64,000 bases of DNA from Candidatus Onthomonas avicola (GTDB lineage: Bacteria > Bacillota > Clostridia > Oscillospirales > Oscillospiraceae). The stretch lies in NCBI GenBank assembly GCA_018710845.1, contig DVJB01000048.1:62001-126000 (forward strand), written 5' to 3'. Below are positions 1 through 64,000 of the stretch, piece by piece (within the stretch, counting starts at the first letter, position 1; each line of letters opens with the position of its first letter). Made by a program: the position numbers and the translations under genes. A model generated the notes under the pieces. The model searched no databases. It had not been told where the DNA came from and saw only the letters and a program-made list of their open reading frames with translations.

Positions 1-761
1 CCGGGCAGCTTGGGAGACATATAGTCCAGCGGATAGGCCAGCACTCCGCATTCCCGCAGCCGGTCGGGGTACACCTTGATGTCCTTAAAATGGACGTGGA
101 AGATGCGGTCCCGAAAGTCATAGACCGTCTTGAGGTAGTCCAGCCCCTGCCACACGTAGTGGCTGGGGTCAAAATTCAGCCCGAAAAACGGAGAGGGGAC
201 AATCTCAAACAGTCTGCGATAGATCGCCGGGGTACACATCAAATTCTGTCCGCCCGGCCACTGATCCGCCCCAAAGAGCATAGGACAGTTTTCAATGGCA
301 ACTCTGACCCCTCTCTCCTCGGCAAAGGCGATCAGCTCCGGCCAAATCTGCGCAAACAGCTCTACGTTTTCCTCTGTGGTTTTCCACTGATCGCGCCCGA
401 TAAAGGTGCTGACCATATCAATTCCCAGCGTGGCGGAAGCCTGTATCACCGTCTTCAGATGGGCAATGGCCCGCGCGCGGCGTTCCAGATCATGGTCCAT
501 CGGATTGGGATAATAGGCCAGCGAGGACAGCGCCACTCCCCTTTCCGCAGCGTAGTCGACAATATGGCGCGCATACACCGCATCTGTGCAGACCCGCTCG
601 CAGTCGATATGGCTGACGCCGGCATAGCGCCGCTCCGCCCGGCCGGCCGGCCAGCAGGCCACCTCCAGACAGGAAAAGCCCATCTCGGCAGCGAGATCCA
701 CCGCCTCCTCGTAGCTCCACCCATCCAGGATGGAGGTGAGCAGTCCGAGCCCTCTCCTCAT
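1..761 (-). CDS. Sugar phosphate isomerase/epimerase, TIM-barrel family (3' end beyond window)
   Basis: I translated this frame by hand: it starts MRRGLGLLTSILDGWSYEEA and stays open for 253 codons to the window edge, so the C-terminus is missing. The fold is the AP-endonuclease-2/xylose-isomerase TIM barrel. Likely metal-site segments are VAIENCP (about residue 153), NFDPSHY (about 197) and HVHFKD (about 222). The start ATG overlaps the stop of the upstream Gfo/Idh gene as ATGA, with a GGAGGAG ribosome site, so the two are translationally coupled. Family members isomerise or epimerise sugars, and some act with Gfo/Idh partners on 3-keto-glycosides. The substrate is unknown. Confidence 0.85.
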   Translation of the reverse strand, partial: MRRGLGLLTSILDGWSYEEAVDLAAEMGFSCLEVACWPAGRAERRYAGVSHIDCERVCTDAVYARHIVDYAAERGVALSSLAYYPNPMDHDLERRARAIAHLKTVIQASATLGIDMVSTFIGRDQWKTTEENVELFAQIWPELIAFAEERGVRVAIENCPMLFGADQWPGGQNLMCTPAIYRRLFEIVPSPFFGLNFDPSHYVWQGLDYLKTVYDFRDRIFHVHFKDIKVYPDRLRECGVLAYPLDYMSPKLP

Positions 762-1813
762 GTCAACTCCTCCTCTCCGGAGCAGAGAGAGACCGTTTTC
801 CCCTCTCTGCTGGCAGTAATGGCCGCGAAGACGGCGCGCATGGCCGGCAGCACGCTCTGTCCGGACAGCTCCGGCTCCCGTCCCTGCACCAGGCAATCCA
901 CCCACTGGGCGATCACGCCGGAGTCGCTCTGGTTGTCGTTGGTCTGAATGCTTCCCAGCTCATAGAACTGCCGCTCTCCGCTCTTTTTGATGATGACAAT
1001 CGCGTAGTTCGGGTCGTCATAGATGCGCATCATCCCCTCTGTCCCATAGAGGACGGTGGAATTGTCCTCCGCCCCGTAGTGGGTCCAGGATGCCTGCAGC
1101 ATGGCCATCACGCCGTTGTCCATCTCATAGATACAAAACGCATTGTCGTCCACGCCGATCAGCTCTCCACTCGGCGTGCGCTTGTCCAGCGTGGCCAGGC
1201 GCGCCGTGACGCGGCAGATGGTTCCCCCGCACAGGAATTGCAGCAGATCGGTCTTGTGAATGCCCAGATCCGCCATGACGCCCATTGCCGCCCGCTGCGG
1301 ATCGAAAAACCACGTCCCGTTCCCCGGGTCAATCGACCAGCTCTCCGGGCCGCCGTGGCCGAAGGTGGTGCGCGCGGTCAAAATGGTCCCGATCTCCCCG
1401 CGCGCCAGGAGCTCTCTGGCGCGGACATGGGCCGGCGCCAGTCGTTGATTCTGGCCGATCATCAGGAACCGGTGCGCCCGCGCCGCCTCGGCCACCATCC
1501 GCTCACAGTCCGCCAGCGTGGTCGCCATCGGCTTTTCACACAGCACATGCTTGCCTGCCCGCAGCGCGGCAATCGAGATGGACGCGTGGGCGTTATTGGC
1601 CGTACACACCGAGACCGCGTCAATCGAGTCGTCGGCCAGAAGCGCCTCCACCGAGGGATATGCCTTGCCCTGATACCGCTGCGCCAGTTCCTGCGCCCGC
1701 TCCTGGTTGAGATCGTAAAATCCGGCCAATACCGCGTCAGGATGTGCGGCATACTCCGGAATATGGCGGGTCTGCGCAATCTTGCCGCAGCCGATGATGC
1801 CAACTCGAATCAC
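758..1813 (-). CDS. Gfo/Idh/MocA-family oxidoreductase
   Basis: 351 aa, normal for the family. The N-terminal Rossmann fold opens with VGIIGCGKIAQ (GxGxxA, NAD(P) binding), and the catalytic-lysine motif CEKPM lies near residue 93. The C-terminal half is the alpha/beta substrate-binding domain. The start is GTG behind GGAGGAGG, overlapping the stop of the upstream creatininase-family gene. These enzymes oxidise or reduce a hydroxyl or keto group of sugars, inositols or glycosides. Coupling to the TIM-barrel epimerase downstream resembles dehydrogenase-isomerase pairs that work through 3-keto-sugars. A second, divergent family member is encoded at 7059-8207. Confidence 0.9.
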   Translation of the reverse strand: MIRVGIIGCGKIAQTRHIPEYAAHPDAVLAGFYDLNQERAQELAQRYQGKAYPSVEALLADDSIDAVSVCTANNAHASISIAALRAGKHVLCEKPMATTLADCERMVAEAARAHRFLMIGQNQRLAPAHVRARELLARGEIGTILTARTTFGHGGPESWSIDPGNGTWFFDPQRAAMGVMADLGIHKTDLLQFLCGGTICRVTARLATLDKRTPSGELIGVDDNAFCIYEMDNGVMAMLQASWTHYGAEDNSTVLYGTEGMMRIYDDPNYAIVIIKKSGERQFYELGSIQTNDNQSDSGVIAQWVDCLVQGREPELSGQSVLPAMRAVFAAITASREGKTVSLCSGEEELT

Positions 1814-2583
1814 TCTTTTCCCTCCTCCCCGTTCTCACGCTTCTGCTCCAGTTCCCGCAGAAAATCCCGGATTCGGTCCACCATATAGCGAAAGATCGCC
1901 TCCCCCTTTTCCGCCGATGCGAGAGAGGGCGCCCCCAGCACGCCGTTGCCCGGACTCAGCTCTGCCGTACTCCAGCCCGGAATGAACTCGCAGGTTCCGC
2001 TGCAGCAGTCATATTCGCCGCGTATCTGATCGGTCCGGACCAGTTCCGGCCGCCGGTGCAGCAGGATCGAGGTCTCAATCTCGCCGGCATGGATGTCCAG
2101 CGCCACCGGCGTCTGAAGGGGAAGCACGCCGTCGCGGAAAAATCCGGAGTGGAAAAAGCTCAGCAGGTAGACGCGAAGTCCAAACTGCTGCTCCCAATGG
2201 CGCGCATTGGCCTCAATCAGCGCGGCGTTTCCCCCATGGGAATTGATAATGACCACGCGCTTGACCTGGTGACGCTGCGCGCTGGCGAGGATATCCTCAA
2301 TCAGTCCTTCCATAACATGGTTGCTCAGCGTGACCGTCCCGCAGAAATCCATGTGCTCCCGGCTGCACCCGTAATGGATGGCCGGCAGGCAGAGATAGCG
2401 TCCGCGCAGCGTCGTGTCCGCCCGCAGCCCCTCCAGCACCGTGTGCAAAATGTCGTCGTCTGTCCCCAGGGGCAGATGTCTCCCATGCTGCTCCAGGGCG
2501 CTGATGGGCAGGATATAGGTGATATCCTCCGACTGCATCGCCTCGCGCTCTGCCCAGGTGTATTCTTTGAGTGTCGCAATCAT
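1810..2583 (-). CDS. Creatininase-family amidohydrolase
   Basis: 257 aa, typical length. The metal-binding signature EQHGRHLPLGTD (Glu31, His33, Asp42) is followed by INSHGGN near residue 113 and HAGEIETS near 165, all family hallmarks. Characterised relatives hydrolyse cyclic amides (creatinine) or formamide intermediates (formylamino-pyrimidinones), or process the mycofactocin peptide. No mycofactocin genes are nearby. Position between two amidohydrolases and a sugar dehydrogenase favours ring opening or deamidation of a heterocycle. The gene is 4 bp downstream of the 8-oxoguanine-deaminase-like gene. The exact substrate cannot be read from sequence. Confidence 0.88.
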   Translation of the reverse strand: MIATLKEYTWAEREAMQSEDITYILPISALEQHGRHLPLGTDDDILHTVLEGLRADTTLRGRYLCLPAIHYGCSREHMDFCGTVTLSNHVMEGLIEDILASAQRHQVKRVVIINSHGGNAALIEANARHWEQQFGLRVYLLSFFHSGFFRDGVLPLQTPVALDIHAGEIETSILLHRRPELVRTDQIRGEYDCCSGTCEFIPGWSTAELSPGNGVLGAPSLASAEKGEAIFRYMVDRIRDFLRELEQKRENGEEGKE

Positions 2584-2587
2584 ATCC

Positions 2588-3946
2588 TTACACGCTCCCG
2601 TTCAGCAGTCGCCGCACCTGGCTCCGCGCTTCGCAGGCCGCCTGTTCTTCGTCCACGCCGCAGAGCACCCCGTCACGGGAGACCACCTGGCCCTGTACCA
2701 TCACCAGCTTGGCCGGCCGGTGACAGCCCACCGTGCCCAGCAGATTGGCCGGGTCTCCCTCCGCTCCGGCACAGTCCAAATATCTCGTGTCAATCAGGAA
2801 GAGGTCTGCGGCCTTTCCCTCCTCCAGAGATCCCAGATCGCTGCGGCCCAGCACGGCAGCGCCGCCGCGCGTGGCCATTTTCAGAATGTCATACCCTGTC
2901 GGCGCACGCTCGCTGGAGGTCAGCCGGTGCAGCAGATAGGCAATGCGGATCTCCTCGAGCAGATTGGAGCCGTCGTTGCTCGCGCTGCCGTCCACCGCCA
3001 GCCCCACCGGGATGCCCCGCTCCAGCAGATCGGGCAGCCGGCATACCCCGGAGGCCAATTTCATATTGGAGGCCGGGCAGTGCGCCACGCCGGTCCCGCT
3101 CCGGGCCAGCTGCTCCAGCTCATCGTCGTTAAAGTGAATCCCATGCGCATACCAGACATCCGGTCCCGTCCACCCGCACGATTCCATGTACTCCAGCGGA
3201 CGCATACCGAACAGCTCCAGGCAATACCGCTCCTCGTCCTTTGTCTCACACAGATGGGTGTGAAGGCGGACGCCCAGCTCCCGGGCCAAGACGGCCGACT
3301 CCCGGAGCAGGTCGCTCGTCACACTGAAGGGAGAGCAGGGCGCCAGCGCCACCTGATGCATGGCATACGGCCGGGCATCATGGAACCGGCGGACCAGGCG
3401 CTCACTGTCCTTTAGAATGGCATCCACATCCTGCACCAGGTCGTCCGGCGGCAGTCCGCCATCGCTGGTCCCGCGCGACATGCTGCCGCGCGTGGCATGG
3501 AAGCGAATCCCGAGCGCATCCGCGGCTCGGAACTGCTGGGCGATCAAATCCTCCGTCCCGTCACGCGGGAACACATAGTGGTGGTCCATGCAGGTCGTAC
3601 AGCCGTATTTGACCAGCTCTCCCAGCCCGGTCAGCGCGCTCCAATAGGCCCACTCGGCATCCATCCCCCGCCAGATCTCGTAGAGGGTTTTCAGCCACGG
3701 AAAGAGCTCCATCCGCTGCACCTGCGGCAGATTGCGGGTAAAGGTCTGATAGAGATGGTGGTGCGTGTTGATCAGGCCCGGGTAGACAATGCAGCCAGCG
3801 GCGTCAATGACGTGATCTGCCGGGCGCGTCTCGGGTCCGACATAGCGAATCACGCCGTCGTCAATCCAGACGTTGGCCTGTTTCAGAACGCGGTCGTTCC
3901 GGTCTACTGTGACAATCGCGTCGGCATTTTGAATCTGTGTCAGCAT
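2588..3946 (-). CDS. Amidohydrolase of the ATZ/TRZ group (8-oxoguanine deaminase-like)
   Basis: 452 aa. The motif PGLINTHHHLYQT gives the metal HxH (His62, His64). LHTHLCET, YAHGIHF and VDGSASNDGSN follow in the order seen in 8-oxoguanine deaminase, TrzN/AtzB-type and S-adenosylhomocysteine deaminase enzymes. The INTHHHLYQT form and the SASNDGSN loop most resemble 8-oxoguanine deaminase and hydroxytriazine aminohydrolases, which remove an amino or alkylamino group from an aromatic N-heterocycle. Start ATG lies behind GAGGAGG. The enamidase-like gene ends 24 bp upstream. Class assignment is firm; the substrate is inference. Confidence 0.88.
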   Translation of the reverse strand: MLTQIQNADAIVTVDRNDRVLKQANVWIDDGVIRYVGPETRPADHVIDAAGCIVYPGLINTHHHLYQTFTRNLPQVQRMELFPWLKTLYEIWRGMDAEWAYWSALTGLGELVKYGCTTCMDHHYVFPRDGTEDLIAQQFRAADALGIRFHATRGSMSRGTSDGGLPPDDLVQDVDAILKDSERLVRRFHDARPYAMHQVALAPCSPFSVTSDLLRESAVLARELGVRLHTHLCETKDEERYCLELFGMRPLEYMESCGWTGPDVWYAHGIHFNDDELEQLARSGTGVAHCPASNMKLASGVCRLPDLLERGIPVGLAVDGSASNDGSNLLEEIRIAYLLHRLTSSERAPTGYDILKMATRGGAAVLGRSDLGSLEEGKAADLFLIDTRYLDCAGAEGDPANLLGTVGCHRPAKLVMVQGQVVSRDGVLCGVDEEQAACEARSQVRRLLNGSV

Positions 3947-3970
3947 CGCGTCCTCCTCTCTCTCGGTCCG

Positions 3971-5251
3971 TTATCGGGCGTCTGAGGCACGTTCCACGGC
4001 TTCACAGCCCTCGTAATGCCGGCAGATCTGCGGCGGGAAGAAGAGATGCTCCGTAATCCCGGTGACAAACTGCTCCACTCCCTCAATCCGGCAGGTCCGG
4101 GCCGTCGGCCTGGAATCTTTGCCGCGATAGGCGACAATCCGGCCGTCCACGATCACCATGTCATTTCCAAACGGGTCTCCGCCCTCAATGGCGGACAGGG
4201 CATCCTTGCCGCAGGAGCCGGGCGGGCAATCAATCACCTGCAGGTCGGCCTCGCGCCCCACCTCAATCTTACCTGTGTTCAGCCCGTACAGATCGGCCGC
4301 GTTGCCGGTCGCCATCGCAATAACCTGCCAGGCGGGAATATCGTTCAGGCAGGAGGCCTTGACAATCGCCCGGTTGATGGCCCCGGGCAGAGAGGCCTGG
4401 CCGGTGGGCGCGTCACTGCCAAAGACCAGCCGTCCGAGCTCTCCCTTCCGGCTCATGTGGCGCAGCATCTTGTTGAAGTTGACAAAGTTGCCGTTGACCA
4501 CCAGCTCCAGCGGAATATCGCACTCATCCATGAGCCGCTGAATATGATGGAAGGCCACCGCCGTGGAGCCGCCGTTGGTGTGGGCAACCTTGTTGGGGCG
4601 CAGCTTGAGAATCTCCTCCGACGTCACCCAGGACGAGCCGGGGATGGATGGCGGCGCCAGATGCACCGAGTAGAAGAAGTGATACTTGCGCGCCCACTCC
4701 AGCATCGGGGCAACCTCCGCCGGGTCGGACAGGCCGCCGCCGCCGATCTCGGCAATCAGCCAGACGCCGGCCTCATGCATCTGGCGGAAGTCCTCCTCCG
4801 TCAGCCCGTGCACCAGCACCAGTGCGCCGCCGTGCACCTTGAGCGCCCCGCCGGGGCGATAGCGCCGGAAGACACGGTGGGCCATGATGGCCGCCGCCTT
4901 GCAGCCGATGGGGTCATCGTAAAAGCGCGGCCAGCCGGGGGCCTGCTCTCCCTCCGAGCAAAGCGTCGTGGTGCCGCCGTAGAGGGCGTCCGAATAAGTC
5001 CCCACGGCGCCCCGCTGCGGCGCGTAGTCGTCGAGCGTGTTGTGGACGTGGCAGTCGATAAAGCCGGGACAGACCGTCTGTCCGTCGGTATCCACGATCA
5101 GATCAATCCCGCTGGTATCCACCTCCTGCCGCGCGCCGACCGCCGCGATCTTACCGTCACGGACCACCACGGTGTCACCCTTCAAAATTCCCTTTTCCAT
5201 ATCGCCCGAGACAATTGTCCCGATATTCGTCAAAACCAGATCCCGATTCAT
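3971..5251 (-). CDS. Enamidase-like amidohydrolase
   Basis: 426 aa from the ATG at 5251, which has a good AGGAGGCG site; the frame stays open further upstream but that part is not protein-like. The N-terminus carries the composite-domain beta strands, then FIDCHVH (His68, His70). LKVHGGA, IAEIGGGG, SIPGSSWVT, HTNGGST, FGSDAPTG and MATGNAADLYGLNTG follow in the same order as in the clostridial nicotinate-fermentation enamidase (6-oxo-tetrahydronicotinate ring opening), recalled from memory. No other nicotinate-fermentation gene is present here, so the enzyme probably opens a different cyclic enamide or lactam. The neighbouring aminohydrolase and creatininase genes support heterocycle degradation. 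Confidence 0.82.
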   Translation of the reverse strand: MNRDLVLTNIGTIVSGDMEKGILKGDTVVVRDGKIAAVGARQEVDTSGIDLIVDTDGQTVCPGFIDCHVHNTLDDYAPQRGAVGTYSDALYGGTTTLCSEGEQAPGWPRFYDDPIGCKAAAIMAHRVFRRYRPGGALKVHGGALVLVHGLTEEDFRQMHEAGVWLIAEIGGGGLSDPAEVAPMLEWARKYHFFYSVHLAPPSIPGSSWVTSEEILKLRPNKVAHTNGGSTAVAFHHIQRLMDECDIPLELVVNGNFVNFNKMLRHMSRKGELGRLVFGSDAPTGQASLPGAINRAIVKASCLNDIPAWQVIAMATGNAADLYGLNTGKIEVGREADLQVIDCPPGSCGKDALSAIEGGDPFGNDMVIVDGRIVAYRGKDSRPTARTCRIEGVEQFVTGITEHLFFPPQICRHYEGCEAVERASDAR

Positions 5252-5274
5252 AAAGCGCCTCCTGTCCTCTGTAT

Positions 5275-6129
5275 TCACTCTGTTCTCTGCCGCGTCATGA
5301 CCCAATATGTCCCGCCGTCGGGGAAGGAGATGGTCCAGTCCGTCTCCGGGGCCACCGTCAGCATCTGCCCCGGTCGGAGCGGGATGCGCTCCCGCTCTTT
5401 CCCCTGCCAAAGCGTCAAAACTGCCTGTGCGGAGAGGCCGGTCACCACATCTTGCCCTTCCCTCGCAGAGCAAAACCGGGCCTCTTCTCCCGGCGGCAGC
5501 GTCCCAAACACCAGACGCATCCGCTGCGACAGGCAGACCCCCGTCTGCCAGCACTCCCAGGACAGACTGTCCACCCGGTCATCCCGGCGGACGTCGTGCC
5601 GGGAGCAGAATCTCCCGCTCCAATCCTCTGCCGGCGCCTCCCGCTCCGGGACAAACGCCGCGGGCTTCCCGCAGGAGATCCATACCGGATCGGGAACTAC
5701 CTCAATCCAGCTCAGCTCGCTTGCCTCTCCGTTGTTATTGGCCAGGAAGGAATAGCAAATGCTGCGCTCCTCGGCACAGCGGCAGGCGTCGTGCCAGACG
5801 CCGCGCGCCAGGACCACCACCTGGCCCGGTTCCACCCGGACCGCGATCACGTCCTCTGCCCGCGGCGCTCCCATCGGGTCGCTGGCCGCCAGGGCCAGCA
5901 CCATCGCCCCCTCAGAGGTAAAGAGCACCTCCTCCGTGCTCCTGTGCCGCTCCATGCTCCGGCAGGAAAAGCTGCCGCCGCCCGTCCGGGTCATCCCGTA
6001 GCGATAGTCGCGCTCCAGCGCGGTGCCGTCCTCCCATCCGGGTGCACCGGACGGCGTACGCAGGTCATACCAGCGCCCGAACGGCGTGAAGTCCAGCTCG
6101 TCGAGCGCGACCGGTCTGATCTCACGCAT
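5275..6129 (-). CDS. Cupin-type protein, possibly ureidoglycolate lyase/DUF4867-like
   Basis: 284 aa from ATG 6129, preceded by an AAAGGAG site; it overlaps the end of the upstream kinase gene by 8 bp. The N-terminal part (DFTPFGRWYDL) and the segment VEPGQVVVLARGVWHDAC resemble the double-stranded beta-helix of ureidoglycolate-lyase-like cupins. The C-terminal part (LRPGQMLTVAPETDWTISFPDG) looks like a second beta-helix ending. Family placement is tentative. A ureido- or sugar-acid-processing role would fit the amidohydrolase-rich operon, but no catalytic residue can be assigned with confidence. Confidence 0.6.
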   Translation of the reverse strand: MREIRPVALDELDFTPFGRWYDLRTPSGAPGWEDGTALERDYRYGMTRTGGGSFSCRSMERHRSTEEVLFTSEGAMVLALAASDPMGAPRAEDVIAVRVEPGQVVVLARGVWHDACRCAEERSICYSFLANNNGEASELSWIEVVPDPVWISCGKPAAFVPEREAPAEDWSGRFCSRHDVRRDDRVDSLSWECWQTGVCLSQRMRLVFGTLPPGEEARFCSAREGQDVVTGLSAQAVLTLWQGKERERIPLRPGQMLTVAPETDWTISFPDGGTYWVMTRQRTE

Positions 6130-7057
6130 CTCCTTTCTCCCTCCTCTCTTCCGTCTCCAGCAGGCGCAGCACCTCCGCCTCGCACAGCCCCGGCCCCTTC
6201 GCGCCGTAACGCATGACGCACAGCGCAGCCGCCGCGGTGGCAAAGCGGGCCGCCGTGACACAGTCCTCGCCACGGCACAGCCGGCTGAGAAAGGCCGCGT
6301 TAAAGGTATCGCCCGCTCCGGTCGTATCCGTCACCGGCACCGAACAGGCGGGCAGATGGCGCGTGAGGTCCCGGGTATACACGCTGCAGCCCTTCGCCCC
6401 CCTGGTCACGACGACCACTCGCGCCGCCTGCTCCAGCAAACTTCGAAACGCCTCTTTCCAGCCGCAGGCGTCCTCATACTGGGCGGCTCCGTATTCGTTG
6501 AAAAACAGGACCCCCGCCCGGGAGAAGAGCAAATCCTGCACCGCTCCCGGCGCGTACTGCTCTACATCCAGCACCAACTGTGTCCCGCCCTCGCGCAGCC
6601 GGTCCAAAAAGTCCGGCAGCCGCGCGACCTGCGCCAGGTCGGACACCGTGGAATAGAGATAGTCCGCCTCCAAAAAATACGACAGGTCCTGCTGCCAATC
6701 CAGCGGCGGCTTCTCCGCCCGGACGGCAAAGACGGTCCGCTCTCCGCCGGTGAGGAAAATCATACACTTTCCGTCCGGCAGCCTCTCATCTCGCCGCATG
6801 TGCGCCGTGTCCACGCCGTAAGACGTCAGGTCCTGCAGAATCCGCCCTGTTGTCTCGCTGCGGTTGACCGTATCCACCAGCCCGGCGCGCACGCCGAGCT
6901 GTGAGAGAATGCAGGCCACATTGGCCACCATCCCGCCCACAACCGGCGTCAGCGCCCGGACCTCCAGCTTGTCCCCCAGCGGAATCCAGCGCCCGGCGGC
7001 GTAGTATTCATCTACGCAGGCCGCCCCGACGGCCACCACTTGGACGTCCGAGGGCAT
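6122..7057 (-). CDS. PfkB-family carbohydrate kinase
   Basis: 311 aa from ATG 7057, one base after the stop of the upstream Gfo/Idh gene, with an AGGTGG site; a TTG further upstream is possible but less likely. The ribokinase fold shows GGMVANVA near residue 41 and the C-terminal signature DTTGAGDTF with catalytic Asp250 intact. It should phosphorylate a sugar, sugar acid or nucleoside using ATP. Paired with the nucleoside phosphorylase two genes upstream, it could capture the released sugar, but the substrate is inference. Compare the second PfkB protein at 10678-11586, whose catalytic Asp is altered. Confidence 0.88.
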   Translation of the reverse strand: MPSDVQVVAVGAACVDEYYAAGRWIPLGDKLEVRALTPVVGGMVANVACILSQLGVRAGLVDTVNRSETTGRILQDLTSYGVDTAHMRRDERLPDGKCMIFLTGGERTVFAVRAEKPPLDWQQDLSYFLEADYLYSTVSDLAQVARLPDFLDRLREGGTQLVLDVEQYAPGAVQDLLFSRAGVLFFNEYGAAQYEDACGWKEAFRSLLEQAARVVVVTRGAKGCSVYTRDLTRHLPACSVPVTDTTGAGDTFNAAFLSRLCRGEDCVTAARFATAAAALCVMRYGAKGPGLCEAEVLRLLETEERREKGDA

Positions 7058-7058
7058 A

Positions 7059-8207
7059 TCAGTCCACCTGCGCAATGGTCAGGCCGTGCGGCATGGGCGC
7101 AGGCCGCTCACAGGTGGTGGAAAACGTGTAGGAACCGCCCTGACGCACCGCCTGATCGAAGGAGAGCAGCACCTCGGTGCAGTGCAGAACAAAGGACTCG
7201 TTCGTCCGGTGCGGACGGCCGTTTTCAATCGCCGCGATCAGGTCCACCACGCCGATGCCGCGGCGGTTCCCGACCGAGCCGCTGAGCACGGCGGGAATCT
7301 GATACCAGCGGTCCTTATCCGCCACAGCGCCCCGCCCCTCCAGCTCGTCGATCACACCGTTGGCCCGGTACAGGGAGATCACGCCGGTGAAATCGGCCGG
7401 GTGCGGAATCCGCAGCGTGCCCTCCGTGCCGTAGACCTCAAAGGCGGGCAGGCCGGACTGCCACAAATCGAAGCTCATCACCAGATTGACCAGCACTCCG
7501 TTTGCCATCTCGGCATTGGCGCAGTAATGCGTGTCCACCTGTACCTCAATGGACTCGCCGCAGTGCGGTTCGGAGTAGATCCGCCGCTGGTCCAGCGCCC
7601 GGGTAGACAGGCACTGAATCCGCCGCATGGGGCCAAAGAGATGCACCAGGGCCGCCACCGCGTACGGGCCCATATCCAGCAGCGGACCGCCGCCCGGCTG
7701 ATAGAAGAAGGCGGGATTGGGGTGCCAGGTCTCCGGGCCCCAGCCGACAATATTTGCCGTGGCGGCAAAGGGCTTTCCAATCCAGCCCTCGTCGATGAGC
7801 TTGCGGCAGGTCTGCAGGGCCGGTCCGAGGAAGGTGTCCGGCGCGCAGGCCACGCGCAGACCCTTCTTTTGGGCGAGCGCCAGCGTCTCCTTCGCGCCCT
7901 CCAGCGACAGCGCCAGAGGTTTTTCACAGTAGACATGCTTGCCCGCCTCGAGCGCCTTGCGGTTGAGTTCATCGTGCGCGGCGGGAACCGTCAGGTTTAC
8001 CACAATGTCCACCTCAGGCAGCGCCAGCAGCTCCTCCGGCGTGCAGGCCAGCGGCACGCCAAATTTCTCCGCCGTCTCCCGGGCACGCTCCGGCACGAGA
8101 TCCGCGCACGCTACGACCTCCACCTGGCGGCGATAGCTCGTTCGAAAATCTTCCAGATAGACCTGGGCAATATTGCCGCAGCCGATCATGCCAATCCGAT
8201 GATTCAT
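7059..8207 (-). CDS. Gfo/Idh/MocA-family oxidoreductase (second copy)
   Basis: 382 aa from ATG 8207, which overlaps the stop of the nucleoside phosphorylase gene as ATGA. The Rossmann motif IGMIGCGNIAQ opens the protein and YCEKPLAL supplies the catalytic lysine. GWGPETWHPNPAFFYQPGGG and LLDMGPYAVAAL belong to the substrate domain; the latter is typical of glycoside-type dehydrogenases. It is clearly divergent from the copy at 758-1813, so the operon encodes two different redox steps rather than a recent duplication. Substrate unknown. Confidence 0.9.
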   Translation of the reverse strand: MNHRIGMIGCGNIAQVYLEDFRTSYRRQVEVVACADLVPERARETAEKFGVPLACTPEELLALPEVDIVVNLTVPAAHDELNRKALEAGKHVYCEKPLALSLEGAKETLALAQKKGLRVACAPDTFLGPALQTCRKLIDEGWIGKPFAATANIVGWGPETWHPNPAFFYQPGGGPLLDMGPYAVAALVHLFGPMRRIQCLSTRALDQRRIYSEPHCGESIEVQVDTHYCANAEMANGVLVNLVMSFDLWQSGLPAFEVYGTEGTLRIPHPADFTGVISLYRANGVIDELEGRGAVADKDRWYQIPAVLSGSVGNRRGIGVVDLIAAIENGRPHRTNESFVLHCTEVLLSFDQAVRQGGSYTFSTTCERPAPMPHGLTIAQVD

Positions 8208-9115
8208 GGGTGCCTCCCCTCCGTCTGTTCCAATTCCGGGAACCAGTACTCCCGGCTTCGTTCTCTCTTTGTCCCATCCATCTGCGCGAGCAGGGAGATC
8301 CCCTCCAGGGCGACCTCCAGCACGCGCTCCTGTGCTCCCTCCTCTCCGGACACTTCGCCGGTCAGGAGATTGTTTGTCACGGCGCACACTGCGCCGCCGC
8401 GATATCCGAGCAGCGAACACAGCCCGACAATGGCCGCCGACTCCCGGTCGGTATACAGCACGCCCGCCCGGTGGTAATAATCCAGTATCTCGGCATGCCG
8501 CGGCTGAAAATAGTTGTGGACAGAGGGCCGGCCCACGGCCAAATGCTCGCTGTCCGTCGAGCGACCAATCCCGACGGCGTAGTCCACGCCGCACCGCTCC
8601 GCCGCGCGGACCAGGGCGGTCACCACCTCATAGCTGCTGACAGCCGGAAAGGACGGGGTAATATACTCCTGCGTCAGGCCCTCATCGCGCACCACGCCGC
8701 TGGCGATGGCCAGAAATCCGGGCCGCCGGCGTGTGCTGATACCGCCCGCTCCGCCGACGCGCAGGAAGGTGTGCGCTCCGGTGTGCTCCATCAGCTCGAC
8801 CAGAGCAATCTCCGCCTCCGGGCCGCCGCTCCCACAGGAGAGCAGCGTGACCTCCGTCCCGCGGTAGCTGCCGGTGTAGGCCGTGCAGAGGCCGGATTTT
8901 CCCGTCAGTTCCGGAGCACTCAAAAACTGTTCCGCCCCCCGCTGCGCGCTGCACCCGTCGTCCAGCAGCGGGTCGTTCACCATCAGCAGGACATAGGGCG
9001 CGATGCGCGCCGGGTCAATCCCCGTCAGGGCGGGACGGCCGGCCTTCCAAAAGCCACCGGCCTGCATCACCTCCCGATAGGGATAGCTGGCCAGCAGATC
9101 GGCGGGGTAGTTCAC
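8204..9115 (-). CDS. Nucleoside phosphorylase (PNP/UDP family I)
   Basis: 303 aa, GTG start behind GGAGGGGGCGC. The motif LLSCGSGGPEAEIALVELME followed by GAHTFLRVGGAGG matches the phosphate and ribose binding region of uridine/purine phosphorylases (usual form GxGGPSxAI ... RxGTxGG). The later segment YTDRESAAIVGLC carries the acidic residues of the ribose pocket. The enzyme cleaves an N-glycosidic bond with phosphate to give a base and a sugar 1-phosphate. It is coupled by overlaps to YjbQ upstream and Gfo/Idh downstream. A phosphorylase inside a sugar ABC operon with base-modifying amidohydrolases is the main reason for proposing N-glycoside or nucleoside catabolism. Confidence 0.85.
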   Translation of the reverse strand: MNYPADLLASYPYREVMQAGGFWKAGRPALTGIDPARIAPYVLLMVNDPLLDDGCSAQRGAEQFLSAPELTGKSGLCTAYTGSYRGTEVTLLSCGSGGPEAEIALVELMEHTGAHTFLRVGGAGGISTRRRPGFLAIASGVVRDEGLTQEYITPSFPAVSSYEVVTALVRAAERCGVDYAVGIGRSTDSEHLAVGRPSVHNYFQPRHAEILDYYHRAGVLYTDRESAAIVGLCSLLGYRGGAVCAVTNNLLTGEVSGEEGAQERVLEVALEGISLLAQMDGTKRERSREYWFPELEQTEGRHP

Positions 9116-9534
9116 GCGCCCCCTCCTCCCGTCTCGGCCGGAAGGAGCTGCACCCAGACCTCGCGGCGGCGCGGCCCGTCAAACTCAAAGAAGAAAATAC
9201 CCTGCGATGAGCCGAGCTGGAGGGCGCCGTCCTCCACGATGACCGTCTGCCCCACGCCAAACAGAGCGGACTTGATGTGCCCCGCGGCGTCTGTCGGGGT
9301 GTCAAACTGATGCTTGAAATTCACCCTTGTGGGAATCAGGCGGTCGGTCTCCTCCTCAATATCCGCAAAGCCCAGCACATCCATGCGGGAGATCACGGTC
9401 AGGCCCGCCGTCGTGTGGGGCACCCAGAGCACCGCCGCGCCGCGCCGGAGTCCGCTCTCCTCCACTACCCGGCGCACCTCCTGCGTGATTTCCACCAGGC
9501 CGTTGCCGGCCGTCTTGAGCTCAATGCGCTTCAT
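9112..9534 (-). CDS. YjbQ/UPF0047-family protein (secondary thiamine-phosphate synthase fold)
   Basis: 140 aa, full length. Hallmarks are WVPHTTAGLTVI (about residues 38-49), AAGHIKSALFG (about 83) and LQLGSSQGIFFFEFDGPR (about 104-121). Some family members show weak thiamine-phosphate synthase activity, but the physiological role is not established. The gene overlaps its neighbours by 4 bp on each side (ATGA/GTGA), so it is part of the catabolic operon. No thiamine gene and no thiamine riboswitch is seen nearby, which argues for a metabolic or scaffold role here. Confidence 0.88.
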   Translation of the reverse strand: MKRIELKTAGNGLVEITQEVRRVVEESGLRRGAAVLWVPHTTAGLTVISRMDVLGFADIEEETDRLIPTRVNFKHQFDTPTDAAGHIKSALFGVGQTVIVEDGALQLGSSQGIFFFEFDGPRRREVWVQLLPAETGGGGA

Positions 9535-10664
9535 TGTCCATCCTCCTGCGCCACAAAGCGGCTGTTTTTGGGAAATTTCGACTCGTCCCAGACGCCGGCA
9601 TGGCCGCGGTAATAGTCCTCATCCAGGAACAAATTCATATAGGAGACCATCTGCGCCAGCAGGGCAAAGTGATACAGCGGGGCAAACAGCTCGCGTACCG
9701 GCTCGCCGCAGGCCACGGTATGTGCTCCACCGTCATCCCGGTCTGTGAAGACGAAATACGGTCTGCCCAGATGCCCGAGCAGCCAGATCAGCTCTTCCTG
9801 CCGGCCGGCGGCCAGCGCGTCCGCAGTGGTGAGCAAAATTGCGGGCAGTTTCGCCGGTTCGCGCCGGAAAAAGTTGAGGTGGAAGAACTCCTCGCTCTCC
9901 TGGGCCAGCGCCCCGGTCCCGACAGCCTCATAGATTTTGGCCACGCCAAACTCCGCCGAGCCGAGCGCCGGACCGCTGCCGATCAGCTCCACCTGTCCGT
10001 ATTCGGCGCAAAGGCGGGCCGCCTCCTTCAGCGTTTCCGCCTGGCCGTTGAGGACCGAACGAATTCGGCCGGCCAGGCCGCGCAGCTCTCTGCGCAGCGC
10101 CCCGGCCTCGTCCATGGTCATTACGCCCTTGTTCTCCCCCATGCGGATGGCCAGCATCAGCAACGCCAGCAGGGTGGCGATGCAGGAGCGGACCTCTGGC
10201 GCGGCAGGATATGGCTCAATGGCGGTACAGATGACTCCGTCGCTCAGCTTGCCCAGCGTACTGTCCGGGCGGGCAGTGATGGCCAGCACGAGCGCGCCGG
10301 TCTCCTTCCACGCTCTGGCCGCCTCGACCACGCGTGCCGTCTCTCCGGAATTGCTGATAGCGATCAACAGGTTGTGGCATCCCGGCTGGGGAAGCCACCC
10401 GTCCGGCAGATAACGCGCCGCCTCCAGCGAGCGAACCGCCTGCGCGTCCACATGAGCCAGGCGCGCGAACGCCTGCCGGGCCGCCTTTGCCGCGATATAG
10501 GAGTCTCCGCTTCCCACGAGATAGAGGTGCTTGACCTGATAGGTCTGCTCTACCGAGAGGGCAAAACGCACCTCCTCTTTCCAGCGCTCCACCAGCTCCT
10601 CCAACAGGGCCGGAATGCTGCACACCTGCCGGTACATGGCGTTTTGTTCTGTGAACAATCTCAT
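9531..10664 (-). CDS. SIS-domain sugar-phosphate isomerase/deglycase-like protein
   Basis: 377 aa from ATG 10664 (GGAGG with a short spacer); the open frame runs further upstream but is not protein-like. Two SIS domains are visible: YLVGSGDSYIAAKAARQAF with ISNSGETARVVEAA in the first, and LIGSGPALGSAEFGVAKIYE in the second. The glutaminase domain of GlmS is absent, so it resembles AgaS or FrlB (fructoselysine-6-phosphate deglycase) types. These act on aminated sugar phosphates. In this operon it could release an amine from a phosphorylated sugar conjugate after kinase action. The stop overlaps the start of yjbQ. Confidence 0.8.
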   Translation of the reverse strand: MRLFTEQNAMYRQVCSIPALLEELVERWKEEVRFALSVEQTYQVKHLYLVGSGDSYIAAKAARQAFARLAHVDAQAVRSLEAARYLPDGWLPQPGCHNLLIAISNSGETARVVEAARAWKETGALVLAITARPDSTLGKLSDGVICTAIEPYPAAPEVRSCIATLLALLMLAIRMGENKGVMTMDEAGALRRELRGLAGRIRSVLNGQAETLKEAARLCAEYGQVELIGSGPALGSAEFGVAKIYEAVGTGALAQESEEFFHLNFFRREPAKLPAILLTTADALAAGRQEELIWLLGHLGRPYFVFTDRDDGGAHTVACGEPVRELFAPLYHFALLAQMVSYMNLFLDEDYYRGHAGVWDESKFPKNSRFVAQEDGQ

Positions 10665-10677
10665 TCCCTCCAGACAG

Positions 10678-11586
10678 TCAGTAAATTTTTTCCGCGCGCA
10701 GCAGCCCAGCGCGCCGCCGGGCCTCCTCCATTTGGACCGGCGTAAACTCTGCCGGCGGGCCAAACTGCTCCAGCATAAAGGAGGCGGAGGTATTCCCGCA
10801 GCGTCCCGCCCATTCCAGGTCACCGTCCGATTCACAGTAGCCCGCTAAAAATCCTCCGGCGGAGGCGTTGCCGCAGCCGGTGACATCCACCACCTCGGAC
10901 GGCCAGACGGAGACCTTCCAGCACGTCCCGGCGTCCGCCGCCAGCGCCCCCTCGGCGCCCATGTGGAGAAAGAGCTTGCGCGCGCCCAGCGCCAGCAGGC
11001 TGTGCACCATCCGCTCCGGCTCCCGCTCTTCGGTCAGCGCCAGGGCCTCGGCATAGTTCAAAGACAGGATATCCGCCGTCTCCAGATACTGGCGAAAGGC
11101 CGGCCGGTTTTCTGCCCGGGCATCGCTGCCGCGCAGCTCCCAGAGCAGAACGGCACGCTTGTCCCGCTTCCAGGCGGACAATTCCTCCCAGTAGGACGGC
11201 TCATGGCCCAGATAGACATACAGGCCCTTGCAGTCATCATAGTCGCGCGGAATATTGTGAACGCGCGGCATCATGCGCGACAACGGGGCGGTCCCGGGCA
11301 CCGGCTCCTCCTGCCGCTCCTCGCCGCCGCGATAAACGCAGCGGGTATGGGGGGAGCGCACCGGCTCCTCCCATGTGCCCTTCAGATCCACGCCGGCTGC
11401 CCGGAGCCACGCGCCGTGCATCGGCAGAAAATCCGTCCCCAGCCCGCTGCAGACGCCCAGGCTGTCTGACCAGTAGCGAATCCCAGCCAGGGTATAGGCC
11501 ACGCCGCCCGGCAGGTTGAGATAGCTTGGGCCGCCGGCATAGAGGATGTCATCGGTCAGCAGCTGTCCGAGTACGACGTAGTCCAT
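10678..11586 (-). CDS. PfkB-family kinase paralogue with Asp-to-Asn change in the active-site motif
   Basis: 302 aa from ATG 11586 with an AAGAGG site. The fold is ribokinase-like (LPGGVAYTLAGI near 25, SLNYAEALAL near 175), but the signature reads DVTGCGNASAGGF. The position normally held by catalytic Asp is Asn240; the codon is AAC, so this is not a translation ambiguity. The rest of the anion-hole motif is kept, which suggests an active or ligand-binding variant rather than a decaying gene. Some Mak32-like proteins carry a similar GN motif. It lies 13 bp upstream of the SIS gene in the same operon. Confidence 0.82.
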   Translation of the reverse strand: MDYVVLGQLLTDDILYAGGPSYLNLPGGVAYTLAGIRYWSDSLGVCSGLGTDFLPMHGAWLRAAGVDLKGTWEEPVRSPHTRCVYRGGEERQEEPVPGTAPLSRMMPRVHNIPRDYDDCKGLYVYLGHEPSYWEELSAWKRDKRAVLLWELRGSDARAENRPAFRQYLETADILSLNYAEALALTEEREPERMVHSLLALGARKLFLHMGAEGALAADAGTCWKVSVWPSEVVDVTGCGNASAGGFLAGYCESDGDLEWAGRCGNTSASFMLEQFGPPAEFTPVQMEEARRRAGLLRAEKIY

Positions 11587-11608
11587 TCCAAATCCTCTTC
11601 CCGCGCGC

Positions 11609-12469
11609 TCACAGCTCGATGCCGTGGAACTGCTGCATGCCCTGGTAGCATCTGCGGATGCTCTCAAATTCGCCCAGCTTGGTCCAGTCCTGCTCCAGGA
11701 TGAAGTATTCCAGCGCGCCGCTCTCGTTGCCCGCGTCAATGATGCGCTGGATGTCCATAATGCCCCAGCCGATCTCGCAGAAGGTGTCCTTGTTCTCAAT
11801 CCGGTCATACACCGCGCGGCACATCACCTCGCCCGGAATCACCCGCGCCGGCAGATAGATCTCGTGGCCATGGCCTTTCGTATAGTCCTTCTGATGGATC
11901 ATGCTCACCCGCTTGCCCAGGCGGCGAATCTCCTCCGCCGGGTCCACGCCGCCGCGCATCGCCCAGAAGGTGTCGATCTCAATTTTCACCAGGTCCGGAT
12001 CGGTGTTCTCCAGGAGCATCTCCCAGATGGTCTTCTCCTCGCCGGGCAGCTTCATAAACTCGTGGAAGTGGTTGTGATAGTGGAACTGGATGCCGTGCTT
12101 GGCGCAGGTCGCCCCGGTCTGGTTGAGCCACTCGGCCCGGCGGAGCACCTCGTCCCGGTTCTGATAGAAGTCCCGGGAGAAGACCACGTTGTGGTTCCCG
12201 ATCTCACACTGGTACTCGCACAGCTCGTCCAGGTGGTCAAACGGATCAAACATGATGGAGATGATCCGGATGCCCACGTCATCCAGGAATTTGTTCAGCT
12301 CGGAGGCCGGCATATGGAATCCAGCCCCTTTGTCGTGCTCCGTGTCAAAGTTGGATACCTCCACATAGCGGTAGCCCGCCGCGGCCAGCTCCCGGAATGT
12401 CCCGATCGGGTCCTCTCTCATGTGATTTTGCACGTTGCAGGTCTGAATGCCCAATTTTGCCATTGCCAT
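11609..12469 (-). CDS. Sugar phosphate isomerase/epimerase, TIM-barrel family
   Basis: 286 aa, complete. The start ATG at 12469 follows AGGAG at a good distance. Probable metal-site segments are QFHYHNHFHEF (about residues 128-138), KIEIDTFWAMRGGVD (about 160) and VSMIHQKDYTKG (about 188). This HYHNH...EIDTFW...HQKD pattern is seen in Gfo/Idh-partnered TIM-barrel isomerases and 3-keto-glycoside hydrolases. It is the first enzyme gene downstream of the transporter genes, hence probably an early step. It differs from the partial family member at 1-761. Confidence 0.87.
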   Translation of the reverse strand: MAMAKLGIQTCNVQNHMREDPIGTFRELAAAGYRYVEVSNFDTEHDKGAGFHMPASELNKFLDDVGIRIISIMFDPFDHLDELCEYQCEIGNHNVVFSRDFYQNRDEVLRRAEWLNQTGATCAKHGIQFHYHNHFHEFMKLPGEEKTIWEMLLENTDPDLVKIEIDTFWAMRGGVDPAEEIRRLGKRVSMIHQKDYTKGHGHEIYLPARVIPGEVMCRAVYDRIENKDTFCEIGWGIMDIQRIIDAGNESGALEYFILEQDWTKLGEFESIRRCYQGMQQFHGIEL

Positions 12470-12537
12470 CGTTGTAAACTCCTTTCTGTATTTGCCGCGG
12501 CGCCGTTTGCGGCGGCTCCGCCCTTTTGTCGTCTCTT

Positions 12538-13362
12538 TCAGCCCTTCAGGTCCCCCGCGGTCAAGCCGGAGATAAAGTATTTCGAGCCGGCGATAAAGAC
12601 CAGAATCAGGGGCAGCGTCCCGAGGGAGAGCGCGCAGATCTGCGCGGCGTAGTTGGTGCTGTACTGTGTCGCCAGGCGAGAGATGCCCAGCGTCACCGGA
12701 TAGAGCTCCGTGTCATTCAGGATGACCAGCGGAAGCATATACGTGTTCCAGTTCCACATAAACTGCAGAATCGCCAGTGTGGCCAGCGCCGGTTTGACAT
12801 AGGGGATGACAATCTGCAGGAACAGCCGGAACTCCCCGCATCCGTCCATCCGCGCGCTCTCAATCACCTCGTTCGGCACGTTGGTCTTGATATACTGCGT
12901 CATCCAAAACGCTCCAAAGCAGTTGGCCGCAAAGTAGAGGATGATCGCCTCCCGCGTCCCGCTCAGCCCGAGATAGCGCAGCTCAATCATATAGCCAATG
13001 ACACCCACCTGAGAGGGGATCATCATGGCCGCAATGATAAAGAGCAGCAAAAACCGGGACCCGGGGAACCGGAACTTGGCCAGCCCATAGCCTGCCAGCG
13101 AGCTGATAATCAGCGCTGCCAGCGTGGTCAGGACGGCGATATAGAAGCTGTTTTTGTAAAATACCAGGAAGCCGCCCTCAAATACCGTCTGCAGATTCTC
13201 CAGCAGATGGGTGCCCGGCAGCATGCTGGCGCTGTCGCCGATCTCATAAGTGGAATAGGTCCCCATGAGCAGCATCATATAAAACGGGTAGAGACAGATC
13301 AATGCCGTGACCGTCAGAACCACATAGGTCAAAATCTTACTGCCTCTGCTGCTAAGACCCAT
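12538..13362 (-). CDS. Carbohydrate ABC transporter permease, MalG type
   Basis: 274 aa with six predicted membrane segments; the first is VVLTVTALICLYPFYMML. The EAA loop that docks the ATPase reads VIESARMDGCGEFRLFLQIV, and the C-terminal segment is normal for the family. It forms a heterodimer with the MalF-type permease encoded just upstream and receives substrate from the lipoprotein at 14484-15854. No ATP-binding subunit is encoded in the window, so a shared MsmK/UgpC-type ATPase elsewhere is presumed, as is common for CUT1 importers in Firmicutes. Confidence 0.93.
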   Translation of the reverse strand: MGLSSRGSKILTYVVLTVTALICLYPFYMMLLMGTYSTYEIGDSASMLPGTHLLENLQTVFEGGFLVFYKNSFYIAVLTTLAALIISSLAGYGLAKFRFPGSRFLLLFIIAAMMIPSQVGVIGYMIELRYLGLSGTREAIILYFAANCFGAFWMTQYIKTNVPNEVIESARMDGCGEFRLFLQIVIPYVKPALATLAILQFMWNWNTYMLPLVILNDTELYPVTLGISRLATQYSTNYAAQICALSLGTLPLILVFIAGSKYFISGLTAGDLKG

Positions 13363-13413
13363 ACCGCTCCCTCCTTTCCCGTCGGCCCATGCCGCCTGTG
13401 TGCATCCGCTCCA

Positions 13414-14367
13414 TCATCCGTCCTCCCTGATTCCTCGCATGCGCGGAATCATCGTCACGAGGGAGAAGATGATAATAATGATAAACAGCAGGTAGCTGAT
13501 CGCCGAGGCATAGCCAAAGTCGCGCACGGCGCTGTTTCCAAAGGCGATATAGTATAGATACCACACCGGCGTCAGGCAGGTTCTGCCCGGACCTCCAATC
13601 GCCGCAGAGGTATTGCCCGCCGTAAAGAGTGTTTTGACCGCGTCGAAAATCTGCAGACCGTCAATCAGGGTGGTGATGACGATAAACATTGTGATGTTCC
13701 GAAGCATCGGCAAAATGATGCGGAAGATCATATTCCAGAATTTGCAGCCGTCCAGCGAGGCCGCCTCAATCACATCCCGCGGGATGCTGGTCAGAGCGGA
13801 CAGGTAGAGCGTCACCACATAGCCAAAGGTCTTCCAGATCTGCATTACGATGACAATCGACCTGGCAAACTCCTGACTGCCCAGCCAGTCAATCGGCTCG
13901 GATATGATATTCAGCCGCATCAGCAGTGCGTTCACCGTCCCGGACTGCCAGCTGAACATCATGGAAAACAGCATGCCGACCGCGACCGGCACCACCACGT
14001 AGGGCAAAAACATGCTGACCTGAAACGCCCTTCTCAGCCGCAGGTTTCTGGCGTAGAGCAGCACGGCGATCACAAACGATAAGATCAGCGTCACCGGCAG
14101 ATAGCCCAGCACAATCAGAAAGACGTTTTTGATGCTGGTCCAGAACAGCGTGTCCGTCTGAATGGCCCTGATATAGTTTGCAAATCCGACAAAGGTCTGC
14201 TCCCCGATGCCGTCCCAGGAGAAAAAGCTGAGATAGAGGGTGTAGAGGAGCGGAAACAGATTAAATACGAGATAGAACGCGACAAACGGCAGGACAAACA
14301 AGATTCCCTTCCGGTTGGTGCGCGCGTTAAGTGTCGTCCGTCTTCGCGACAACGCAGTTGTGTTCAC
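13414..14367 (-). CDS. Carbohydrate ABC transporter permease, MalF type
   Basis: 317 aa using the GTG at 14367, which has GGGAGG six bases upstream; codons before it look non-coding. The first membrane helix is ILFVLPFVAFYLVFNLFPLL, and the EAA loop is VIEAASLDGCKFWNMIFRIIL. The protein belongs to the CUT1 importer class (oligosaccharides, glycosides). A strong stem-loop separates it from the binding-protein gene upstream, which usually lowers permease expression relative to the binding protein. The last codons lie about 50 bp before the MalG-type permease. Confidence 0.92.
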   Translation of the reverse strand: MNTTALSRRRTTLNARTNRKGILFVLPFVAFYLVFNLFPLLYTLYLSFFSWDGIGEQTFVGFANYIRAIQTDTLFWTSIKNVFLIVLGYLPVTLILSFVIAVLLYARNLRLRRAFQVSMFLPYVVVPVAVGMLFSMMFSWQSGTVNALLMRLNIISEPIDWLGSQEFARSIVIVMQIWKTFGYVVTLYLSALTSIPRDVIEAASLDGCKFWNMIFRIILPMLRNITMFIVITTLIDGLQIFDAVKTLFTAGNTSAAIGGPGRTCLTPVWYLYYIAFGNSAVRDFGYASAISYLLFIIIIIFSLVTMIPRMRGIREDG

Positions 14368-14411
14368 AGCACCACCTCCCGCAGCTCTTTCCCAAAAACT
14401 GCAACTGCGCA

Positions 14412-14442
14412 GTGAGCGGCGGCCGTACTGTCCGCCGCTCAC
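14412..14442 (-). terminator. Intercistronic stem-loop between binding-protein and permease genes
   Basis: The 11-bp perfect stem GTGAGCGGCGG/CCGCCGCTCAC encloses a 9-nt loop just downstream of the substrate-binding protein stop. No U-run follows, so it is more likely an mRNA-stability or partial-attenuation hairpin than a full terminator. Confidence 0.6.
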
Positions 14443-14483
14443 GCTGTGTCAGGAGCCTGAAGCGTTTCAGGCCATCGCTTTTA

Positions 14484-15854
14484 TCACTCGACCGTGACGT
14501 CCGTCGGAAGCAGCAGCGCAATCTCGTCCATTGCGGCCGCGACCGCGTCTTCACAGGTCATATTCGGATCGTCCTGGATCAAGCCCATCACCGTTGCCGT
14601 CACCGTCTTGATGGAGCCGTCATAGGCACTGGGGGCGCGGACGGACATCTCCGGGGCGACCTCTTCGAGCAGGAAGCGGTTGACGTCCTGGCCGGCAAAG
14701 AATTCGTCCTCCGAGGTGGCGTCAGGATGATTGACATAGTAGTCCTTCATCGGAGTCAGCATCTCCATCTGGCCGAGCGCCTCTTCCACGCCGGTGTCCG
14801 AGAGCAGGCAGTGCTGCAGGAAGAGCCAGGCGTTCTCCTTATTCTCTCCGCCGGCGAGCATGCCAATGCCGGTACCGCCCAGGTAATACGCGCCGCCCGG
14901 CGCACGGATGACGGAGAAGTCACCGGAAAGTTCCTCTGCGTTCGGCTTCACGGCCGAGGTCCCGCTCCAGGGCGCGTACTGCCAAAATACGACAGTCCCA
15001 TTGCTGTAAGAGGCGTTCCAGTCAGTGCTCCAACGGTTGACCTTGCCGACGCAGTTGTTGTCGCGCAGCTTGGTCATAATGTCAAACATATAGGTGAAAT
15101 ACTTGGTGAGATAGAGGGTATGGCTCTCCGCGTCGTAGATCTCGTCTGTGTACTGGCTGTCAATCATCCAGTTGATCTCGTCCAGACCGGCCAGAGCGCG
15201 AACCGTGCCGCCGGACTGCTCATAGATCTGCGCGCCCACTTCACAGAAGGCATCCCAGTCGGGGATCATCGCCATGATCTCGTCCATGTCGTCGGTGCCC
15301 AGATACTCCTTGGCCAGGCTGCGGCGGTAGAGCATGCCGGCCGGGTTGTAGTTCTGCTCCACAATGCACACACGCCCGTTCTCGTCCCGGATCGCCGCTT
15401 GGAGCGAGTCCTCCAGCGCGGAGCCGTCGAAGTTGTACGGGGCCTGAGACAGGTCTTCCCACACGTCCAGCGCCAGATGCTGCCCGCGGGTGTTCATCTC
15501 CACGTAGGCCAGATCGGGCATCTCTCCGCCGGAGGAGGCCAGGGAGACCAGCTTGCTGTAGACGTCGCCGTTGTCGGCCAAAATAATCTCTACCTCAATG
15601 TCGGGATACACCTTGTTAAAGGACTCGGCATAGATCTGGCATTCAGACTCCGACCAGGTGAGAATGCTCAGCTTCCCACTGGGCTCCTCTCCATCTGCGG
15701 AGTCTTCTGCCGCCGCATCCCCGGTATCCGATTCTGTCGTGTTCTCTGTGTTTGTCTCTGTCGTGTCGGTCGCGGCGTCATTCGTACCGGCACAGCCCGC
15801 GAGCAGGCTGAGCAGCATGATGAAGGCGACGCTGATGGCTAGGATCTTTTTCAT
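14484..15854 (-). CDS. ABC transporter substrate-binding lipoprotein (sugar type)
   Basis: 456 aa from ATG 15854 with AGAAGGGAG upstream. It has a lipoprotein signal peptide MKKILAISVAFIMLLSLLAG and Cys21 as the lipidation site. An acidic, Ser/Thr-rich linker follows, then a type-1 solute-binding domain (LSILTWSESECQIYAESFNKV) close to the family 1 extracellular sugar-binding proteins. It captures the substrate outside the cell for the two permeases. Ligand identity cannot be predicted from sequence alone and is the key unknown of the operon. Confidence 0.92.
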   Translation of the reverse strand: MKKILAISVAFIMLLSLLAGCAGTNDAATDTTETNTENTTESDTGDAAAEDSADGEEPSGKLSILTWSESECQIYAESFNKVYPDIEVEIILADNGDVYSKLVSLASSGGEMPDLAYVEMNTRGQHLALDVWEDLSQAPYNFDGSALEDSLQAAIRDENGRVCIVEQNYNPAGMLYRRSLAKEYLGTDDMDEIMAMIPDWDAFCEVGAQIYEQSGGTVRALAGLDEINWMIDSQYTDEIYDAESHTLYLTKYFTYMFDIMTKLRDNNCVGKVNRWSTDWNASYSNGTVVFWQYAPWSGTSAVKPNAEELSGDFSVIRAPGGAYYLGGTGIGMLAGGENKENAWLFLQHCLLSDTGVEEALGQMEMLTPMKDYYVNHPDATSEDEFFAGQDVNRFLLEEVAPEMSVRAPSAYDGSIKTVTATVMGLIQDDPNMTCEDAVAAAMDEIALLLPTDVTVE

Positions 15855-15949
15855 TTTGGTTCTCCCTTCTTTTGGTTTGTATGAAACAGCGCTGCTGGTC
15901 CATCCCTCTAATATTATCCGAAACGGCACCTCACACGGCCGCAGGCAGA

Positions 15950-16687
15950 TCAAAATAGGCTGTTGATCTTGTCAATGCTGATCGTCGTGGACAGGCTCAG
16001 TTTATCCGGATGAAAATAGTAAATACCCGCGCCGCACATCTGGTCAGACAGATCGAAGTACCGCTCCTCCCAATAGATAAACGGGCGGTCCGGCGCGATA
16101 TGGAACCACTCGGCAATCTCCTCGTTCGTACAGCATTTGACATCGTAGGCGATATAGGCCAGCGGGTCCTTCAGATATCTGGCACAGAAATGCGGCACAT
16201 CGCAGACCGGCGGTTCCGCCTCCGGCTCTTCGGCAAAGGCCGTCTGCAAAACCTGCGAGTCGCCGTAGATGACCGGCGCCCCGTCGGCATAATAGCGCCA
16301 GTGGCTGGCGTGCACCGTAACGTCCGGCTGTTCGAACAGATGCGCCGCCGGCCCATGCGCGGGTAAAAAGCCCTGCCAGTCAATATACAGCTCTCCAGTC
16401 GCAAACGTATCCTGAATGATCTTCAAAAAATTTGCACCCAGATTGGTCCTCGTCTTCATATTGACGACTGACGGCAGGCCAAACGTGCCCTTCCCGTGCA
16501 CCGTCTTGATATAGCCGTTGCGCAGCAGCAGCTTCAGCGCCTCGCGGATGGTCGCCCGGCTGACGCCCATCTGCGCCGCCAGATCGTCCTCCGAGGGCAG
16601 ACGGTTTTCTCCCGGATTCATCTGCCGGATCTCCTCCAGCAGATAGTCATAGACCTGATCTGCTCTCGTCTTGGCAATCAATTTCAC
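15950..16687 (-). CDS. GntR-family transcriptional regulator with UTRA domain
   Basis: 245 aa. The N-terminal winged helix shows LPSEDDLAAQMGVSRATIRE (about residues 30-49) followed by LKLLLRNGYIKTVHGKGTF. The C-terminal part is a UTRA-like sensor domain, which in relatives such as NagR or TreR binds a phosphorylated sugar. The gene is first in the minus-strand run and probably autoregulates it through the palindrome at 16729-16752. The binding-protein gene starts 95 bp downstream, leaving room for an additional promoter that I could not define. Confidence 0.9.
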   Translation of the reverse strand: MKLIAKTRADQVYDYLLEEIRQMNPGENRLPSEDDLAAQMGVSRATIREALKLLLRNGYIKTVHGKGTFGLPSVVNMKTRTNLGANFLKIIQDTFATGELYIDWQGFLPAHGPAAHLFEQPDVTVHASHWRYYADGAPVIYGDSQVLQTAFAEEPEAEPPVCDVPHFCARYLKDPLAYIAYDVKCCTNEEIAEWFHIAPDRPFIYWEERYFDLSDQMCGAGIYYFHPDKLSLSTTISIDKINSLF

Positions 16688-16728
16688 ACAGACTCCCTCC
16701 CTTTCTTACAAGTATTGATCTCTCTCGT

Positions 16729-16752
16729 TGTAAGACGTACGTACGTCTTACA
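16729..16752. promoter_or_regulatory. Perfect 24-bp palindrome, probable GntR operator
   Basis: The half-site TGTAAGACGTAC is followed directly by its exact reverse complement, centred between 16740 and 16741. It lies immediately downstream of the predicted gntR transcription start and 42 bp before its start codon, an ideal roadblock position. A second partial copy, CTTACAA at 16705-16711, faces TTGTAAG at 16728-16734. Confidence 0.75.
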
Positions 16753-16761
16753 TGTGCTAAT

Positions 16762-16790
16762 AGGATAGACCAGTCATAGATAAATGTCAA
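16762..16790 (-). promoter_or_regulatory. Sigma-A promoter of gntR and the catabolic operon
   Basis: On the minus strand TTGACA (16790-16785) is separated by 17 bp from TATCCT (16767-16762). The expected start is near 16755, just upstream of the palindromic operator. Confidence 0.7.
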
Positions 16791-16910
16791 TTCACAAAGT
16801 TCCTAAATTGACAAATTGTTTTTTGTCCAACCTGCATAACCACAATTTTCTTCGAAATCGTTTTATTTTTCTGTTTTTACAGAAGAAAACATTAACATTT
16901 CTCTGCAATG

Positions 16911-16943
16911 CAAAAAAGCCGGGATGTAAAAAGCATCCCGGCT
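16911..16943 (-). terminator. Rho-independent terminator for the EamA-type gene pair
   Basis: On the minus strand the 10-bp stem AGCCGGGATG/CATCCCGGCT is followed by TTTTTT. It insulates the half-transporter genes from the gntR promoter downstream. Confidence 0.7.
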
Positions 16944-17215
16944 CCAGAGTGTCAAAAAAGTATCTTTGCCAGCTTTGAATACAGATAAAAAGTTCGGACA
17001 GCCCTCCGCAGGAGTTTTGTTGCGGTAGCAACAAAATAGAATGAGATTCGTTTTTGGGACGGGCGTGTACCGGCCCAAAAACACAGGGAGGCCGAGAGTG
17101 TGCCCCAACGGGGCGCGCGGGTCGGCCGCACTTTTCGAACAAAATCCGCGATTTTGTTCGAGCGTGTCGACCTTTGTCGACACGCTGAAGCCGGGATGCA
17201 AAAAGCATCCCGGCT
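16912..17215. repeat. Hairpin-dense intergenic block flanked by a direct repeat
   Basis: This is the most structured part of the 545-bp gene-free stretch 16688-17232. A 27-bp hairpin unit (AGCCGGGATG, A-rich loop, CATCCCGGCT) occurs in direct orientation at 16917-16943 and 17189-17215. Between them are four more perfect stems: 17015-17036 (TTTTGTTGC), 17051-17081 (TTTTTGGG), 17136-17160 (CGAACAAAAT) and 17161-17186 (AGCGTGTCGA). Several open frames cross it in different registers, but all read through the hairpins and look non-coding. It could be an interspersed repeat or a structured RNA. Confidence 0.6.
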
Positions 17216-17232
17216 CAACAGTTTCTATCCTA

Positions 17233-17577
17233 TTATGTTGTCTGGACAAAGACCAGAATCCCCACCACAATAAACACGTTGCCCAAAATCTTCTTCCAGC
17301 CCAACTTCTCTCCTAAAATCACCCGGCTGAGCAGCAGGACAAAGACGTAGGTCAGCGAGGCAATCGCGTTCTGCGCCTTGAGCTCCATAAATCGAAGCAA
17401 ATAGATATTGACCACCAGCGAGACAGCCAAAATACCATAGGAAGAGATCACATAGGGGTTCAAATACTCCCGCAGCCTGGAGGGGTAGGTCTTCCGGGCG
17501 CTGACATTGAGCAGAATCTGCGAGATCGCCGAAGCGAGCGCCGTGGCGACGACGCCGAGGTAATACGGGTTATTCAT
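17233..17577 (-). CDS. Half-size EamA/SMR-type transporter subunit (second of pair)
   Basis: 114 aa from ATG 17577, overlapping the previous gene by 8 bp. Four membrane segments are visible: LGVVATALASAISQILLNVS, YVISSYGILAVSLVVNIYLL, AIASLTYVFVLLLSRVILGE and LGNVFIVVGILVFVQ. The ending GEKLGWKKILGNVFIVVGI is the EamA/SMR signature. Half-size proteins of this type work as heterodimers, for example ArnE-ArnF flippases or paired SMR exporters. The substrate is unknown; lipid-linked sugars or small cations are both possible. Confidence 0.75.
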   Translation of the reverse strand: MNNPYYLGVVATALASAISQILLNVSARKTYPSRLREYLNPYVISSYGILAVSLVVNIYLLRFMELKAQNAIASLTYVFVLLLSRVILGEKLGWKKILGNVFIVVGILVFVQTT

Positions 17578-17914
17578 CCTGCGCCACCAATACCACTCCA
17601 ACGAGAATCAGCACGGTTCCAATCACGTTGTAGAGCGTAATCCTTTCTCCAAAAATCCAGGCAGAGAAGAGCAGTGTCCAGATCAGCGACACACTCTTGT
17701 TGGAATAACCCACTGAAGGCTTAAACCGTTTGATCGCCTGCTGCCAGAGCAGAGCATAGGTCCCCAGCGCAAAGACAATGCCGGCGCCGCAGAGAAGATA
17801 GGGAAGGGAGAAAAAGGGATACTCCGAGGCCAGTTTCGATAGGATGGAGGTCGCGGTATACCACAGAATACACAGGTGTAGAAAGACGTAATCCTTCACA
17901 CGCGCCCGCTTCAT
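17570..17914 (-). CDS. Half-size EamA/SMR-type transporter subunit (first of pair)
   Basis: 114 aa with four hydrophobic segments, starting behind GAGAAGGG. LHLCILWYTATSILSKLASE is helix 1, and FGERITLYNVIGTVLILVGVVLV is the family-typical last helix. The length equals its partner at 17233-17577, and the genes overlap, so a one-to-one heterodimer is likely. The pair forms its own short transcription unit between the terminators at 18037-18061 and 16911-16943. Confidence 0.75.
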   Translation of the reverse strand: MKRARVKDYVFLHLCILWYTATSILSKLASEYPFFSLPYLLCGAGIVFALGTYALLWQQAIKRFKPSVGYSNKSVSLIWTLLFSAWIFGERITLYNVIGTVLILVGVVLVAQDE

Positions 17915-17977
17915 CCCTTCTCACCTCTTCTTTCCCCAGTACAGCTCCAATGTCCTGATATCGTTACAACGCATATT

Positions 17978-18006
17978 ATTATAATCCGTTCTTCGGCCAA
18001 AGTCCA
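17978..18006 (-). promoter_or_regulatory. Candidate promoter of the half-transporter pair
   Basis: Minus strand TGGACT (18006-18001), 17 bp, then consensus TATAAT (17983-17978). The -35 is weak and the -10 perfect. Confidence 0.5.
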
Positions 18007-18036
18007 CCGTCTGCCGCCAAAATCGAGGCAAATACG

Positions 18037-18061
18037 AAAAAAAGACAGGGCCCGGCTGTCT
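18037..18061 (-). terminator. Terminator of the ascorbate PTS operon
   Basis: On the minus strand AGACAG, a GC-rich 7-nt loop and CTGTCT are followed by seven T. It lies 29 bp after the stop of the last HAD gene. Confidence 0.75.
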
Positions 18062-18089
18062 GTTTCGCCTAGCCCTGCTCAGGTCTCTG

Positions 18090-18908
18090 TCATGTCAAAA
18101 AGCGCTCGATCACCTCTGCGATCGCGCCGTGGTTGTTGTCCCGCCGGGTGACATAGTCCGCGGCGGCCTTGACCTCCGGGATGCCGTTGGCCATCGCCAC
18201 GCCGGTTCCGGCCGCTCGGATCATAGAGATGTCGTTCTCCGCGTCACCCACAGCGACCGCCTGTGCGAGGTCCACGCCCAACCGGCGGCACATGTCCACC
18301 ACTGCGGAGCCCTTATTCATCCCCACCGGCACCACTTCCAGGTACTGGTCGCAGGAGAAGAAGACGTCCACGCGGCCCGCCATATGGGTGCGCAGCCAGC
18401 GCTCCATCTCCTCCAGTGGCTCCTTGTGGTCAAAGTCAATCAGCAGCGCCTTGACCGGGTCTTCTGTGAGGTCACGATGTACATCATCGATTACGCGGAA
18501 GTCCATCCCAATCCGCCCGCAGTAGCGGCGGACGCTCTCGTTGTCGTTGCGCGCCTCCACCAGCACATCCCAGGTATCATAGGTCTGAATATGGATACCG
18601 CGGCGGTTCGCCTCGTCAAAGACCTCCCCCACCGTCTCGCGCGGCAAGGCGCGGCAGAAAACCTGCTCCCGTCGGCTGCAGTCGTAGACGACCGCCCCGT
18701 TATAGGCAATCAGATAGCACCCTGGACCGGTCAGGCCGAGCTTTTCCGCCTGCCGGATAGAGCTCTTCAGCGGACGGCCAGTGGTGATGACGACGCGGTG
18801 GCCGCGCGCGAGCGCGCCGCGCAGTGCGTCGTAGTTGTCCGGCGTGATCTCCTTGCTGTCGTTGAGCAGCGTGCCGTCCAGGTCTAAAAACAGAATTTTC
18901 TGATCCAT
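18090..18908 (-). CDS. Cof-type HAD-superfamily phosphatase
   Basis: 272 aa from ATG 18908 (GAGGAG site). HAD motif I is FLDLDGTLLND, motif II VVITTGRP and motif IV AVGDAENDISMI; the cap is the Cof (IIB) type. Such enzymes dephosphorylate sugar phosphates and related metabolites with broad specificity. It is the last gene of the ascorbate PTS operon, 37 bp after deoR, and could relieve sugar-phosphate stress or act in the pathway. Confidence 0.9.
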   Translation of the reverse strand: MDQKILFLDLDGTLLNDSKEITPDNYDALRGALARGHRVVITTGRPLKSSIRQAEKLGLTGPGCYLIAYNGAVVYDCSRREQVFCRALPRETVGEVFDEANRRGIHIQTYDTWDVLVEARNDNESVRRYCGRIGMDFRVIDDVHRDLTEDPVKALLIDFDHKEPLEEMERWLRTHMAGRVDVFFSCDQYLEVVPVGMNKGSAVVDMCRRLGVDLAQAVAVGDAENDISMIRAAGTGVAMANGIPEVKAAADYVTRRDNNHGAIAEVIERFLT

Positions 18909-18945
18909 GTTCGCTCCTCTTGGGGACCAATGTCCCCGCAATTGG

Positions 18946-19734
18946 TCAAGGCATCGGGTCGTCCATGCTCACTTGATAGACCCGCATACCGAGCATCCGC
19001 AGATGTTCCACCGCCCGCGCGTCCGCCTTCTCGTCCGTAATTAGGGTCCAGGGGCGCTCATAGGTGCAGCTGCCGTAGAGATTTTCATGCGCGGAGCCGC
19101 TGTGCACCTTGGTGTGGTCTGCCAAAATATACAGCTCTTTTGTCGTGCGGCTGATCATCGCCTCGTTGATCCCAATCTCGGTGGGGATATCATAGCGGAA
19201 CTCCCCGTTGCTGTACACTCCGGCACAGCCGATAAAAGTCTTATCCGCCGAGAGCGTCAGCAGGTTGCGCATCACGTAGTCACCGACCAGGATGTGGTTG
19301 CGCAGATCACCGCCGGTGAGCGTGACGGACACGCCCCTGGGATAGGTCTGCCCTACCGCCCAGGCGTTGTTGGTGATGATGTGCACGGACTGATATTTCA
19401 GGTAATCCAGCATCCCCAGCGCCGTGCGGCTGCCATTGATAAACAGAGTGTCGCCGTCGGAGACCTTGGTCGCGGCAAAGCGCCCGATCAAGGACCGGTA
19501 GAGCTGTACCTCTTCCTCCTCCGTCACCGGCCGAGGGGTCAGGTTAGCCGTGGCGCCGCCATGAAAGCGGCTGATGAGCTGCCGGTCCTCCAGATATTGG
19601 AGGTCGCGCCGCACAGTCATCAGCGACAGGCCAAATTCCTTGGCCAACTGCTCCACCTTTACCTCTTCCCGCTCGCGAATCATCTTCAAAATCTCTGCTC
19701 TCCGCCGGTCGACGGAAGAACGGTCACGCTTCAT
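18946..19734 (-). CDS. DeoR-family transcriptional regulator, probable UlaR-like repressor
   Basis: 262 aa from ATG 19734 with GAGGTGG upstream; a GTG 45 bp earlier also exists. The helix-turn-helix is VEQLAKEFGLSLMTVRRDLQ with the DeoR signature RRDLQYLEDRQLISRFHGGA. The C-terminal DeoRC sensor domain includes DGDTLFINGSRTA and LSADKTFIGCAGV, the phosphosugar-binding fold. In E. coli the DeoR-family protein UlaR controls the ascorbate genes through L-ascorbate 6-phosphate. Position in the ascorbate operon suggests the same role here, with the inverted repeat at 24644-24660 as a candidate site. Confidence 0.85.
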   Translation of the reverse strand: MKRDRSSVDRRRAEILKMIREREEVKVEQLAKEFGLSLMTVRRDLQYLEDRQLISRFHGGATANLTPRPVTEEEEVQLYRSLIGRFAATKVSDGDTLFINGSRTALGMLDYLKYQSVHIITNNAWAVGQTYPRGVSVTLTGGDLRNHILVGDYVMRNLLTLSADKTFIGCAGVYSNGEFRYDIPTEIGINEAMISRTTKELYILADHTKVHSGSAHENLYGSCTYERPWTLITDEKADARAVEHLRMLGMRVYQVSMDDPMP

Positions 19735-19775
19735 AGCCACCTCACCTCTCTTGTGTCGCTCCAATTCTGTTTCGG

Positions 19776-20480
19776 TCACATCTCACTCAGCCGTCTCTCC
19801 AGGCCGGCAAAGGTCTGGATGGACGCGATATCGGGCTTCTCCGCCGCGCGCCGGGCGTCTGGCTGATACCAGAGCGCATGCATACCCGCCGCATGTGCGC
19901 CCTCGATGTCCTTTTTCAGATTGTCGCCGATATACAGGCAGTGCGCCGGGGAGGCCTTTGCCTTCTGCGCGCAGCAGAGGAAGAGCTTGGCGTCCGGTTT
20001 CTCCGCGAGCACCTCCTCGCTGGTGACGACAAAATCCACCCAGCGCAGCAGCCCCAGCCGGCTGAGCTTCTCCATCTGATAATCTACCGTCATATCGGTG
20101 CCGATGCCTACCCGGTAGCCAGCCGCCTTGAGACGGGGCAGGCAGTCCGCAATACCGGGGCTGGGCTCCATCGCACCGAGTAGGGTGTCCCAGTACAGGC
20201 GCGTCATCGCCAGGGCATGCGGCTCCAGCGGCGCGCCGACCTCCTCGAGCAAAATCTGATAGCGCAGCAGACGGTTGTGCAGCGCGCCGCAGGGCTGTCC
20301 CAGCCGCGCGCGCAAAATTCGGTCCGCCTGACCGTGCAGCTGCTCGAATCTCTCCGGGCCAATCCCCAGTTCGCGCGCCGCATATTCTTTCAAACGCGCA
20401 AAGGCGGGCGCATGCGCCCGATCATAACTGTAGAGTGTGTTGTCAACATCAAAAATAACCGCCTGGACCACGTTCTCCAC
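19776..20480 (-). CDS. HAD-superfamily hydrolase (subfamily IA)
   Basis: 234 aa. Motif I is VIFDVDNTLYSYD, motif II GIGTDMT, motif III lysine in LAEKPDAKLF and motif IV YIGDNLKKDIEGA. The helical cap between motifs I and II is of the C1 type, as in sugar-phosphate and 5'-nucleotide phosphatases. Its TGA at 19776-19778 overlaps an alternative GTG start of the DeoR regulator. A role in ascorbate catabolism is inferred only from position. Confidence 0.85.
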   Translation of the reverse strand: MENVVQAVIFDVDNTLYSYDRAHAPAFARLKEYAARELGIGPERFEQLHGQADRILRARLGQPCGALHNRLLRYQILLEEVGAPLEPHALAMTRLYWDTLLGAMEPSPGIADCLPRLKAAGYRVGIGTDMTVDYQMEKLSRLGLLRWVDFVVTSEEVLAEKPDAKLFLCCAQKAKASPAHCLYIGDNLKKDIEGAHAAGMHALWYQPDARRAAEKPDIASIQTFAGLERRLSEM

Positions 20481-20497
20481 CTCCCGCCAGACAGAAA

Positions 20498-20551
20498 CAT
20501 CCGAGAGCCGGGCCGGACACTCTCTGCCCGGAACATCTCGGTTCTCGGATG
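20498..20551 (-). terminator. Stem-loop after the IIB gene, probable attenuator
   Basis: CATCCGAGAGCC (20498-20509) pairs with GGTTCTCGGATG (20540-20551) with one G-U pair, enclosing a GC-rich inner sequence. The minus-strand 3' side is followed by TTTCTGTCT, so termination may be partial. Confidence 0.5.
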
Positions 20552-20573
20552 CTTCAACCGCTTTTACCGGGCG

Positions 20574-20885
20574 TCAGTCGTCCAGCAGACCCTCTTCGCG
20601 CATCACCTTCTCCATCTCGTCTACGGACATAATGTTGCGCAGGCCGAGCACATGAGTGCCCTTCTTCTTGGCGTCGGCAAACATGTTGGCGAAATTCCGG
20701 GCGCAGAAGACCACGTCGTACTGGGAGGCAGCGCTCTTGCCCTCGGACAGGGCGCAGTGGTGCAGCTTGCTCGGGGTGATGTTCAGCTTTTTCAGTACCT
20801 TCTGGAGCGTCATCTTCATCATCAGGGAGGAACCGGCGCCATTGGCGCAGCAGACCATAAAGCTCTTGTTGTCCAGCTTGCTCAT
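20574..20885 (-). CDS. ulaB: PTS ascorbate-type IIB component
   Basis: 103 aa. The phosphocysteine loop is MVCCANGAGSS; Cys13 aligns with the active cysteine of E. coli UlaB (VCGNGQGSS), with an extra Cys12 beside it. The remainder (MMKMTLQKVLKKLNI ... HVLGLRNIMS) follows the lactose/ascorbate IIB fold. It takes phosphate from IIA (22776-23258) and passes it to the sugar entering through IIC (21020-22546). It sits downstream of IIC rather than upstream as in E. coli. Confidence 0.88.
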   Translation of the reverse strand: MSKLDNKSFMVCCANGAGSSLMMKMTLQKVLKKLNITPSKLHHCALSEGKSAASQYDVVFCARNFANMFADAKKKGTHVLGLRNIMSVDEMEKVMREEGLLDD

Positions 20886-20969
20886 TCAAAAAACTCCTTT
20901 ACAGTTTTATTTTAAGTATAACATACCTGTCAAGTCCCCCATTTCAAAAACAGGGAGATTTTATCAAGC

Positions 20970-20994
20970 GGGGCAGCCCATCACGGGCTGCCCC
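20970..20994 (-). terminator. Stem-loop between IIC and IIB genes
   Basis: GGGGCAGCCC and GGGCTGCCCC form a perfect 10-bp stem around ATCAC. No T-run follows on the minus strand, so processing or mild attenuation is more likely than termination. Confidence 0.5.
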
Positions 20995-21019
20995 CACTGG
21001 GGAAGCGGCGGAGAGACCG

Positions 21020-22546
21020 TCACTTCACGGACTGCTTCTGCTTGGACGCCTGATACTCCTTGTAGGCCTCGTAGTCCTCGGTGATGAGGAAGTAGCCCTT
21101 CGGGTCCATACGGTACTCGATCTGCGGGATCGCCAGCAGGATCACGACGACCAGGATAACGCCGACGTACTGGAGGTAGTGCATGATCGCGGTCAGGCCG
21201 GGCCACACGACAGCCCAGTCCCACATGCCGAGGTAGCCGCCGAAGTCGGCCAGTCCGGACCAGCCGGCGATGATGGCGCTGCCGAAGACCTGGCAGAGAC
21301 CGGAGAAGAAGGGGAGGATCAGCGTGGCCTTCAGACCGCCCTTTTCGTTGCAGACCAGGCCGATGGTCGCGTTATCAAAGAAGACGGGCACGAAGCCGCA
21401 GATGATGATGGTCGGGCTATTGAAGACGATGAGCAGCAGGATGGCCACGATCTGGCCCACCAGGCCAGCCAGGAAGCCGAAGGTCACAGCGTTCGCGTCG
21501 CCGAAGCCGTAGCAGACAGCGCAGTCGACGCCGGGCACGGAGGAGGGCAGCAGCTTGTCGGCGATGCCCTGGAAGGAGGCGGTCAGTTCGGTGACGAAGG
21601 TGCGAACGCCCAGCTGCAGGATGGCCAGATAGACGGCGAACTGCAGGGAGGTGTTGAAGCAGTAGAACGCGAAGTTCATGCTCGCGTCGATCGTGCCGGC
21701 CTCAACAAAATAGTCCTTTCCGATCACGCAGAGGATGACGCTGAAGAAGACGGTCATCAGGATGGCGGTACAGACCATATTCTCATTGAAGATGGAGAAG
21801 AAGCCGGGCATCTCCATCTCGCCCACTTTCCTGATCGGGCGGATGACCTTGCCGTCCTTGTCCTTCTTTTCGCCGAAGAGCTTGCCGGCCAGCCAGTAGT
21901 TCAGGCGGATACCGAACATCTGCTGGTGGGCGATGGCAAAGCCAGCGCCGTCCGTCAGCTCCTGCATCGGCTTGACCGTCAGGTTGGAGCCGACCGCCCA
22001 GTAGGCGCCGAGCACCACGGACATGATGATGAGCATCGGGATATCCATCCCGTCGCCGCGCAGGGCGGGCAGGGCGAAGAGGATCAGCCAGAAGGCGGTG
22101 CTCGCCTGCTGCACCTGGACGTGGCCAGTGGTGAAGAGGGTGCGGCACTTGGTGATCTTGTTGAAGCGGACGAGCAGAATGTTGACGATAAAGGCGATCA
22201 GCAGGAGTGTCATCGCCATGGAGAAGCTCTTGCCGAAGGTGGCCTCTACGCCGTCGGTGACGGCATTCTGGCCATAGTAGGGGTCGATGACCGCAGCTGT
22301 CAGGTTGAAGCGGTCTCTCAGGCCGGCCAGGATGGGCCGGAAGGTGGAGGTCAGGCCGCTGGAACCGGCATTCAGGATCAGCATGCCGATGATGGCCTTC
22401 AGGGTGCCAGCCAGGATGTCATACCACTTTTTACCCATCAGCGCGTAGCCGAGCAGGGTCAGGAAACCGACCATGTACGGCGCCTGCTGCAGGACGTAGG
22501 TGGCAAAGAACGTCCAGATGGCATTCAGGATATCAAGTACGATCAT
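21020..22546 (-). CDS. ulaA: PTS ascorbate-type IIC permease (UlaA family)
   Basis: 508 aa from ATG 22546; codons upstream of it are non-coding. Ten or more membrane segments are visible, for example APYMVGFLTLLGYALMGKKW, the conserved LILNAGSSGL region near residue 50 and CAVCYGFGDANAVTFGFLAG. The homodimeric UlaA fold couples transport to phosphorylation by IIB, giving L-ascorbate 6-phosphate. It is somewhat longer than E. coli UlaA, mostly at the central loop (KLFGEKKDKDGKVIRPIRKV) and the C-terminal tail. Confidence 0.9.
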   Translation of the reverse strand: MIVLDILNAIWTFFATYVLQQAPYMVGFLTLLGYALMGKKWYDILAGTLKAIIGMLILNAGSSGLTSTFRPILAGLRDRFNLTAAVIDPYYGQNAVTDGVEATFGKSFSMAMTLLLIAFIVNILLVRFNKITKCRTLFTTGHVQVQQASTAFWLILFALPALRGDGMDIPMLIIMSVVLGAYWAVGSNLTVKPMQELTDGAGFAIAHQQMFGIRLNYWLAGKLFGEKKDKDGKVIRPIRKVGEMEMPGFFSIFNENMVCTAILMTVFFSVILCVIGKDYFVEAGTIDASMNFAFYCFNTSLQFAVYLAILQLGVRTFVTELTASFQGIADKLLPSSVPGVDCAVCYGFGDANAVTFGFLAGLVGQIVAILLLIVFNSPTIIICGFVPVFFDNATIGLVCNEKGGLKATLILPFFSGLCQVFGSAIIAGWSGLADFGGYLGMWDWAVVWPGLTAIMHYLQYVGVILVVVILLAIPQIEYRMDPKGYFLITEDYEAYKEYQASKQKQSVK

Positions 22547-22616
22547 TGGGTTCTCCTTTCTTTTGGGGTGATGGACAAAGCGGCTCTGCTCCCCAGAGCC
22601 CGGCAGGTCAGGATCC

Positions 22617-22765
22617 TTTGTTTCCCACGGTGTGGGAAACAAAACAGCGCATGCGCTGTTTTGTCAGCCGTCCTCTCTCACGGCTCCAGGCCTCATCTGT
22701 CCGGCCGGGTTGCCAGAGCGCCCCGTCCATCAGGGTCCTGCGCGGCCCCGATTTTCCCCGGGGCC
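22617..22765 (-). terminator. Cluster of three stem-loops between IIA and IIC genes
   Basis: Three hairpins lie in this gap. First, a 12-bp stem TTTGTTTCCCAC/GTGGGAAACAAA (22617-22643). Second, a perfect palindrome AAAACAGCGC-AT-GCGCTGTTTT (22641-22662) sharing its first bases with the previous stem, so the two can exclude each other. Third, a GGCCCCG/CGGGGCC stem (22744-22765). They probably set the IIA:IIC expression ratio. Confidence 0.5.
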
Positions 22766-22775
22766 AGGGGAACGT

Positions 22776-23258
22776 TTACTCGTCTTCCTCGCAGGGATGC
22801 GCGGCCTCGGCGGCGAGAATGTCCTCCGGCGTGTCGCACTCCATCAGCGCATCGAGCAGCTCTTCGTTACAGAAGATGGTCATCAGCTGCTGAATATTGT
22901 TCAGGTGCTCGTCCGGATTACAGGCGGCCAGAGTAAAGAAGAGCTTTGCGACCTTCTCCTCGCCGTCCTCATCTTTGCCGAAGCTCACCGGTTCCTTGAC
23001 GCGCATAAAGCCGATGCCGGTCTTATGTACGCCGCTGGCGTTCTCCTGCGAGTGCGGCATCGCCACATAGTGATCGAATACCACATAGGGTCCATACTTG
23101 GTGATGCAGTTGACAATCTGCTGGTAGTAGTCGGCGTCCACGCTGCCATCGGCCACGAGGGACTCCGTGCTCAGGCGCACGCCCTCCTGCCAGCTGTCCA
23201 CGCGGTCCACGAACTTGTAATGCTTCTTCTCGACAATCGTCTGAAGCACACTGGCCAT
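22776..23258 (-). CDS. ulaC: PTS IIA component, fructose/mannitol-ascorbate type
   Basis: 160 aa. The phospho-acceptor motif is YVAMPHSQ (His69), typical of PTS_EIIA_2 proteins including UlaC. It receives phosphate from HPr; a candidate HPr and Enzyme I are encoded at 27689-29703. The acidic tail (AAHPCEEDE) is unusual but harmless. The gene follows ulaG by 24 bp. Confidence 0.87.
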   Translation of the reverse strand: MASVLQTIVEKKHYKFVDRVDSWQEGVRLSTESLVADGSVDADYYQQIVNCITKYGPYVVFDHYVAMPHSQENASGVHKTGIGFMRVKEPVSFGKDEDGEEKVAKLFFTLAACNPDEHLNNIQQLMTIFCNEELLDALMECDTPEDILAAEAAHPCEEDE

Positions 23259-23282
23259 AACGATACGCTCCTCTCCGCCCGC

Positions 23283-24386
23283 TTACAGGCAAGAACGATA
23301 GGGGATATTCTGCGGTGCCTCGAAGCAGTCCTCGAAGCCGCGGCGGTGATGGTAGTAGATCTTATCCTTATCCTGCGGATAGACATACTTGCCGCCCACC
23401 TGCCAGAAGAAGGGGTGGAACTTGTACTCGTTGCGGTCCTTCTTAAAGTCGTAGAGCAGCTTGATCTCCTCGCAGTCGGCCTGGAAGTTGGTCCACACGT
23501 CCCAGTGGATGGGCACGACCACCTTGCAGCGCAGGTTCTCCGCCATGCGCAGGATATCGGTGGAGGTCATCTTGTCCTGCATGCCGATCGGGTTTTCGCC
23601 GAAGGAGCCGAAGGCCACGTCGATGTCATAATCCTTGCCGTGCTTGGCAAAATAGATGGAGAAGTGAGAGTCACCGGAGTGATAGATATTGCCGCCCGGG
23701 GTCTTGACCAGATAGTTGACCGCCTTCTCGTCCATATCGGTCGGGCACTTGCCGGTCAGCTCCTCCCGGTCGGGGCCGGTGGAGTCGGTGGTGACGATGC
23801 AGGTGCGGTCAAAGCTGTCGAGCGCGACGATCTCCAGATCCTTGATCTTGATCACATCGCCCGGCTTGACGACGGTGCAGCGCTCCCGCGGCACGCCCCA
23901 CTTGACCCAGGTGTCCACCGACTTCTGCGGGCCGATGAAGGGGACGGGGATCACGTTGCCCTTGTCGTCGGTAGTGGTCATGCCGCTCTGCAGGACATGG
24001 GCCGCCCACTCGGCAGACATGTGGTCCTGGTGATAGTGGGTCGCCAGCACCGCATCCACCTGCTTGAAGGCAAACGGGTCGATCACAAAGGGGACGTTGC
24101 GCAGGTTGGGCTGCATCGCGCGGGCACCGCACATATTGGCCATCTGATGGCCCACCGCCATCTTGCCGTTGCCGTGGGTCCGCTTGCCGTTGCCGCACCA
24201 CAGGTCAATGGTGATGTTCGCGCCGCCGGGGGTCTTGAACCAGACGCCGGTACAGCCGAGCCACCACATGGCCACGTTGCCCGGCTGCACGACCTCGTTC
24301 TCGATGTCCTCCACCAGCCAGGTCCCCCACTCGGGGAAGGTGCTCATGATCCACTTCTCACGGGTCATCTCAGACACTTTGCTCAT
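23283..24386 (-). CDS. ulaG: L-ascorbate-6-phosphate lactonase
   Basis: 367 aa. The N-terminus [18 protein letters not shown] is a very characteristic UlaG sequence, and the metallo-beta-lactamase motif is THYHQDH (His117, His119, Asp121, His122). [10 protein letters not shown] and VVPIHWD provide further ligands. The enzyme opens L-ascorbate 6-phosphate to 3-keto-L-gulonate 6-phosphate in the cytosol. It is the first gene behind the leftward promoter, as the pathway's entry enzyme. Confidence 0.95.
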
Positions 24387-24450
24387 GGACTCAAACTCCT
24401 CCTTCTACTTCGCCTATTTGTTCGATGTGCATTTTGGACCTCGTGCGTAT

Positions 24451-24479
24451 ACTATATCTTAAATCAAACATAATTTCAA
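24451..24479 (-). promoter_or_regulatory. Leftward promoter of ulaG-PTS operon
   Basis: Minus strand TTGAAA (24479-24474), 17 bp, TATAGT (24456-24451). The predicted leader is about 60 nt. Confidence 0.7.
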
Positions 24480-24643
24480 GCTCTTTTTACGATCGTTTCA
24501 ACTTTTATATGATTCTTTTCAGAAGTCAGCTTCTTTTCTCCATTTCAAAATGCATATTTTTGAAGGCTTATCCGCATCATTTTTCTCTTTTTTATAGTTT
24601 TTCAAACTTATATATGCCAAAAATTTTTGCTCTGAGATCACCT

Positions 24644-24660
24644 TTCGTCATTTTGACGAA
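24644..24660. promoter_or_regulatory. Inverted repeat TTCGTCA-TTT-TGACGAA, candidate UlaR-type operator
   Basis: Perfect 7-bp half-sites with 3-bp spacing between the divergent promoters. A further half-site TGACGAA is at 24866-24872, in the ulaE leader. The link to the DeoR regulator is inference. Confidence 0.5.
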
Positions 24661-24724
24661 TAGTTTCCTCCCTTCTTCTCCGCTCAAATCGAACATATTT
24701 TTCTCACTTTCTCGCCTAAACCAC

Positions 24725-24753
24725 TTGCAATCAGCGAATCCGCAGGATATAAT
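24725..24753 (+). promoter_or_regulatory. Rightward promoter of ulaE-ulaF-HPr-EI operon
   Basis: TTGCAA (24725-24730), 17 bp, TATAAT (24748-24753). The predicted leader to the ulaE start is long, about 155 nt. Confidence 0.7.
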
Positions 24754-24916
24754 AGAGGTGAAAAAAACTTTCTGGCTCATTTTTATGTTCTTTTTGTTCG
24801 CTCGTTCTCCGCATCATCCGATTAAAAGCTGTTTCTTTTCTATTTTGACATCACTGCGGCAAAATTGACGAATCAAATTATTTTCACCCAAAGAAACAAA
24901 AGAGGAGGTTGTCGTT

Positions 24917-25756
24917 TTGAAATCTTACGCCATCGGCCTGTACGAAAAGGCCATGCCCAAGGGTATGACCTGGCGGGACATGCTCCTGTGCGCCAGGGAG
25001 TGCGGCTACGACTTTGTTGAGATCAGTATCGACGAGACAGACGCCCGTCTGGCGCGCCTGGACTGGACGGCGGAGGAGCGTCTGGAGCTGGTGCGCACCA
25101 TGAAAGAGGTGGGCGTGCCCATCCGGAGCATGTGCCTGTCCGGCCACCGGAAGTATCCCCTGGGCGCGAGCGACCCCGCCGTGCGCGCGCGTGGGATGGA
25201 GATCATGGAGAAGGCGGTCGAGCTGGCTGATGACCTCGGCATCCGCATCATCCAGCTGGCCGGGTACGATGTCTACTACGAGCCGGGCACGGCGGAGACG
25301 GAGCGCATGTTCCGGGAGAACCTGGCCAAGGCGGTGGAGATGGCCGCCTGCCGCGGCGTGCTGCTCGGCTTTGAGACGATGGAAACGGAGTTTATGAACA
25401 CCGTCGAGAAGAGCATGCACTACGTCAATCTGATCGGCAGTCCTTACCTCGGCGTCTACCCCGACTCGGGCAACCTCACCAACGCCGCCAAGACCTATGG
25501 CACCGACGTTCTGGAGGACCTGGAGACCGGCCGCGGCCACATCGTCGCCCTCCATCTAAAGGAGACGGTGCCCGGCAAATTCCGGGAGATCCCCTTCCTC
25601 ACTGGCCATGTGGACTTCCCCGCCGTGATCGAAAAGGCATGGTCCATGGGCATCCGCCGCTACGTCACCGAGATGTGGGATGTGGGCAAGCCCGACTGGA
25701 AAGAGGACATCCGTTTCGCCAACCGGAGCATGCGGAAAATTCTGGACGAAATGTAA
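24917..25756 (+). CDS. ulaE: L-ribulose/L-xylulose-5-phosphate 3-epimerase
   Basis: 279 aa, starting at TTG eight bases after AGAGGAGG. MKSYAIGLYEKAMPKGMTW, FVEISIDETDARLARLDW and CLSGHRKYPLGA are close to UlaE/SgbU sequences. GFETMETEFMNT, YPDSGNLTNA and HLKETVPGKFREIPF carry the metal ligands. It converts L-xylulose 5-phosphate to L-ribulose 5-phosphate. It is divergent from ulaG and begins the rightward arm. Confidence 0.93.
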   Translation: MKSYAIGLYEKAMPKGMTWRDMLLCARECGYDFVEISIDETDARLARLDWTAEERLELVRTMKEVGVPIRSMCLSGHRKYPLGASDPAVRARGMEIMEKAVELADDLGIRIIQLAGYDVYYEPGTAETERMFRENLAKAVEMAACRGVLLGFETMETEFMNTVEKSMHYVNLIGSPYLGVYPDSGNLTNAAKTYGTDVLEDLETGRGHIVALHLKETVPGKFREIPFLTGHVDFPAVIEKAWSMGIRRYVTEMWDVGKPDWKEDIRFANRSMRKILDEM

Positions 25757-25776
25757 AACGTCATTTGTAAAAACAC

Positions 25777-25805
25777 TTGATTTATCGCCGCACGTAAGGT
25801 AAAAT
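25777..25805 (+). promoter_or_regulatory. Possible internal promoter upstream of the FG-GAP-like gene
   Basis: TTGATT (25777-25782), 17 bp, TAAAAT (25800-25805). It lies just upstream of a strong GGAGGA site in an otherwise AT-rich gap. Confidence 0.45.
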
Positions 25806-25833
25806 ACTACATTAGAAACAGGAGGAGATTCCA

Positions 25834-26892
25834 TTGAAGGTGGAAAAGAAAGTCATCTCTCATCTCAACAAGTGCTACGCCATGAGCGAGCTGACCTACA
25901 ACGGCCGGCACTGCTTCCTGGTGGCCGCAGAAAAGCACGACCCCTGTTATCTCTTTGCCGAAGACGGCGCGCTGCTCGAGACCGTCTGGGAGGAGCCCGG
26001 CGGCGTCATGACCATGACCCCGGTGCCCGGCGGGAACGGCGCTTTTCTCGCCACGCACAAATTCTACTCCCCCAACGACTCCAAGGAGGCCAAGATCGTC
26101 ATCGCCACCCCTCAGGGAGAGGGCAAGTGGGAGATCCGCACCCTGGTCGAGGCCCCCTTTGTCCACCGTTTCGGCATTCTCAGCCGCAACGGCGTGAACT
26201 ATCTGATCGTCTGCTGTCTCAAGAGCGGACATGAGTACAAGAACGACTGGCGCTTCCCCGGCGCCTGCTACGGGGCCGTCCTCCCTGACGATCTCTCCTC
26301 CTACAATGAGGGCCATCAGCTTGAGCTGACCGTGCTCAAGGACAAGATGCTGCGCAACCACGGCTACTCCCTCTGCCCGCAGGACGGCTACGACACCGCC
26401 ATTGTCGGCTGCGAGGAGGGCACATTCCAGTTCATCCCGCCCGCAGCCCCCGGCGGCGCGTGGGAGATCCGGCAGCTGTGCGCCGTCCCCTCCAGCGACT
26501 CCGTCCTGCTCGACTTTGACGGCGACGGCAAGCCGGAGCTGGGCTGCATCAGTCCGTTCCACGGCGCCTCCCTCACCATCTACCACCTGGATGAGGACGG
26601 CAACTACGTCCCCCAGTGGAAGTATCCCGCGCCTGAGGCGGACACCGACATGATCCACGCCACCTGGGCCGGCGAATTGCTGGGCAAGCCCACCTGGTGC
26701 GTCGGCTGGCGCAAGGGCACAAAGGACACCATCGCCATCACCTGGGACGGAAAGACCTATGCCACGGAGTACATCGACCGGGACACCGGCTGCGCCAACC
26801 TGATGCACTTTGTGAATGCCCAGGGGCAGGATGTGCTAGTGGGCACCAACCGTGAGATCGACGAGGTGGCCATGTACACCGTCACCGACTGA
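25834..26892 (+). CDS. Unknown protein with FG-GAP/VCBS-like calcium loop
   Basis: 352 aa, TTG start with GGAGGA ahead. No signal peptide, so cytosolic. The only motif I recognise is LLDFDGDGKPELGCI (about residue 227), an FG-GAP/VCBS-type DxDxDG loop; repeated beta-strand patterns (CYLFAEDGALLETV, LTIYHLDEDGNYVPQW) suggest a beta-propeller. It is encoded between the two pentose-phosphate epimerases of the ascorbate pathway, so it may be a sugar lactonase-like or sensor protein of that pathway. This is not one of the classical Ula proteins, and I assign no function. Confidence 0.7.
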   Translation: MKVEKKVISHLNKCYAMSELTYNGRHCFLVAAEKHDPCYLFAEDGALLETVWEEPGGVMTMTPVPGGNGAFLATHKFYSPNDSKEAKIVIATPQGEGKWEIRTLVEAPFVHRFGILSRNGVNYLIVCCLKSGHEYKNDWRFPGACYGAVLPDDLSSYNEGHQLELTVLKDKMLRNHGYSLCPQDGYDTAIVGCEEGTFQFIPPAAPGGAWEIRQLCAVPSSDSVLLDFDGDGKPELGCISPFHGASLTIYHLDEDGNYVPQWKYPAPEADTDMIHATWAGELLGKPTWCVGWRKGTKDTIAITWDGKTYATEYIDRDTGCANLMHFVNAQGQDVLVGTNREIDEVAMYTVTD

Positions 26893-26912
26893 AAACAGGA
26901 GGATCATCCGCT

Positions 26913-27614
26913 ATGCTGGAAGAACTGAAACAGAAAGTCTATGAGGCCAATATGGAGCTGCCCCGCCGTAATCTGGTGACCTACACCTGGGGCAACGTGA
27001 GCGGCATCGATCGGGAGAAGGGTCTGTTCGTCATCAAGCCCTCCGGCGTGGAGTATGACGAGCTGCGCCCGGAGGACCTGGTCGTCATGGACCTCAAGGG
27101 CAACAAGGTCGAGGGCGAGATGAATCCCTCCTCCGACACCAAGACACACCTGGTGCTCTACAACGCCTTCCCCCAGATCGGCGGCATCGTCCACACGCAC
27201 AGCCCCTATGCCGTGGGCTGGGCGCAGGCCGGCCGGGACATCCCCTGCTACGGCACCACGCACGCCGACTATTTCTACGGCCCCATCCCCTGTGCCCGTC
27301 ATCTGACGCAGGAGGAGCTGGACGAGGACTATGAGCTCAACACCGGCAACATCATTGTCGAGGAGTTCCAGGCCCGCGGCATCGACCCAGTGGCCGTCCC
27401 CGCCGTCATCTGCCATAGTCACGGCCCCTTCACCTGGGGTAAGGACGCCGCCCAGGCGGTCTATCACGCCGTCGTGCTGGAGGAGGTCGCCAAGATGGCC
27501 ATCTTCACCCGCCAGGTGGACCCCAGCGCCGCCCCCGCACCCCAGCGGATTCAGGATAAGCACTATATGCGCAAGCACGGCCCGAACGCCTATTACGGCC
27601 AGGCAAAGCGATAA
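26913..27614 (+). CDS. ulaF: L-ribulose-5-phosphate 4-epimerase (AraD/UlaF/SgbE)
   Basis: 233 aa. Class II aldolase fold: TWGNVSGIDRE, KPSGVEYDEL, HTHSPYAVGWAQAG (zinc ligands) and CHSHGPFTWGKDA near the C-terminus. It converts L-ribulose 5-phosphate to D-xylulose 5-phosphate, feeding the pentose phosphate pathway. The gene follows the FG-GAP-like gene by 20 bp. I use ulaF because of the ascorbate context; sequence alone does not separate UlaF, AraD and SgbE. Confidence 0.9.
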   Translation: MLEELKQKVYEANMELPRRNLVTYTWGNVSGIDREKGLFVIKPSGVEYDELRPEDLVVMDLKGNKVEGEMNPSSDTKTHLVLYNAFPQIGGIVHTHSPYAVGWAQAGRDIPCYGTTHADYFYGPIPCARHLTQEELDEDYELNTGNIIVEEFQARGIDPVAVPAVICHSHGPFTWGKDAAQAVYHAVVLEEVAKMAIFTRQVDPSAAPAPQRIQDKHYMRKHGPNAYYGQAKR

Positions 27615-27631
27615 CGCCCCAACGCCAGGAC

Positions 27632-27648
27632 CCGGCAGCCCCTGCCGG
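27632..27648 (+). terminator. Small stem-loop between ulaF and the HPr gene
   Basis: CCGGCAG/CTGCCGG with a CCC loop and no U-run; an intercistronic hairpin rather than a terminator. Confidence 0.4.
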
Positions 27649-27688
27649 TCTGATACAAGCCCAAAAGCAACGCAAGGAGGAACACACG

Positions 27689-27949
27689 ATGCAACAGTTC
27701 ACCTACACGATCAACGATCCTCTGGGCATTCACGCCCGTCCCGCCGGCCTGCTGGCCAAGCTGGCCAAACCCTATGGCGATACCGTGATCACCGTGACCA
27801 AGGGCGGCAAGACCGTCAAAGCCTCGCAGCTGATGAAGCTGATGAGCCTGGCCGTCAAGAGCGGCGACGAGGTCGTCGTGGCCGCCGAGGGCCCCGCCGA
27901 GGAAGAGGCAATTGCCGCCGTCAAGAAGTTCTTCGAAGAGAATCTGTAA
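27689..27949 (+). CDS. HPr-family phosphocarrier protein with altered Ser46 region
   Basis: 86 aa, full length. The active-site motif is LGIHARPAG with His15 intact, so it can carry phosphate from Enzyme I to IIA. The regulatory-serine region reads VKASQLMKLMSL. Anchored on the conserved MSL, the residue opposite HPr Ser46 is Gln47, with a Ser one position earlier, so control by HPr kinase may be lost. The gene sits in the ascorbate operon directly ahead of Enzyme I and probably serves that transporter. Confidence 0.9.
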   Translation: MQQFTYTINDPLGIHARPAGLLAKLAKPYGDTVITVTKGGKTVKASQLMKLMSLAVKSGDEVVVAAEGPAEEEAIAAVKKFFEENL

Positions 27950-27960
27950 ACTGAAATACC

Positions 27961-28017
27961 GGAAAGCGGGTGTCCATTCTGCCAGAGGTCGGTCTGGAGG
28001 AGACGCGCCCGCTTTCC
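27961..28017 (+). terminator. Stem-loop between HPr and Enzyme I genes
   Basis: GGAAAGCGGG (27961-27970) pairs perfectly with CCCGCTTTCC (28008-28017) over a 37-nt loop. It could lower Enzyme I expression relative to HPr. Confidence 0.4.
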
Positions 28018-28044
28018 CTGCTTTTCCGGAGAGGTGGAAAACGT

Positions 28045-29703
28045 ATGATTCTGATTCAGGGCAAGGGCGTCTCCAAGGGCGTCGAAAAAGGCCCCATCTA
28101 TTTCTTCCAGCGGCACGACAACACGGTGACCAAGCAGACCGTCGATGATCTGGAGGCGGAGAAGGCCCGCCTGGCCGCCGCGCAGGAGCAGTCCATGCAG
28201 CAGCTCGCCGACCTGGCGGAGAAGTGCCGGGCCGAGGCGGGCGACGAGTCCGCCATCCTGTTCGAGACGCACGCCATGTTCGTCGAGGATGACGACTATG
28301 TCGAGTGCATTCAGGAGACGATGGAGGAGGAGCACTGCAACGCGGAATACGCCGTACAGGTGGCCGGCGAGCAGTTCGCCGCGATGTTCGCCGCGATGGA
28401 TGACGCCTATATGCGCGCCCGCGCCGCCGATATCCGCGACGTGACCCAGCGCATCCTCAACAACCTGATGGGTATTGTCGAGGGCGGCATCGACTCGGAG
28501 GACCCGGTGATCCTCTGTGCCGACGACCTCGCCCCGTCCGAGACGGTTCAGCTCGACAAGAGCAAGATCCTCGGCTTTGTCACGCAGGGCGGCTCGGGCA
28601 ACAGCCACACCGCCATTCTCGCCCGTACGATGGGCATCCCCGCCATCTGCGGCGCCGGCAGCGCGCTCAAGGCGGAGTACAGCGGCCGCACGGCCTACAT
28701 TGACGGCGAGACCGGCGAGATGGTGCTGGACCCGGACGACATCACCCTGGCCAAATTCCGCGACAAGCATCAAAAGCAAAAGGAGCTGAAAGAGCTCCTC
28801 CAGACCATGAAGGGCCAGGAGGACGTCACCCTCGACGGCCGCAAGATGATGGTCTACTGCAACATCGGCTCCCCGGACGACGTGGCCGCCGTGCTGGCCA
28901 ACGACGGACAGGGCATCGGCCTGTTCCGCTCCGAGTTCCTCTATCTGGCCGCGAACGACTATCCCACCGAGGACGAGCAGTTCGAGGCCTATAAGACGGT
29001 GGCCGCCGCCATGGACGGCAAGCGCGTCGTTATCCGCACGCTGGACATCGGCGCGGACAAGCAGGTGGACTACTTCAACCTGAACAAGGAAGAGAACCCC
29101 GCCATGGGCCTGCGTGCCATCCGCATCTGCCTGAACCGTCCGGAGGTCTTCCGCACCCAGCTGCGCGCCCTCTACCGCGCCTCCGCCTACGGCAAGGTGG
29201 CCATCATGTTCCCGATGATCACCTCCGTCTGGGAGGTCAAGGAGTGCCGCCGCGCCTGCAAGAGCGTCATGGACGAGCTGAAGGCGGAGGGCATCCCCTT
29301 CAACCCCGACACCGAGATCGGCATCATGATCGAGACGCCCGCCTCCATCATGATGGCGCCCGAGCTGGCCAAACTGGTGGACTTCTTCTCCGTCGGCACG
29401 AACGACCTGACCCAGTACACCCTGGCCTGCGACCGCCAGTGCAACGACCTGGGCAAGTTCTTTGACCCGCACCATCCCGCCGTGCTGCGCGCGCTGAAGA
29501 TGGCCGCCGACGCCGCCCATGCCGCCGGCATCTGGATCGGCATCTGCGGCGAGCTGGGCGCCGACCTCTCCCTGCTGCACACCTTCCTCGCCATCGGCAT
29601 CGACGAGCTGAGCGTCACGCCCTCCGCCGTCCTCCCGCTGCGCGCGGAGATCCGAAAGAGCATCGCCCAGACCTGCACGCTGGAGCTGCTGTACAACAGC
29701 TGA
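28045..29703 (+). CDS. ptsI: PTS Enzyme I (phosphoenolpyruvate-protein phosphotransferase)
   Basis: 552 aa from ATG 28045 behind GGAGAGGTGG. Domains in order: the N-terminal HPr-binding helical part, the phosphohistidine loop TQGGSGNSHTAILARTMGIP (His188), then the PEP-binding barrel with GIGLFRSEFLYL, RTLDIGADK, NPAMGLRAIR, IMIETPA, FFSVGTNDLTQY and the conserved active-site region GICGELGAD. It phosphorylates HPr with PEP. Location within the ascorbate genes, rather than in a general ptsHI operon, is unusual. A strong terminator follows. Confidence 0.93.
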   Translation: MILIQGKGVSKGVEKGPIYFFQRHDNTVTKQTVDDLEAEKARLAAAQEQSMQQLADLAEKCRAEAGDESAILFETHAMFVEDDDYVECIQETMEEEHCNAEYAVQVAGEQFAAMFAAMDDAYMRARAADIRDVTQRILNNLMGIVEGGIDSEDPVILCADDLAPSETVQLDKSKILGFVTQGGSGNSHTAILARTMGIPAICGAGSALKAEYSGRTAYIDGETGEMVLDPDDITLAKFRDKHQKQKELKELLQTMKGQEDVTLDGRKMMVYCNIGSPDDVAAVLANDGQGIGLFRSEFLYLAANDYPTEDEQFEAYKTVAAAMDGKRVVIRTLDIGADKQVDYFNLNKEENPAMGLRAIRICLNRPEVFRTQLRALYRASAYGKVAIMFPMITSVWEVKECRRACKSVMDELKAEGIPFNPDTEIGIMIETPASIMMAPELAKLVDFFSVGTNDLTQYTLACDRQCNDLGKFFDPHHPAVLRALKMAADAAHAAGIWIGICGELGADLSLLHTFLAIGIDELSVTPSAVLPLRAEIRKSIAQTCTLELLYNS

Positions 29704-29722
29704 TCGCCGCTTGAAAGCCTCG

Positions 29723-29752
29723 GCCGGCCGGACCTCTGTCCGGCCGGCTTTT
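29723..29752 (+). terminator. Rho-independent terminator of the ulaE-ptsI operon
   Basis: GCCGGCCGGA/TCCGGCCGGC, a 10-bp stem with a CCTCTG loop followed by TTTT, 20 bp after the ptsI stop. Confidence 0.85.
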
Positions 29753-29779
29753 GGCATGTTCCAACACACATTTGACCTC

Positions 29780-29808
29780 TTGACAAGTGCCCGTACATCC
29801 GATATAGT
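29780..29808 (+). promoter_or_regulatory. Sigma-A promoter of the fructokinase gene
   Basis: Consensus TTGACA (29780-29785), 17 bp, TATAGT (29803-29808), about 30 nt before the ribosome site. Confidence 0.85.
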
Positions 29809-29845
29809 GGACTTTAATAAAACTTTTCACTCGGAGGAGATCGTT

Positions 29846-30802
29846 ATGTTGGATGTCACCGCGCTGGGCGAGCTGCTCATCGACTTTGCCACGCAGAGCA
29901 CGGACGGGGCAGGCTACCCCACCATGGCCGCCCACCCCGGCGGCGCGCCGGGCAACTTCCTCGCCGCCCTGAACCAATACGGGGCCAAAACCGCCTTCCT
30001 CGGCAAAGTGGGGGACGACGCCTTCGGCCGCCTGCTGCTCGGCACACTGCGGGAGGCGGGCATCGCCACCGGCGGCATTGTCCGTGACCCGCGCTATTTC
30101 ACCACCCTCGCCTTCGTCACCTTTGACCCCTCCGGCGACCGGCAGTTCAGCTTTGCCCGCAAGCCGGGGGCGGACACCATGCTCACCTTCGAGGAGTTGG
30201 ACCTCTCGCTGATCGACCAGGCGCGCGTCTTCCATTTCGGCACCCTCTCCCTCACCGGGGAGCCGGTGCGCACGACGACGCAGAAGGCAGTCGCCTACGC
30301 CCGGGAGCGCGGCAAGCTGCTCACCTTCGACCCCAACCTCCGCCTCCCCCTCTGGGACGACCCCGAGGAGGCGAAGGCGCAGATTCTCTGGGGCCTGGAG
30401 CAGGCCGACGTGGTCAAGATCAGCCTGGAGGAGGTGGAGTTTCTCTGGGGCCTGGACGAAAAGGCGGGCGGCGAAAAGCTGCTGACGGACTACGGCGTCC
30501 AGCTCGCCTTTGTCACGTTGGGCGCGGACGGGTGCTATTATGTCAACCAAAACGGCAGTGGCTACACGAACTACACCGGCCCGCTCCGCGTCGTGGACAC
30601 CACCGGCGCGGGGGATATCTTTGGCGGCAGCGCGGTGAGCCAGCTCCTGCGCCTGGGCAAAGCCCCGGCGGCGCTGACGGTGGAGGAGATGCATCAGGCG
30701 GCCACCTTCGCCTGCACGGCGGCCAGCCTCTCCACCCAGTACTTCGGCGGCATCTCCAGCGTCCAGCCGGAGGAGGTCGTGCGGGCGGCGATGGGGCGGT
30801 AA
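29846..30802 (+). CDS. Fructokinase / PfkB-family carbohydrate kinase
   Basis: 318 aa from ATG 29846 (GGAGGA site); the upstream open frame overlaps the promoter and is not coding. HPGGAPGNFLAAL, TFDPNLRLPLW and DTTGAGDIFGGS (catalytic Asp257) match bacterial ScrK-type fructokinases. It should convert fructose to fructose 6-phosphate with ATP. It has its own promoter and is not obviously tied to the ascorbate genes; other hexoses are possible. Confidence 0.88.
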   Translation: MLDVTALGELLIDFATQSTDGAGYPTMAAHPGGAPGNFLAALNQYGAKTAFLGKVGDDAFGRLLLGTLREAGIATGGIVRDPRYFTTLAFVTFDPSGDRQFSFARKPGADTMLTFEELDLSLIDQARVFHFGTLSLTGEPVRTTTQKAVAYARERGKLLTFDPNLRLPLWDDPEEAKAQILWGLEQADVVKISLEEVEFLWGLDEKAGGEKLLTDYGVQLAFVTLGADGCYYVNQNGSGYTNYTGPLRVVDTTGAGDIFGGSAVSQLLRLGKAPAALTVEEMHQAATFACTAASLSTQYFGGISSVQPEEVVRAAMGR

Positions 30803-30838
30803 CGCTGCGCGTACATCTGTGAGGGGAGCCGTATAAAG

Positions 30839-31762
30839 GTGGGAAAGGGAATTTTAATCGGCCTGCTTGTCCTGGCGGCTGCCGGAGCCGTCCTCTTGCG
30901 CTGGCTTGGCAGCCGTCTCGCCGCGCCGAAGAATTACCAGCAGATGGTGGAGACCGGCGGGCCGGTCGAAGAGAAGTATCTGGCAAGCGGTCCCTATGAG
31001 GTCTCCTTCCGCGAGGAGGCCGTCCTGCAGGTCTTTCAGAAATACCTCCTCTATTACCCCACAGAGCTGGAGACGGGCGGCGACCTCTATCCGGTGATCG
31101 TCCTGTGCAACGGGAGCGGGACCCCGCTCTCGAAATATGACGCCGTTGCGCGGCATCTCGCCTCCTGGGGTTTTCTCGTCATCGGGACGGAGGAGACCTA
31201 TGCCTGGAACGGCTTTGGCGCGGAGATGTGCCTGCGCCACCTGGAGCGGCTGAACAGCACCGCGTCCGCAGAGGAGGCAGAAAACCCCTTTTATCAGCGG
31301 ATAGATTTTGACCGTGTGGGCATTGCGGGCCACTCACAGGGCGGCGTGGGTGTCTTCAACGCCATCACATCACAGCCCCACGCCGGCACATACCGGGCGG
31401 CGGCCGCTCTCTCCCCGACCAATCGGGAGCTGGCCCATAACCTGGAGTGGGATTACGACGCCTCTCAGATCAACACCCCCATTCTCCTGCTCTCCGGCGC
31501 GGGAGGCGGAGACGACTGGGTGGTGACCGGTGAACAACTGCGGGAAATTTACAGCGAGATTTCCGCCCCCAGGTATATGGCCCGGCGGCGGGAGACGGGC
31601 CACGGAGAAATGCTCTACTCCGCCAACGGCTATGTCACCGCATGGTTCCTGTGGCATTTGCAGGGCGACGCGGAGGCGGGAGGCGCCTTTATCGGCAAAA
31701 CCCCCGAGCTGATGGCAAACACGCTGTACCAGGACCAGGCAAACAACATCAACGAATCATAA
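30839..31762 (+). CDS. Membrane-anchored alpha/beta hydrolase
   Basis: 307 aa, GTG start about ten bases after GAGGGGAG. One N-terminal membrane segment (ILIGLLVLAAAGAVLL), then the hydrolase domain: YPVIVLCNGSGTP near the oxyanion region, nucleophile GHSQGG (Ser166), and the likely catalytic His in RETGHGEML near residue 262. It resembles chlorophyllase/PETase-like dienelactone hydrolases, which cleave esters. No Cys lipidation site is present, so the N-terminal helix probably holds the enzyme at the outer face of the membrane. Substrate unknown. Confidence 0.82.
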   Translation: MGKGILIGLLVLAAAGAVLLRWLGSRLAAPKNYQQMVETGGPVEEKYLASGPYEVSFREEAVLQVFQKYLLYYPTELETGGDLYPVIVLCNGSGTPLSKYDAVARHLASWGFLVIGTEETYAWNGFGAEMCLRHLERLNSTASAEEAENPFYQRIDFDRVGIAGHSQGGVGVFNAITSQPHAGTYRAAAALSPTNRELAHNLEWDYDASQINTPILLLSGAGGGDDWVVTGEQLREIYSEISAPRYMARRRETGHGEMLYSANGYVTAWFLWHLQGDAEAGGAFIGKTPELMANTLYQDQANNINES

Positions 31763-31777
31763 AATATCCACAACACA

Positions 31778-31812
31778 AACACCCCTCGTGCCAGCCTGGC
31801 GCGAGGGGTGTT
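31778..31812. terminator. Bidirectional terminator between convergent genes
   Basis: AACACCCCTCG and CGAGGGGTGTT form an 11-bp perfect stem with a second small stem inside. It separates the hydrolase gene (plus) from the hydrogenase operon (minus). Confidence 0.75.
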
Positions 31813-31829
31813 GCTGTAAACTGGTAAAA

Positions 31830-32222
31830 TCACTGTCCACTCTCCGGATGATTCCGCTCCCGCAGGACGTTCACCGGGGTGACAATGATCTGGCCCTGTC
31901 CGTCGAGCAGGTTGTCCGGCAAAAAGAGGCGCTCGCTGGTGTCCAGGCCCTCAAAGGTGAGGTCCATCAGCTCGCACAGCTCCCGCTCGGCCCACTCGGC
32001 GGCGGCGTCATAGATGGGGACGAGGGAGGGCAGCACCTTCTCCCCGCGCACCTCATAGCAGCGCGCCTCCGCGCCGCAGTCGTAGTCATAGGTGACCACC
32101 ATCTCCCCCTGCTTGTCCACATGGGCGTGGATGCAGATGAGCAGGTGGCCTCCCTCGCGCATCTCGCGCGCGGTGGAGAGGATCTCGTCCCGGGTGATCT
32201 CGATCTTTCGATTCGTTTGCAT
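31830..32222 (-). CDS. NuoC-like 30-kDa subunit of the Mbh-type hydrogenase
   Basis: 130 aa. The C-terminal half contains YDAAAEWAERELCELMDLTFEGLDTSERLFLPDN, the NADH-dehydrogenase 30-kDa signature (AxEWxERE...F.G...LLLPD). It corresponds to MbhK or the NuoC part of group 4 hydrogenases, which packs against the large subunit at the membrane. It is the last gene of the operon, 15 bp after hypE, far from the large subunit it should bind. Confidence 0.8.
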   Translation of the reverse strand: MQTNRKIEITRDEILSTAREMREGGHLLICIHAHVDKQGEMVVTYDYDCGAEARCYEVRGEKVLPSLVPIYDAAAEWAERELCELMDLTFEGLDTSERLFLPDNLLDGQGQIIVTPVNVLRERNHPESGQ

Positions 32223-32237
32223 CTTCCAAACACCGCC

Positions 32238-33239
32238 TTAACAGATTCTCGGGAGCTGTGCCCCGGTGAGGACGCCGAGCACCCGCCCGACGCCCAGGAA
32301 ATTGTGCAGCACCACCCGGCCGGGATACCGCTCGGTCACCCGGCCGATCTCCGCCGCCTCCTCCCCGCCGGGGAGCGCGCGCAGGGCAGCCAGCACCGCC
32401 TCCGCCCGCTCCGGGGCGCAGACGGCGAGGAGCTTGCCCTCGTTTGCGCAGTAGAGCGGGTCCAGCCCGAGCAGGTCGCAGGCCGTGCGGACCGGCGGAT
32501 GGATGGGGAGGGCATCCTCCTCCAGCTCGATAGAGAAGGTCCGGCCCTCGGTAAACTCGTTGAGCGTGGTCGCCACGCCGCCGCGGGTGGGGTCGCGCAG
32601 GACGCGCACACCCCCCGCCTCCCACGCCGCCCGGGCCAGTCGGTGGAGGGGCCGGCAATCCGAGCGCAGGGCGTCTCCCCCGGCAAAGCCGTTGCGGGCC
32701 ATCATCACCGCCGCGCCGTGGTCTCCCAGCGCGCCGGAGATCAGCACCCGGTCCCCCGGGCGGATGGCGTCCGGCGTCAGGCCGGGGCAGGCCAGCGTGC
32801 CAATCCCCGACGTGTTGAGATACACGCCGTCCCCTCGTCCCCGCTCGACCACCTTGGTGTCGCCGGTGACGATCTGCACCTCCGCCTCCCGGGCCGTCCG
32901 GGCAACGGAGGCAACAATCCGCTCCAGGTCTGAGAGGGGGAACCCCTCCTCCAGAATCATGCCGAGGCTGAGGCAGCGCGGGATGCCGCCGCACATGGCC
33001 AGGTCGTTCACCGTCCCGCAGACCGCCAGCTTGCCGATGTCCCCGCCGGGGAAGAAGAGCGGTTGGACCACAAAGCTGTCGGTGGAGAACACCAGCGGCC
33101 CCGCGAGGTCGAGCGCCGCTCCGTCCCCCAGAGCGCTCAGCGCCGGGTTGTCAAAGGCGGGCAGCATCAGCTCCCGAATCAGCTCCGCCGTCTTGCGTCC
33201 GCCGCTGCCGTGGTCCAGCGTGACGACAGGCTCGTTCAT
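32238..33239 (-). CDS. hypE: Hydrogenase maturation factor HypE
   Basis: 333 aa from ATG 33239, which overlaps the hypD stop as ATGA. DHGSGGRKTAELI opens the protein, GDGAALDL and STDSFVVQP form the PurM-like ATP site, and RDPTRGGVATTLNEF follows. The protein ends in LPRIC: the C-terminal Cys333 carries the thiocarboxamide that becomes the cyanide ligand of the active-site iron. Confidence 0.97.
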   Translation of the reverse strand: MNEPVVTLDHGSGGRKTAELIRELMLPAFDNPALSALGDGAALDLAGPLVFSTDSFVVQPLFFPGGDIGKLAVCGTVNDLAMCGGIPRCLSLGMILEEGFPLSDLERIVASVARTAREAEVQIVTGDTKVVERGRGDGVYLNTSGIGTLACPGLTPDAIRPGDRVLISGALGDHGAAVMMARNGFAGGDALRSDCRPLHRLARAAWEAGGVRVLRDPTRGGVATTLNEFTEGRTFSIELEEDALPIHPPVRTACDLLGLDPLYCANEGKLLAVCAPERAEAVLAALRALPGGEEAAEIGRVTERYPGRVVLHNFLGVGRVLGVLTGAQLPRIC

Positions 33240-34354
33240 CTCTCCGCCTCCTCTCCGTCCGTCAGGCCGCGGTAGCGGTATGCCGCGGCGCAGGCCCCCT
33301 CGCCGGAGACCATGCATGGTCCCACCGGCGTCTCCGGCGTGCAGGCACGCGCGAAGAGGGGGCAGTCCTCCGGGCCGCACTCGCCGCAGATCACCTCGCC
33401 GCAGCGGCAGCGGGCCGGTTCCGCGCCCTCCTCCGCCGGGCCGAGGGCAAAGCGCTCCCCGGCGTCAAAGGCCCGCCACGCCTCGCGCAGGCGCAGTCCG
33501 CTGGCGGGAATCTCCCCCAGTCCGCGCCAGCGGGCGTCCACCGGCTCAAGCACCCGCTCCATCAGGGCGCAGGCGGTGGAATTGCCCTCCGGGGCGACGG
33601 CGCGGAGGTACTCGTTCTCCAGCCGCGGCGCGCCGTCACGTACCTGCCGCAGCAGGGCGCAGAGGGCAGCGAGCAGGTCGCCCGGCTCAAAGCCCGCCAC
33701 CACCGCCGGGAGGCCATATTCCTCCGGCAGGAAGCGAAAAGCCTCGGCGCCGATCACCGTCGCCACATGGCCGGGGCAGAGAAAGCCATCCACCCGCGCC
33801 CCCGGCCGGGCGAGGAGGGCCCGCAGGGCGGGCGGCGTCAGCTTCAGGAGGGAGAGCAGGGAGAAGTTTTTCAGCCCCCGGCGCTCCGCCTCCAGCACGG
33901 TGAGGGCGGTGCCAGGCGCGGTGGTCTCAAACCCCACGCCGAGGAAGACCACCTCCCGCTCCGGACAGTCCCGTGCGATCTCCAGCGCGTCCATCGGGGA
34001 GTAGACCCACCGCACGTCCGCGCCCTCCGCCCGGCAGCGCGCAAGTGTCCGGTCCGGACGGCTGCCGGGCACGCGCATCAGGTCGCCGTAGGTGACGACC
34101 GTCACCCCCGGCTCCCGGGCAAGGCGCAGGATGCGGTCCACCTCCCCCGCCGGGGTGACGCAGACCGGGCAGCCCGGCCCGGAGAGCAGCGTCACATTGG
34201 CCGGGAGCAGGCGCTTTAACCCGGCGCGGGCGATCGCCATCGTGTGCGTCCCGCAGACCTCCATCAGCCGGGTCTCCGGGACCTCCATCCCGGTGAGGGC
34301 GGCGGCCAGGCGCTCCGTCCCCTCCGGTCGGCGGAAGGCGGACTCACTCGGCAT
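33236..34354 (-). CDS. hypD: Hydrogenase maturation factor HypD
   Basis: 372 aa from ATG 34354, overlapping hypC by 11 bp. MEVCGTHTMAIARAGL holds the catalytic Cys, LSGPGCPVCVTP and GVGFETTAPGTA are the next signatures, and the C-terminal cysteine-rich part (CRCGEVICGECGPEDCPLF) binds the iron-sulfur cluster. With HypC it is the scaffold on which the Fe(CN)2CO group is built. Confidence 0.97.
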   Translation of the reverse strand: MPSESAFRRPEGTERLAAALTGMEVPETRLMEVCGTHTMAIARAGLKRLLPANVTLLSGPGCPVCVTPAGEVDRILRLAREPGVTVVTYGDLMRVPGSRPDRTLARCRAEGADVRWVYSPMDALEIARDCPEREVVFLGVGFETTAPGTALTVLEAERRGLKNFSLLSLLKLTPPALRALLARPGARVDGFLCPGHVATVIGAEAFRFLPEEYGLPAVVAGFEPGDLLAALCALLRQVRDGAPRLENEYLRAVAPEGNSTACALMERVLEPVDARWRGLGEIPASGLRLREAWRAFDAGERFALGPAEEGAEPARCRCGEVICGECGPEDCPLFARACTPETPVGPCMVSGEGACAAAYRYRGLTDGEEAER

Positions 34355-34562
34355 TGGCCACCTCCCGGATGGCGGCGAGGTTCTCCAGCGCCTGCTCGGG
34401 GCGCAGCTTTTCGATCGCAAAGCCGGCGTGGGCGATCACATAGTCGCCCACCTTGGGCTCACGGATAAAGTCTACCCGGATGGCGCGGCGGACGCCGTCG
34501 CGCTCGCCGACGGCGTTGTTGCCGTCGATCTCGGTCAGTTTCAGGGGTATGGCCAGGCACAT
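34344..34562 (-). CDS. hypC: Hydrogenase maturation chaperone HypC
   Basis: 72 aa, starts MCLAIPLKLTEID; Cys2 is the essential residue exposed after removal of Met1. IREPKVGDYVIAHAGFAIEKL is typical. It overlaps hypF by 22 bp and hypD by 11 bp, so the genes are translationally coupled. It binds the large-subunit precursor and HypD. Confidence 0.96.
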   Translation of the reverse strand: MCLAIPLKLTEIDGNNAVGERDGVRRAIRVDFIREPKVGDYVIAHAGFAIEKLRPEQALENLAAIREVANAE

Positions 34563-36811
34563 GGGATGCCGCCTCCTTTTGCGGCGATCATCGTCTGCCC
34601 GAGGGCGAGGCCCTCATCGTTCGCGGCGACACGGCTGTGGCAGTGGGGCACAAAGCCCGCCTCCTCCAGCGCGTCCATCACGCGGGGCAGCAGATAGCGG
34701 TTTTGAAACACCCCGCCGGAGAGGACCACATGACGCAGCCCGGTCTGCTCCCGGGCCGCACGGCACTGTCCCACCGCGGCGAGGACTAAGGTATTGAGAA
34801 AGCGGGCGGCGAGCGTCTCAGCCGGGACGCCCTTGTCCAATTCTTCAAGCAGGGCGGCCAGGATGGGCCGGGTGTCTAGCCGGGCCAGTCCTCGCTCTTC
34901 ATAGAAGGAGACGGGGAAGGCGCTCTCATCCCGCCCGGCCATCGCCTCGAGCAGGACGGCCCCCTGTCCCTCATAGCTCACCGTCTGACGGCCGGTGAGC
35001 AGGGCATAGACCCCGTCGAGCAGGCGGCCCATCCCGCTCGAGGGTGGGCAATTCAGCCCAGCCCCCAACATCTGCGTGAGCCGCGCCCCGTTCGGGCAAT
35101 CGCTCCGCTCGGGGCATCCAAGGTCCCAGAGCAGGCTGTGCGCCACCCGGCCGATCTCCTGCATGCAGCGGTCGCCGCCCGGCAGGGCGATGGGGCGCAT
35201 GCTCGCGCGGCGGACCGCGCCTTCGCAGTCCCCCGTCAGACACTCCGCGCCCCAGGTGGTCCCGTCGCTGCCGTAGCCCGTGCCGTCCCAGACGAGGCCG
35301 ATGCAGGGGCCGGTGAGCCGGTTGTCCGCCATGCAGGCGGCCATATGGGCGTGATGGTGCTGGACCATGACCAGCGGCAGGCCCTCCGCCCGGCTGCGCG
35401 CGCGGGCATAGTCGGTGGAGAGGTAGTCCGGGTGGAGGTCGCAAGCCAGGCGGGTAGCGGCGATGCCAAAGCGGTCCTGAAAGCGCGCGATCTGCGCGCG
35501 GTAGTGCTCCAGCACGGCGAGGTTTTTCAAATCGCCGATGTGCGCACTCAGGAAGGCCTCCCTGCCCCGGGTGAGGCAAAAGCTCGCCTTCTGCTCCGCC
35601 CCGCAGGCGAGCACGCCGTCCGCCGCCTCCGGCAGCTCCACCGGCTGGGGGGCGTAGCCCCGGCTGCGGCGGAAGAAGTAGTCTCTCCCACGAAAGACAC
35701 GCAGCAGCGAGTCGTCGCAGCGATTCACGATCTCGCGCGGGTGGGTCAGAATCCCCTCCACCGGAAGGGCATGGCGGAAAGTCTCCAGCGCCTCGGCGTC
35801 ATCACAGAGCACCGGCGCATCGCTCAGATTGGCGCTGGTGAGCACCAGCGCGTCAAAATGGTCCATCAGCAGGTGGTGGACCGGGGTATAGGGCAGCAAA
35901 ATCCCCAGCTCCCGCGTCTCGCTCAGCGTGTCCGGCAGGCCCGTCCGCTTTTCCAGCAGGACGATGGGCGCGCGCGGCGAGGTGAGGCGCGCCGCCTCCT
36001 CTTCCGAGATATGGCACCAGCGCCGGGCGGCGGCCACATCGCGGCACAGGACGGCGAGCGGCCGCTCGTCGCGCCGCTTTCTCCGCCGGAGCTCGGCGAC
36101 GATCTCCGGCCGGTCGGGCAGGCAGGCGAGGTGATACCCTCCCAGCCCCTTGACGGCGACAATGCCGCCCGCGGCGATCCGCTCCGCCGCGCGCGCGACC
36201 GGGTCCCCCTCCACCGGGCGGCCCGCCCCGTCCAAAAAGGAGAGGCGAGGCCCGCAGACGGGGCAGCAGTCCGGCTGGGCGTGATAGCGGCGGTCGGAGA
36301 TATTCCCATACTCCCGCCGGCAGTCGGGGCACATCGCCCAGGGCGCCATGGAAGTGTTCTCCCGGTCATAGGGCAGGCGACGCAGGATGGTAAAGCGGGG
36401 GCCGCAGTTGGTGCAGTTGAGGAAGGGGTAGCGGTATCGCCGGTCCCTCCGGTCGCGCAGCTCGCGCAGGCAGTCGGGGCAGGTGGCGATATCCGGGCTG
36501 ACGAGGGCGGCGCGGCCGGGGACGCGCTCGCTCTCTAAAATACGAAAGGCCCGCTCGCCCAGCGGCGACGGGCAGGGCGTCTCACGCACCCGCTCGATCA
36601 CCGCCAGCGGCGGGGCCTCCCGTCTGAGGGCGGCGCGGAACGCCGCGAGGTCCTCTGCGTCCCCCTCCAGCTCCAGCGTCACCCCGGCGGTGGTATTGCG
36701 GCACCAGCCGCCGAGGTGCAGCCGGGCCGCCAGACGGTGCAGGAAGGGGCGAAAACCCACCCCCTGCACGATGCCCTCGACCTCCAGGCGGACCCGTCTT
36801 CGGTCAGCCAT
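34541..36811 (-). CDS. hypF: Carbamoyltransferase HypF
   Basis: 756 aa, full length. Domains in order: acylphosphatase (VEGIVQGVGFRPFLHRL, 12-28), two zinc fingers (CPDCLRE...CTNCGPRFTI and CPDCRREY...CPVCGP), the YrdC-like domain (GGIVAVKGLGGYHLAC), and the Kae1-like domain with MVQHHHAHMAAC and VLSGGVFQNRYLL. It transfers the carbamoyl group to the C-terminal Cys of HypE. It overlaps the ferredoxin subunit gene by 8 bp. Confidence 0.97.
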   Translation of the reverse strand: MADRRRVRLEVEGIVQGVGFRPFLHRLAARLHLGGWCRNTTAGVTLELEGDAEDLAAFRAALRREAPPLAVIERVRETPCPSPLGERAFRILESERVPGRAALVSPDIATCPDCLRELRDRRDRRYRYPFLNCTNCGPRFTILRRLPYDRENTSMAPWAMCPDCRREYGNISDRRYHAQPDCCPVCGPRLSFLDGAGRPVEGDPVARAAERIAAGGIVAVKGLGGYHLACLPDRPEIVAELRRRKRRDERPLAVLCRDVAAARRWCHISEEEAARLTSPRAPIVLLEKRTGLPDTLSETRELGILLPYTPVHHLLMDHFDALVLTSANLSDAPVLCDDAEALETFRHALPVEGILTHPREIVNRCDDSLLRVFRGRDYFFRRSRGYAPQPVELPEAADGVLACGAEQKASFCLTRGREAFLSAHIGDLKNLAVLEHYRAQIARFQDRFGIAATRLACDLHPDYLSTDYARARSRAEGLPLVMVQHHHAHMAACMADNRLTGPCIGLVWDGTGYGSDGTTWGAECLTGDCEGAVRRASMRPIALPGGDRCMQEIGRVAHSLLWDLGCPERSDCPNGARLTQMLGAGLNCPPSSGMGRLLDGVYALLTGRQTVSYEGQGAVLLEAMAGRDESAFPVSFYEERGLARLDTRPILAALLEELDKGVPAETLAARFLNTLVLAAVGQCRAAREQTGLRHVVLSGGVFQNRYLLPRVMDALEEAGFVPHCHSRVAANDEGLALGQTMIAAKGGGIPCAWPYP

Positions 36812-37298
36812 CCGCCTTGGCGCCCTCCGCGGCGGCTTTGGCGGCCGCCTCCTTCGCGCGCTTGGCCGCCTCTACCTTCGCCTTCTGCGCGGCGATCTGC
36901 TCCGGCGTCAGCTTGGGACGCGGGGGCGGGGCCTTCTTGATAAAGGTGCCGGTCACCAGGAAGTCCTCCGGCTGGGTGCCGACGATCATATAGTCCTCCG
37001 AGAGGGTGATGGAGTGCTGCGTGCAGAAGTCGGCGCACATGCCGCAGAAGGTGCAGCTGGTCATATCAAAGGTAAATGTGACGCGCTGGTCGCCGTTTTC
37101 CAGCTTCTCCACCGTGCGCTCCATGCACTGCGGCGCGCAGACGCGCAGGCAGAGCCCGCAGTTGATGCACCGGTCCGGGTGGTAGACCAGCCGGCCGCGG
37201 TAGCCGGGGGCGGCGGCGGGCGGCTCCCCCTTGGGGAAGGCCTCCGTGCTGGGCGCGCGGAAGAGGTTGCCCAGCGCCTGCTTCAGATAGGGCAGCAT
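36804..37298 (-). CDS. Two-[4Fe-4S] ferredoxin subunit (NuoI/MbhN-like)
   Basis: 164 aa from ATG 37298, overlapping the small-subunit stop. Two CxxCxxCxxxC motifs: CINCGLCLRVC (about 50-60) and CTFCGMCADFC (about 86-96). It passes electrons from reduced ferredoxin toward the small subunit. The C-terminal tail is Ala/Lys-rich and helical (QKAKVEAAKRAKEAAAKAA), longer than usual for MbhN. Confidence 0.9.
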   Translation of the reverse strand: MLPYLKQALGNLFRAPSTEAFPKGEPPAAAPGYRGRLVYHPDRCINCGLCLRVCAPQCMERTVEKLENGDQRVTFTFDMTSCTFCGMCADFCTQHSITLSEDYMIVGTQPEDFLVTGTFIKKAPPPRPKLTPEQIAAQKAKVEAAKRAKEAAAKAAAEGAKADG

Positions 37299-37744
37299 CA
37301 GCGGCGCATCTCCTTTCTCTTTTCCGCCAGCAGCTCGGCCGCCTTGGCCAGCGCGGCGACAATCGCCTCCGGCTTGGGGGTGCAGCCGCCCACCGACACA
37401 TCCACATGGGTCCACTTCTCCAGCGGGCCGTCGATGGAGTAGCTCCCTTTGAACACATTTCCCGAGCGCGGGCAGGAGCCCAGGCTGACGACGACGTACG
37501 GCTCCGGCACCTGCGCGAGGGTGCGCACCAGCCGGTCGCGGGTCTGCAGGGTGATCGGCCCGCTGACCACGACGATGTCCGCCTGGCGCGGGGTGCCCGT
37601 CAGGCGAAAGCCCAGGCGCTCGGCGTCATAGCGCGGGGTGAGCACGCTCACCAGCTCAATATCACAGCCGTTGCAGGAGCCGGCGTTGATGTGAAAAATC
37701 CACGGGCTCTTGGACATGCTGTTGTCCATCCATCTGTCAAACAC
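37298..37744 (-). CDS. [NiFe] hydrogenase small subunit (NuoB/MbhJ-like)
   Basis: 148 aa using GTG 37744, which lies seven bases after GAAGGAGG; ATGs 15 and 27 bp further in are alternatives. INAGSCNGCDIELVSVLTPR, VVSLGSCPRSGNVF and VGGCTPKPEAI carry the four Cys of the proximal [4Fe-4S] cluster. The pattern is nearly that of Pyrococcus MbhJ as recalled (HVNSGSCNGCDIE, LTPRYDAERFG). It hands electrons to the NiFe site in the large subunit. Confidence 0.93.
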   Translation of the reverse strand: MFDRWMDNSMSKSPWIFHINAGSCNGCDIELVSVLTPRYDAERLGFRLTGTPRQADIVVVSGPITLQTRDRLVRTLAQVPEPYVVVSLGSCPRSGNVFKGSYSIDGPLEKWTHVDVSVGGCTPKPEAIVAALAKAAELLAEKRKEMRR

Positions 37745-37757
37745 GCAGCTGCCTCCT

Positions 37758-38726
37758 TCACAGGCCCAGCCAGACAAGAATCAGACTGAGCGCGGCCAGA
37801 CCGGCCACCACCGTCCAGTAAAATTTGAACACCTGCTCCACCTTGAAGCGCGCGCAGACCGCGTGCGGCAGGCTCATGGTCACAAAGGTGAGCACGGCGC
37901 ACAGCGCGACGAGAATCACCGCGTCCAGCACTGGCAGCCCGGTGGTCAGGCCGCCGAGGAAGAGCGCGCAGAAGAGCGCGGTCATGGTATACATCTTCAC
38001 CGCGTGCGTCAGGCGGAAGAGGGCCAGCGGCGGGCCGCTGTACTCCGCCAGCGTCCCCTCGCAGATCTCGGTCTCCGCCTCGGCGACGTCAAAGGGGTGC
38101 ATTCCGATCTCGCAGGGGATGACAAAGAGCATCGCCAGTGCCGCGGGAATCAGGCTCCAGTGGGTGATGAGCGGGCCGTTGGCCGCCTGATACTCCCCGA
38201 TCACCGCCAGGGAGAAGGTGACGCCGCCCACGCTCTCGCCCGCCACACGCCCGACGGCGAGGATGATGAGGACGAGCGGCAACTCATAGGAGAGGATGGA
38301 GACCATCTCCCGGCTCAGGCCCACCCCTGCAAAGGGGGAGCCGGAGGCCGCCGCGCCCACGATCATTGCTGCGCTGGTGAGGGTGAGCAGATAGAGGATG
38401 ACGACGAGGTCAGCCACGGTGGAGAAGGCGGTAAATCCCATCACCGGCAGGAAAAGGGACACCGTCAGCAGCGCCACAAAGCCCACCACCGGCGCGGCGA
38501 GATAGATCGCGCGCTTGGCGTGGCGGGGGATAATGGTCTCCTTCCCGCAGCACTTGAGAAAATCATACCACGGCTGGAGGAGGGGCGGGCCGACCCGGCG
38601 CTGCATCCGGGCCACCAGCTTCCGGTCCAGACCGGCCAGCAGCAGTCCCACGGCGACCGAGAACAGGAGGCCGGGGAAGACCAGCAGATAAAACAGATTC
38701 CAGAGCAGGGTGCCAATCGCGTCCAT
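37758..38726 (-). CDS. Membrane anchor subunit, NuoH/MbhM-like
   Basis: 322 aa, eight or so membrane helices. The cytoplasmic loops LDRKLVARMQRRVGPPLLQP and MHPFDVAEAETEICEGTLAEYSG are the complex I subunit 1 signatures that contact the hydrogenase module. It couples electron transfer to ion movement in the membrane arm. It is placed between the antiporter-like subunit and the small subunit. Confidence 0.94.
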   Translation of the reverse strand: MDAIGTLLWNLFYLLVFPGLLFSVAVGLLLAGLDRKLVARMQRRVGPPLLQPWYDFLKCCGKETIIPRHAKRAIYLAAPVVGFVALLTVSLFLPVMGFTAFSTVADLVVILYLLTLTSAAMIVGAAASGSPFAGVGLSREMVSILSYELPLVLIILAVGRVAGESVGGVTFSLAVIGEYQAANGPLITHWSLIPAALAMLFVIPCEIGMHPFDVAEAETEICEGTLAEYSGPPLALFRLTHAVKMYTMTALFCALFLGGLTTGLPVLDAVILVALCAVLTFVTMSLPHAVCARFKVEQVFKFYWTVVAGLAALSLILVWLGL

Positions 38727-38741
38727 CTGTCCCCGCCTCCT

Positions 38742-40682
38742 TTACAGCAAGATGATGCAGGCGGCCAGCACGGTCGCCATCGCCACCACCGCCCAGAGCG
38801 TGTAGTCGTTGACAACGCCGCTGTGCCAGTCGTGCATCAGGCGGAAATACCGCCGCCAGTTGTGCTTGAAGCCCCAGAAGAGGTCGCTGCCGCCCACCTG
38901 GGAGTAGACGCTCTCCTCACCGGAGAAGAACGGCTCATACTTGGCGTCCAGCGCCTCTCCATCCTCCCGGGCGGAGGAGACGGGGACACGGCTCAGATCG
39001 TTCGGGGTGGCCAGCAGCGCCACAATGGCGATGGCACAGGTGAAACAAAACAGCAGCACCAGCCAGCTCACCGGGTCCCAGCAGCCGATCTCGGCCAGCT
39101 CCGGCAGGGCAGTCTCCACGATGCCGTGCGCGGCGGCGTATCCGGCGCCCATCGCCTGGTCGATGTAGTTGGCCACGCCGAAGACGGCGTTCACCGCCGG
39201 CGTGAGCAGATACCTCTGCACCAGCTCGGGCAGCAGCCCGGCGGCGACGCAGAGGGCGGCAAGAATCCACATCGGCAGGCGCATCGCCAGCGGCACCTCG
39301 CGCACCTGGCCGAACTTCTCGTTGTACTGGCCAAAAAAGACGCTCTGGGCCACCTTGATGAAGGAAGCCAGGGTGAGCACGCTGGTGATCAGCGCGACGA
39401 GGCAGACGGCGACAAAGAAGAAGTTGCCCGTCTCCGCCCCCTTTTCAAACGCGGCCTGGTAGATCATCCACTTGGAGGCAAAGCCGTTGAACGGCGGCAG
39501 CCCGCTGATGGAGGCCGCACCGATGAGAAACAGCAGGCAGGTCTGCGGCATCTTCTTGCCCAGGCCCCCCAGCTCGTCCAGGTCGAGGCTGCCCGTCTGG
39601 TGCTGCACCGCGCCGGCGGTGAGGAAGAGCAAGCCCTTGAAGATGGTGTGGTTCATCGCGTGATACAGCCCGGAGGTGAGGCCGAGGGCGGTGCCCAGGC
39701 CCACCGCGGCGAGCACATAGCCCACCTGCGAGATGGAGTGGAAAGCGAGCAGGCGCTTGAAGTTGTGCTGGTTGAAGGCCATTGTGACGCAGACGAACAT
39801 GCTCACCGTGCCGAGGCCGGTGACCAGATACTGCACAAAGGGCAGGTCGATGTTCTGGTAGAGCACATAGCACAGCCGGATAATGCCGTAGACGCCGCAC
39901 TTGGTGAGCACGCCGGAGATCATCAGCGAGATGGAGGCCGGCGCCACCGCGTGCGCGTCCGCCGCCAGCGGGTGGAAGGGGAAGAGGAACGCCTTGCTCC
40001 CAAAGCCGACCAGCAGGAAGGCAAAGGCAGCCAACAGGACGGGGTTCTCCGCCTGCTCCGGCAGCAGGGCGGCGATCTGCGCGAGGTTGAGGGTGTGGAG
40101 CTGGGAGTAGATCATCGCCACACCAAGCAGCACACAGGTCGAGCCGAGCGAGCCGACGGCGAGGTACTTGAACGCGCCCTCCAGCGCCCCCTCCTGCTGG
40201 TTGCGAAAGGCGGTGAGCGCGACGGAGGTGAACGTCATGATCTCGATCATGACGAAGATATTGAACAGGTCGCCGCTGAGCACCAGCCCGAGCACCGAGC
40301 CGGAGAGCATGAGAAAGAGGGTGTAGTAGTTCACCAGACTGTCGTCGTGGTTCATATAGGTGAACGAGTAGAGCGCCGAGACAAAGACGGCCACCGTCAC
40401 AATGAGCGCGAAGAAGAGGCTCAGCGCGTCCACCTCCAGGCTGATGCCGATGGCCCAGCCGGCCTCGGGCGCCCAGTTACCCATCCAATAGGTGATGACC
40501 TCGCCGTCGATCAGCACCGGCTTGACCAGCGCGAGCATCATCGCCAGCGGCAGCGTGACGGAGAGCACCACCAGCACATTGCGCGCCGGGGCAAACCGCC
40601 GCCCCACCAGGGAGGTCAGAAACGCGCCCAGGAACAGGGTCATGATCGCCAGAATCGGAAAGTTGTTCAGGAAGGTAGTCAT
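38742..40682 (-). CDS. Antiporter-like proton/sodium channel subunit (MbhH/MrpD-like, extended C-terminus)
   Basis: 646 aa, about 14 or more membrane segments. Proton_antipo_M domain: SGDLFNIFVMIEIMTFTSVA, KAFLFPFHPLAADAHAVAP, LLAFHSISQVGYVLAAVGLG and YHAMNHTIFKGLLFLTAGAV (channel Lys and His residues). The protein is over 100 residues longer than a typical MrpD/MbhH. The extension includes an amphipathic stretch (FKHNWRRYFRLMHDWHSGVV) and a final helix (LWAVVAMATVLAACIILL). No separate MbhI gene is seen, so the extension may take its place. Confidence 0.9.
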   Translation of the reverse strand: MTTFLNNFPILAIMTLFLGAFLTSLVGRRFAPARNVLVVLSVTLPLAMMLALVKPVLIDGEVITYWMGNWAPEAGWAIGISLEVDALSLFFALIVTVAVFVSALYSFTYMNHDDSLVNYYTLFLMLSGSVLGLVLSGDLFNIFVMIEIMTFTSVALTAFRNQQEGALEGAFKYLAVGSLGSTCVLLGVAMIYSQLHTLNLAQIAALLPEQAENPVLLAAFAFLLVGFGSKAFLFPFHPLAADAHAVAPASISLMISGVLTKCGVYGIIRLCYVLYQNIDLPFVQYLVTGLGTVSMFVCVTMAFNQHNFKRLLAFHSISQVGYVLAAVGLGTALGLTSGLYHAMNHTIFKGLLFLTAGAVQHQTGSLDLDELGGLGKKMPQTCLLFLIGAASISGLPPFNGFASKWMIYQAAFEKGAETGNFFFVAVCLVALITSVLTLASFIKVAQSVFFGQYNEKFGQVREVPLAMRLPMWILAALCVAAGLLPELVQRYLLTPAVNAVFGVANYIDQAMGAGYAAAHGIVETALPELAEIGCWDPVSWLVLLFCFTCAIAIVALLATPNDLSRVPVSSAREDGEALDAKYEPFFSGEESVYSQVGGSDLFWGFKHNWRRYFRLMHDWHSGVVNDYTLWAVVAMATVLAACIILL

Positions 40683-40683
40683 A

Positions 40684-41034
40684 TCAGCCGTTTAACCTCC
40701 TGATCTTGCGGGTATCCAGCGTGCCATACTGCTCCCGCATCCGGATCACAAGCGAGAGGCTCATCGCGGTGGTACACGCGCCGATGACGATGGAGGTGAG
40801 TGTGAGCGCCTGCGGCACCGGGTCGACAAAGAAACTGGACGGGTCCAGCTCTGCGATGCTGAAGATGGGCGCCGTGCCGCCAGCGTTGAAGCCGATGGAG
40901 ACGATGAGAAGGTTCGCCCCGTAGTCCACCAGGCCCATGCCGATGATGGTCTTGATCATATTGTGCTTGACCACCATGCAGTAGATCCCGAGTACCACCA
41001 GGGCAAAGGAACCGATATAGTTCACCAGCATCAT
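40684..41034 (-). CDS. MrpC/NuoK-like subunit (MbhG-like)
   Basis: 116 aa, three membrane helices: FALVVLGIYCMVVKHNMIKT, IIGMGLVDYGANLLIVSIGF and LTLTSIVIGACTTAMSLSLV. PQALTLTSIVIG is the usual MrpC/NuoK C-terminal signature. Its stop is one base before the start of the antiporter-like gene, within a tightly packed set of overlapping genes. Confidence 0.9.
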   Translation of the reverse strand: MMLVNYIGSFALVVLGIYCMVVKHNMIKTIIGMGLVDYGANLLIVSIGFNAGGTAPIFSIAELDPSSFFVDPVPQALTLTSIVIGACTTAMSLSLVIRMREQYGTLDTRKIRRLNG

Positions 41035-41519
41035 GGCGCGTCCCCCTCCTTTCCTGTCGGGTCGTCCTGCCCCTCTCCGTCATCCGGCTCGAGCACGCCG
41101 AGCATCATGATGAGCAGGCAGGTGATGCCAGCCATGACGTGGTAGCCCACCGCGTCGTTCATCAGGACGCTGGTCTCCACCTCCTGGCCGATAAAGACAA
41201 AGTTGACGCAGAAGTTCAGCCCGGTGAAAATGCCCACCAGGGCAATGACCACATAGAGAATCTCGGCGATCGTCTCACTGCTGTGCAGCAGGCTGGAGCG
41301 AAAGGCGTGGCGCGCCTCGTCCCGGCCGCGGCCGAGATAGACGAGCAGGATGGCGCTGGCGACCAGTACGCCGCCCTGAAAGCCGCCGCCCGGGCTGCTG
41401 TTGCCGTGGAGCACCACGTAGCAGCCAAAGACACACGCGAGCGGCAGGAAGAGGTCCGCCGTGCTGCGGACCACCACGTCCTTGCGGCGGAAGACGGGCT
41501 TCTTATTCTCCGGCTTCAT
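41031..41519 (-). CDS. MrpB-like subunit, MnhB domain (MbhF-like)
   Basis: 162 aa using ATG 41519, seven bases after GGAGG; a GTG one codon earlier is possible. Four membrane segments; GNSSPGGGFQGGVLVASAIL is the MnhB signature. MrpB-type subunits form the Mrp-like ion-translocating module of Mbh hydrogenases. The C-terminus is acidic (LEPDDGEGQDDPTG). Confidence 0.9.
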   Translation of the reverse strand: MKPENKKPVFRRKDVVVRSTADLFLPLACVFGCYVVLHGNSSPGGGFQGGVLVASAILLVYLGRGRDEARHAFRSSLLHSSETIAEILYVVIALVGIFTGLNFCVNFVFIGQEVETSVLMNDAVGYHVMAGITCLLIMMLGVLEPDDGEGQDDPTGKEGDAP

Positions 41520-41890
41520 CACGAGGCCTCCTTTTCATCCGTCTCAGGCGGCTTTTTCGGCCGGCTCTTGCGCAGGATGACCAGCGAGCCGGCAATGGCG
41601 GCGATCAGGATAAAGCTCTCGCCCAGGGTGTCATAACCGCGGAAGTTGAAGACCACGCTGAAGACGACGTTTTCCGACACCGTCTTGGCCAGGTTCTCGT
41701 TGACAATGACCGCCGCGACGCCGTCGGCGTCCGAGTTGTCATACTCCTCCGGGTGCTCGTAGAGCTCGATCACGTCGGTATGCGTCCCGTCATAGGTGGG
41801 CGCGCTCTGGCTCATCCGGACGGAGACATAGATTCCGCACACCAGCAACACCGCCAGCGCGGCCAGGAGCACGATTCGTTTCGTCCTCAT
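41519..41890 (-). CDS. MbhE-like membrane subunit
   Basis: 123 aa, one N-terminal and one C-terminal helix. VVFNFRGYDTLGESFILIAAIAGSLVIL is the hallmark of the MbhE/Mrp subunit A C-terminal part (V.DYRG.DTLGE). The region between the helices is a soluble loop of about 60 residues rich in Asp and Glu. Start overlaps the MbhD-like stop. Confidence 0.88.
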   Translation of the reverse strand: MRTKRIVLLAALAVLLVCGIYVSVRMSQSAPTYDGTHTDVIELYEHPEEYDNSDADGVAAVIVNENLAKTVSENVVFSVVFNFRGYDTLGESFILIAAIAGSLVILRKSRPKKPPETDEKEAS

Positions 41891-42156
41891 CTCCGATCCT
41901 CCTTATCCATCTTCACCTTGCGCAGGGCGATAATGTACAGGATGGTGGACAGCACGGCGCCCACGCTGGCCTCGGCAATGGCCACATCGGGTGCCTGGAG
42001 CAGAATGAACTCCATGGAGATGAACGAGCCAACCGCCGCCAGCGCGATCACCGAGTCGATCAGCCGCCGCGCCCGCACGGCGACCACCGCAGAGGCCACC
42101 GCGCCGCCCACCGCGACCAGGTTAAGCACAAATGTCAGGATGCCGCCGAAGTTCAT
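41887..42156 (-). CDS. MbhD-like subunit (DUF4040 type)
   Basis: 89 aa, three helices. VIALAAVGSFISMEFILLQAPDVAIAEASVGAVLSTILYI carries the conserved APDVAxxEAxVG signature of the MrpA-derived MbhD subunit. Overlaps the genes on both sides by 4 bp. Confidence 0.9.
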   Translation of the reverse strand: MNFGGILTFVLNLVAVGGAVASAVVAVRARRLIDSVIALAAVGSFISMEFILLQAPDVAIAEASVGAVLSTILYIIALRKVKMDKEDRR

Positions 42157-42497
42157 TGCAGATCATCCTCCTTGTAATCGTCCACGACCAGCTCCTTCTT
42201 CGGCCGGATCCCCATCTTGTAGGCCGCCTTGCACAGGGCGTGGTTGGAGGCGGGGTTGGTCAGCAGCACCAGCAGCAGAATGAGGCCCAGCTTGACATAG
42301 GCCACGCTCTCTCCGCCGTTCACTGCGGTATGGATCACCGCAGCCAGCATGGCGCAGATGGTCCCCAGGGTGGCGATACAGGTGGAGGCCTGCAGGCGGC
42401 CGAACACGTCCGGCATCCGGTTGACGCCGATCACACCGACGGCGGTAAAAAACACGCCGAGGGCGAGCAGAATATCAATGACAATCCGTACCACCAT
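42153..42497 (-). CDS. MrpG-like subunit (MbhC-like)
   Basis: 114 aa from ATG 42497. ALGVFFTAVGVIGVNRMPDVFGRLQASTCIATLGT matches the MnhG signature (G..G..R.PD...RLHA.TK..TLG). Three helices and a charged C-terminal tail (VVDDYKEDDLQ). Start overlaps the MrpF-like stop as ATGA. Confidence 0.9.
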   Translation of the reverse strand: MVVRIVIDILLALGVFFTAVGVIGVNRMPDVFGRLQASTCIATLGTICAMLAAVIHTAVNGGESVAYVKLGLILLLVLLTNPASNHALCKAAYKMGIRPKKELVVDDYKEDDLQ

Positions 42498-42751
42498 CAC
42501 AGTCTTCCCTCCAGATAGCGCGCGACAAACACCGTGCTCACAAAGCCCAGCAGGGCGACCACTACCGAGATGTCCAGGTAGATGCTTCGCCCGGAATAGA
42601 CGGAGTAGAGCGCCAGCGCCACGGCGGTGACGAGGTCCAGGCTGTCGGCGGCGCACATCCGGTCGGCCGCCGTCGGCCCGCGAAAGACCCGGTAGAGCAG
42701 TCCGACCGCCAGAACCAGGTAGAGTATTGCCGCGATGAGAAATTCAATCAT
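42497..42751 (-). CDS. MrpF-like subunit (MbhB-like)
   Basis: 84 aa from ATG 42751, overlapping the MrpE-like stop as ATGA; a start 21 bp earlier is possible but lies inside that gene. YRVFRGPTAADRMCAADSLDLVTAVALALYS and DISVVVALLGFVSTVFVARY are the MnhF signatures (RGP...DR..A.D). Three membrane helices. Confidence 0.9.
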   Translation of the reverse strand: MIEFLIAAILYLVLAVGLLYRVFRGPTAADRMCAADSLDLVTAVALALYSVYSGRSIYLDISVVVALLGFVSTVFVARYLEGRL

Positions 42752-43284
42752 TGCCAAATCCTCCCAATCCAACGCTCCATCCGGCCCTTGATCGCCTCAC
42801 CGGCCTTCTCCCGGTCGGTCTCGGCCACGTCAATCCAGTGGATGTAATACCAGATATCCCCCTCTTCGTCCTCCGCCACGTCCATCGTGATGGTGCCGGG
42901 GGTGAGGGTGATGCTGTTGCTCACCATCGCCAGGCCATAGGTGCTCCTGATCCGCTTCGAGCCGGGCACCCGGAGGATACCGGCCTGGTAGTCTCCCAGC
43001 TTAGGGTCGAGCACCAGCTTTGCCATGGAGAGATTCGCCTTGATCAGCTCCCAGGGGAAGATAACCACACAGTAGATCAGCAGCATCAGCAGCCGCTTGG
43101 GATGATAGAGCCAGAAGGGCCGCGCGTGGATGAAAAAGCGGGCGGTAAACCCGGAGACCACCGCGCTGATGATCGCCCCCCAAAAGAGCTCCCGCGGCGC
43201 CACCGACCAGGTCAGCAGCAGCCAGAACAGGAAGCAGAAGATAAATACAGACAGCCAACGGGCAAAACGTGCCGGTCTTCCCAC
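42748..43284 (-). CDS. MrpE-like subunit (MbhA-like)
   Basis: 178 aa, GTG start behind GAGGGGAGACC. Two N-terminal helices, then a helix-loop (FPWELIKANLSMAKLVLDPK) and the soluble C-terminal part GLAMVSNSITLTPGTITMDV, the MnhE signature. First of eight consecutive Mrp-like genes, 15 bp after hypB. Confidence 0.9.
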   Translation of the reverse strand: MGRPARFARWLSVFIFCFLFWLLLTWSVAPRELFWGAIISAVVSGFTARFFIHARPFWLYHPKRLLMLLIYCVVIFPWELIKANLSMAKLVLDPKLGDYQAGILRVPGSKRIRSTYGLAMVSNSITLTPGTITMDVAEDEEGDIWYYIHWIDVAETDREKAGEAIKGRMERWIGRIWQ

Positions 43285-43299
43285 CGGTCTCCCCTCCTC

Positions 43300-43962
43300 T
43301 CAGTTGCGGTGCAAGACGTCCTCGGCGCGGCGGGCCACCCAATCGGCCAGCGCGTCCAGCCCCTCGCCGCTGCGGACAGAGGTGCGAAAGAGCGCGACCT
43401 TCGGATTGACCCCCCACGCGCTGCGCTCCACCCGCGCATCGTCAAAGTCGAAGTAGTCGTGCAGGTCATACTTGTTGATCGCCAGCGCGTCGGTGGTGGC
43501 AAACATGAGCGGATACTTCTCCACCTTGTCATCCCCCTCCGGCACGCTCAGCAGCGCCAGGCGGAAGTGCTCGCCGATCTTGAACTCGGCGGGACAGACG
43601 AGATTGCCGATGTTCTCCACAAAGATCAGGTCCAGTCCGTCCAGGTCAAACTCCGGCAGGATCCGCTGGATGCTCATCGCCTCGATGTGGCAGGCCCCGT
43701 CGGTGTCCAGCTGGACCACCGGGATACCGAGGCGCTGGATGTGCTCCGCGTCCAGCTGGCCGGCGATATCCCCCTCGATCACCGCGATGCGGTAGCGCGC
43801 GCGCAGCCGCTCGATCAGGGCGGTGAGGACGCTGGTCTTCCCCGCGCCGGGCGAGCCCATCACGTTGCACAGGCAGACCCGGTGGGCGGCCAGGGTATCG
43901 AGCACGGCGCCGCTCACGTCCTCGTTCCACTCCAGTACCTGGTGCATCACCTTAATTTCCAT
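43300..43962 (-). CDS. hypB: Hydrogenase nickel incorporation GTPase HypB
   Basis: 220 aa. P-loop NVMGSPGAGKTSVLTALI (about 34-51), the metal-site CHIEA near 116, ENIGNLVCPAEF (Cys of the G-domain metal site) and the guanine motif NKYD. The His-rich N-terminal nickel-storage tail of some homologues is missing. It loads nickel into the large subunit with HypA, whose gene overlaps by 11 bp. Confidence 0.96.
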   Translation of the reverse strand: MEIKVMHQVLEWNEDVSGAVLDTLAAHRVCLCNVMGSPGAGKTSVLTALIERLRARYRIAVIEGDIAGQLDAEHIQRLGIPVVQLDTDGACHIEAMSIQRILPEFDLDGLDLIFVENIGNLVCPAEFKIGEHFRLALLSVPEGDDKVEKYPLMFATTDALAINKYDLHDYFDFDDARVERSAWGVNPKVALFRTSVRSGEGLDALADWVARRAEDVLHRN

Positions 43963-44329
43963 CGTGTTCCGTTTCCTTTCCGGGCGGTTCCTCCGCCTCC
44001 AGGCTCTCGACGTAGAACTCCCGGCCCTGGAGCAGGGCGAGGTCGGTCCCGCCGCAGGCGGCGCACTGGATGTGCCGCTTGTCCACCTCGCCCTCCCAGC
44101 CGCAGCCGCGGCAGCGCATCCGGATGGGCAGGCGGATAAAGTTCAGCTTCGCCCCCGCCGCGGCGGTGTCGCGGGAGAGCACGTCAAAATAGTACTGCAC
44201 GCACTGGGGCACGACGCCGCAGTAATCCCCCATCCGGATGCGAATCTCCCGGATGCGCTGCGCTCCGTGCGCCCCGGCCGCCTCGAGGGCGATGTGCAGG
44301 ATGCTCTGGGTGATTGCCAGCTCGTGCAT
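43952..44329 (-). CDS. hypA: Hydrogenase nickel metallochaperone HypA
   Basis: 125 aa. MHELAITQSIL supplies the nickel ligand His2. The zinc motif CRGCGW ... CAACGG (about 73-92) is complete. The C-terminus is extended by a charged tail (EAEEPPGKETEHDGN). The gene begins one base after the large-subunit stop. Confidence 0.96.
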   Translation of the reverse strand: MHELAITQSILHIALEAAGAHGAQRIREIRIRMGDYCGVVPQCVQYYFDVLSRDTAAAGAKLNFIRLPIRMRCRGCGWEGEVDKRHIQCAACGGTDLALLQGREFYVESLEAEEPPGKETEHDGN

Positions 44330-44330
44330 C

Positions 44331-45413
44331 TCAGCGGTCCAGGCAGGAGAAGCACGGGTCGATGGACGCGACGATCAGCCCCGCGTCCGCCACCGTGTTC
44401 CCCCGCAGCATGACGGGCACCGTCGGCGCGTTCTTGAAGGTCGGCACGTGGATGCTCACGCGGCGGTTGGTCTGGCCGCCGTCGGTGACCACCTTATAGA
44501 CCAGGTGTCCGCGCGGGGCCTCGTGCCGGGCCAGGAACTCCCCGGCCGGGACGCGCGGCAGCTTGTTGCCCAGGTTGATCGGGCCCTCCGGGAGGTTGTC
44601 CGCCGCCTGGCGGATAATCTTGATGCTCTCCAGAATCTCCTTCACGCGGATGACCACGCGGGCAAAGACGTCACAGGAGTGCTCCACCGGCACGTCAAAG
44701 GTAAACTCATCATAGCAGCAGTAGGGCGCGTCCCGCCGGACGTCCATATCCACTCCGGAGGCGCGGGCGTGCGGCCCCACCGCGCCGAGGCGGACGGCGT
44801 CCTCCGTGGTGAGCACGCCCACCCCCTTTGTACGCATGGCGAGCGTCTTATCCTCTGTCAAAAAGCGTGCGAGCGGGCCCATCCGGGCCTCCAGGTCGTC
44901 CATCGCCTCCAGGAGCATCCGCCGCTTCTCGTCGTCCAGGTCGCGCCGGGCGCCGCCGATCGTGTTCATCGCGTAGTTCACGCGGTTGCCGGTGAGGGCC
45001 TCGAGGGTGTCCATCGTGCGCTCACGGTCGTTCCAGCACTGCATGAAGACGCTATCGTGCCCCACGATGTGGCAGGCAATGCCCAGCCAGAGCAGATGGG
45101 AGTGGATCCGCTCGAGCTCCTCGATGATGACGCGGATATATTGCCCCCGCCGCGGCACCTCCGCGCCCATGATGTGCTCGATGCACAGCGCGTAGGTCAG
45201 TGCATGGGAGTGCGAGCAGATGCCGCACACCCGCTCCACCAGCACCAGCGTCTGGATAAAGTTGCGCTCCTGGGCCAGCTTTTCAATGCCGCGGTGATTA
45301 TAGCCGACAAAGACCTGCGCGTCGCGGATCCGCTCCCCGTCCACGGTCAGGCGGGCGTGAATCGGCTCCTCCAGCGCGGGGTGATAGGGGCCGATCGGTA
45401 TCGTGTAGCTCAT
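44331..45413 (-). CDS. [NiFe] hydrogenase large subunit, group 4 (Mbh/Ech-like)
   Basis: 360 aa from ATG 45413 (GGGAGGAGG site). The NiFe ligands are all present: ERVCGICSHSH (Cys63, Cys66) and DPCFSC (Cys354, Cys357). Both Cys pairs being intact separates it from the sulfane-sulfur reductase relatives, which lack them. The protein stops three residues after the last Cys pair, so no C-terminal peptide has to be cleaved; none of the hydrogenase endopeptidases is encoded here. It reduces protons with electrons from ferredoxin while the membrane arm pumps ions. First gene of the operon. Confidence 0.94.
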   Translation of the reverse strand: MSYTIPIGPYHPALEEPIHARLTVDGERIRDAQVFVGYNHRGIEKLAQERNFIQTLVLVERVCGICSHSHALTYALCIEHIMGAEVPRRGQYIRVIIEELERIHSHLLWLGIACHIVGHDSVFMQCWNDRERTMDTLEALTGNRVNYAMNTIGGARRDLDDEKRRMLLEAMDDLEARMGPLARFLTEDKTLAMRTKGVGVLTTEDAVRLGAVGPHARASGVDMDVRRDAPYCCYDEFTFDVPVEHSCDVFARVVIRVKEILESIKIIRQAADNLPEGPINLGNKLPRVPAGEFLARHEAPRGHLVYKVVTDGGQTNRRVSIHVPTFKNAPTVPVMLRGNTVADAGLIVASIDPCFSCLDR

Positions 45414-45499
45414 GGGTTCCTCCTCCCGCCGGGCCGGCGGCATATGTCCGTCCCGGCGCATCTCGGCGATACTGCCGGTACAAACTCGAATACAGCGCC

Positions 45500-45528
45500 A
45501 TTATAGTGAAAAAAATAACAGGTGTCAA
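45500..45528 (-). promoter_or_regulatory. Consensus promoter of the hydrogenase operon
   Basis: Minus strand TTGACA (45528-45523), 17 bp, TATAAT (45505-45500): exact consensus at both elements. The leader is about 80 nt. Such strength suggests high constitutive expression unless an unseen regulator acts. Confidence 0.85.
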
Positions 45529-45763
45529 TAGTGCTGCAATCCCTTTGTCATTATAAACTGGTGGATTTTATTCCCATTTTCTCTATTTTTCGAACTATTC
45601 TGCAAGAAACTGTGCGCAGGACGTTTCATAAGCTATTTTTAGCGAACTCCCGGCGTTTATTTCGCAAGATTTCCTGCATCTGTCTCGGGCAAGTAACGCT
45701 TTCCCTCCGCGGCAGGCGCTGTATTGGCCGCGGCAAAGTGCAAAAAATCCCCCTCGCGGGGGC

Positions 45764-45793
45764 TTGTTCCGGCGCCTGCGCGTCTGCTATAAT
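45764..45793 (+). promoter_or_regulatory. Promoter of the MFS gene
   Basis: TTGTTC (45764-45769), 18 bp, TATAAT (45788-45793). Confidence 0.6.
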
Positions 45794-45831
45794 GGGCTGT
45801 CCAATTTTTACCTGACAAGGAGATGCCCACC

Positions 45832-47022
45832 ATGACTGCGCAGCCCGTCCCCAACTACCGTCAGACGCTCTATTCCTGTTACGCCGGTTACATCATCCAA
45901 GCCATTGTCAACAGCTTCGCTCCGCTGCTCTTTCTCACCTTCCAGTCGGAGTTCTCCATCTCGCTGGACCGGATCACCCTGCTGGTCACCGTCAACTTCT
46001 GCATTCAGCTGCTGGTCGATCTGGTGTCGGTGCGCTTTGTGGATAAGATCGGCTACCGGGTGAGCATCGTGCTGGCCCACGCGTTTGCCGCGCTCGGCCT
46101 GCTCGGACTCGGCCTGCTGCCCTACTGGCTGCCGGATCCCTACTGGGGCCTGCTGGCCGCCATCGTCCTCTATGCCATCGGCGGGGGGCTGCTGGAGGTG
46201 CTCGTCAGCCCCATCGTGGAGGCCTGCCCATTTCCCAATAAGGCGGGGGTGATGAGCACGCTGCACTCCTTCTACTGCTGGGGCTGTGTATTTGTCATCC
46301 TGGCCTCCACGGCGTTTTTCGCCCTGGCTGGCACGGAGCACTGGCGCTATCTGGCCATGCTGTGGGCGCTGCTGCCGCTGATCAACGGCATCCGCTTTCT
46401 GCACGTCCCCATCGCCCCGCTCGTCTCGGAGGAGGAGCGGATGCCCCTCGGGAAGCTGCTGCGCAGCCGGGTGGTCTGGCTGTTCTTTCTGCTGATGGTC
46501 TGCGCCGGCGCATCGGAACAGGCGATGAGCCAGTGGGCCTCCGCCTTTGCCGAGTCTGGCCTGCAGGTGTCCAAAGCGGTGGGCGATCTGGCCGGCCCTT
46601 GCCTGTTCTCCGTGCTGATGGGCACCGCCCGGGCCATCTATGGCAAGTACAGCGAGCGGTGGAAGCTCGAGCCCTTCCTGCTCGGCAGCGGCGTGCTGTG
46701 CGTGGTGAGCTATCTGCTCGCCGTCTTCTCCCCCGTGCCCGCCCTGGCCCTGGCCGGCTGCGGTCTGTGCGGCCTGTCAGTGGGCATCCTCTGGCCTGGC
46801 ACCTTCTCCCTCGGCTCGGCCCGGTGCCGCCGGGGCGGGACCGCCCTCTTCGCCCTCTTCGCGCTGTGCGGCGACCTCGGCTGCTCCTCCGGTCCGACGC
46901 TGGTGGGGCTGGTCTCAGACGCGGCGGGCGATCTGAAGGCGGGCCTGCTGGCCGCGATCGTCTTCCCCATCGCGCTCATCCTCGCGGTGCTCGCCCTGCG
47001 CCGCACCGGGGCGGAGGAATAA
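45832..47022 (+). CDS. MFS transporter
   Basis: 396 aa from the ATG at 45832; the ATG at 45823 touches the AAGGAG ribosome site and cannot use it. Twelve membrane helices. The loop between helices 2 and 3 is VRFVDKIGYRVSIV (MFS motif A-like), and the central loop is VSEEERMPLGKLLRSR. The sequence resembles fucose-permease-like sugar MFS proteins in gut Clostridia, but the substrate cannot be stated. Single-gene unit with its own promoter and terminator. Confidence 0.85.
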   Translation: MTAQPVPNYRQTLYSCYAGYIIQAIVNSFAPLLFLTFQSEFSISLDRITLLVTVNFCIQLLVDLVSVRFVDKIGYRVSIVLAHAFAALGLLGLGLLPYWLPDPYWGLLAAIVLYAIGGGLLEVLVSPIVEACPFPNKAGVMSTLHSFYCWGCVFVILASTAFFALAGTEHWRYLAMLWALLPLINGIRFLHVPIAPLVSEEERMPLGKLLRSRVVWLFFLLMVCAGASEQAMSQWASAFAESGLQVSKAVGDLAGPCLFSVLMGTARAIYGKYSERWKLEPFLLGSGVLCVVSYLLAVFSPVPALALAGCGLCGLSVGILWPGTFSLGSARCRRGGTALFALFALCGDLGCSSGPTLVGLVSDAAGDLKAGLLAAIVFPIALILAVLALRRTGAEE

Positions 47023-47056
47023 TTCCCCTTTCCGAACAACAGGCAAGATAGAAAAA

Positions 47057-47090
47057 GAGCATCCGAACCCTGCCCTGGGGACGGATGCTC
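47057..47090. terminator. Terminator between convergent MFS and coiled-coil genes
   Basis: GAGCATCCG/CGGATGCTC with a 16-nt loop, A-rich upstream and TCTT downstream, so it may serve both strands. Confidence 0.65.
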
Positions 47091-47133
47091 TCTTGCACTC
47101 CTATGATGTTGTGCCGGCCGGCGAGGCGTACGG

Positions 47134-47649
47134 TCAGTCCTCTTCCTTGGCCGCATCGTAGGCCACATTTCTCTGCGCGCTGCGGGGCTGTGCCGCCATA
47201 CCGGCCACCGCGCGGAACTTCGCGCGGGACTGGCGCACCTCGTTGAGCGCGACGTTGACCGCCTCCTCTGTGCGGCGCAGCGCATCCTCACAGTAGTCGT
47301 TGGCGGCGCGCTTGAGATCGTCGGCGCGCTTTTCCGCCTTGGCGGTAACGTTCGCCGCCTCCGCGCGGGCCTGGCGGACGATCTCATGCTCGTCCACCAT
47401 CTGGCGGGCCTTGTCCATCGCCTGCTGGCGGATGTGCTCGGCGTCCGTCTTTGCCCCGTCGAGATACTCGTTCCGGGTGGTCATCAGTTTCTTGGCCTCA
47501 CTGAGCTCGGCGGGGAACTTGTTGCGAATCTCGTCAAGAATGTCAAGCGCGTCGTCGCGGTTGATGCGGCAGGTGCCGCCCAAGCCGCCCTTGGCATCGT
47601 CGATCATGCGGTACAGCACGTCCAGCAGTTCACTCACTCCATTAGCCAT
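47134..47649 (-). CDS. Coiled-coil protein of unknown function
   Basis: 171 aa from ATG 47649; an ATG four codons earlier directly abuts the AAAGG site. From about residue 45 to 145 the protein is one long charged helix (AKKLMTTRNEYLDGAKTDAE, EIVRQARAEAANVTAKAEKR), like DivIVA or the H/E-type stalk subunits of V-ATPases. No catalytic motif. It follows coaD in the same direction, so cell-division or membrane-stalk roles are only guesses. Confidence 0.7.
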   Translation of the reverse strand: MANGVSELLDVLYRMIDDAKGGLGGTCRINRDDALDILDEIRNKFPAELSEAKKLMTTRNEYLDGAKTDAEHIRQQAMDKARQMVDEHEIVRQARAEAANVTAKAEKRADDLKRAANDYCEDALRRTEEAVNVALNEVRQSRAKFRAVAGMAAQPRSAQRNVAYDAAKEED

Positions 47650-47699
47650 ATCGGTTACCATCCTTTTCTATCGATTTCACGCCGGTCTGCGGCCGCAGG

Positions 47700-48191
47700 T
47701 CACCGGGTCTTCAGCTCCAGCATCTTGGCCTGCACCTCGGGGATGATCTCCCGGGGGATAAAGTCCTCCAGCGGGACCTGATAGCTGGCCAGCTCCTTGA
47801 CAATGCTGGAGCTGAGGTAGGTATAGTTCTGGCGGGCGGAGAGGAAGACCGTCTCCAGACCGGGATTGAGTTTACGGTTGATCATAGCCATCTGAAACTC
47901 CTTTTCGAAGTCAGACATGGCCCGCAGCCCCTTGACCACGCAGTTCGCGCCCCGTTCGCGCGCATATTCGGCCAGCATCGCCGGGGAGTGGTCCACCTCC
48001 ACGTTTGGGAGCTGGGCGACAGCGCGGCGCAGCATCTCCACTCGCTCAGCCGGCGTGAACAGGCCCTTCTTCTCCGCATTGATCATGACGCAGACGATCA
48101 CGCGGTCGAACTGGAGCGCCGCCCGCTTGATGATATCCAGATGGCCCAGCGTCACCGGGTCAAAGCTGCCGGGATAGATTGCAATGCTCAT
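47700..48191 (-). CDS. coaD: Phosphopantetheine adenylyltransferase
   Basis: 163 aa. AIYPGSFDPVTLGHLDII contains the (T/H)xGH nucleotidyltransferase motif, and NYTYLSSSIVKELA the ISSTxVR-like motif. It makes dephospho-CoA, the penultimate step of coenzyme A synthesis. The start overlaps the rsmD stop. Confidence 0.96.
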   Translation of the reverse strand: MSIAIYPGSFDPVTLGHLDIIKRAALQFDRVIVCVMINAEKKGLFTPAERVEMLRRAVAQLPNVEVDHSPAMLAEYARERGANCVVKGLRAMSDFEKEFQMAMINRKLNPGLETVFLSARQNYTYLSSSIVKELASYQVPLEDFIPREIIPEVQAKMLELKTR

Positions 48192-48742
48192 CGCGCGGAC
48201 ACGTCCTTTCGGTACAGAGTAACCTTAATTTTTCCATAGCGGTACTCCCGACCGCGCCGATAGGGAGCCGGCAGCTCCGGCAGCTCCCGTTCCAGGGGAC
48301 TTTCACAGATGATTATACCATTTTCGGCAAGGATGTCAATTGCAGCGACGGTTTTTAATGCATTTTCCAATAAATCCGTCTGATACGGCGGGTCCAAAAA
48401 GATCAGATGGAAGGTCTGGCGCATCCGGCGCAGGCACTCGGGCGCCTCCGCCTGGAGCACGCTGGCCCGGTCCGCCAGTCCGGTCAGGCGGAGATTGTCC
48501 CGGATGAGCCGCACCGCCTCGCGCCGGTGGTCGACGAAGGTGCAGTGCGCCGCGCCCCGGCTGAGGCACTCAATGCCCATCTGGCCGGTGCCGGCAAACA
48601 GGTCGAGCACGCGCCGGCCCTCGATGTCAAACTGGATGATGTTGAAGATGCCCTCCTTCACCCGGTCGGTGGTCGGGCGGGTGTCCGTGCCGGAGAGCTG
48701 GCCCAGCCGCTTGCCGCGGGCGGTGCCGGTGATCACTCGCAT
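48188..48742 (-). CDS. rsmD: 16S rRNA (guanine966-N2)-methyltransferase
   Basis: 184 aa. MRVITGTARGKRL is the family N-terminus, VLDLFAGTGQMGIECLSRGA the SAM-binding loop and LIFLDPPYQ the catalytic DPPY. The rsmD-coaD pair is a standard Firmicutes neighbourhood. It overlaps uvrC by 10 bp. Confidence 0.96.
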   Translation of the reverse strand: MRVITGTARGKRLGQLSGTDTRPTTDRVKEGIFNIIQFDIEGRRVLDLFAGTGQMGIECLSRGAAHCTFVDHRREAVRLIRDNLRLTGLADRASVLQAEAPECLRRMRQTFHLIFLDPPYQTDLLENALKTVAAIDILAENGIIICESPLERELPELPAPYRRGREYRYGKIKVTLYRKDVSAR

Positions 48743-50580
48743 GGGGTCTCCTCCTTCTGCTGCTGCGTGGGGTGCAGGTGCCGCCAGACATCCCGCGCCA
48801 CCCCGGCGGGCACCACGGCGGCCAGCTCCTCCTCGGTGGCCGCGCGCAGGGCCTTCATCGTCTTGAAGTGGTCCAGCAAGGCGCGGCGGCGGGCCGGGCC
48901 GACGCCGGGCACCTCCTCCAGCGCGGAGGCCACTGTCTGGCGCGCGTGGCTCTCGCGGTGGAAGGTGATGGCAAAGCGGTGGGTCTCCTCCTGAATCCGC
49001 CCAACGAGGGCGAAGAGGGCCTGCTGCTGTCCGAGCCCGATCTCCCGCCCGTCCGGGGCAACCAGGGCGCGGGTCCGGTGGCGGCCGTCCTTCACCATGC
49101 CGAACACCGGCACCTGCAGCCCGAGCTGGGTGAGCACCGCGACCGCCACATTGACCTGCCCCTGCCCGCCGTCCATCAGGATCAGATCGGGCAGGACGGA
49201 GAACTTCTCGTCCCCGTCCAGGTAGCGGCGAAAGCGGCGGGTGAGCACCTGCTCCATGGAGGCGTAGTCGTCCGGGTGGTCCATATCGCGCAGCTTAAAG
49301 CGGCGGTAGTCCCTGCGCAGCGGCTTTCCCTCCACAAAGACGGTCATGGAGGCGACGATATTGCTCGCGCCGGTGTTGGAGATGTCGTAGGCCTCAATCC
49401 GCTCCGGGGCCCGCTCCAGGCCGAGGGTGCGGCCGAGCAGCTCCATCAGGCGGCTCTGCCGCTCCTGGGCGGTGGTGGCCCGCTCCGCCTCGTCCAGGGC
49501 GGTGCGCTCGGCCAGCTGGACCAGGTTGAGCCGGTCCCCCCGCTTCGGGACGGTGATGGTCACCTTCCGGCCGGCGTTCTGGGTCAACAGTTCGCCCAGC
49601 TCCTCCAGGTCGTCAAAGGCACGCGGCAGCAGAATCTCCCGCGGCAGCGTGCTGCGGCCGAGATAGTACTGCTTGGCGAGGGCAGAGACGATCTCCGCCG
49701 TCTCCTCCTCCATCGGCGTCGGGAGCACCTCGGTGTCCCGCCCGGCGAGGGCGCCGCCAAGGTAATGCTGCACGACAAAGCAGCTCTTGGCCGGTCCGCG
49801 GTAGAAGCCCACCACGTCGGTGTCCGCCCGGGAGGTGGCGACCGCCTGCTGCCGGGTACCGAGCAGCTCGATCGCCTGCAGCCGGTCGCGCAGCTCTGCC
49901 GCCTCCTCAAAGCGCAGCTCCTCCGCCGCGCGGTTCATGGACTCGCGCAGCTCCTGCTCCACTTGGGAGAACTTGCCCTCCAGCAGGCGGACCGCCTGGT
50001 AGATGCGCGCCTGATAGTCCGCCTGGGTCAGCCGCCCGCGGCACCAGCCGTCGCAGATGCCGAGATGGTGGTTCAGGCAGGGACGCTCCTTGCCGATGTC
50101 GCGCGGGAACTGCCGGCGGCAGGTGGGCAGGCGCAGGGCGTTGCAGATGGCCTTGATGCTCTCCGCCGTCGCGCTGCGGCCGCCGTAGGGCCCGAAATAG
50201 CGCGCCCCATCTTTGGCCGGCCGTGAGACCATGGAGAAGCGGGGATAGTCCTCCGAGGACAGCCGGACATAGGGATAGCCCTTGTCGTCTTTTAAGAGGA
50301 TATTGTAGCGCGGCTTATGGCGCTTGATGAGGGAGTTCTCCAGCACCAGCGCCTCAAACTCATTGGAGGCGAGCAGGTAGTCAAAGTGGTCGATCTGAGC
50401 GACCATCGCCCGCGTCTTGGCGTTGTGGCTGGCGAGGTCGGCAAAGTACTGGCTCACCCGGTTCTTCAGCGCGCGGGACTTGCCGACGTAGATCACCTTG
50501 CCCGAGGCGTCCATCATAATATAGACCCCCGGCCCCAGCGGGAGGGAGTGGGCTTTTTCCTTCAGTTCCTCGCGTGTCAC
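48733..50580 (-). CDS. uvrC: Excinuclease ABC subunit C
   Basis: 615 aa from the GTG at 50580 (GGGGAG upstream), matching the usual MTREELKEKA-type start; a TTG 33 bp earlier is also open. N-terminal GIY-YIG nuclease (PGVYIMMDASGKVIYVGKSR), the UVR segment near 205 (ELRFEEAAELRDRLQAIE), the RNase H-like endonuclease domain (EAYDISNTGASNIVASMTVF, DLILMDGGQGQ) and a C-terminal HhH (LEEVPGVGPARRRALLDHF). It makes both incisions in nucleotide excision repair. Confidence 0.96.
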   Translation of the reverse strand: MTREELKEKAHSLPLGPGVYIMMDASGKVIYVGKSRALKNRVSQYFADLASHNAKTRAMVAQIDHFDYLLASNEFEALVLENSLIKRHKPRYNILLKDDKGYPYVRLSSEDYPRFSMVSRPAKDGARYFGPYGGRSATAESIKAICNALRLPTCRRQFPRDIGKERPCLNHHLGICDGWCRGRLTQADYQARIYQAVRLLEGKFSQVEQELRESMNRAAEELRFEEAAELRDRLQAIELLGTRQQAVATSRADTDVVGFYRGPAKSCFVVQHYLGGALAGRDTEVLPTPMEEETAEIVSALAKQYYLGRSTLPREILLPRAFDDLEELGELLTQNAGRKVTITVPKRGDRLNLVQLAERTALDEAERATTAQERQSRLMELLGRTLGLERAPERIEAYDISNTGASNIVASMTVFVEGKPLRRDYRRFKLRDMDHPDDYASMEQVLTRRFRRYLDGDEKFSVLPDLILMDGGQGQVNVAVAVLTQLGLQVPVFGMVKDGRHRTRALVAPDGREIGLGQQQALFALVGRIQEETHRFAITFHRESHARQTVASALEEVPGVGPARRRALLDHFKTMKALRAATEEELAAVVPAGVARDVWRHLHPTQQQKEETPCE

Positions 50581-50691
50581 CGTTCTCCCCGCCTTCCCTG
50601 CACGGCTGTCCAAATGCGTCCGGATAAGCCGAGAGCACCGCCGCGCGGTGCCCTCTCTCTTTCACTTTCCCTTTGTCCTGTCCGGTGTGCG

Positions 50692-50952
50692 TCAGCCGAG
50701 GCCCTCGGCCAGCAGCTGGACCAGGCTGTCGATCGCCTCTGCCTCGTCCACGCCGTCGGCAATCAGGGTGACGGTCGTCCCCTGTACAACCCCCAGGGAG
50801 AGCACGCCCAGCAGACTCTTTGCGTTCACACGACGTTCGTCCTTCTCCATCCAGATCGAGCTCTTGAACTCATTGGCCTTCTGGATAAAAAAGGTGGCCG
50901 GCCGGGCGTACAGACCCACCCGGTTGTTGACTACTGCTTCTTTTACGGTCAT
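50692..50952 (-). CDS. HPr-like protein with Tyr replacing the active-site His
   Basis: 86 aa from ATG 50952 (GGGGGG then 7 bp). The motif reads VGLYARPAT: the phosphorylated His is Tyr14, encoded by TAC. The regulatory part is kept, NAKSLLGVLSLG, with Ser46. This mirrors Crh of Bacillus, which lacks His15 (Gln) but keeps Ser46 and acts only in catabolite regulation with CcpA. It probably cannot carry PTS phosphate. It is a single gene with its own promoter between mutS2 and uvrC. Confidence 0.9.
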   Translation of the reverse strand: MTVKEAVVNNRVGLYARPATFFIQKANEFKSSIWMEKDERRVNAKSLLGVLSLGVVQGTTVTLIADGVDEAEAIDSLVQLLAEGLG

Positions 50953-50980
50953 AAAAGATCCCCCCAAAGCATTGTCTGTC

Positions 50981-51020
50981 ATGATACTTTATCATATCAG
51001 ATTCTTCCCGCCGCCGTCAA
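50981..51020 (-). promoter_or_regulatory. Promoter of the HPr-like gene with overlapping inverted repeat
   Basis: Minus strand TTGACG (51020-51015), 18 bp, TATGAT (50996-50991). The inverted repeat ATGATA-CTT-TATCAT (50981-50995) overlaps the -10 element, a typical repressor position. Confidence 0.6.
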
Positions 51021-51156
51021 CGGCATTTTCAACAAACTTCCCCGGCTTTCCTGCGCAGGAGGACACCATCCGCGCGCAAAGCGCCAAAACGAGGCGGCCA
51101 GGTCCCCGGCGCGCCGGTTCCGTCTCTCCGGAGGCCGGCAGGAGCGCCAGGGCCTG

Positions 51157-53535
51157 TCACCGCAGCTCTACCACCGTCACGCCGTTCTCCCCCTCGCCGA
51201 AACGGCCCGGCCGAAAACGTTTGACATATTTGCAGGTTTTCAGATGCTGCTGCACCGCCTGGCGCAGTGCACCCGTCCCCTTGCCGTGGATGATGGTCAC
51301 CGTCTGAAGCCGCGCCATCACCGCGTCGTCCAGGAAGCGGTCGATCACGCCGGCGCACTCGTCCGTCATCAGGCCGCGGATGTCCAGCTCGGAGGGGGCG
51401 CCCGCCGCGCGCAGCGGCCGGTCCACACGCCCGGCGGAGGAAGACGGCTTGGGCCGTGGGCTCTTGGCCCCCTGTCCCTCCACGACGCGGACCTCGTCCT
51501 GGCTCGCCGTGACCGTCATCGCGCCGGCCTCAAGGCGCAGGCTGCCGTCCTTGTTCACGGCGGCCACCCGGGCCTTCGTCCCGACGCGCAGCAGCTCGAC
51601 GGTATCCCCCACCTCCGCCGGGCGGCTGATGGGGGGCGGCGCCTCCCGCGCCGGGGCGAGGCGGGCCTCCGCCTCGTTCAGGCTGTGGCGCAGGCGGCTG
51701 CGGCGCTCGTTGGCCTCCTGCGCGGACTCCTCGCGCCGGGCCTGTTTTTTCATCTCGTCCAGCTCCTGGAACACGCGGTTGGAGACGGCGCGCGCCTCGC
51801 GCACGATCTCCTCCGCCTCGCGCCGGGCCTCCTGGGCCGCCTGGCGGCGGGCGCTCTCCAGGCGGCGGCGCTCGGCCGCGGCGGCGGAGGCGTCCGACTC
51901 CATCTGCACGCGCAGGCGCTCGGCCTCCTCTTTCGCGCGCTCCATCTCCTGGCGCTGCCGCTCCAGGCGGGCGAGCACGTCCTCAAACTGGACGTTCTGC
52001 CGGTCGATGCGCCCGGCAGCGTTCCGGATAATATGCTCCGGCAGGCCCAGCCGACGCGAGATGGCAAAGGCGTTGGACTTGCCCGGAACGCCGATGAGCA
52101 GGCGGTAGGTGGGCCGGAGCGTCTCCACGTCGAACTCACAGGAGGCGTTCTCCACCCCCGGCTCGGTCATGGCGTAGGTCTTGAGCTCGGCGTAGTGCGT
52201 GGTGGCGGCCACCTTGGCGCCCAGCGAGCGCGCCTCCTCAATGATGGCGACCGCCAGCGCCGCGCCCTCAATCGGGTCGGTGCCCGCGCCCAGTTCGTCG
52301 AGCAGGATCAGGCTGCCCTCCCCCGCCTCAGAGAGGATGCCGACGATGTTGGTGATGTGGGCTGAAAAGGTGGACAGCGACTGCTCAATGGACTGCTCGT
52401 CGCCGATGTCGGCCAGGATCTCGCGGTAGACCGGGCAGCGGCTGCCGTCGGCCACCGGCAGGTGGAGTCCGCACTGGGCCATCAGGCACAGCAGCCCCGC
52501 CGTCTTGAGGGTGACCGTCTTTCCTCCGGTATTCGGGCCGGTGATCACCAGGGTGTCAAAGGTGATGCCGAGGTTCAGGTCGATCGGCACCGCCTTTTTC
52601 CGGTCCAGCAGGGGATGGCGCGCGGCGAGAAAGCGCAGCGAGCCGTCCGCGGTGAGCTGCGGCTCGATCGCCTCCATCTGCACGGAGAGCCGTCCGCGGG
52701 CAAAGATGAGGTCCAGCGCGACGAGCAGGTCGCAGTCGAGCAGGATATCCTCCCGGAAGCCCGCCGCCTCGGCGGAGAGGGCGGCGAGGATCCGCTCGAT
52801 CTCCTTCTCCTCCCGCGCCTGCAGCTCGCGCAGCTCGTTGTTCGCCTTGACCGCCGCCATCGGCTCGACAAAGAAGGTGGAGCCGGAGGCGGACACGTCG
52901 TGCACCAGGCCGGGGACGCTCCCGCGGCACTCCGCCTTCACCGGCACGACGAAGCGGCCGGAGCGGATGGTGACGATGGGCTCCTGGAGGTACTTGGCCG
53001 ACGAGGAGGAGATGAGCCGCTGGAGCACCTCCCGCGCCTTGCCGGAGGCGGCGCGGATCTTGCGGCGCACGTCCGCCAGCGCGGGGCTGGCCTGGTCGGC
53101 GATCTCCTCTTCCGAGAGGATGGCGCCGGTGATCTTGTTTTCCAGATAGGCGTTGGCGACCAGGGAGCGGAACATCCCGTCCAGGCATGTGGGCTCCTCC
53201 GCGTCGCCGAGGCTCGCCCTGGCCTGACGGGCACAACGGAGCACCCCGGCAATGTCCAGCAGCTCGCGCGGGTTGAGCGAGCCACCGAGGGAGGCCCGCT
53301 GCAGGGCGGCCTCCACCGGACGCAGCCCGGCGAAGTTGGGCGCGCGGCCCACGTCGAGCAGGGCACGGGCCGCGCTGGTCTCCGCCTGAAGGCGGCGGAC
53401 CTCCTCCAAGTCGGTCTCCGGCCGGAGGGCGCGGGCCCGCTCCTGCGCGGCCAGGCTGGACGCCTGCGCGGCCAGCAGCTCGAGCACCTGCGGCAGCTCG
53501 AGCGTGCGGATGGATTTTTCAAAGCGTTCTGTCAT
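51157..53535 (-). CDS. mutS2: Endonuclease MutS2
   Basis: 792 aa. Clamp/core region, then the ATPase with Walker A GPNTGGKTVTLK, Walker B LILLDELGAGTDP and the TTHYAELK motif. A long coiled coil follows (residues about 520-640, RQRQEMERAKEEAERLRVQ). The C-terminal Smr nuclease domain has LDIRG and IIHGKGTGALR. MutS2 proteins suppress recombination and help rescue collided ribosomes. Its stop lies about 200 bp before the HPr-like gene. Confidence 0.95.
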   Translation of the reverse strand: MTERFEKSIRTLELPQVLELLAAQASSLAAQERARALRPETDLEEVRRLQAETSAARALLDVGRAPNFAGLRPVEAALQRASLGGSLNPRELLDIAGVLRCARQARASLGDAEEPTCLDGMFRSLVANAYLENKITGAILSEEEIADQASPALADVRRKIRAASGKAREVLQRLISSSSAKYLQEPIVTIRSGRFVVPVKAECRGSVPGLVHDVSASGSTFFVEPMAAVKANNELRELQAREEKEIERILAALSAEAAGFREDILLDCDLLVALDLIFARGRLSVQMEAIEPQLTADGSLRFLAARHPLLDRKKAVPIDLNLGITFDTLVITGPNTGGKTVTLKTAGLLCLMAQCGLHLPVADGSRCPVYREILADIGDEQSIEQSLSTFSAHITNIVGILSEAGEGSLILLDELGAGTDPIEGAALAVAIIEEARSLGAKVAATTHYAELKTYAMTEPGVENASCEFDVETLRPTYRLLIGVPGKSNAFAISRRLGLPEHIIRNAAGRIDRQNVQFEDVLARLERQRQEMERAKEEAERLRVQMESDASAAAAERRRLESARRQAAQEARREAEEIVREARAVSNRVFQELDEMKKQARREESAQEANERRSRLRHSLNEAEARLAPAREAPPPISRPAEVGDTVELLRVGTKARVAAVNKDGSLRLEAGAMTVTASQDEVRVVEGQGAKSPRPKPSSSAGRVDRPLRAAGAPSELDIRGLMTDECAGVIDRFLDDAVMARLQTVTIIHGKGTGALRQAVQQHLKTCKYVKRFRPGRFGEGENGVTVVELR

Positions 53536-53559
53536 TAGGATTCCCTCAAATATGGATCT

Positions 53560-54327
53560 TCAGCCCGCTCCTCCGGGGAGCAGGCAAATCTGTTTGTAAA
53601 AGTCCAGCGTGCGAAAGCCCCGCTCGAGCTGGGCGAGCAGAAACGCCTCGCACACGTCGGCCAACTCGCTCCGGGCAGCCCCCTCCAATCGGAAAGAGAG
53701 CAGCCGCCGCCCCGGGCAGGAGACGATGTGCCGCATCGCCGCCAGCGTCGCGGCCGAGACCGGCAGCGAGATGCCCCCCTCACGCTCTCCGCCGCAGCTG
53801 CGGCAGCGGAGCACGCCCTCGGTCAGGCTCAGCTGCGGCTCCTCCGGGTCCGGGCGGCCGCAGACGGCGCAGCCGTCCAGCAGCGGTTCAAACCCGGCCA
53901 GGCTCACCGCGCGCAGCTCAAAGGCGGGCTTGACCACCTCGGGGGCGGCGCCCAGCCGGTCCAGGGCGTAGAGGCAGTTGAGCAGCAGCGGCAGCAGCTC
54001 GTCGGGCGGGTTGCCCTCCGGGACCAGGCTCTCGATCACCTCGGCAAAGTAGGCCCCGAGGGACAGTCGCTCCAGGTCGCTGCGCAGGGCGCGAAATTCC
54101 AGCTCAATCGCCGCCTCGGTCACGCTCCAGCGGCCGCGAAACTCCGCGAGCGTCATCTCCGACCACACCAGCTGCTGGCAGGCGGCGGAGAGCCCGTTGC
54201 CCTTCTTCCGGCAGCCGTGGGCCTGCGCGGTGATCTTGCCGAGGTCCGGCGTGAGCAGGGTAAGAATTTTGTCCGACTCCTTGTAGGCCGCCTCCCGCAG
54301 GACGATGGCCCGGGTAGTCACGTGCAT
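53560..54327 (-). CDS. recO: DNA repair protein RecO
   Basis: 255 aa from ATG 54327 (GGAGGGAGAG site); the frame is open further upstream but non-coding. MHVTTRAIVLREAAYKESDKILTLLT is the OB-fold N-terminus, LGAYFAEVIESLV the helical part and CAVCGRP ... CRSCGG the zinc motif. It loads RecA together with RecR. The gene ends 24 bp before mutS2. Confidence 0.93.
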   Translation of the reverse strand: MHVTTRAIVLREAAYKESDKILTLLTPDLGKITAQAHGCRKKGNGLSAACQQLVWSEMTLAEFRGRWSVTEAAIELEFRALRSDLERLSLGAYFAEVIESLVPEGNPPDELLPLLLNCLYALDRLGAAPEVVKPAFELRAVSLAGFEPLLDGCAVCGRPDPEEPQLSLTEGVLRCRSCGGEREGGISLPVSAATLAAMRHIVSCPGRRLLSFRLEGAARSELADVCEAFLLAQLERGFRTLDFYKQICLLPGGAG

Positions 54328-54409
54328 ATGTACTCTCCCTCCCCCACGGCAGACATCTGCCCGGAGAACAGCCCCGCGGCCGCAGCCACGGGCCGCCCTC
54401 CGGGGCCGG

Positions 54410-54544
54410 TCACACCTCTTTTTTTCGTCCGACTGCGCGGGAGGCCCTCTCTTTGGCCCTCCGCCGGTCACAGGCCTTGCAGAACGTGTACGCCTGCGGC
54501 AGTCCTGTGGCAAAAAACAGCTCCCAAATCTCCCGTTCTCTCAT
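54410..54544 (-). CDS. yqzL: YqzL-like short protein
   Basis: 44 aa, found by hand: MREREIWELFFATGLPQAYT, then FCKACDRRRAKERASRAVGR, KKEV. GAGGAGG lies nine bases before the ATG. Length, the WELFFATG..QAY pattern and the place immediately upstream of recO fit the YqzL family (W..F..TG...AY). The function of that family is unknown. Confidence 0.65.
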   Translation of the reverse strand: MREREIWELFFATGLPQAYTFCKACDRRRAKERASRAVGRKKEV

Positions 54545-54604
54545 CTCCCCGACCTCCTCGCCCGATTAGTATGGCGGGATTTCGTCGGAAAATGTCTGGA
54601 AAAT

Positions 54605-55375
54605 TCAGAACATCAGCGCCCGCAGTCCCACCAGTACCAGCAGGTGCGCGGGGTAAAAGAGATAGAAGCCCCAGCGGGAGCCGCGGCCGCGCTGGCCGTT
54701 GTAGAGCAGCGTCAGCTCCAGGCCGAGCACGGCCACGATCTCAATCCAATTATTCTCCAAAAAGCAGTAGATGAGGATGACCAGCGCGCCGGGCAGGGCG
54801 GACGGCAGGCGGAGCTCCTGTCCCCCCGCGCTTCGCTCGGCGTCCCGGCTCACCCCGAGGACCAGAATGAGCGTGACGCCAAAGGCGCCGTAATCCGTCG
54901 CAAGCCATTCCGCCGCCGCGGCGCACAGAAGCAGCGGCGGCAGCGCGGCGGGCCACCTCGCCCAGCGCGGCAGGCGGCGGGCCAGCGTCTCCCAGCCCCA
55001 GAGGGCCAGCAGGCCGAGCAGCAGCGTAAAAAAGACGTTTTGATAGCTGCCGTCCCAGAGCGCGCCGCGAAAGGCGAGGTCAAACGGGACCTCAGAGGCC
55101 AGGGCGAACAGGCCCAGCCGCAGGGCGTAGCGTCTCCGGCTGTGCGTATGGAAAAAGCCCTCCGTCAGCTGGAAGCAGAAGATGGGAAAGGCCAACCGCC
55201 CCGCCATGCGCAACAGGGTGTACAGGCCATACCACATCCCGGCCTGTGCCGCGCCGCCGGCGGAGAGATAGGCCTCCCACACCAGCACATAGCCGGTGTG
55301 GTCGAGCAACATGCTCGCGATGGCAATCCGCTTGAGCCCGCTGCCGGAGAGGAGGCCGGTGCGCGCCTGCTCCAC
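54605..55375 (-). CDS. TraX-family membrane protein
   Basis: 256 aa, GTG start with GGAGGA ahead, directly after the era stop. About eight membrane helices; the signature LKRIAIASMLLDHTGYVL near the N-terminus and FPIFCFQLTEGFFHT belong to the TraX family (named for F-pilin acetylation, but chromosomal homologues in Firmicutes have no known role). It is inserted between era and yqzL-recO, where most relatives have no extra gene. Confidence 0.85.
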   Translation of the reverse strand: MEQARTGLLSGSGLKRIAIASMLLDHTGYVLVWEAYLSAGGAAQAGMWYGLYTLLRMAGRLAFPIFCFQLTEGFFHTHSRRRYALRLGLFALASEVPFDLAFRGALWDGSYQNVFFTLLLGLLALWGWETLARRLPRWARWPAALPPLLLCAAAAEWLATDYGAFGVTLILVLGVSRDAERSAGGQELRLPSALPGALVILIYCFLENNWIEIVAVLGLELTLLYNGQRGRGSRWGFYLFYPAHLLVLVGLRALMF

Positions 55376-55378
55376 CGC

Positions 55379-56275
55379 TCAGTCCTCCGTAAAGCCGAAG
55401 CTGCGGATCAGCCCCGGGTTGTCGCGCCAGTTCTCCTTCACCTTCACCCAGGTCTGGAGATTCACATGCGCGTCCAAAAACGCCTCCATGTCTTCCCGGG
55501 CGAGGGAGGAGATCTTTTTCAGCATCGCGCCCTTTTTCCCGATGATGATGCCCTTATGGCTCTCCTTCTCGCAGAAGATGGTGGCCTCAATGTCAATCAG
55601 GCCCTCCCGCCGCTCGCGGAAGCGCTCGACGGAGACGGCGGTGCCGTGCGGGATCTCCTTGTCCAGGCACAGCAGCAGCTTCTCGCGCAAGATCTCCCCC
55701 ACGATCTGCCGCTCTGGCTGGTCGGTGAAGGCGTCGGCGGGGAAATACCACGGGGAGGGCTGTAAAAAGCGCGCCAGCACCCCGAAGAGGTCCTCCACTC
55801 CGTCTCCCGTCTTGGCCGAGAGGGGGAGCACCGCGTCAAAGTCATGTTCGGCCTGGTAGGCGGCGATGACGGCGAGGAGCTTGTCCTTGTGCGCCACCCG
55901 GTCTACCTTGTTGATCACCAGCACGGAGGGGACGCCGAGCTGCGCCATCCGGCGCATCAGCTCGCGCTCCGCATCCCCCGGCGCGGGCACCGGCTCGACG
56001 ACGAGCACCGCCGCGTCCACGTCCGCCACGCTCGCGCGGGAGACCCCGTCCATATACTCTCCCAGCCGGGTCTTGGCCCGGTGCAGGCCGGGGGTGTCCA
56101 GAAATACATACTGCGCCTGTCCCCGTGTCACCACGCCGGTGATGCGGTTGCGGGTGGTCTGGGGCTTGTCGGTGACGATGGCCACGTTCTCCCCCACCAG
56201 GGCGTTGAGCAGGGTGGACTTGCCCACGTTGGGGCGGCCCACAATGGCAATCATGCCGCAGGTCGTCTGTTCCAT
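55379..56275 (-). CDS. era: GTPase Era
   Basis: 298 aa. G1 AIVGRPNVGKSTLLNAL, switch region KPQTTRN, G3 DTPGLHRAK, G4 NKVD, then the C-terminal KH domain with KGIIIGKKGAMLKKI. It binds the 3' end of 16S rRNA during 30S assembly. The gene order ybeY-dgkA-era is standard for Firmicutes. Confidence 0.97.
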   Translation of the reverse strand: MEQTTCGMIAIVGRPNVGKSTLLNALVGENVAIVTDKPQTTRNRITGVVTRGQAQYVFLDTPGLHRAKTRLGEYMDGVSRASVADVDAAVLVVEPVPAPGDAERELMRRMAQLGVPSVLVINKVDRVAHKDKLLAVIAAYQAEHDFDAVLPLSAKTGDGVEDLFGVLARFLQPSPWYFPADAFTDQPERQIVGEILREKLLLCLDKEIPHGTAVSVERFRERREGLIDIEATIFCEKESHKGIIIGKKGAMLKKISSLAREDMEAFLDAHVNLQTWVKVKENWRDNPGLIRSFGFTED

Positions 56276-56284
56276 ATCGCAATC

Positions 56285-56746
56285 CTACCTTTTTTCATTC
56301 GTATCCGCCCGCAGCGCCCAGAAGAGGGCGGCCGGGACGGAGAGGGCAAAGAGCGCCGCGCGCCACGGAGCACTCAGAAACCAGCTGAGCATCGCGCGGT
56401 GATGGCCCCCGCCGAGGGTGAGTACCAGCCAGACGGCCGCCGCGCCGAGGGAGAGCAGCAGCACCGCGCCGGCTGCGCAGTCCTTGGCCTGGCCGATGAG
56501 CGCGTCTTTCTCCCGCGTCACGCGGTCGGCGAGCAGCTCCAGGGCGGTGTTGAGTCCCTCCGCCGAGAGGACAGCCGCGCAGCAGAGCAGCTCGAGCGCC
56601 CACTCTGCCGGGGTAAGGCGCGCCATCCAGCCCGTCCAGAGTACATAGAGCGCCGCGCAGAGCTGGAGGCGGAAGTTGCGCCCCGTGCGCAGCAGGTATC
56701 GCAGCCCACGCAGGGCGTAGGAAAAAGCGTGCAGAAGGCCGCGCAT
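56285..56746 (-). CDS. dgkA: Diacylglycerol/undecaprenol kinase
   Basis: 153 aa. FSYALRGLRYLLRTGRNFRL, then CAAVLSAEGLNTALELLADRV with the conserved Glu and Asn, and IGQAKDCAAGAVLLLSL. Three helices plus an extra C-terminal hydrophobic part (APWRAALFALSVPAALFWAL). Gram-positive members phosphorylate undecaprenol. Confidence 0.92.
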   Translation of the reverse strand: MRGLLHAFSYALRGLRYLLRTGRNFRLQLCAALYVLWTGWMARLTPAEWALELLCCAAVLSAEGLNTALELLADRVTREKDALIGQAKDCAAGAVLLLSLGAAAVWLVLTLGGGHHRAMLSWFLSAPWRAALFALSVPAALFWALRADTNEKR

Positions 56747-56747
56747 C

Positions 56748-57239
56748 TCAGCGCGTCAGTCCGAGGCGGGCCATGACGGCCTCCTCCCGCTCCCGCATCC
56801 GGCGCTTCTCCTCCCCCTCGTCCAGGTGGTCGTAGCCGAGCAGGTGGAGGACGGAGTGCACAGCGAGATAGGCCAGCTCCCGGGAGAGGGGATGGCCATA
56901 CTCCTCCGCCTGCGCGCGGGCGCGCGGGAGGGAGATCGCCATGTCCCCGAGGGGAAAGAGGCCGGTCTCCGGGTCGGTCTCGGCGCTCTCCTCCGTGGGC
57001 GGCTCGCCCGGAGTGAGGTCAAACATCGGGAAGGAGAGGACGTCGGTCGGCTGGTCCACCCCGCGCTGGTCGCGGTTGATCGCCTGAATCCCCGCCTCGT
57101 CGGTGAGCAGGACGCTGATCTCGCAGGGGACGGCAACCCCCTCCTCCTCCAGTGCGGCCGCAATCGCGCGGCGCAGCAGCGCCTCACAGGCGGCGAGATC
57201 CTCCTCCCGCTGCGCGTCCATCCAGATCACATGCTCCAT
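56748..57239 (-). CDS. ybeY: Endoribonuclease YbeY
   Basis: 163 aa. Zinc motif HSVLHLLGYDHLDEGE (HxxxHxxGxxH) near residue 131, preceded by STDVLSFPMF-like QPTDVLSFPMFDL. It matures the 3' end of 16S rRNA. It lies 21 bp after phoH. Confidence 0.96.
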   Translation of the reverse strand: MEHVIWMDAQREEDLAACEALLRRAIAAALEEEGVAVPCEISVLLTDEAGIQAINRDQRGVDQPTDVLSFPMFDLTPGEPPTEESAETDPETGLFPLGDMAISLPRARAQAEEYGHPLSRELAYLAVHSVLHLLGYDHLDEGEEKRRMREREEAVMARLGLTR

Positions 57240-57260
57240 CGTCGGTCCTCCCCTCTCCGG

Positions 57261-58235
57261 TCACGGTTTCTTCCGCTTTGCCTGGCGCTGCTCGTCCTCT
57301 TCGTATGCCTTGATGATGCGCTGGACCAGCACATGGCGCACCACGTCCGCGCCAGTCAGGCGGCAGATGGCGATGTCCTCCACCCCTTTGAGCACCCGCA
57401 TGGCCTCCTTCAGGCCGGAGACCTTGTCCGCGGGCAGGTCGATCTGGGTGATATCCCCGGTGATGACGATTTTCGAGCCGAAGCCCATGCGGGTCAGAAA
57501 CATCTTCATCTGCTCGCGGGAGGTGTTCTGCGCCTCGTCGAGGATAATGAAGGAGTCGTCCAGGGTACGCCCGCGCATGTAGGCCAGCGGCGCAACCTCG
57601 ATGCTGCCGCGCTCGTGGTATTTCTCATAGGTCTCCGCGCCCAGCATCTCGTAGAGCGCGTCGTAGAGCGGGCGGAGATAGGGGTCCACCTTGCTCTGCA
57701 GGTCGCCCGGCAGAAAGCCGAGCCGCTCGCCCGCCTCCACGGCGGGGCGGGTGAGGATGATGCGGTTCACCTGCCGCGCGCGGAAGGCGGCCACGGCGGC
57801 GGCCACGGCGAGGTAGGTCTTGCCGGTGCCCGCCGGGCCGACGCCGAGGGTGATGGTGTTGTGCGCGATTGCTTGGATATAGCGGGTCTGCCCCACCGTC
57901 TTGGCGCGGATCGGCTTGCCCGCGGCGGTGACGCACAGCACGTCGCGCCCGTAATTGCCGATCTGATCCGCCTTCCCCTCGCGCACCAGGCCGAGGGTGT
58001 AGCGGACCGCCTGCTCCCCGAGCTGCTCGCCGCGTCCGGCCAGCTCCTGCAGGCCGCGGATGGCCTGGGCCCCCTGCGCGACCGCCTCCTCCGGTCCGGA
58101 GAGCTTCAGCTCCCCGTCGCGGCTCACGGCGGTCAGTCCCAGCTCGCGCTCAATGATGCGGATATTCTCGTCAAAGGTGCCGAAGAGGTTGGCGGTCTCC
58201 TCTGTCTGCCCAATGGTAATGCTCTGCTCTGCCAA
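57261..58235 (-). CDS. phoH: PhoH-like ATPase
   Basis: 324 aa, TTG start. N-terminal KH-like part, P-loop GVGPAGTGKTYLAVAAAVAA (near 128), RPAVEAGERLGFLPGDLQ, and Walker B with FIILDEAQNTSREQMKMFLTRMG. RNA-associated ATPase/helicase in the ybeY neighbourhood. The fused HD protein gene yqfF, often next, is missing here. Confidence 0.94.
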   Translation of the reverse strand: MAEQSITIGQTEETANLFGTFDENIRIIERELGLTAVSRDGELKLSGPEEAVAQGAQAIRGLQELAGRGEQLGEQAVRYTLGLVREGKADQIGNYGRDVLCVTAAGKPIRAKTVGQTRYIQAIAHNTITLGVGPAGTGKTYLAVAAAVAAFRARQVNRIILTRPAVEAGERLGFLPGDLQSKVDPYLRPLYDALYEMLGAETYEKYHERGSIEVAPLAYMRGRTLDDSFIILDEAQNTSREQMKMFLTRMGFGSKIVITGDITQIDLPADKVSGLKEAMRVLKGVEDIAICRLTGADVVRHVLVQRIIKAYEEDEQRQAKRKKP

Positions 58236-58264
58236 ATGCGTTCATCTCTTTCTGTCTCTTTTGT

Positions 58265-59458
58265 CTATTCCGTCAGCACAACGGTGCGGCCGATCTGCTC
58301 CAGGCACTGGGCGGTGAGAGTGACGGTAACCGTGTCCTCCGTGCGCGTCACCTGCCAGTCCCGCGCGAGCACCTCGCCGCCATCCAGGCTCAGGGCCAGC
58401 CGCTCGTCCAGCAGGGCGCGCAGCCAGCGCTCCGCCGCGTCCGCATCCACTGCGGCCGGGGCGTACGCCCTGCCCGTCACCTGCCACAGGCCGAACGGCA
58501 GCGCCAGCCCGCCGGGCAGGGTCACCGGATACAGTATGGCTATTTTATCACATCCGGTATCCGGTTTGCTACCATCTCCGTAAAAATTGAGGCGTCTGCC
58601 CAGAAAATTTAGCCCCCAGCCGCTCCAGTCCGGCTCCTCTCCCGCCGCACGCAGCGCAGAGAGCGGGGTGGCGGCGGAGAGCACACGCCGCGTGAGCGCC
58701 CATACCTCGCCCTCGGCGCGCACCTGGCGGCGGCTGATGATCTCCCCGCTGCCGTCCGGCGACTCCTGCAGCAGCATACTGGAGATGAGCACCTCTCCCT
58801 CCAGCACCGCCTGCCCCGCCTGTACCGTCTCCCGTCCGCGGATGGCGTCCACATCCACCACGATGCCGTCGCGCGCGGCGACTACCTCGGTCAGCTGGTC
58901 CTCATCCACCACCTCTGGTGTCGGACGCGCCTCCCGCACGATCACCTCGGCGCGGATGCCGCTGAGATTGATGGTCAGAAAGCTCAGCTCCTCCATCTCC
59001 AGCAGCACCTGGTTGGACAGATCGCGCACGTCCACCTCCGGCCCGTAGCTGCCGACGCCAAAGCCGTGCTCCTGCAGGACCGCCAGGATGCGGGAGGAGG
59101 AGACCGTCTCGTTGCCCGTCACCTCCACCACCAGCACAAAGCGGCTCAGCACGCTGATCAGCGCGAGCAGGACGGCCAGCCCCGCGAGCAGCCCATAGCG
59201 CCGGCGCAGCTGCCAGAGCAGGGCGGGAAGGCCGCCCTGCTCCACCACCCGGACAGTGCACATCGCCCGCTCCGCCAGCGCAGCCGCCCGCTTCCGGTCC
59301 CAGCGCGCGACGGTAAAGCGCACCCGGGTCTCATCCACCTGCTGCGCGCCCCAGAAGCCCACTCCCTCGGCGGCGCAGATATTGAAGCACCGCTCCGGAA
59401 ACGGCCCCTTCGCCTCCAGCGTGACCGTCCCGCGCAGAAAATTGATCAGCCGCTGCAT
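58265..59458 (-). CDS. yqfD: Sporulation protein YqfD
   Basis: 397 aa, the usual length. MQRLINFLRGTVTLEAKGPF is the family start, one membrane helix follows (YGLLAGLAVLLALISVLSRF), then the extracytoplasmic part with the NETVSSSRILAVLQEHG and ELSFLTINLSGIRAEVIV segments. YqfD is a mother-cell sporulation protein; its gene starts one base after yqfC ends. Confidence 0.93.
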   Translation of the reverse strand: MQRLINFLRGTVTLEAKGPFPERCFNICAAEGVGFWGAQQVDETRVRFTVARWDRKRAAALAERAMCTVRVVEQGGLPALLWQLRRRYGLLAGLAVLLALISVLSRFVLVVEVTGNETVSSSRILAVLQEHGFGVGSYGPEVDVRDLSNQVLLEMEELSFLTINLSGIRAEVIVREARPTPEVVDEDQLTEVVAARDGIVVDVDAIRGRETVQAGQAVLEGEVLISSMLLQESPDGSGEIISRRQVRAEGEVWALTRRVLSAATPLSALRAAGEEPDWSGWGLNFLGRRLNFYGDGSKPDTGCDKIAILYPVTLPGGLALPFGLWQVTGRAYAPAAVDADAAERWLRALLDERLALSLDGGEVLARDWQVTRTEDTVTVTLTAQCLEQIGRTVVLTE

Positions 59459-59459
59459 C

Positions 59460-59741
59460 TCACGTCAGCTCCACGGAGCGGATCTCGCCGGTGATGCAGA
59501 GGGTGTTGGCATTCATGGAGCGCAATTCCAGCCCCGTCCCGCGCAGACAGACCGTCGTCCGCCCGCCGCTGATGTGGATCTCCTCCTCGCCATAGCTCAG
59601 GATGCCCCGATGGCCCTCCATCCAGAACTCCCGGTTTCCCACCAGCTCTACCCGGGCCAGCCCGGCCACCACGTCGCCCGGCAGGTCGAGCGACTCGGCC
59701 GTGCGCTCGAGCAGGCCGTGCCAAGAAGGTCTGTCCGTCAT
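59460..59741 (-). CDS. yqfC: Sporulation protein YqfC (YabP family)
   Basis: 93 aa from ATG 59741 (AAGGGAG site). LDLPGDVVAGLARVELVGNR and ISGGRTTVCLRGTGLELRSM match YqfC/YabP. The gene is first in the run toward recO and lies behind a likely sigma-E promoter. Confidence 0.92.
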   Translation of the reverse strand: MTDRPSWHGLLERTAESLDLPGDVVAGLARVELVGNREFWMEGHRGILSYGEEEIHISGGRTTVCLRGTGLELRSMNANTLCITGEIRSVELT

Positions 59742-59762
59742 CTGGCTCACTCCCTTCTCTGA

Positions 59763-59790
59763 AGGGTATGCGCCGCGGCGGAAAACATGC
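59763..59790 (-). promoter_or_regulatory. Candidate sigma-E sporulation promoter of yqfCD
   Basis: Minus strand GCATGTT (59790-59784), 13 bp, CATACCCT (59770-59763). Each element differs at one position from the Bacillus sigma-E consensus (KMATATT, CATACAMT), and the spacing is right. Bacillus yqfCD is sigma-E controlled. Confidence 0.55.
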
Positions 59791-59980
59791 CCCGCCGGCA
59801 CAAGATGCTGTGTCCCCCGCCCGGCGGCCGCGGTCCCTTATTTCTCCCTCCTCCTCCTTTTTGCGTCGTGGGGATTCCTGTTTTTCACCGCGCAAGCGCT
59901 TTCCCATTCCTTTTTCCCGTCATTTCACGCCTGCGAAAAATCTACATTTTGTGTTTATTTATGTTAATTAACCTTATCAG

Positions 59981-59996
59981 GCACAATATCTTGTGT
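59981..59996 (+). promoter_or_regulatory. Candidate NrdR box
   Basis: GCACAATATCTTGTGT closely fits the NrdR consensus (acaCwAtATaTwGtgt). Only one good copy is seen; most NrdR targets carry two. Confidence 0.5.
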
Positions 59997-60014
59997 GTAT
60001 TTTGTCCCGCCCTC

Positions 60015-60043
60015 TTGCAATCGCGGTCGAAATCTGCTATAGT
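60015..60043 (+). promoter_or_regulatory. Promoter of nrdDG
   Basis: TTGCAA (60015-60020), 17 bp, TATAGT (60038-60043). Confidence 0.7.
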
Positions 60044-60114
60044 GGGTGTCGCATGCAGTTGACGGCGCGCCGCCCGCCCGGGGTGACGCTTTGCTTTACG
60101 AAAGGAGTCTTCTC

Positions 60115-62241
60115 ATGAAGGTTATCAAACGGGACGGCACCACGGTGGACTTCGACCGGATGAAAATCGTCCTCGCCGTCCAGAAGGCCAACCAGGCGGT
60201 TGACCCAGAGATGCGCATCACCCAGGATCAGATTGACGGCATCGCCGACTATGTGATGAAAAAGGACCGTCCCCGCCTTCTGGTGGAGGATATCCAAGAC
60301 ATGGTGGAGCAGCAGATCATGGCCCTCGGCAAGTACGACCTCGCCAAGGCGTATATCATCTACCGCTATATCCGCTCCCTCGCCCGGCGGCAGAACACCA
60401 CGGACGACGACATTCTCGACCTGCTGCGCAACGCGAACAAGGAGATGGCGGAGGAGAACTCCAACAAGGACACCGCCGTGGCCTCCACCCAGCGCGACTA
60501 TATCGCCGGCATCGTCAGCCGCGACCTCACACGGCGCATCCTGCTGCCGGAGAAGATCTCCAAGGCACACGACGAGGGCGTGCTCCACTTCCACGACGCG
60601 GACTATTTCGTACAGCCCATCTTCAACTGCTGCCTGATCAACATCGGCGACATGCTCGACAACGGCACCATGATGAACGGCAAGCTGATCGAGACGCCCA
60701 AGAGCTTCCAGGTCGCCTGCACGGTCACCACGCAGATCATCTCCTGCGTCGCCTCCAACCAGTACGGCGGCCAGAGCGTGGATATGAGCCATCTGGGCAA
60801 GTATCTGCGCCGAAGCAAGGAGAAGTTCGCCCACAAGATTCTGGAGGCCGCCGGCGGCCAGATGGACCCGGGCCTGCTGGAGCGGCTGGTGAACGAGCGC
60901 ATCAGCACCGAGCTGAAAAACGGCGTGCAGACCATCCAGTATCAGATTAACACCTTGATGACCACCAACGGCCAGTCCCCCTTTGTGACCCTCTTCCTCT
61001 ATCCGCGCGAGGACGACCCCTACGCCGAGGAGAACGCGATGATCATCGAGGAGATCCTTCGCCAGCGGCTGGAGGGCATCAAGAATGAGCAGGGCGTCTA
61101 CGTCACCCCCGCCTTCCCCAAGCTGGTGTACGTGCTCGACGAGAACAACTGCCTGCGCGGCGGCAAGTACGACTATCTGACCCGCCTGGCAGTGCGCTGC
61201 TCGGCCAAGCGGATGTACCCCGACTATATCTCCGCCAAGAAGATGCGCGAGAACTATGAGGGCAACGTCTTCTCCCCGATGGGCTGCCGCTCCTTCCTCG
61301 CCCCGTGGAAGGACGAGAACGGGAACTACCAGTTTGAGGGCCGCTTCAATCAGGGCGTCGTGTCCATCAACCTGCCGCAGGTGGGCCTGGAGGTCCGCGG
61401 CGACATGAGCAAGTTCTGGGACGAGTTTGACCGCCGCCTAGAGCTGTGCAAGGAGGCGCTCATGTGCCGCCACAACGCGCTCAAAGGCGTGCTCTCCGAC
61501 GTGTCCCCGATCCACTGGCAGTACGGCGCCATCGCCCGACTGAAGAAGGGCGAGACAATTGACAAGTACCTCTATGGCGGTTACTCCACCATCTCGCTGG
61601 GCTATATCGGCCTGTACGAACTGACGTACCTGATGACCGGCCAGAGCCACACCCAGCCCGAGGGCCTGAAGTTCGCCCTGCAGGTGATGCAGCACATGAA
61701 GGACAAGGTCACCCAGTGGAAGCAGGAGACCAACATCGGCTTTGCCCTCTACGGCACGCCGGCGGAGAGCCTGTGCTACCGCTTCGCGCGGGTGGACAAG
61801 GAGCGCTACGGCACGGTGGAGAACGTGACCGACAAGGGCTACTACACCAACTCCTATCACGTGGACGTGCGCGAGAAGATGGACGCGTTCACCAAATTCC
61901 AGTTTGAGAGTCAGTTCCAGTCCATCTCCACCGGCGGCTGCATCTCCTATGTGGAGATCCCCAACATGCGCCATAACCTGCCCGCGCTGGAGAGCCTGGT
62001 CCAGTTCATCTATGACAACATCCAGTACGCGGAGTTCAACACCAAGAGCGACTACTGCCAGGTGTGCGGCTACGACGGGGAGATCACGATCAACGACGAC
62101 CTCGAGTGGGAGTGCCCCTGCTGCGGCAACAAGGACCACCGCCTGATGAACGTGGTGCGCCGGACCTGCGGCTATCTGGGCGAGAACTTCTGGAACGTCG
62201 GCAAGACGAAGGAGATCCGCTCGCGGGTGCTCCACCTCTAA
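60115..62241 (+). CDS. nrdD: Anaerobic (class III) ribonucleoside-triphosphate reductase
   Basis: 708 aa from ATG 60115 (AAAGGAG site); the frame is open earlier but crosses the promoter. N-terminal ATP-cone (MKVIKRDGTTVDFDRMKIVL), then the ten-stranded barrel with QYGGQSVDMSHLGKYLRR, a zinc site (CQVCGY...CPCCGN) and the glycyl-radical motif RTCGYLGENFWN near the C-terminus. It makes deoxyribonucleotides without oxygen. The activase gene nrdG follows after 36 bp. Confidence 0.97.
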   Translation: MKVIKRDGTTVDFDRMKIVLAVQKANQAVDPEMRITQDQIDGIADYVMKKDRPRLLVEDIQDMVEQQIMALGKYDLAKAYIIYRYIRSLARRQNTTDDDILDLLRNANKEMAEENSNKDTAVASTQRDYIAGIVSRDLTRRILLPEKISKAHDEGVLHFHDADYFVQPIFNCCLINIGDMLDNGTMMNGKLIETPKSFQVACTVTTQIISCVASNQYGGQSVDMSHLGKYLRRSKEKFAHKILEAAGGQMDPGLLERLVNERISTELKNGVQTIQYQINTLMTTNGQSPFVTLFLYPREDDPYAEENAMIIEEILRQRLEGIKNEQGVYVTPAFPKLVYVLDENNCLRGGKYDYLTRLAVRCSAKRMYPDYISAKKMRENYEGNVFSPMGCRSFLAPWKDENGNYQFEGRFNQGVVSINLPQVGLEVRGDMSKFWDEFDRRLELCKEALMCRHNALKGVLSDVSPIHWQYGAIARLKKGETIDKYLYGGYSTISLGYIGLYELTYLMTGQSHTQPEGLKFALQVMQHMKDKVTQWKQETNIGFALYGTPAESLCYRFARVDKERYGTVENVTDKGYYTNSYHVDVREKMDAFTKFQFESQFQSISTGGCISYVEIPNMRHNLPALESLVQFIYDNIQYAEFNTKSDYCQVCGYDGEITINDDLEWECPCCGNKDHRLMNVVRRTCGYLGENFWNVGKTKEIRSRVLHL

Positions 62242-62277
62242 CATATTGCACAGAGACGAGATGCGGAAGGAGACGCC

Positions 62278-62808
62278 ATGAACTACGCGACCATCAAAAA
62301 ATACGACATCGCCAACGGTCCGGGCGTGCGCGTCTCCCTCTTCGTCTCGGGCTGCACACACCACTGCAAGGGCTGCTTCAACCAGGAGGCGTGGGACTTT
62401 GCCTACGGCGCGCCCTACACGGCGGAGACGGAGGACGAGATCATCGAGGCCCTCCGCCCCTGGTATATCACCGGGCTGACCCTGCTCGGCGGCGAGCCGT
62501 TTGAGCCGGCCAACCAGGCGGCCCTGCTGCCCCTGCTGCGCCGGGTGCGCCGGGAGCTGCCGGAGAAGACCATCTGGGCCTTCACCGGCTATACGCTGGA
62601 GACCGACCTGCTCACCGGCAAGCTGGGCGACTGGGCTATCACCCGCGAGATACTGCACTCTCTCGATGTGCTGGTGGATGGGGAGTTCATTCTGGAACAG
62701 AAGGACATCTCGCTGCGCTTTCGCGGCTCGGCCAACCAGCGGCTGATTGACCTGCCGAAAACGCTGGAGCGGGATGAGGTCGTCCTGTGGGACGACGGGA
62801 CGATGTGA
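62278..62808 (+). CDS. nrdG: Anaerobic ribonucleotide reductase activating protein
   Basis: 176 aa. Radical SAM motif SGCTHHCKGCFNQEAWDF (Cys26, Cys30, Cys33), then LTLLGGEPFEPAN and VDGEFILEQKD. It creates the glycyl radical on NrdD using S-adenosylmethionine. Terminator follows. Confidence 0.96.
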   Translation: MNYATIKKYDIANGPGVRVSLFVSGCTHHCKGCFNQEAWDFAYGAPYTAETEDEIIEALRPWYITGLTLLGGEPFEPANQAALLPLLRRVRRELPEKTIWAFTGYTLETDLLTGKLGDWAITREILHSLDVLVDGEFILEQKDISLRFRGSANQRLIDLPKTLERDEVVLWDDGTM

Positions 62809-62832
62809 CAACAGATTGCGACAGACAGGGAA

Positions 62833-62867
62833 AGTCCCTGCGTTCCCGATGGACGCAGGGACTTTTT
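62833..62867 (+). terminator. Rho-independent terminator of nrdDG
   Basis: AGTCCCTGCG/CGCAGGGACT, a 10-bp stem with an 11-nt loop followed by TTTT, 24 bp after the nrdG stop. Confidence 0.9.
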
Positions 62868-62900
62868 GTCTCTCTGTACAAGCCGCGCCTGTACAAAGCC

Positions 62901-62928
62901 GCGCCGCCCCTCTCACGAGGGACGGCGC
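62901..62928 (-). terminator. Terminator of pckA
   Basis: GCGCCG-CCCTC and GAGGG-CGGCGC pair with one internal mismatch; on the minus strand a short GGCTTTG follows, 22 bp after the pckA stop. Confidence 0.6.
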
Positions 62929-62950
62929 TGTTTCACAGTTTGAGCGGTGA

Positions 62951-64000
62951 TTACTTCGCCTTGGGGCCGGCGTTGACAATGTTGGCGGGCATGTTGGGAT
63001 ACTTCTTGGCGAAGTTGTCCTCAAACATCTTGGCCAGCTCGTTGGCAGCGGCGGTGTAGTCCGCCTCGGTCTTGCCGTTGGCAACCCAGCTGGTGAGCGG
63101 GTTGAGGATCTCGGACGGGCAGCCGGTCACGGCCTTGGGCATATCGACGTTGAAGATGTCGCTGTGCTCGTACTCGGCCTTCTCCAGCTCGCCGTTGAGG
63201 GCGGCGGTGACCATGGCGCGGGTATACTTCAGCTTCATGCGGCCTTCCTTGCCCAGCTCCTTGGCGCTGCCGCCGGCCCAGCCGGTGTTGACCAGGTAGA
63301 CGGAGGTGCCGTACTTGGCGATCTTCTCACCGAGCATGTTGGCATACACGGAGGGGTCCATCGGCATGAACGGCTCGCCGAACAGGGTGGAGAAGGTGGG
63401 CTGCGGCTCGGTGACGCCGCGCTCGGTGCCGGCCAGCTTGGAGGTGAAGCCGGTCACGAAGTGATACATGGCGGCGTCCGGGCTCAGCTTGGAGATCGGA
63501 GGCAGCACGCCGAAGGCGTCGGCGGTCAGGAAGATGACCACCTTGGGCACGCCGCCCACGCCGGGGATGGCGGCGTTGTTGATATAGTCCACCGGGTAGC
63601 CCACGCGGGTGTTCTCGGTCAGGCTGCCGTCGTCAAAGTCGAACTCGCGGGTCTCCGGGTCCATGACCACGTTCTCCACCAGGGAGCCGAACTTGATGGC
63701 GTTGTAGATGTCGGGCTCGTGCTCCGCGGACAGGTTGATGCACTTGGCATAGCAGCCGCCCTCGAAGTTGAAGATGCCGTCCTCAGACCAGCCGTGCTCG
63801 TCGTCGCCGATCAGCTTGCGGTTGGGGTCGGCGGACAGGGTGGTCTTACCGGTGCCGGACAGGCCGAAGAAGACGGCGGTCTCGTGGGTCTCCGGGTCCA
63901 TGTTGGCCGAGCAGTGCATCGGCAGCACGTTCTCCTTGGTCATGACATAGTTCATGGTGGAGAAGACGGACTTCTTGATCTCACCGGCGTACTGGGAGCC
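62951..64000 (-). CDS. pckA: Phosphoenolpyruvate carboxykinase (ATP), 5' end beyond window
   Basis: 349 codons visible; the frame remains open to the right edge ([20 protein letters not shown]), so perhaps 180 N-terminal residues are missing. Kinase loop [15 protein letters not shown], metal loop [31 protein letters not shown] and [13 protein letters not shown] are intact. It interconverts oxaloacetate and PEP; in fermenting gut bacteria it often runs toward oxaloacetate, making ATP. Convergent with nrdG. Confidence 0.97.

Follow-up and report, generated by a model that had tools for sequence, protein, structure and literature searches.

What compound would be taken up and broken down by a long, co-directed run of genes that mixes sugar enzymes with hydrolases of the kind that act on nitrogen heterocycles? 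The question is raised by a locus of Candidatus Onthomonas avicola (contig DVJB01000048.1), analysed here within a window, i.e. the whole stretch of 64,000 nucleotides. Seventeen genes, all on the minus strand, form one run from position 16687 to 162 bp past the start of the window (Table 1). Genes overlap by 4 bp at five of the 16 junctions and by 8 bp at one, and intergenic gaps are 95 bp or less, except upstream of the first permease, g13, where the gap is 41 to 152 bp, the start of this gene being uncertain. A transposase-like fragment, named by eye, comes next after g0 and borders the operon.

A sequence-only reading had described a single minus-strand run of these families with many 4-bp overlaps, and the run and the families are confirmed at their positions, as are the overlaps in the number given above. 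It overlooked the bicupin g4 (6129-5275) and took no account of the extension of g0 beyond the window. It also named a GntR/UTRA regulator, of which the GntR part stands (PF00392), but Pfam reports no UTRA domain in g15 at E 0.001. The operon appears to be a probably catabolic gene set, serving import and breakdown of a compound made of a sugar and a nitrogen ring. Among the papers listed in literature searches, none describes this enzyme set in its title or abstract start, and no match to a described pathway was found. The reading preferred here, with about an even chance of being right, is that of a catabolic operon induced by its substrate, which would be a nucleoside-like N-glycoside in which an amino-substituted nitrogen heterocycle carries a sugar.

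Table 1. Genes and control signals of the operon, in order of transcription (L018, L023 and similar labels are comparison loci)
Feature	Positions	Strand	Basis
Promoter-like site TTGACA-17-TATCCT, downstream of hairpin	16762..16790	-	10/12 consensus matches only
22-bp perfect palindrome GTAAGACGTACGTACGTCTTAC, after the promoter-like site and ahead of the GntR gene	16730..16751	.	
g15 GntR-family regulator	15950..16687	-	PF00392 56 bits
g14 extracellular solute-binding protein	14484..15854	-	PF13416 67.5 bits, PF01547 56.7 bits
g13 ABC permease, start uncertain	13414..14442	-	PF00528
g12 ABC permease	12538..13362	-	PF00528
g11 xylose-isomerase-like TIM barrel	11609..12469	-	PF01261; best PDB 8tcs/8tcd
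g10 PfkB kinase, type accompanying SIS in L018, L023, L026, L027	10678..11586	-	Pfam and locus comparison
g9 SIS protein	9531..10664	-	PF01380, one SIS stretch reported
g8 YjbQ/UPF0047	9112..9534	-	TIGR00149 109.7 bits, cut-off 67.75
g7 NP-I (uridine phosphorylase-like), divergent subfamily, phosphate site altered	8204..9115	-	PF01048 81 bits
g6 Gfo/Idh/MocA oxidoreductase	7059..8207	-	best PDB matches DgpA
g5 PfkB kinase, adjoins cupin here and in rhizobia	6122..7057	-	PF00294 152.6 bits
g4 bicupin	5275..6129	-	PF04115 22.2 bits, cut-off 23
g3 enamidase-like amidohydrolase	3971..5251	-	2VUN E 1e-99, query residues 7-390
g2 aminohydrolase, 8-oxoguanine deaminase family	2588..3946	-	NF006055 593.4 bits, cut-off 532, residues 4-450
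g1b creatininase-family amidohydrolase	1810..2583	-	PF02633 204.6 bits, cut-off 31.3
g1a Gfo/Idh/MocA oxidoreductase	758..1813	-	third and fourth PDB matches are DgpA
g0 xylose-isomerase-like TIM barrel	1..761, runs 162 bp past window start	-	family and PDB searches

A terminator-like hairpin at 16945-16915 lies upstream of the promoter-like site. The 22-bp palindrome is the only site of its kind in the window, even with up to three mismatches allowed, and was found in none of 100 shuffles; it is a probable operator. A scan of positions 1-17400 gave 14 promoter-like sites against 4.4 expected and 13 terminator-like sites against 11.2 expected. Three of the promoter-like sites, each with 9/12 consensus matches, lie within the run and point the same way, at 13754, 13302 and 4365 of the minus strand, and internal promoters are therefore possible, which argues against a single transcription start.

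An enzyme of N-glycoside type is g7. Its Pfam match, together with a Foldseek search of its model (mean pLDDT 61; best match 3qpb, E 2e-19, query TM 0.62, target TM 0.75), indicates an NP-I fold. A canonical uridine or purine phosphorylase was considered and rejected: the score for TIGR01718 uridine phosphorylase is 130.8 bits, under the cut-off of 280.3, and the phosphate motifs are not kept. We take the GDPxR motif, a second arginine and the threonine of RVGT to serve phosphate binding. Among five members of the g7 subfamily, the second arginine and the threonine are both replaced by glycine in all five, and GDPxR is interrupted by a six-residue insertion in all five, its arginine missing in four; the fifth, L033, has an arginine aligned. 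Five canonical NP-I homologues all have both arginines, and four have the threonine. These altered positions make cleavage by water look likelier than cleavage by phosphate for g7. Phosphorolysis would be possible since the arginine of RVG/RIG is retained in all five members and the L033 arginine aligns with that of GDPxR. When g7 was compared with 398 genomes of the phylum, ten matches of 35-42% identity were found outside its own genome, and the four that were aligned are all canonical.

Three hydrolases point to a nitrogen ring. Scoring above the family cut-off, g2 is predicted to be a member of the 8-oxoguanine deaminase family. The g3 protein aligns over nearly its full length with the solved enamidase 2VUN, including the H-x-H and DAP motifs, which are presumably catalytic; a search of the order gave no enamidase match in any of 393 further genomes sampled. 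The substrate of creatininase itself is a ring of the 2-iminohydantoin-like kind. The g1b protein is the sole creatininase match in the source genome and scores 106.6 bits against a cut-off of 235 for the creatininase equivalog TIGR04448. The rough chance of a creatininase lying within 6 kb of an NP-I gene is 0.005 in the source genome and 0.013 in Rhizobium lusitanum. Sequence motifs are intact in the SIS, creatininase and amidohydrolase proteins. A nicotinate pathway was set aside, as no 6-hydroxynicotinate reductase family is reported for the 17 genes.

Next to g7 are the genes for YjbQ and the SIS protein. The g8 protein is the only YjbQ match in the source genome, and the literature matches listed give, by title and abstract start, no account of a YjbQ role in such an operon. 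The g9 protein aligns with GlmS over residues 41-342, and this and its length are compatible with a tandem-SIS enzyme. It has the K-x2-E-x15-H pattern of the GlmS isomerase domain (K244, E247 and H263, or one less when counted from the Met at 10664), which is invariant in four of four SIS sequences; we assume that these residues are catalytic. This pattern invites the reading of an Amadori (fructosamine) operon, in which g10 would act as kinase and g9 as deglycase on a fructosyl- or ribulosyl-amine and the amidohydrolases would treat the amine part, e.g. an imidazolone-type glycation product, for which the ring specificity of creatininase would be suitable. A gut commensal has likewise been proposed to use fructoselysine by means of an importer, a kinase and a deglycase (PMC4697335). 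However, the score for the FrlB equivalog (NF008481) is 25.5 bits against a cut-off of 430, and scores for FrlD are 32.1 and 64.9 against 247, all far below; a fructoselysine operon proper was rejected on these grounds. In a congener (L018), SIS, YjbQ (55% identity) and g10-type PfkB genes have as neighbours an importer, proteins of nucleoside-hydrolase type and a DeoD phosphorylase that scores above its cut-off, and an Amadori operon has no evident task for the NP-I enzyme. We regard it as unlikely.

Two oxidoreductases (g6 and g1a) and two sugar-isomerase-like TIM proteins (g11 and g0) match the make-up of 3-keto deglycosylation operons. An Agrobacterium operon contains oxidoreductases and two sugar-isomerase-like proteins, and its authors liken it to the PUE and levoglucosan operons (PMC10628242). 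The operon might then serve a plant O- or C-glycoside, with the amidohydrolases as passengers or acting on a nitrogenous aglycone; DgpA is among the best PDB matches of both Gfo proteins, and g0 weakly matches the 2-hydroxy-3-keto-glucal hydratase 8ro4 (31 bits). But the glycoside 3-dehydrogenase equivalogs NF058561 and NF058563 give at most 43.3 bits against cut-offs of 650 and 750, and the scheme gives no task to NP-I, SIS, YjbQ, the PfkB kinases or the four hydrolases or lyases of base type. This is the least probable of the explanations weighed, and very improbable. An IolN-type inositol pathway (IolN 46.8 bits, cut-off 245) and a DHAP shunt (family searches reported no aldolase for the 17 genes) were also rejected.

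The N-terminal half of g4 is related to ureidoglycolate lyase, and the protein falls under both cut-offs for that enzyme (PF04115, 22.2 against 23; NF002952, 19.7 against 260). Its predicted model has two cupin-like halves (mean pLDDT 63.7), and general bicupins are among the 50 fold matches listed. Cupin and PfkB relatives of g4 and g5 are adjacent in seven of seven compared loci. Perhaps, and this is a speculative proposal that we consider doubtful, g7 represents a new NP-I branch common to Onthomonas and distant rhizobia that hydrolyses an unusual N-glycoside, coupled here to base opening, the task of the deaminase and the enamidase, and also to a kinase-cupin pair, which would release urea and a sugar phosphate from an N-glycosyl urea phosphate, cf. 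ureidoglycolate lyase.

The complete 17-gene operon was found in no other genome searched, but parts of it recur. R. leguminosarum (L023) and R. lusitanum (L027) have SIS-YjbQ-NP-I in the gene order seen here, with PfkB and importer genes; tblastn at E 1e-5 gave no enamidase, deaminase or creatininase match in these stretches. At a second R. lusitanum locus (L033) and at L034, NP-I and PfkB are joined by an ATZ/TRZ amidohydrolase as well as a creatininase. The rhizobial amidohydrolases are 26-27% identical to g2 and above no NCBIfam cut-off listed. At L018, an ATZ/TRZ-type aminohydrolase, 26% identical to g2, adjoins the SIS-YjbQ-PfkB genes on the opposite strand. Plasmid searches with SIS, g7 and g10 queries returned the R. 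leguminosarum locus only, a search of 327 genomes of the class with query A6 returned R. lusitanum itself only, and a scan of genome contigs with two peptide patterns (with a two-sequence alignment) found one locus. The co-occurrence proposed in the sequence-only reading recurs in rhizobia in two parts, with the complete set seen once, and the answer is mixed on its point that amidohydrolases missing from related operons would speak against the pathway: they gave no match in the stretches compared at L023 and L027 and accompany NP-I at L033 and L034.

A rival reading is that of a scavenging island, with two or three pathways (for an Amadori or unusual sugar, a purine or pyrimidine base, and 3-keto deglycosylation) stacked by gene acquisition under one regulator, each with its own substrate. 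Besides the sub-modules that stand separately elsewhere, among them GntR-BtpA-cupin-PfkB in four of 121 rhizobial genomes, the enamidase confined to this genome within the order sample, the transposase-like fragment at the border and the three weak internal promoter-like sites favour it. On the other hand, sub-modules of sugar type and of amidohydrolase type are linked by the NP-I protein elsewhere among bacteria, and gene overlaps and the interleaved, rather than blocked, arrangement of sugar and base genes suggest one use. The island is the strongest of the rivals, although on balance it is improbable.

For the preferred N-glycoside, we infer the reactions, their order and the substrate class from the gene set. 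The importer, which we take to be of the CUT1 type, would bring in the compound, and the compound or one of its products would make the GntR protein leave the palindrome. The C-N bond would be cut by g7, more likely with water than phosphate. The PfkB g10 and the GlmS/FrlB-type g9 might turn the sugar into a sugar phosphate for which no special aldolase is required, with YjbQ as accessory; g2 would deaminate the base, g3 open the ring, and g1b and the g5/g4 pair split the amide or ureide further. The two Gfo and two TIM proteins may handle hexoside forms or an epimerised sugar through oxidation, elimination, hydration and reduction. The sequence-only pathway for a sugar-N-heterocycle conjugate is supported in part: it keeps a co-directed unit of importer, sugar kinases, an enzyme of N-glycoside type and several hydrolases of N-heterocycle type, whereas its phosphorolysis is now the less likely course, the phosphate positions being altered; the feeding of a sugar phosphate to glycolysis is conjecture.

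The tight run, the g2 score above cut-off, the enamidase match, the recurring NP-I/SIS modules, the nucleoside genes around SIS-YjbQ-PfkB in the congener, the GlmS pattern kept in SIS, the low chance of a creatininase so near the NP-I gene and the presence in the operon of the only creatininase and YjbQ matches of the genome all support the N-glycoside reading. A single compound is strained by three sugar-releasing chemistries together, i.e. the NP-I, SIS deglycase and 3-keto elimination types. The reading is further weakened by the single occurrence of the complete operon, the SIS core without base enzymes at L023 and L027, the low identity of the rhizobial amidohydrolases to g2, the phosphate-site arginine that the NP-I subfamily retains, the modest pLDDT of the NP-I model and the weaker promoter-like sites inside the run. 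Conceivable candidate substrates would be 8-oxoguanosine, isoguanosine, ribosyl-pyridones, creatine riboside and glycated bases. YjbQ/UPF0047, BtpA/SgcQ, this creatininase branch, the divergent NP-I branch and the bicupin are poorly understood families joined in a few recurring modules, and what these families do becomes a matter for the bench, where the substrates to try, unusual nucleosides and N-glycosides, form a short list. If true, the reading would give YjbQ a metabolic context and bacteria a route for using glycosylated N-heterocycles.

How does the operon compare with known systems? It shares an NP-I fold enzyme and PfkB kinases with nucleoside catabolic operons, in which a phosphorylase or hydrolase accompanies PfkB, but the phosphate site is altered and heterocycle-opening hydrolases are added. 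The frl operons are composed of PfkB, SIS and GntR genes, and an importer, a PfkB kinase, a GlmS-patterned SIS enzyme and a GntR regulator are present here; the differences are the FrlB and FrlD scores below cut-off and the added YjbQ, NP-I, deaminase, enamidase, creatininase, Gfo and TIM proteins. Nicotinate-type clusters share the enamidase, which g3 matches almost whole, whereas their 6-hydroxynicotinate reductase and molybdopterin protein, both within 8 kb of the Sulfitobacter M368 enamidase homologue (L044), are not among the 17 genes. The rhizobial GntR-BtpA-cupin-PfkB string has cupin and PfkB adjacent, as in g4/g5, but includes a BtpA/SgcQ protein and, in its three annotated plasmid loci, an amino-acid-type importer, and g4 carries an extra C-terminal cupin domain. 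With the 3-keto glycoside operons (Agrobacterium AtOGE/AtHYD, PUE dgp and levoglucosan) the operon has in common two oxidoreductases and two xylose-isomerase-like TIM barrels; here these score below the family cut-offs and lie within a larger run with N-heterocycle-type hydrolases.

A single minus-strand run of 17 genes takes up the first 16.7 kb of the window, and is best accounted for as an operon for the catabolism of a nucleoside-like N-glycoside in which the heterocycle is amino-substituted. The genes named in the sequence-only reading proved correct, but one, a bicupin, had been omitted. Neighbouring genes overlap by 4 bp at five of the 16 junctions and by 8 bp at another. The palindrome that precedes the regulator gene is present at a single site in the window and was absent from all 100 shuffles. 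A promoter scan of 1–17400 on both strands gave 14 sites versus 4.4 expected; three weaker ones lie within the run on the minus strand, and therefore internal transcription starts are possible. Terminator-like sites (13 versus 11.2 expected) do not clearly split the run. Upstream of the operon, at 16915–17230, two near-identical hairpins (GCCGGGATG...CATCCCGGC) stand ~270–280 bp apart and enclose a stretch without clear genes.

Features of the operon, and a recurrent neighbour of enamidase-like genes on plasmids
Feature	Position	Strand	Remark
Terminator-like hairpin	16945–16915		
Promoter-like site	16790–16762		consensus matches 10/12
Perfect 22-bp palindrome	16751–16730		between promoter-like site and GntR start
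GntR regulator, first operon gene	16687	-	gene start
Bicupin g4	6129–5275	-	added to the first gene list
TIM-barrel gene, last in operon	ends 162 bp beyond window start	-	
'Amino acid synthesis family protein' near enamidase-like gene	L041 7395		
'Amino acid synthesis family protein' near enamidase-like gene	L042 465		
'Amino acid synthesis family protein' near enamidase-like gene	L043 7376		
'Amino acid synthesis family protein' near enamidase-like gene	L044 10366		

Families were assigned by Pfam and NCBIfam scans. The aminohydrolase g2 scores 593 bits, above the 8-oxoguanine deaminase cut-off of 532, and g1b passes the Pfam creatininase family but not the creatininase equivalog. The enamidase-like g3 aligns with a solved enamidase over residues 7–390 of about 426 (E 1e-99); a search of 393 further sampled genomes from the order gave no match to it at E 1e-40. 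Homologues were found in 25 plasmid records, and of the five loci opened, one has an annotated 6-hydroxynicotinate reductase and none, by annotation, resembles the window operon. Four of these loci have a gene for an 'amino acid synthesis family protein' no more than 8 kb from the enamidase-like one; the fifth, in Prescottella, does not.

The product of g7 had been called a nucleoside phosphorylase. The NP-I fold is upheld by structure comparison (predicted model, mean pLDDT 61), but phosphorolysis is in doubt from the altered phosphate-site motifs. The score against uridine phosphorylase is 130.8 bits, below the cut-off of 280.3. Five members of the g7 subfamily (window, L023 of R. leguminosarum, L027 and L033 of R. 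lusitanum, L034 of genome G978), which share 40–44% identity with g7, were aligned with five canonical proteins (L008–L011 and the DeoD of L018, the locus of congener G011). The GDPxR arginine, a second arginine and the RVGT threonine are the NP-I phosphate-site positions. Canonical relatives keep both arginines in 5/5 and the threonine in 4/5. In all five subfamily members the second arginine and the threonine are each replaced by glycine, a 6-residue insertion breaks GDPxR, and the EME motif reads (D/E)RE. Because these positions are altered phosphorolysis is doubtful, yet an arginine of L033 aligns with that of GDPxR, and the RVG/RIG arginine is kept in 5/5. Hydrolysis would be the preferred reading of the motifs.

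Genes of the g7 type also occur with heterocycle-type hydrolases elsewhere. L033 and L034 each combine one with a PfkB kinase (by Pfam in L034; by eye in L033, 35% to the L034 protein), a creatininase (30–32% to g1b), an ATZ/TRZ amidohydrolase (26–27% to g2) and an ABC importer of another kind (by eye); L033 also has an ADP-ribosylglycohydrolase-family protein. As their g7-type proteins are 69% identical, the two are counted as one lineage. In a search of 247 rhizobial genomes centred on R. lusitanum, such g7-type loci came from two genomes, and a class search of 327 genomes gave no additional ones. Creatininase and YjbQ each match once in the window genome, both within the operon; R. lusitanum has eight and two, G978 seven creatininases and G011 two YjbQ. 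If genes are placed uniformly, a creatininase would fall within 6 kb of a g7-type gene with a chance of ~0.005 (window genome) or ~0.013 (R. lusitanum), whereas for YjbQ to lie no more than 1 kb from a given position the chance is ~0.0008 (window genome), 0.002 (G011) or 0.0005 (R. lusitanum). These figures are rough, since it was the neighbouring genes that drew attention to the loci, and clustering is usual for catabolic genes.

YjbQ (g8) exceeds its own family cut-off (109.7 versus 67.75 bits). For the SIS protein g9 Pfam gives one SIS stretch, and the GlmS alignment spans residues 41–342, as would be expected of a tandem SIS protein. The protein shares with GlmS the catalytic pattern K-x2-E-x15-H, whose K244, E247 and H263 (numbering of the four-sequence comparison) match in the alignment and do not vary among the four sequences. 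The cut-offs for FrlB and FrlD are both missed by a wide margin.

SIS was matched in two of 59 genomes at E 1e-30 in the relatives search and in two of 398 sampled phylum genomes at E 1e-25, the window genome included in both. The first partner is G011 (30%), where SIS, YjbQ (55%) and a g10-type PfkB lie together with a DeoD phosphorylase above cut-off, an importer, a divergently oriented ATZ/TRZ-type aminohydrolase and two nucleoside-hydrolase-type proteins (one best matched by RihA, at 193 bits below the cut-off of 433; the other named by eye). An apparent fusion of two nucleoside deoxyribosyltransferase domains (by eye) is seen near this run, at L018 4915–6006. The second is G610 (L026 11436–18875), with PfkB–SIS–BtpA/SgcQ–DeoC and, after them, FdrA (above cut-off) and AllG, of the oxamate carbamoyltransferase subunit family, preceded by an SDR (by eye). 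The succession of kinase–SIS pair and carbamoyltransferase-type subunits is a hint that the product may be of ureido or carbamoyl type; the BtpA is a distant relative of rhizobial BtpA proteins. R. leguminosarum pRL1 and R. lusitanum have SIS–YjbQ–g7 in that order, plus PfkB and importer genes, and R. lusitanum additionally an ADP-ribosylglycohydrolase-family protein. Adjoining the latter locus, at L027 12576–18605, inspection by eye suggests genes for a ring opener of the barbiturase/cyanuric-acid-hydrolase type, an amidase, an FAD monooxygenase and an aminotransferase like PucG.

Relatives of the PfkB kinase g5 (29–31%) and of the N-terminal half of g4 (36–42%) adjoin each other, with GntR and BtpA-type genes ahead of them; this arrangement is seen in three annotated plasmid loci and in all four cupin-bearing genomes among 121 rhizobial genomes. 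The g4 cupin falls slightly below the ureidoglycolate lyase cut-off; one idea, by analogy, is that it might split an N-glycosyl urea.

The strongest rival is an island of several stacked pathways. Against the N-glycoside reading, the complete gene set was found only in the window genome among the genomes searched, L023 and L027 have the SIS core without amidohydrolases, and three sugar-releasing chemistries within one operon would be odd. The N-glycoside reading remains the best account.

A transposase-like fragment (by eye; window −1295 to −435, L003 16714–17568) lies downstream of the last operon gene in the opposite direction, and possibly marks an island border. Past it are an FGGY-type kinase, an aldo-keto reductase and a rhamnose-isomerase-like gene (by eye). 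Also by eye, 20574–27614 holds an L-ascorbate PTS operon-like set (EIIB-like, EIIC-like, UlaG-like, epimerase-like, aldolase/epimerase-like), and 32000–45500 a hydrogenase cluster of group 4 type that includes HypE, HypD, HypF and membrane subunits.

No description of a pathway with such an enzyme set was found in the literature as partly accessible, which is weak evidence, subscription papers being poorly covered. The operon differs from 3-keto systems in that the glycoside 3-dehydrogenase cut-offs were missed. Of its two oxidoreductases, g6 has DgpA as top solved relative, and DgpA ranks third and fourth for g1a. Of its two xylose-isomerase-like TIM barrels, g11 is closest to 8tcs/8tcd, and g0 matches 2-hydroxy-3-keto-glucal hydratase weakly (31 bits). 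An Agrobacterium operon is described as encoding two oxidoreductases, one of them a GlycDH, together with two sugar-isomerase-like proteins, and is likened to the operons for PUE and levoglucosan, i.e. oxidation, elimination, hydration and reduction (PMC10628242). The window operon likewise has two oxidoreductases and two sugar-isomerase-like proteins.
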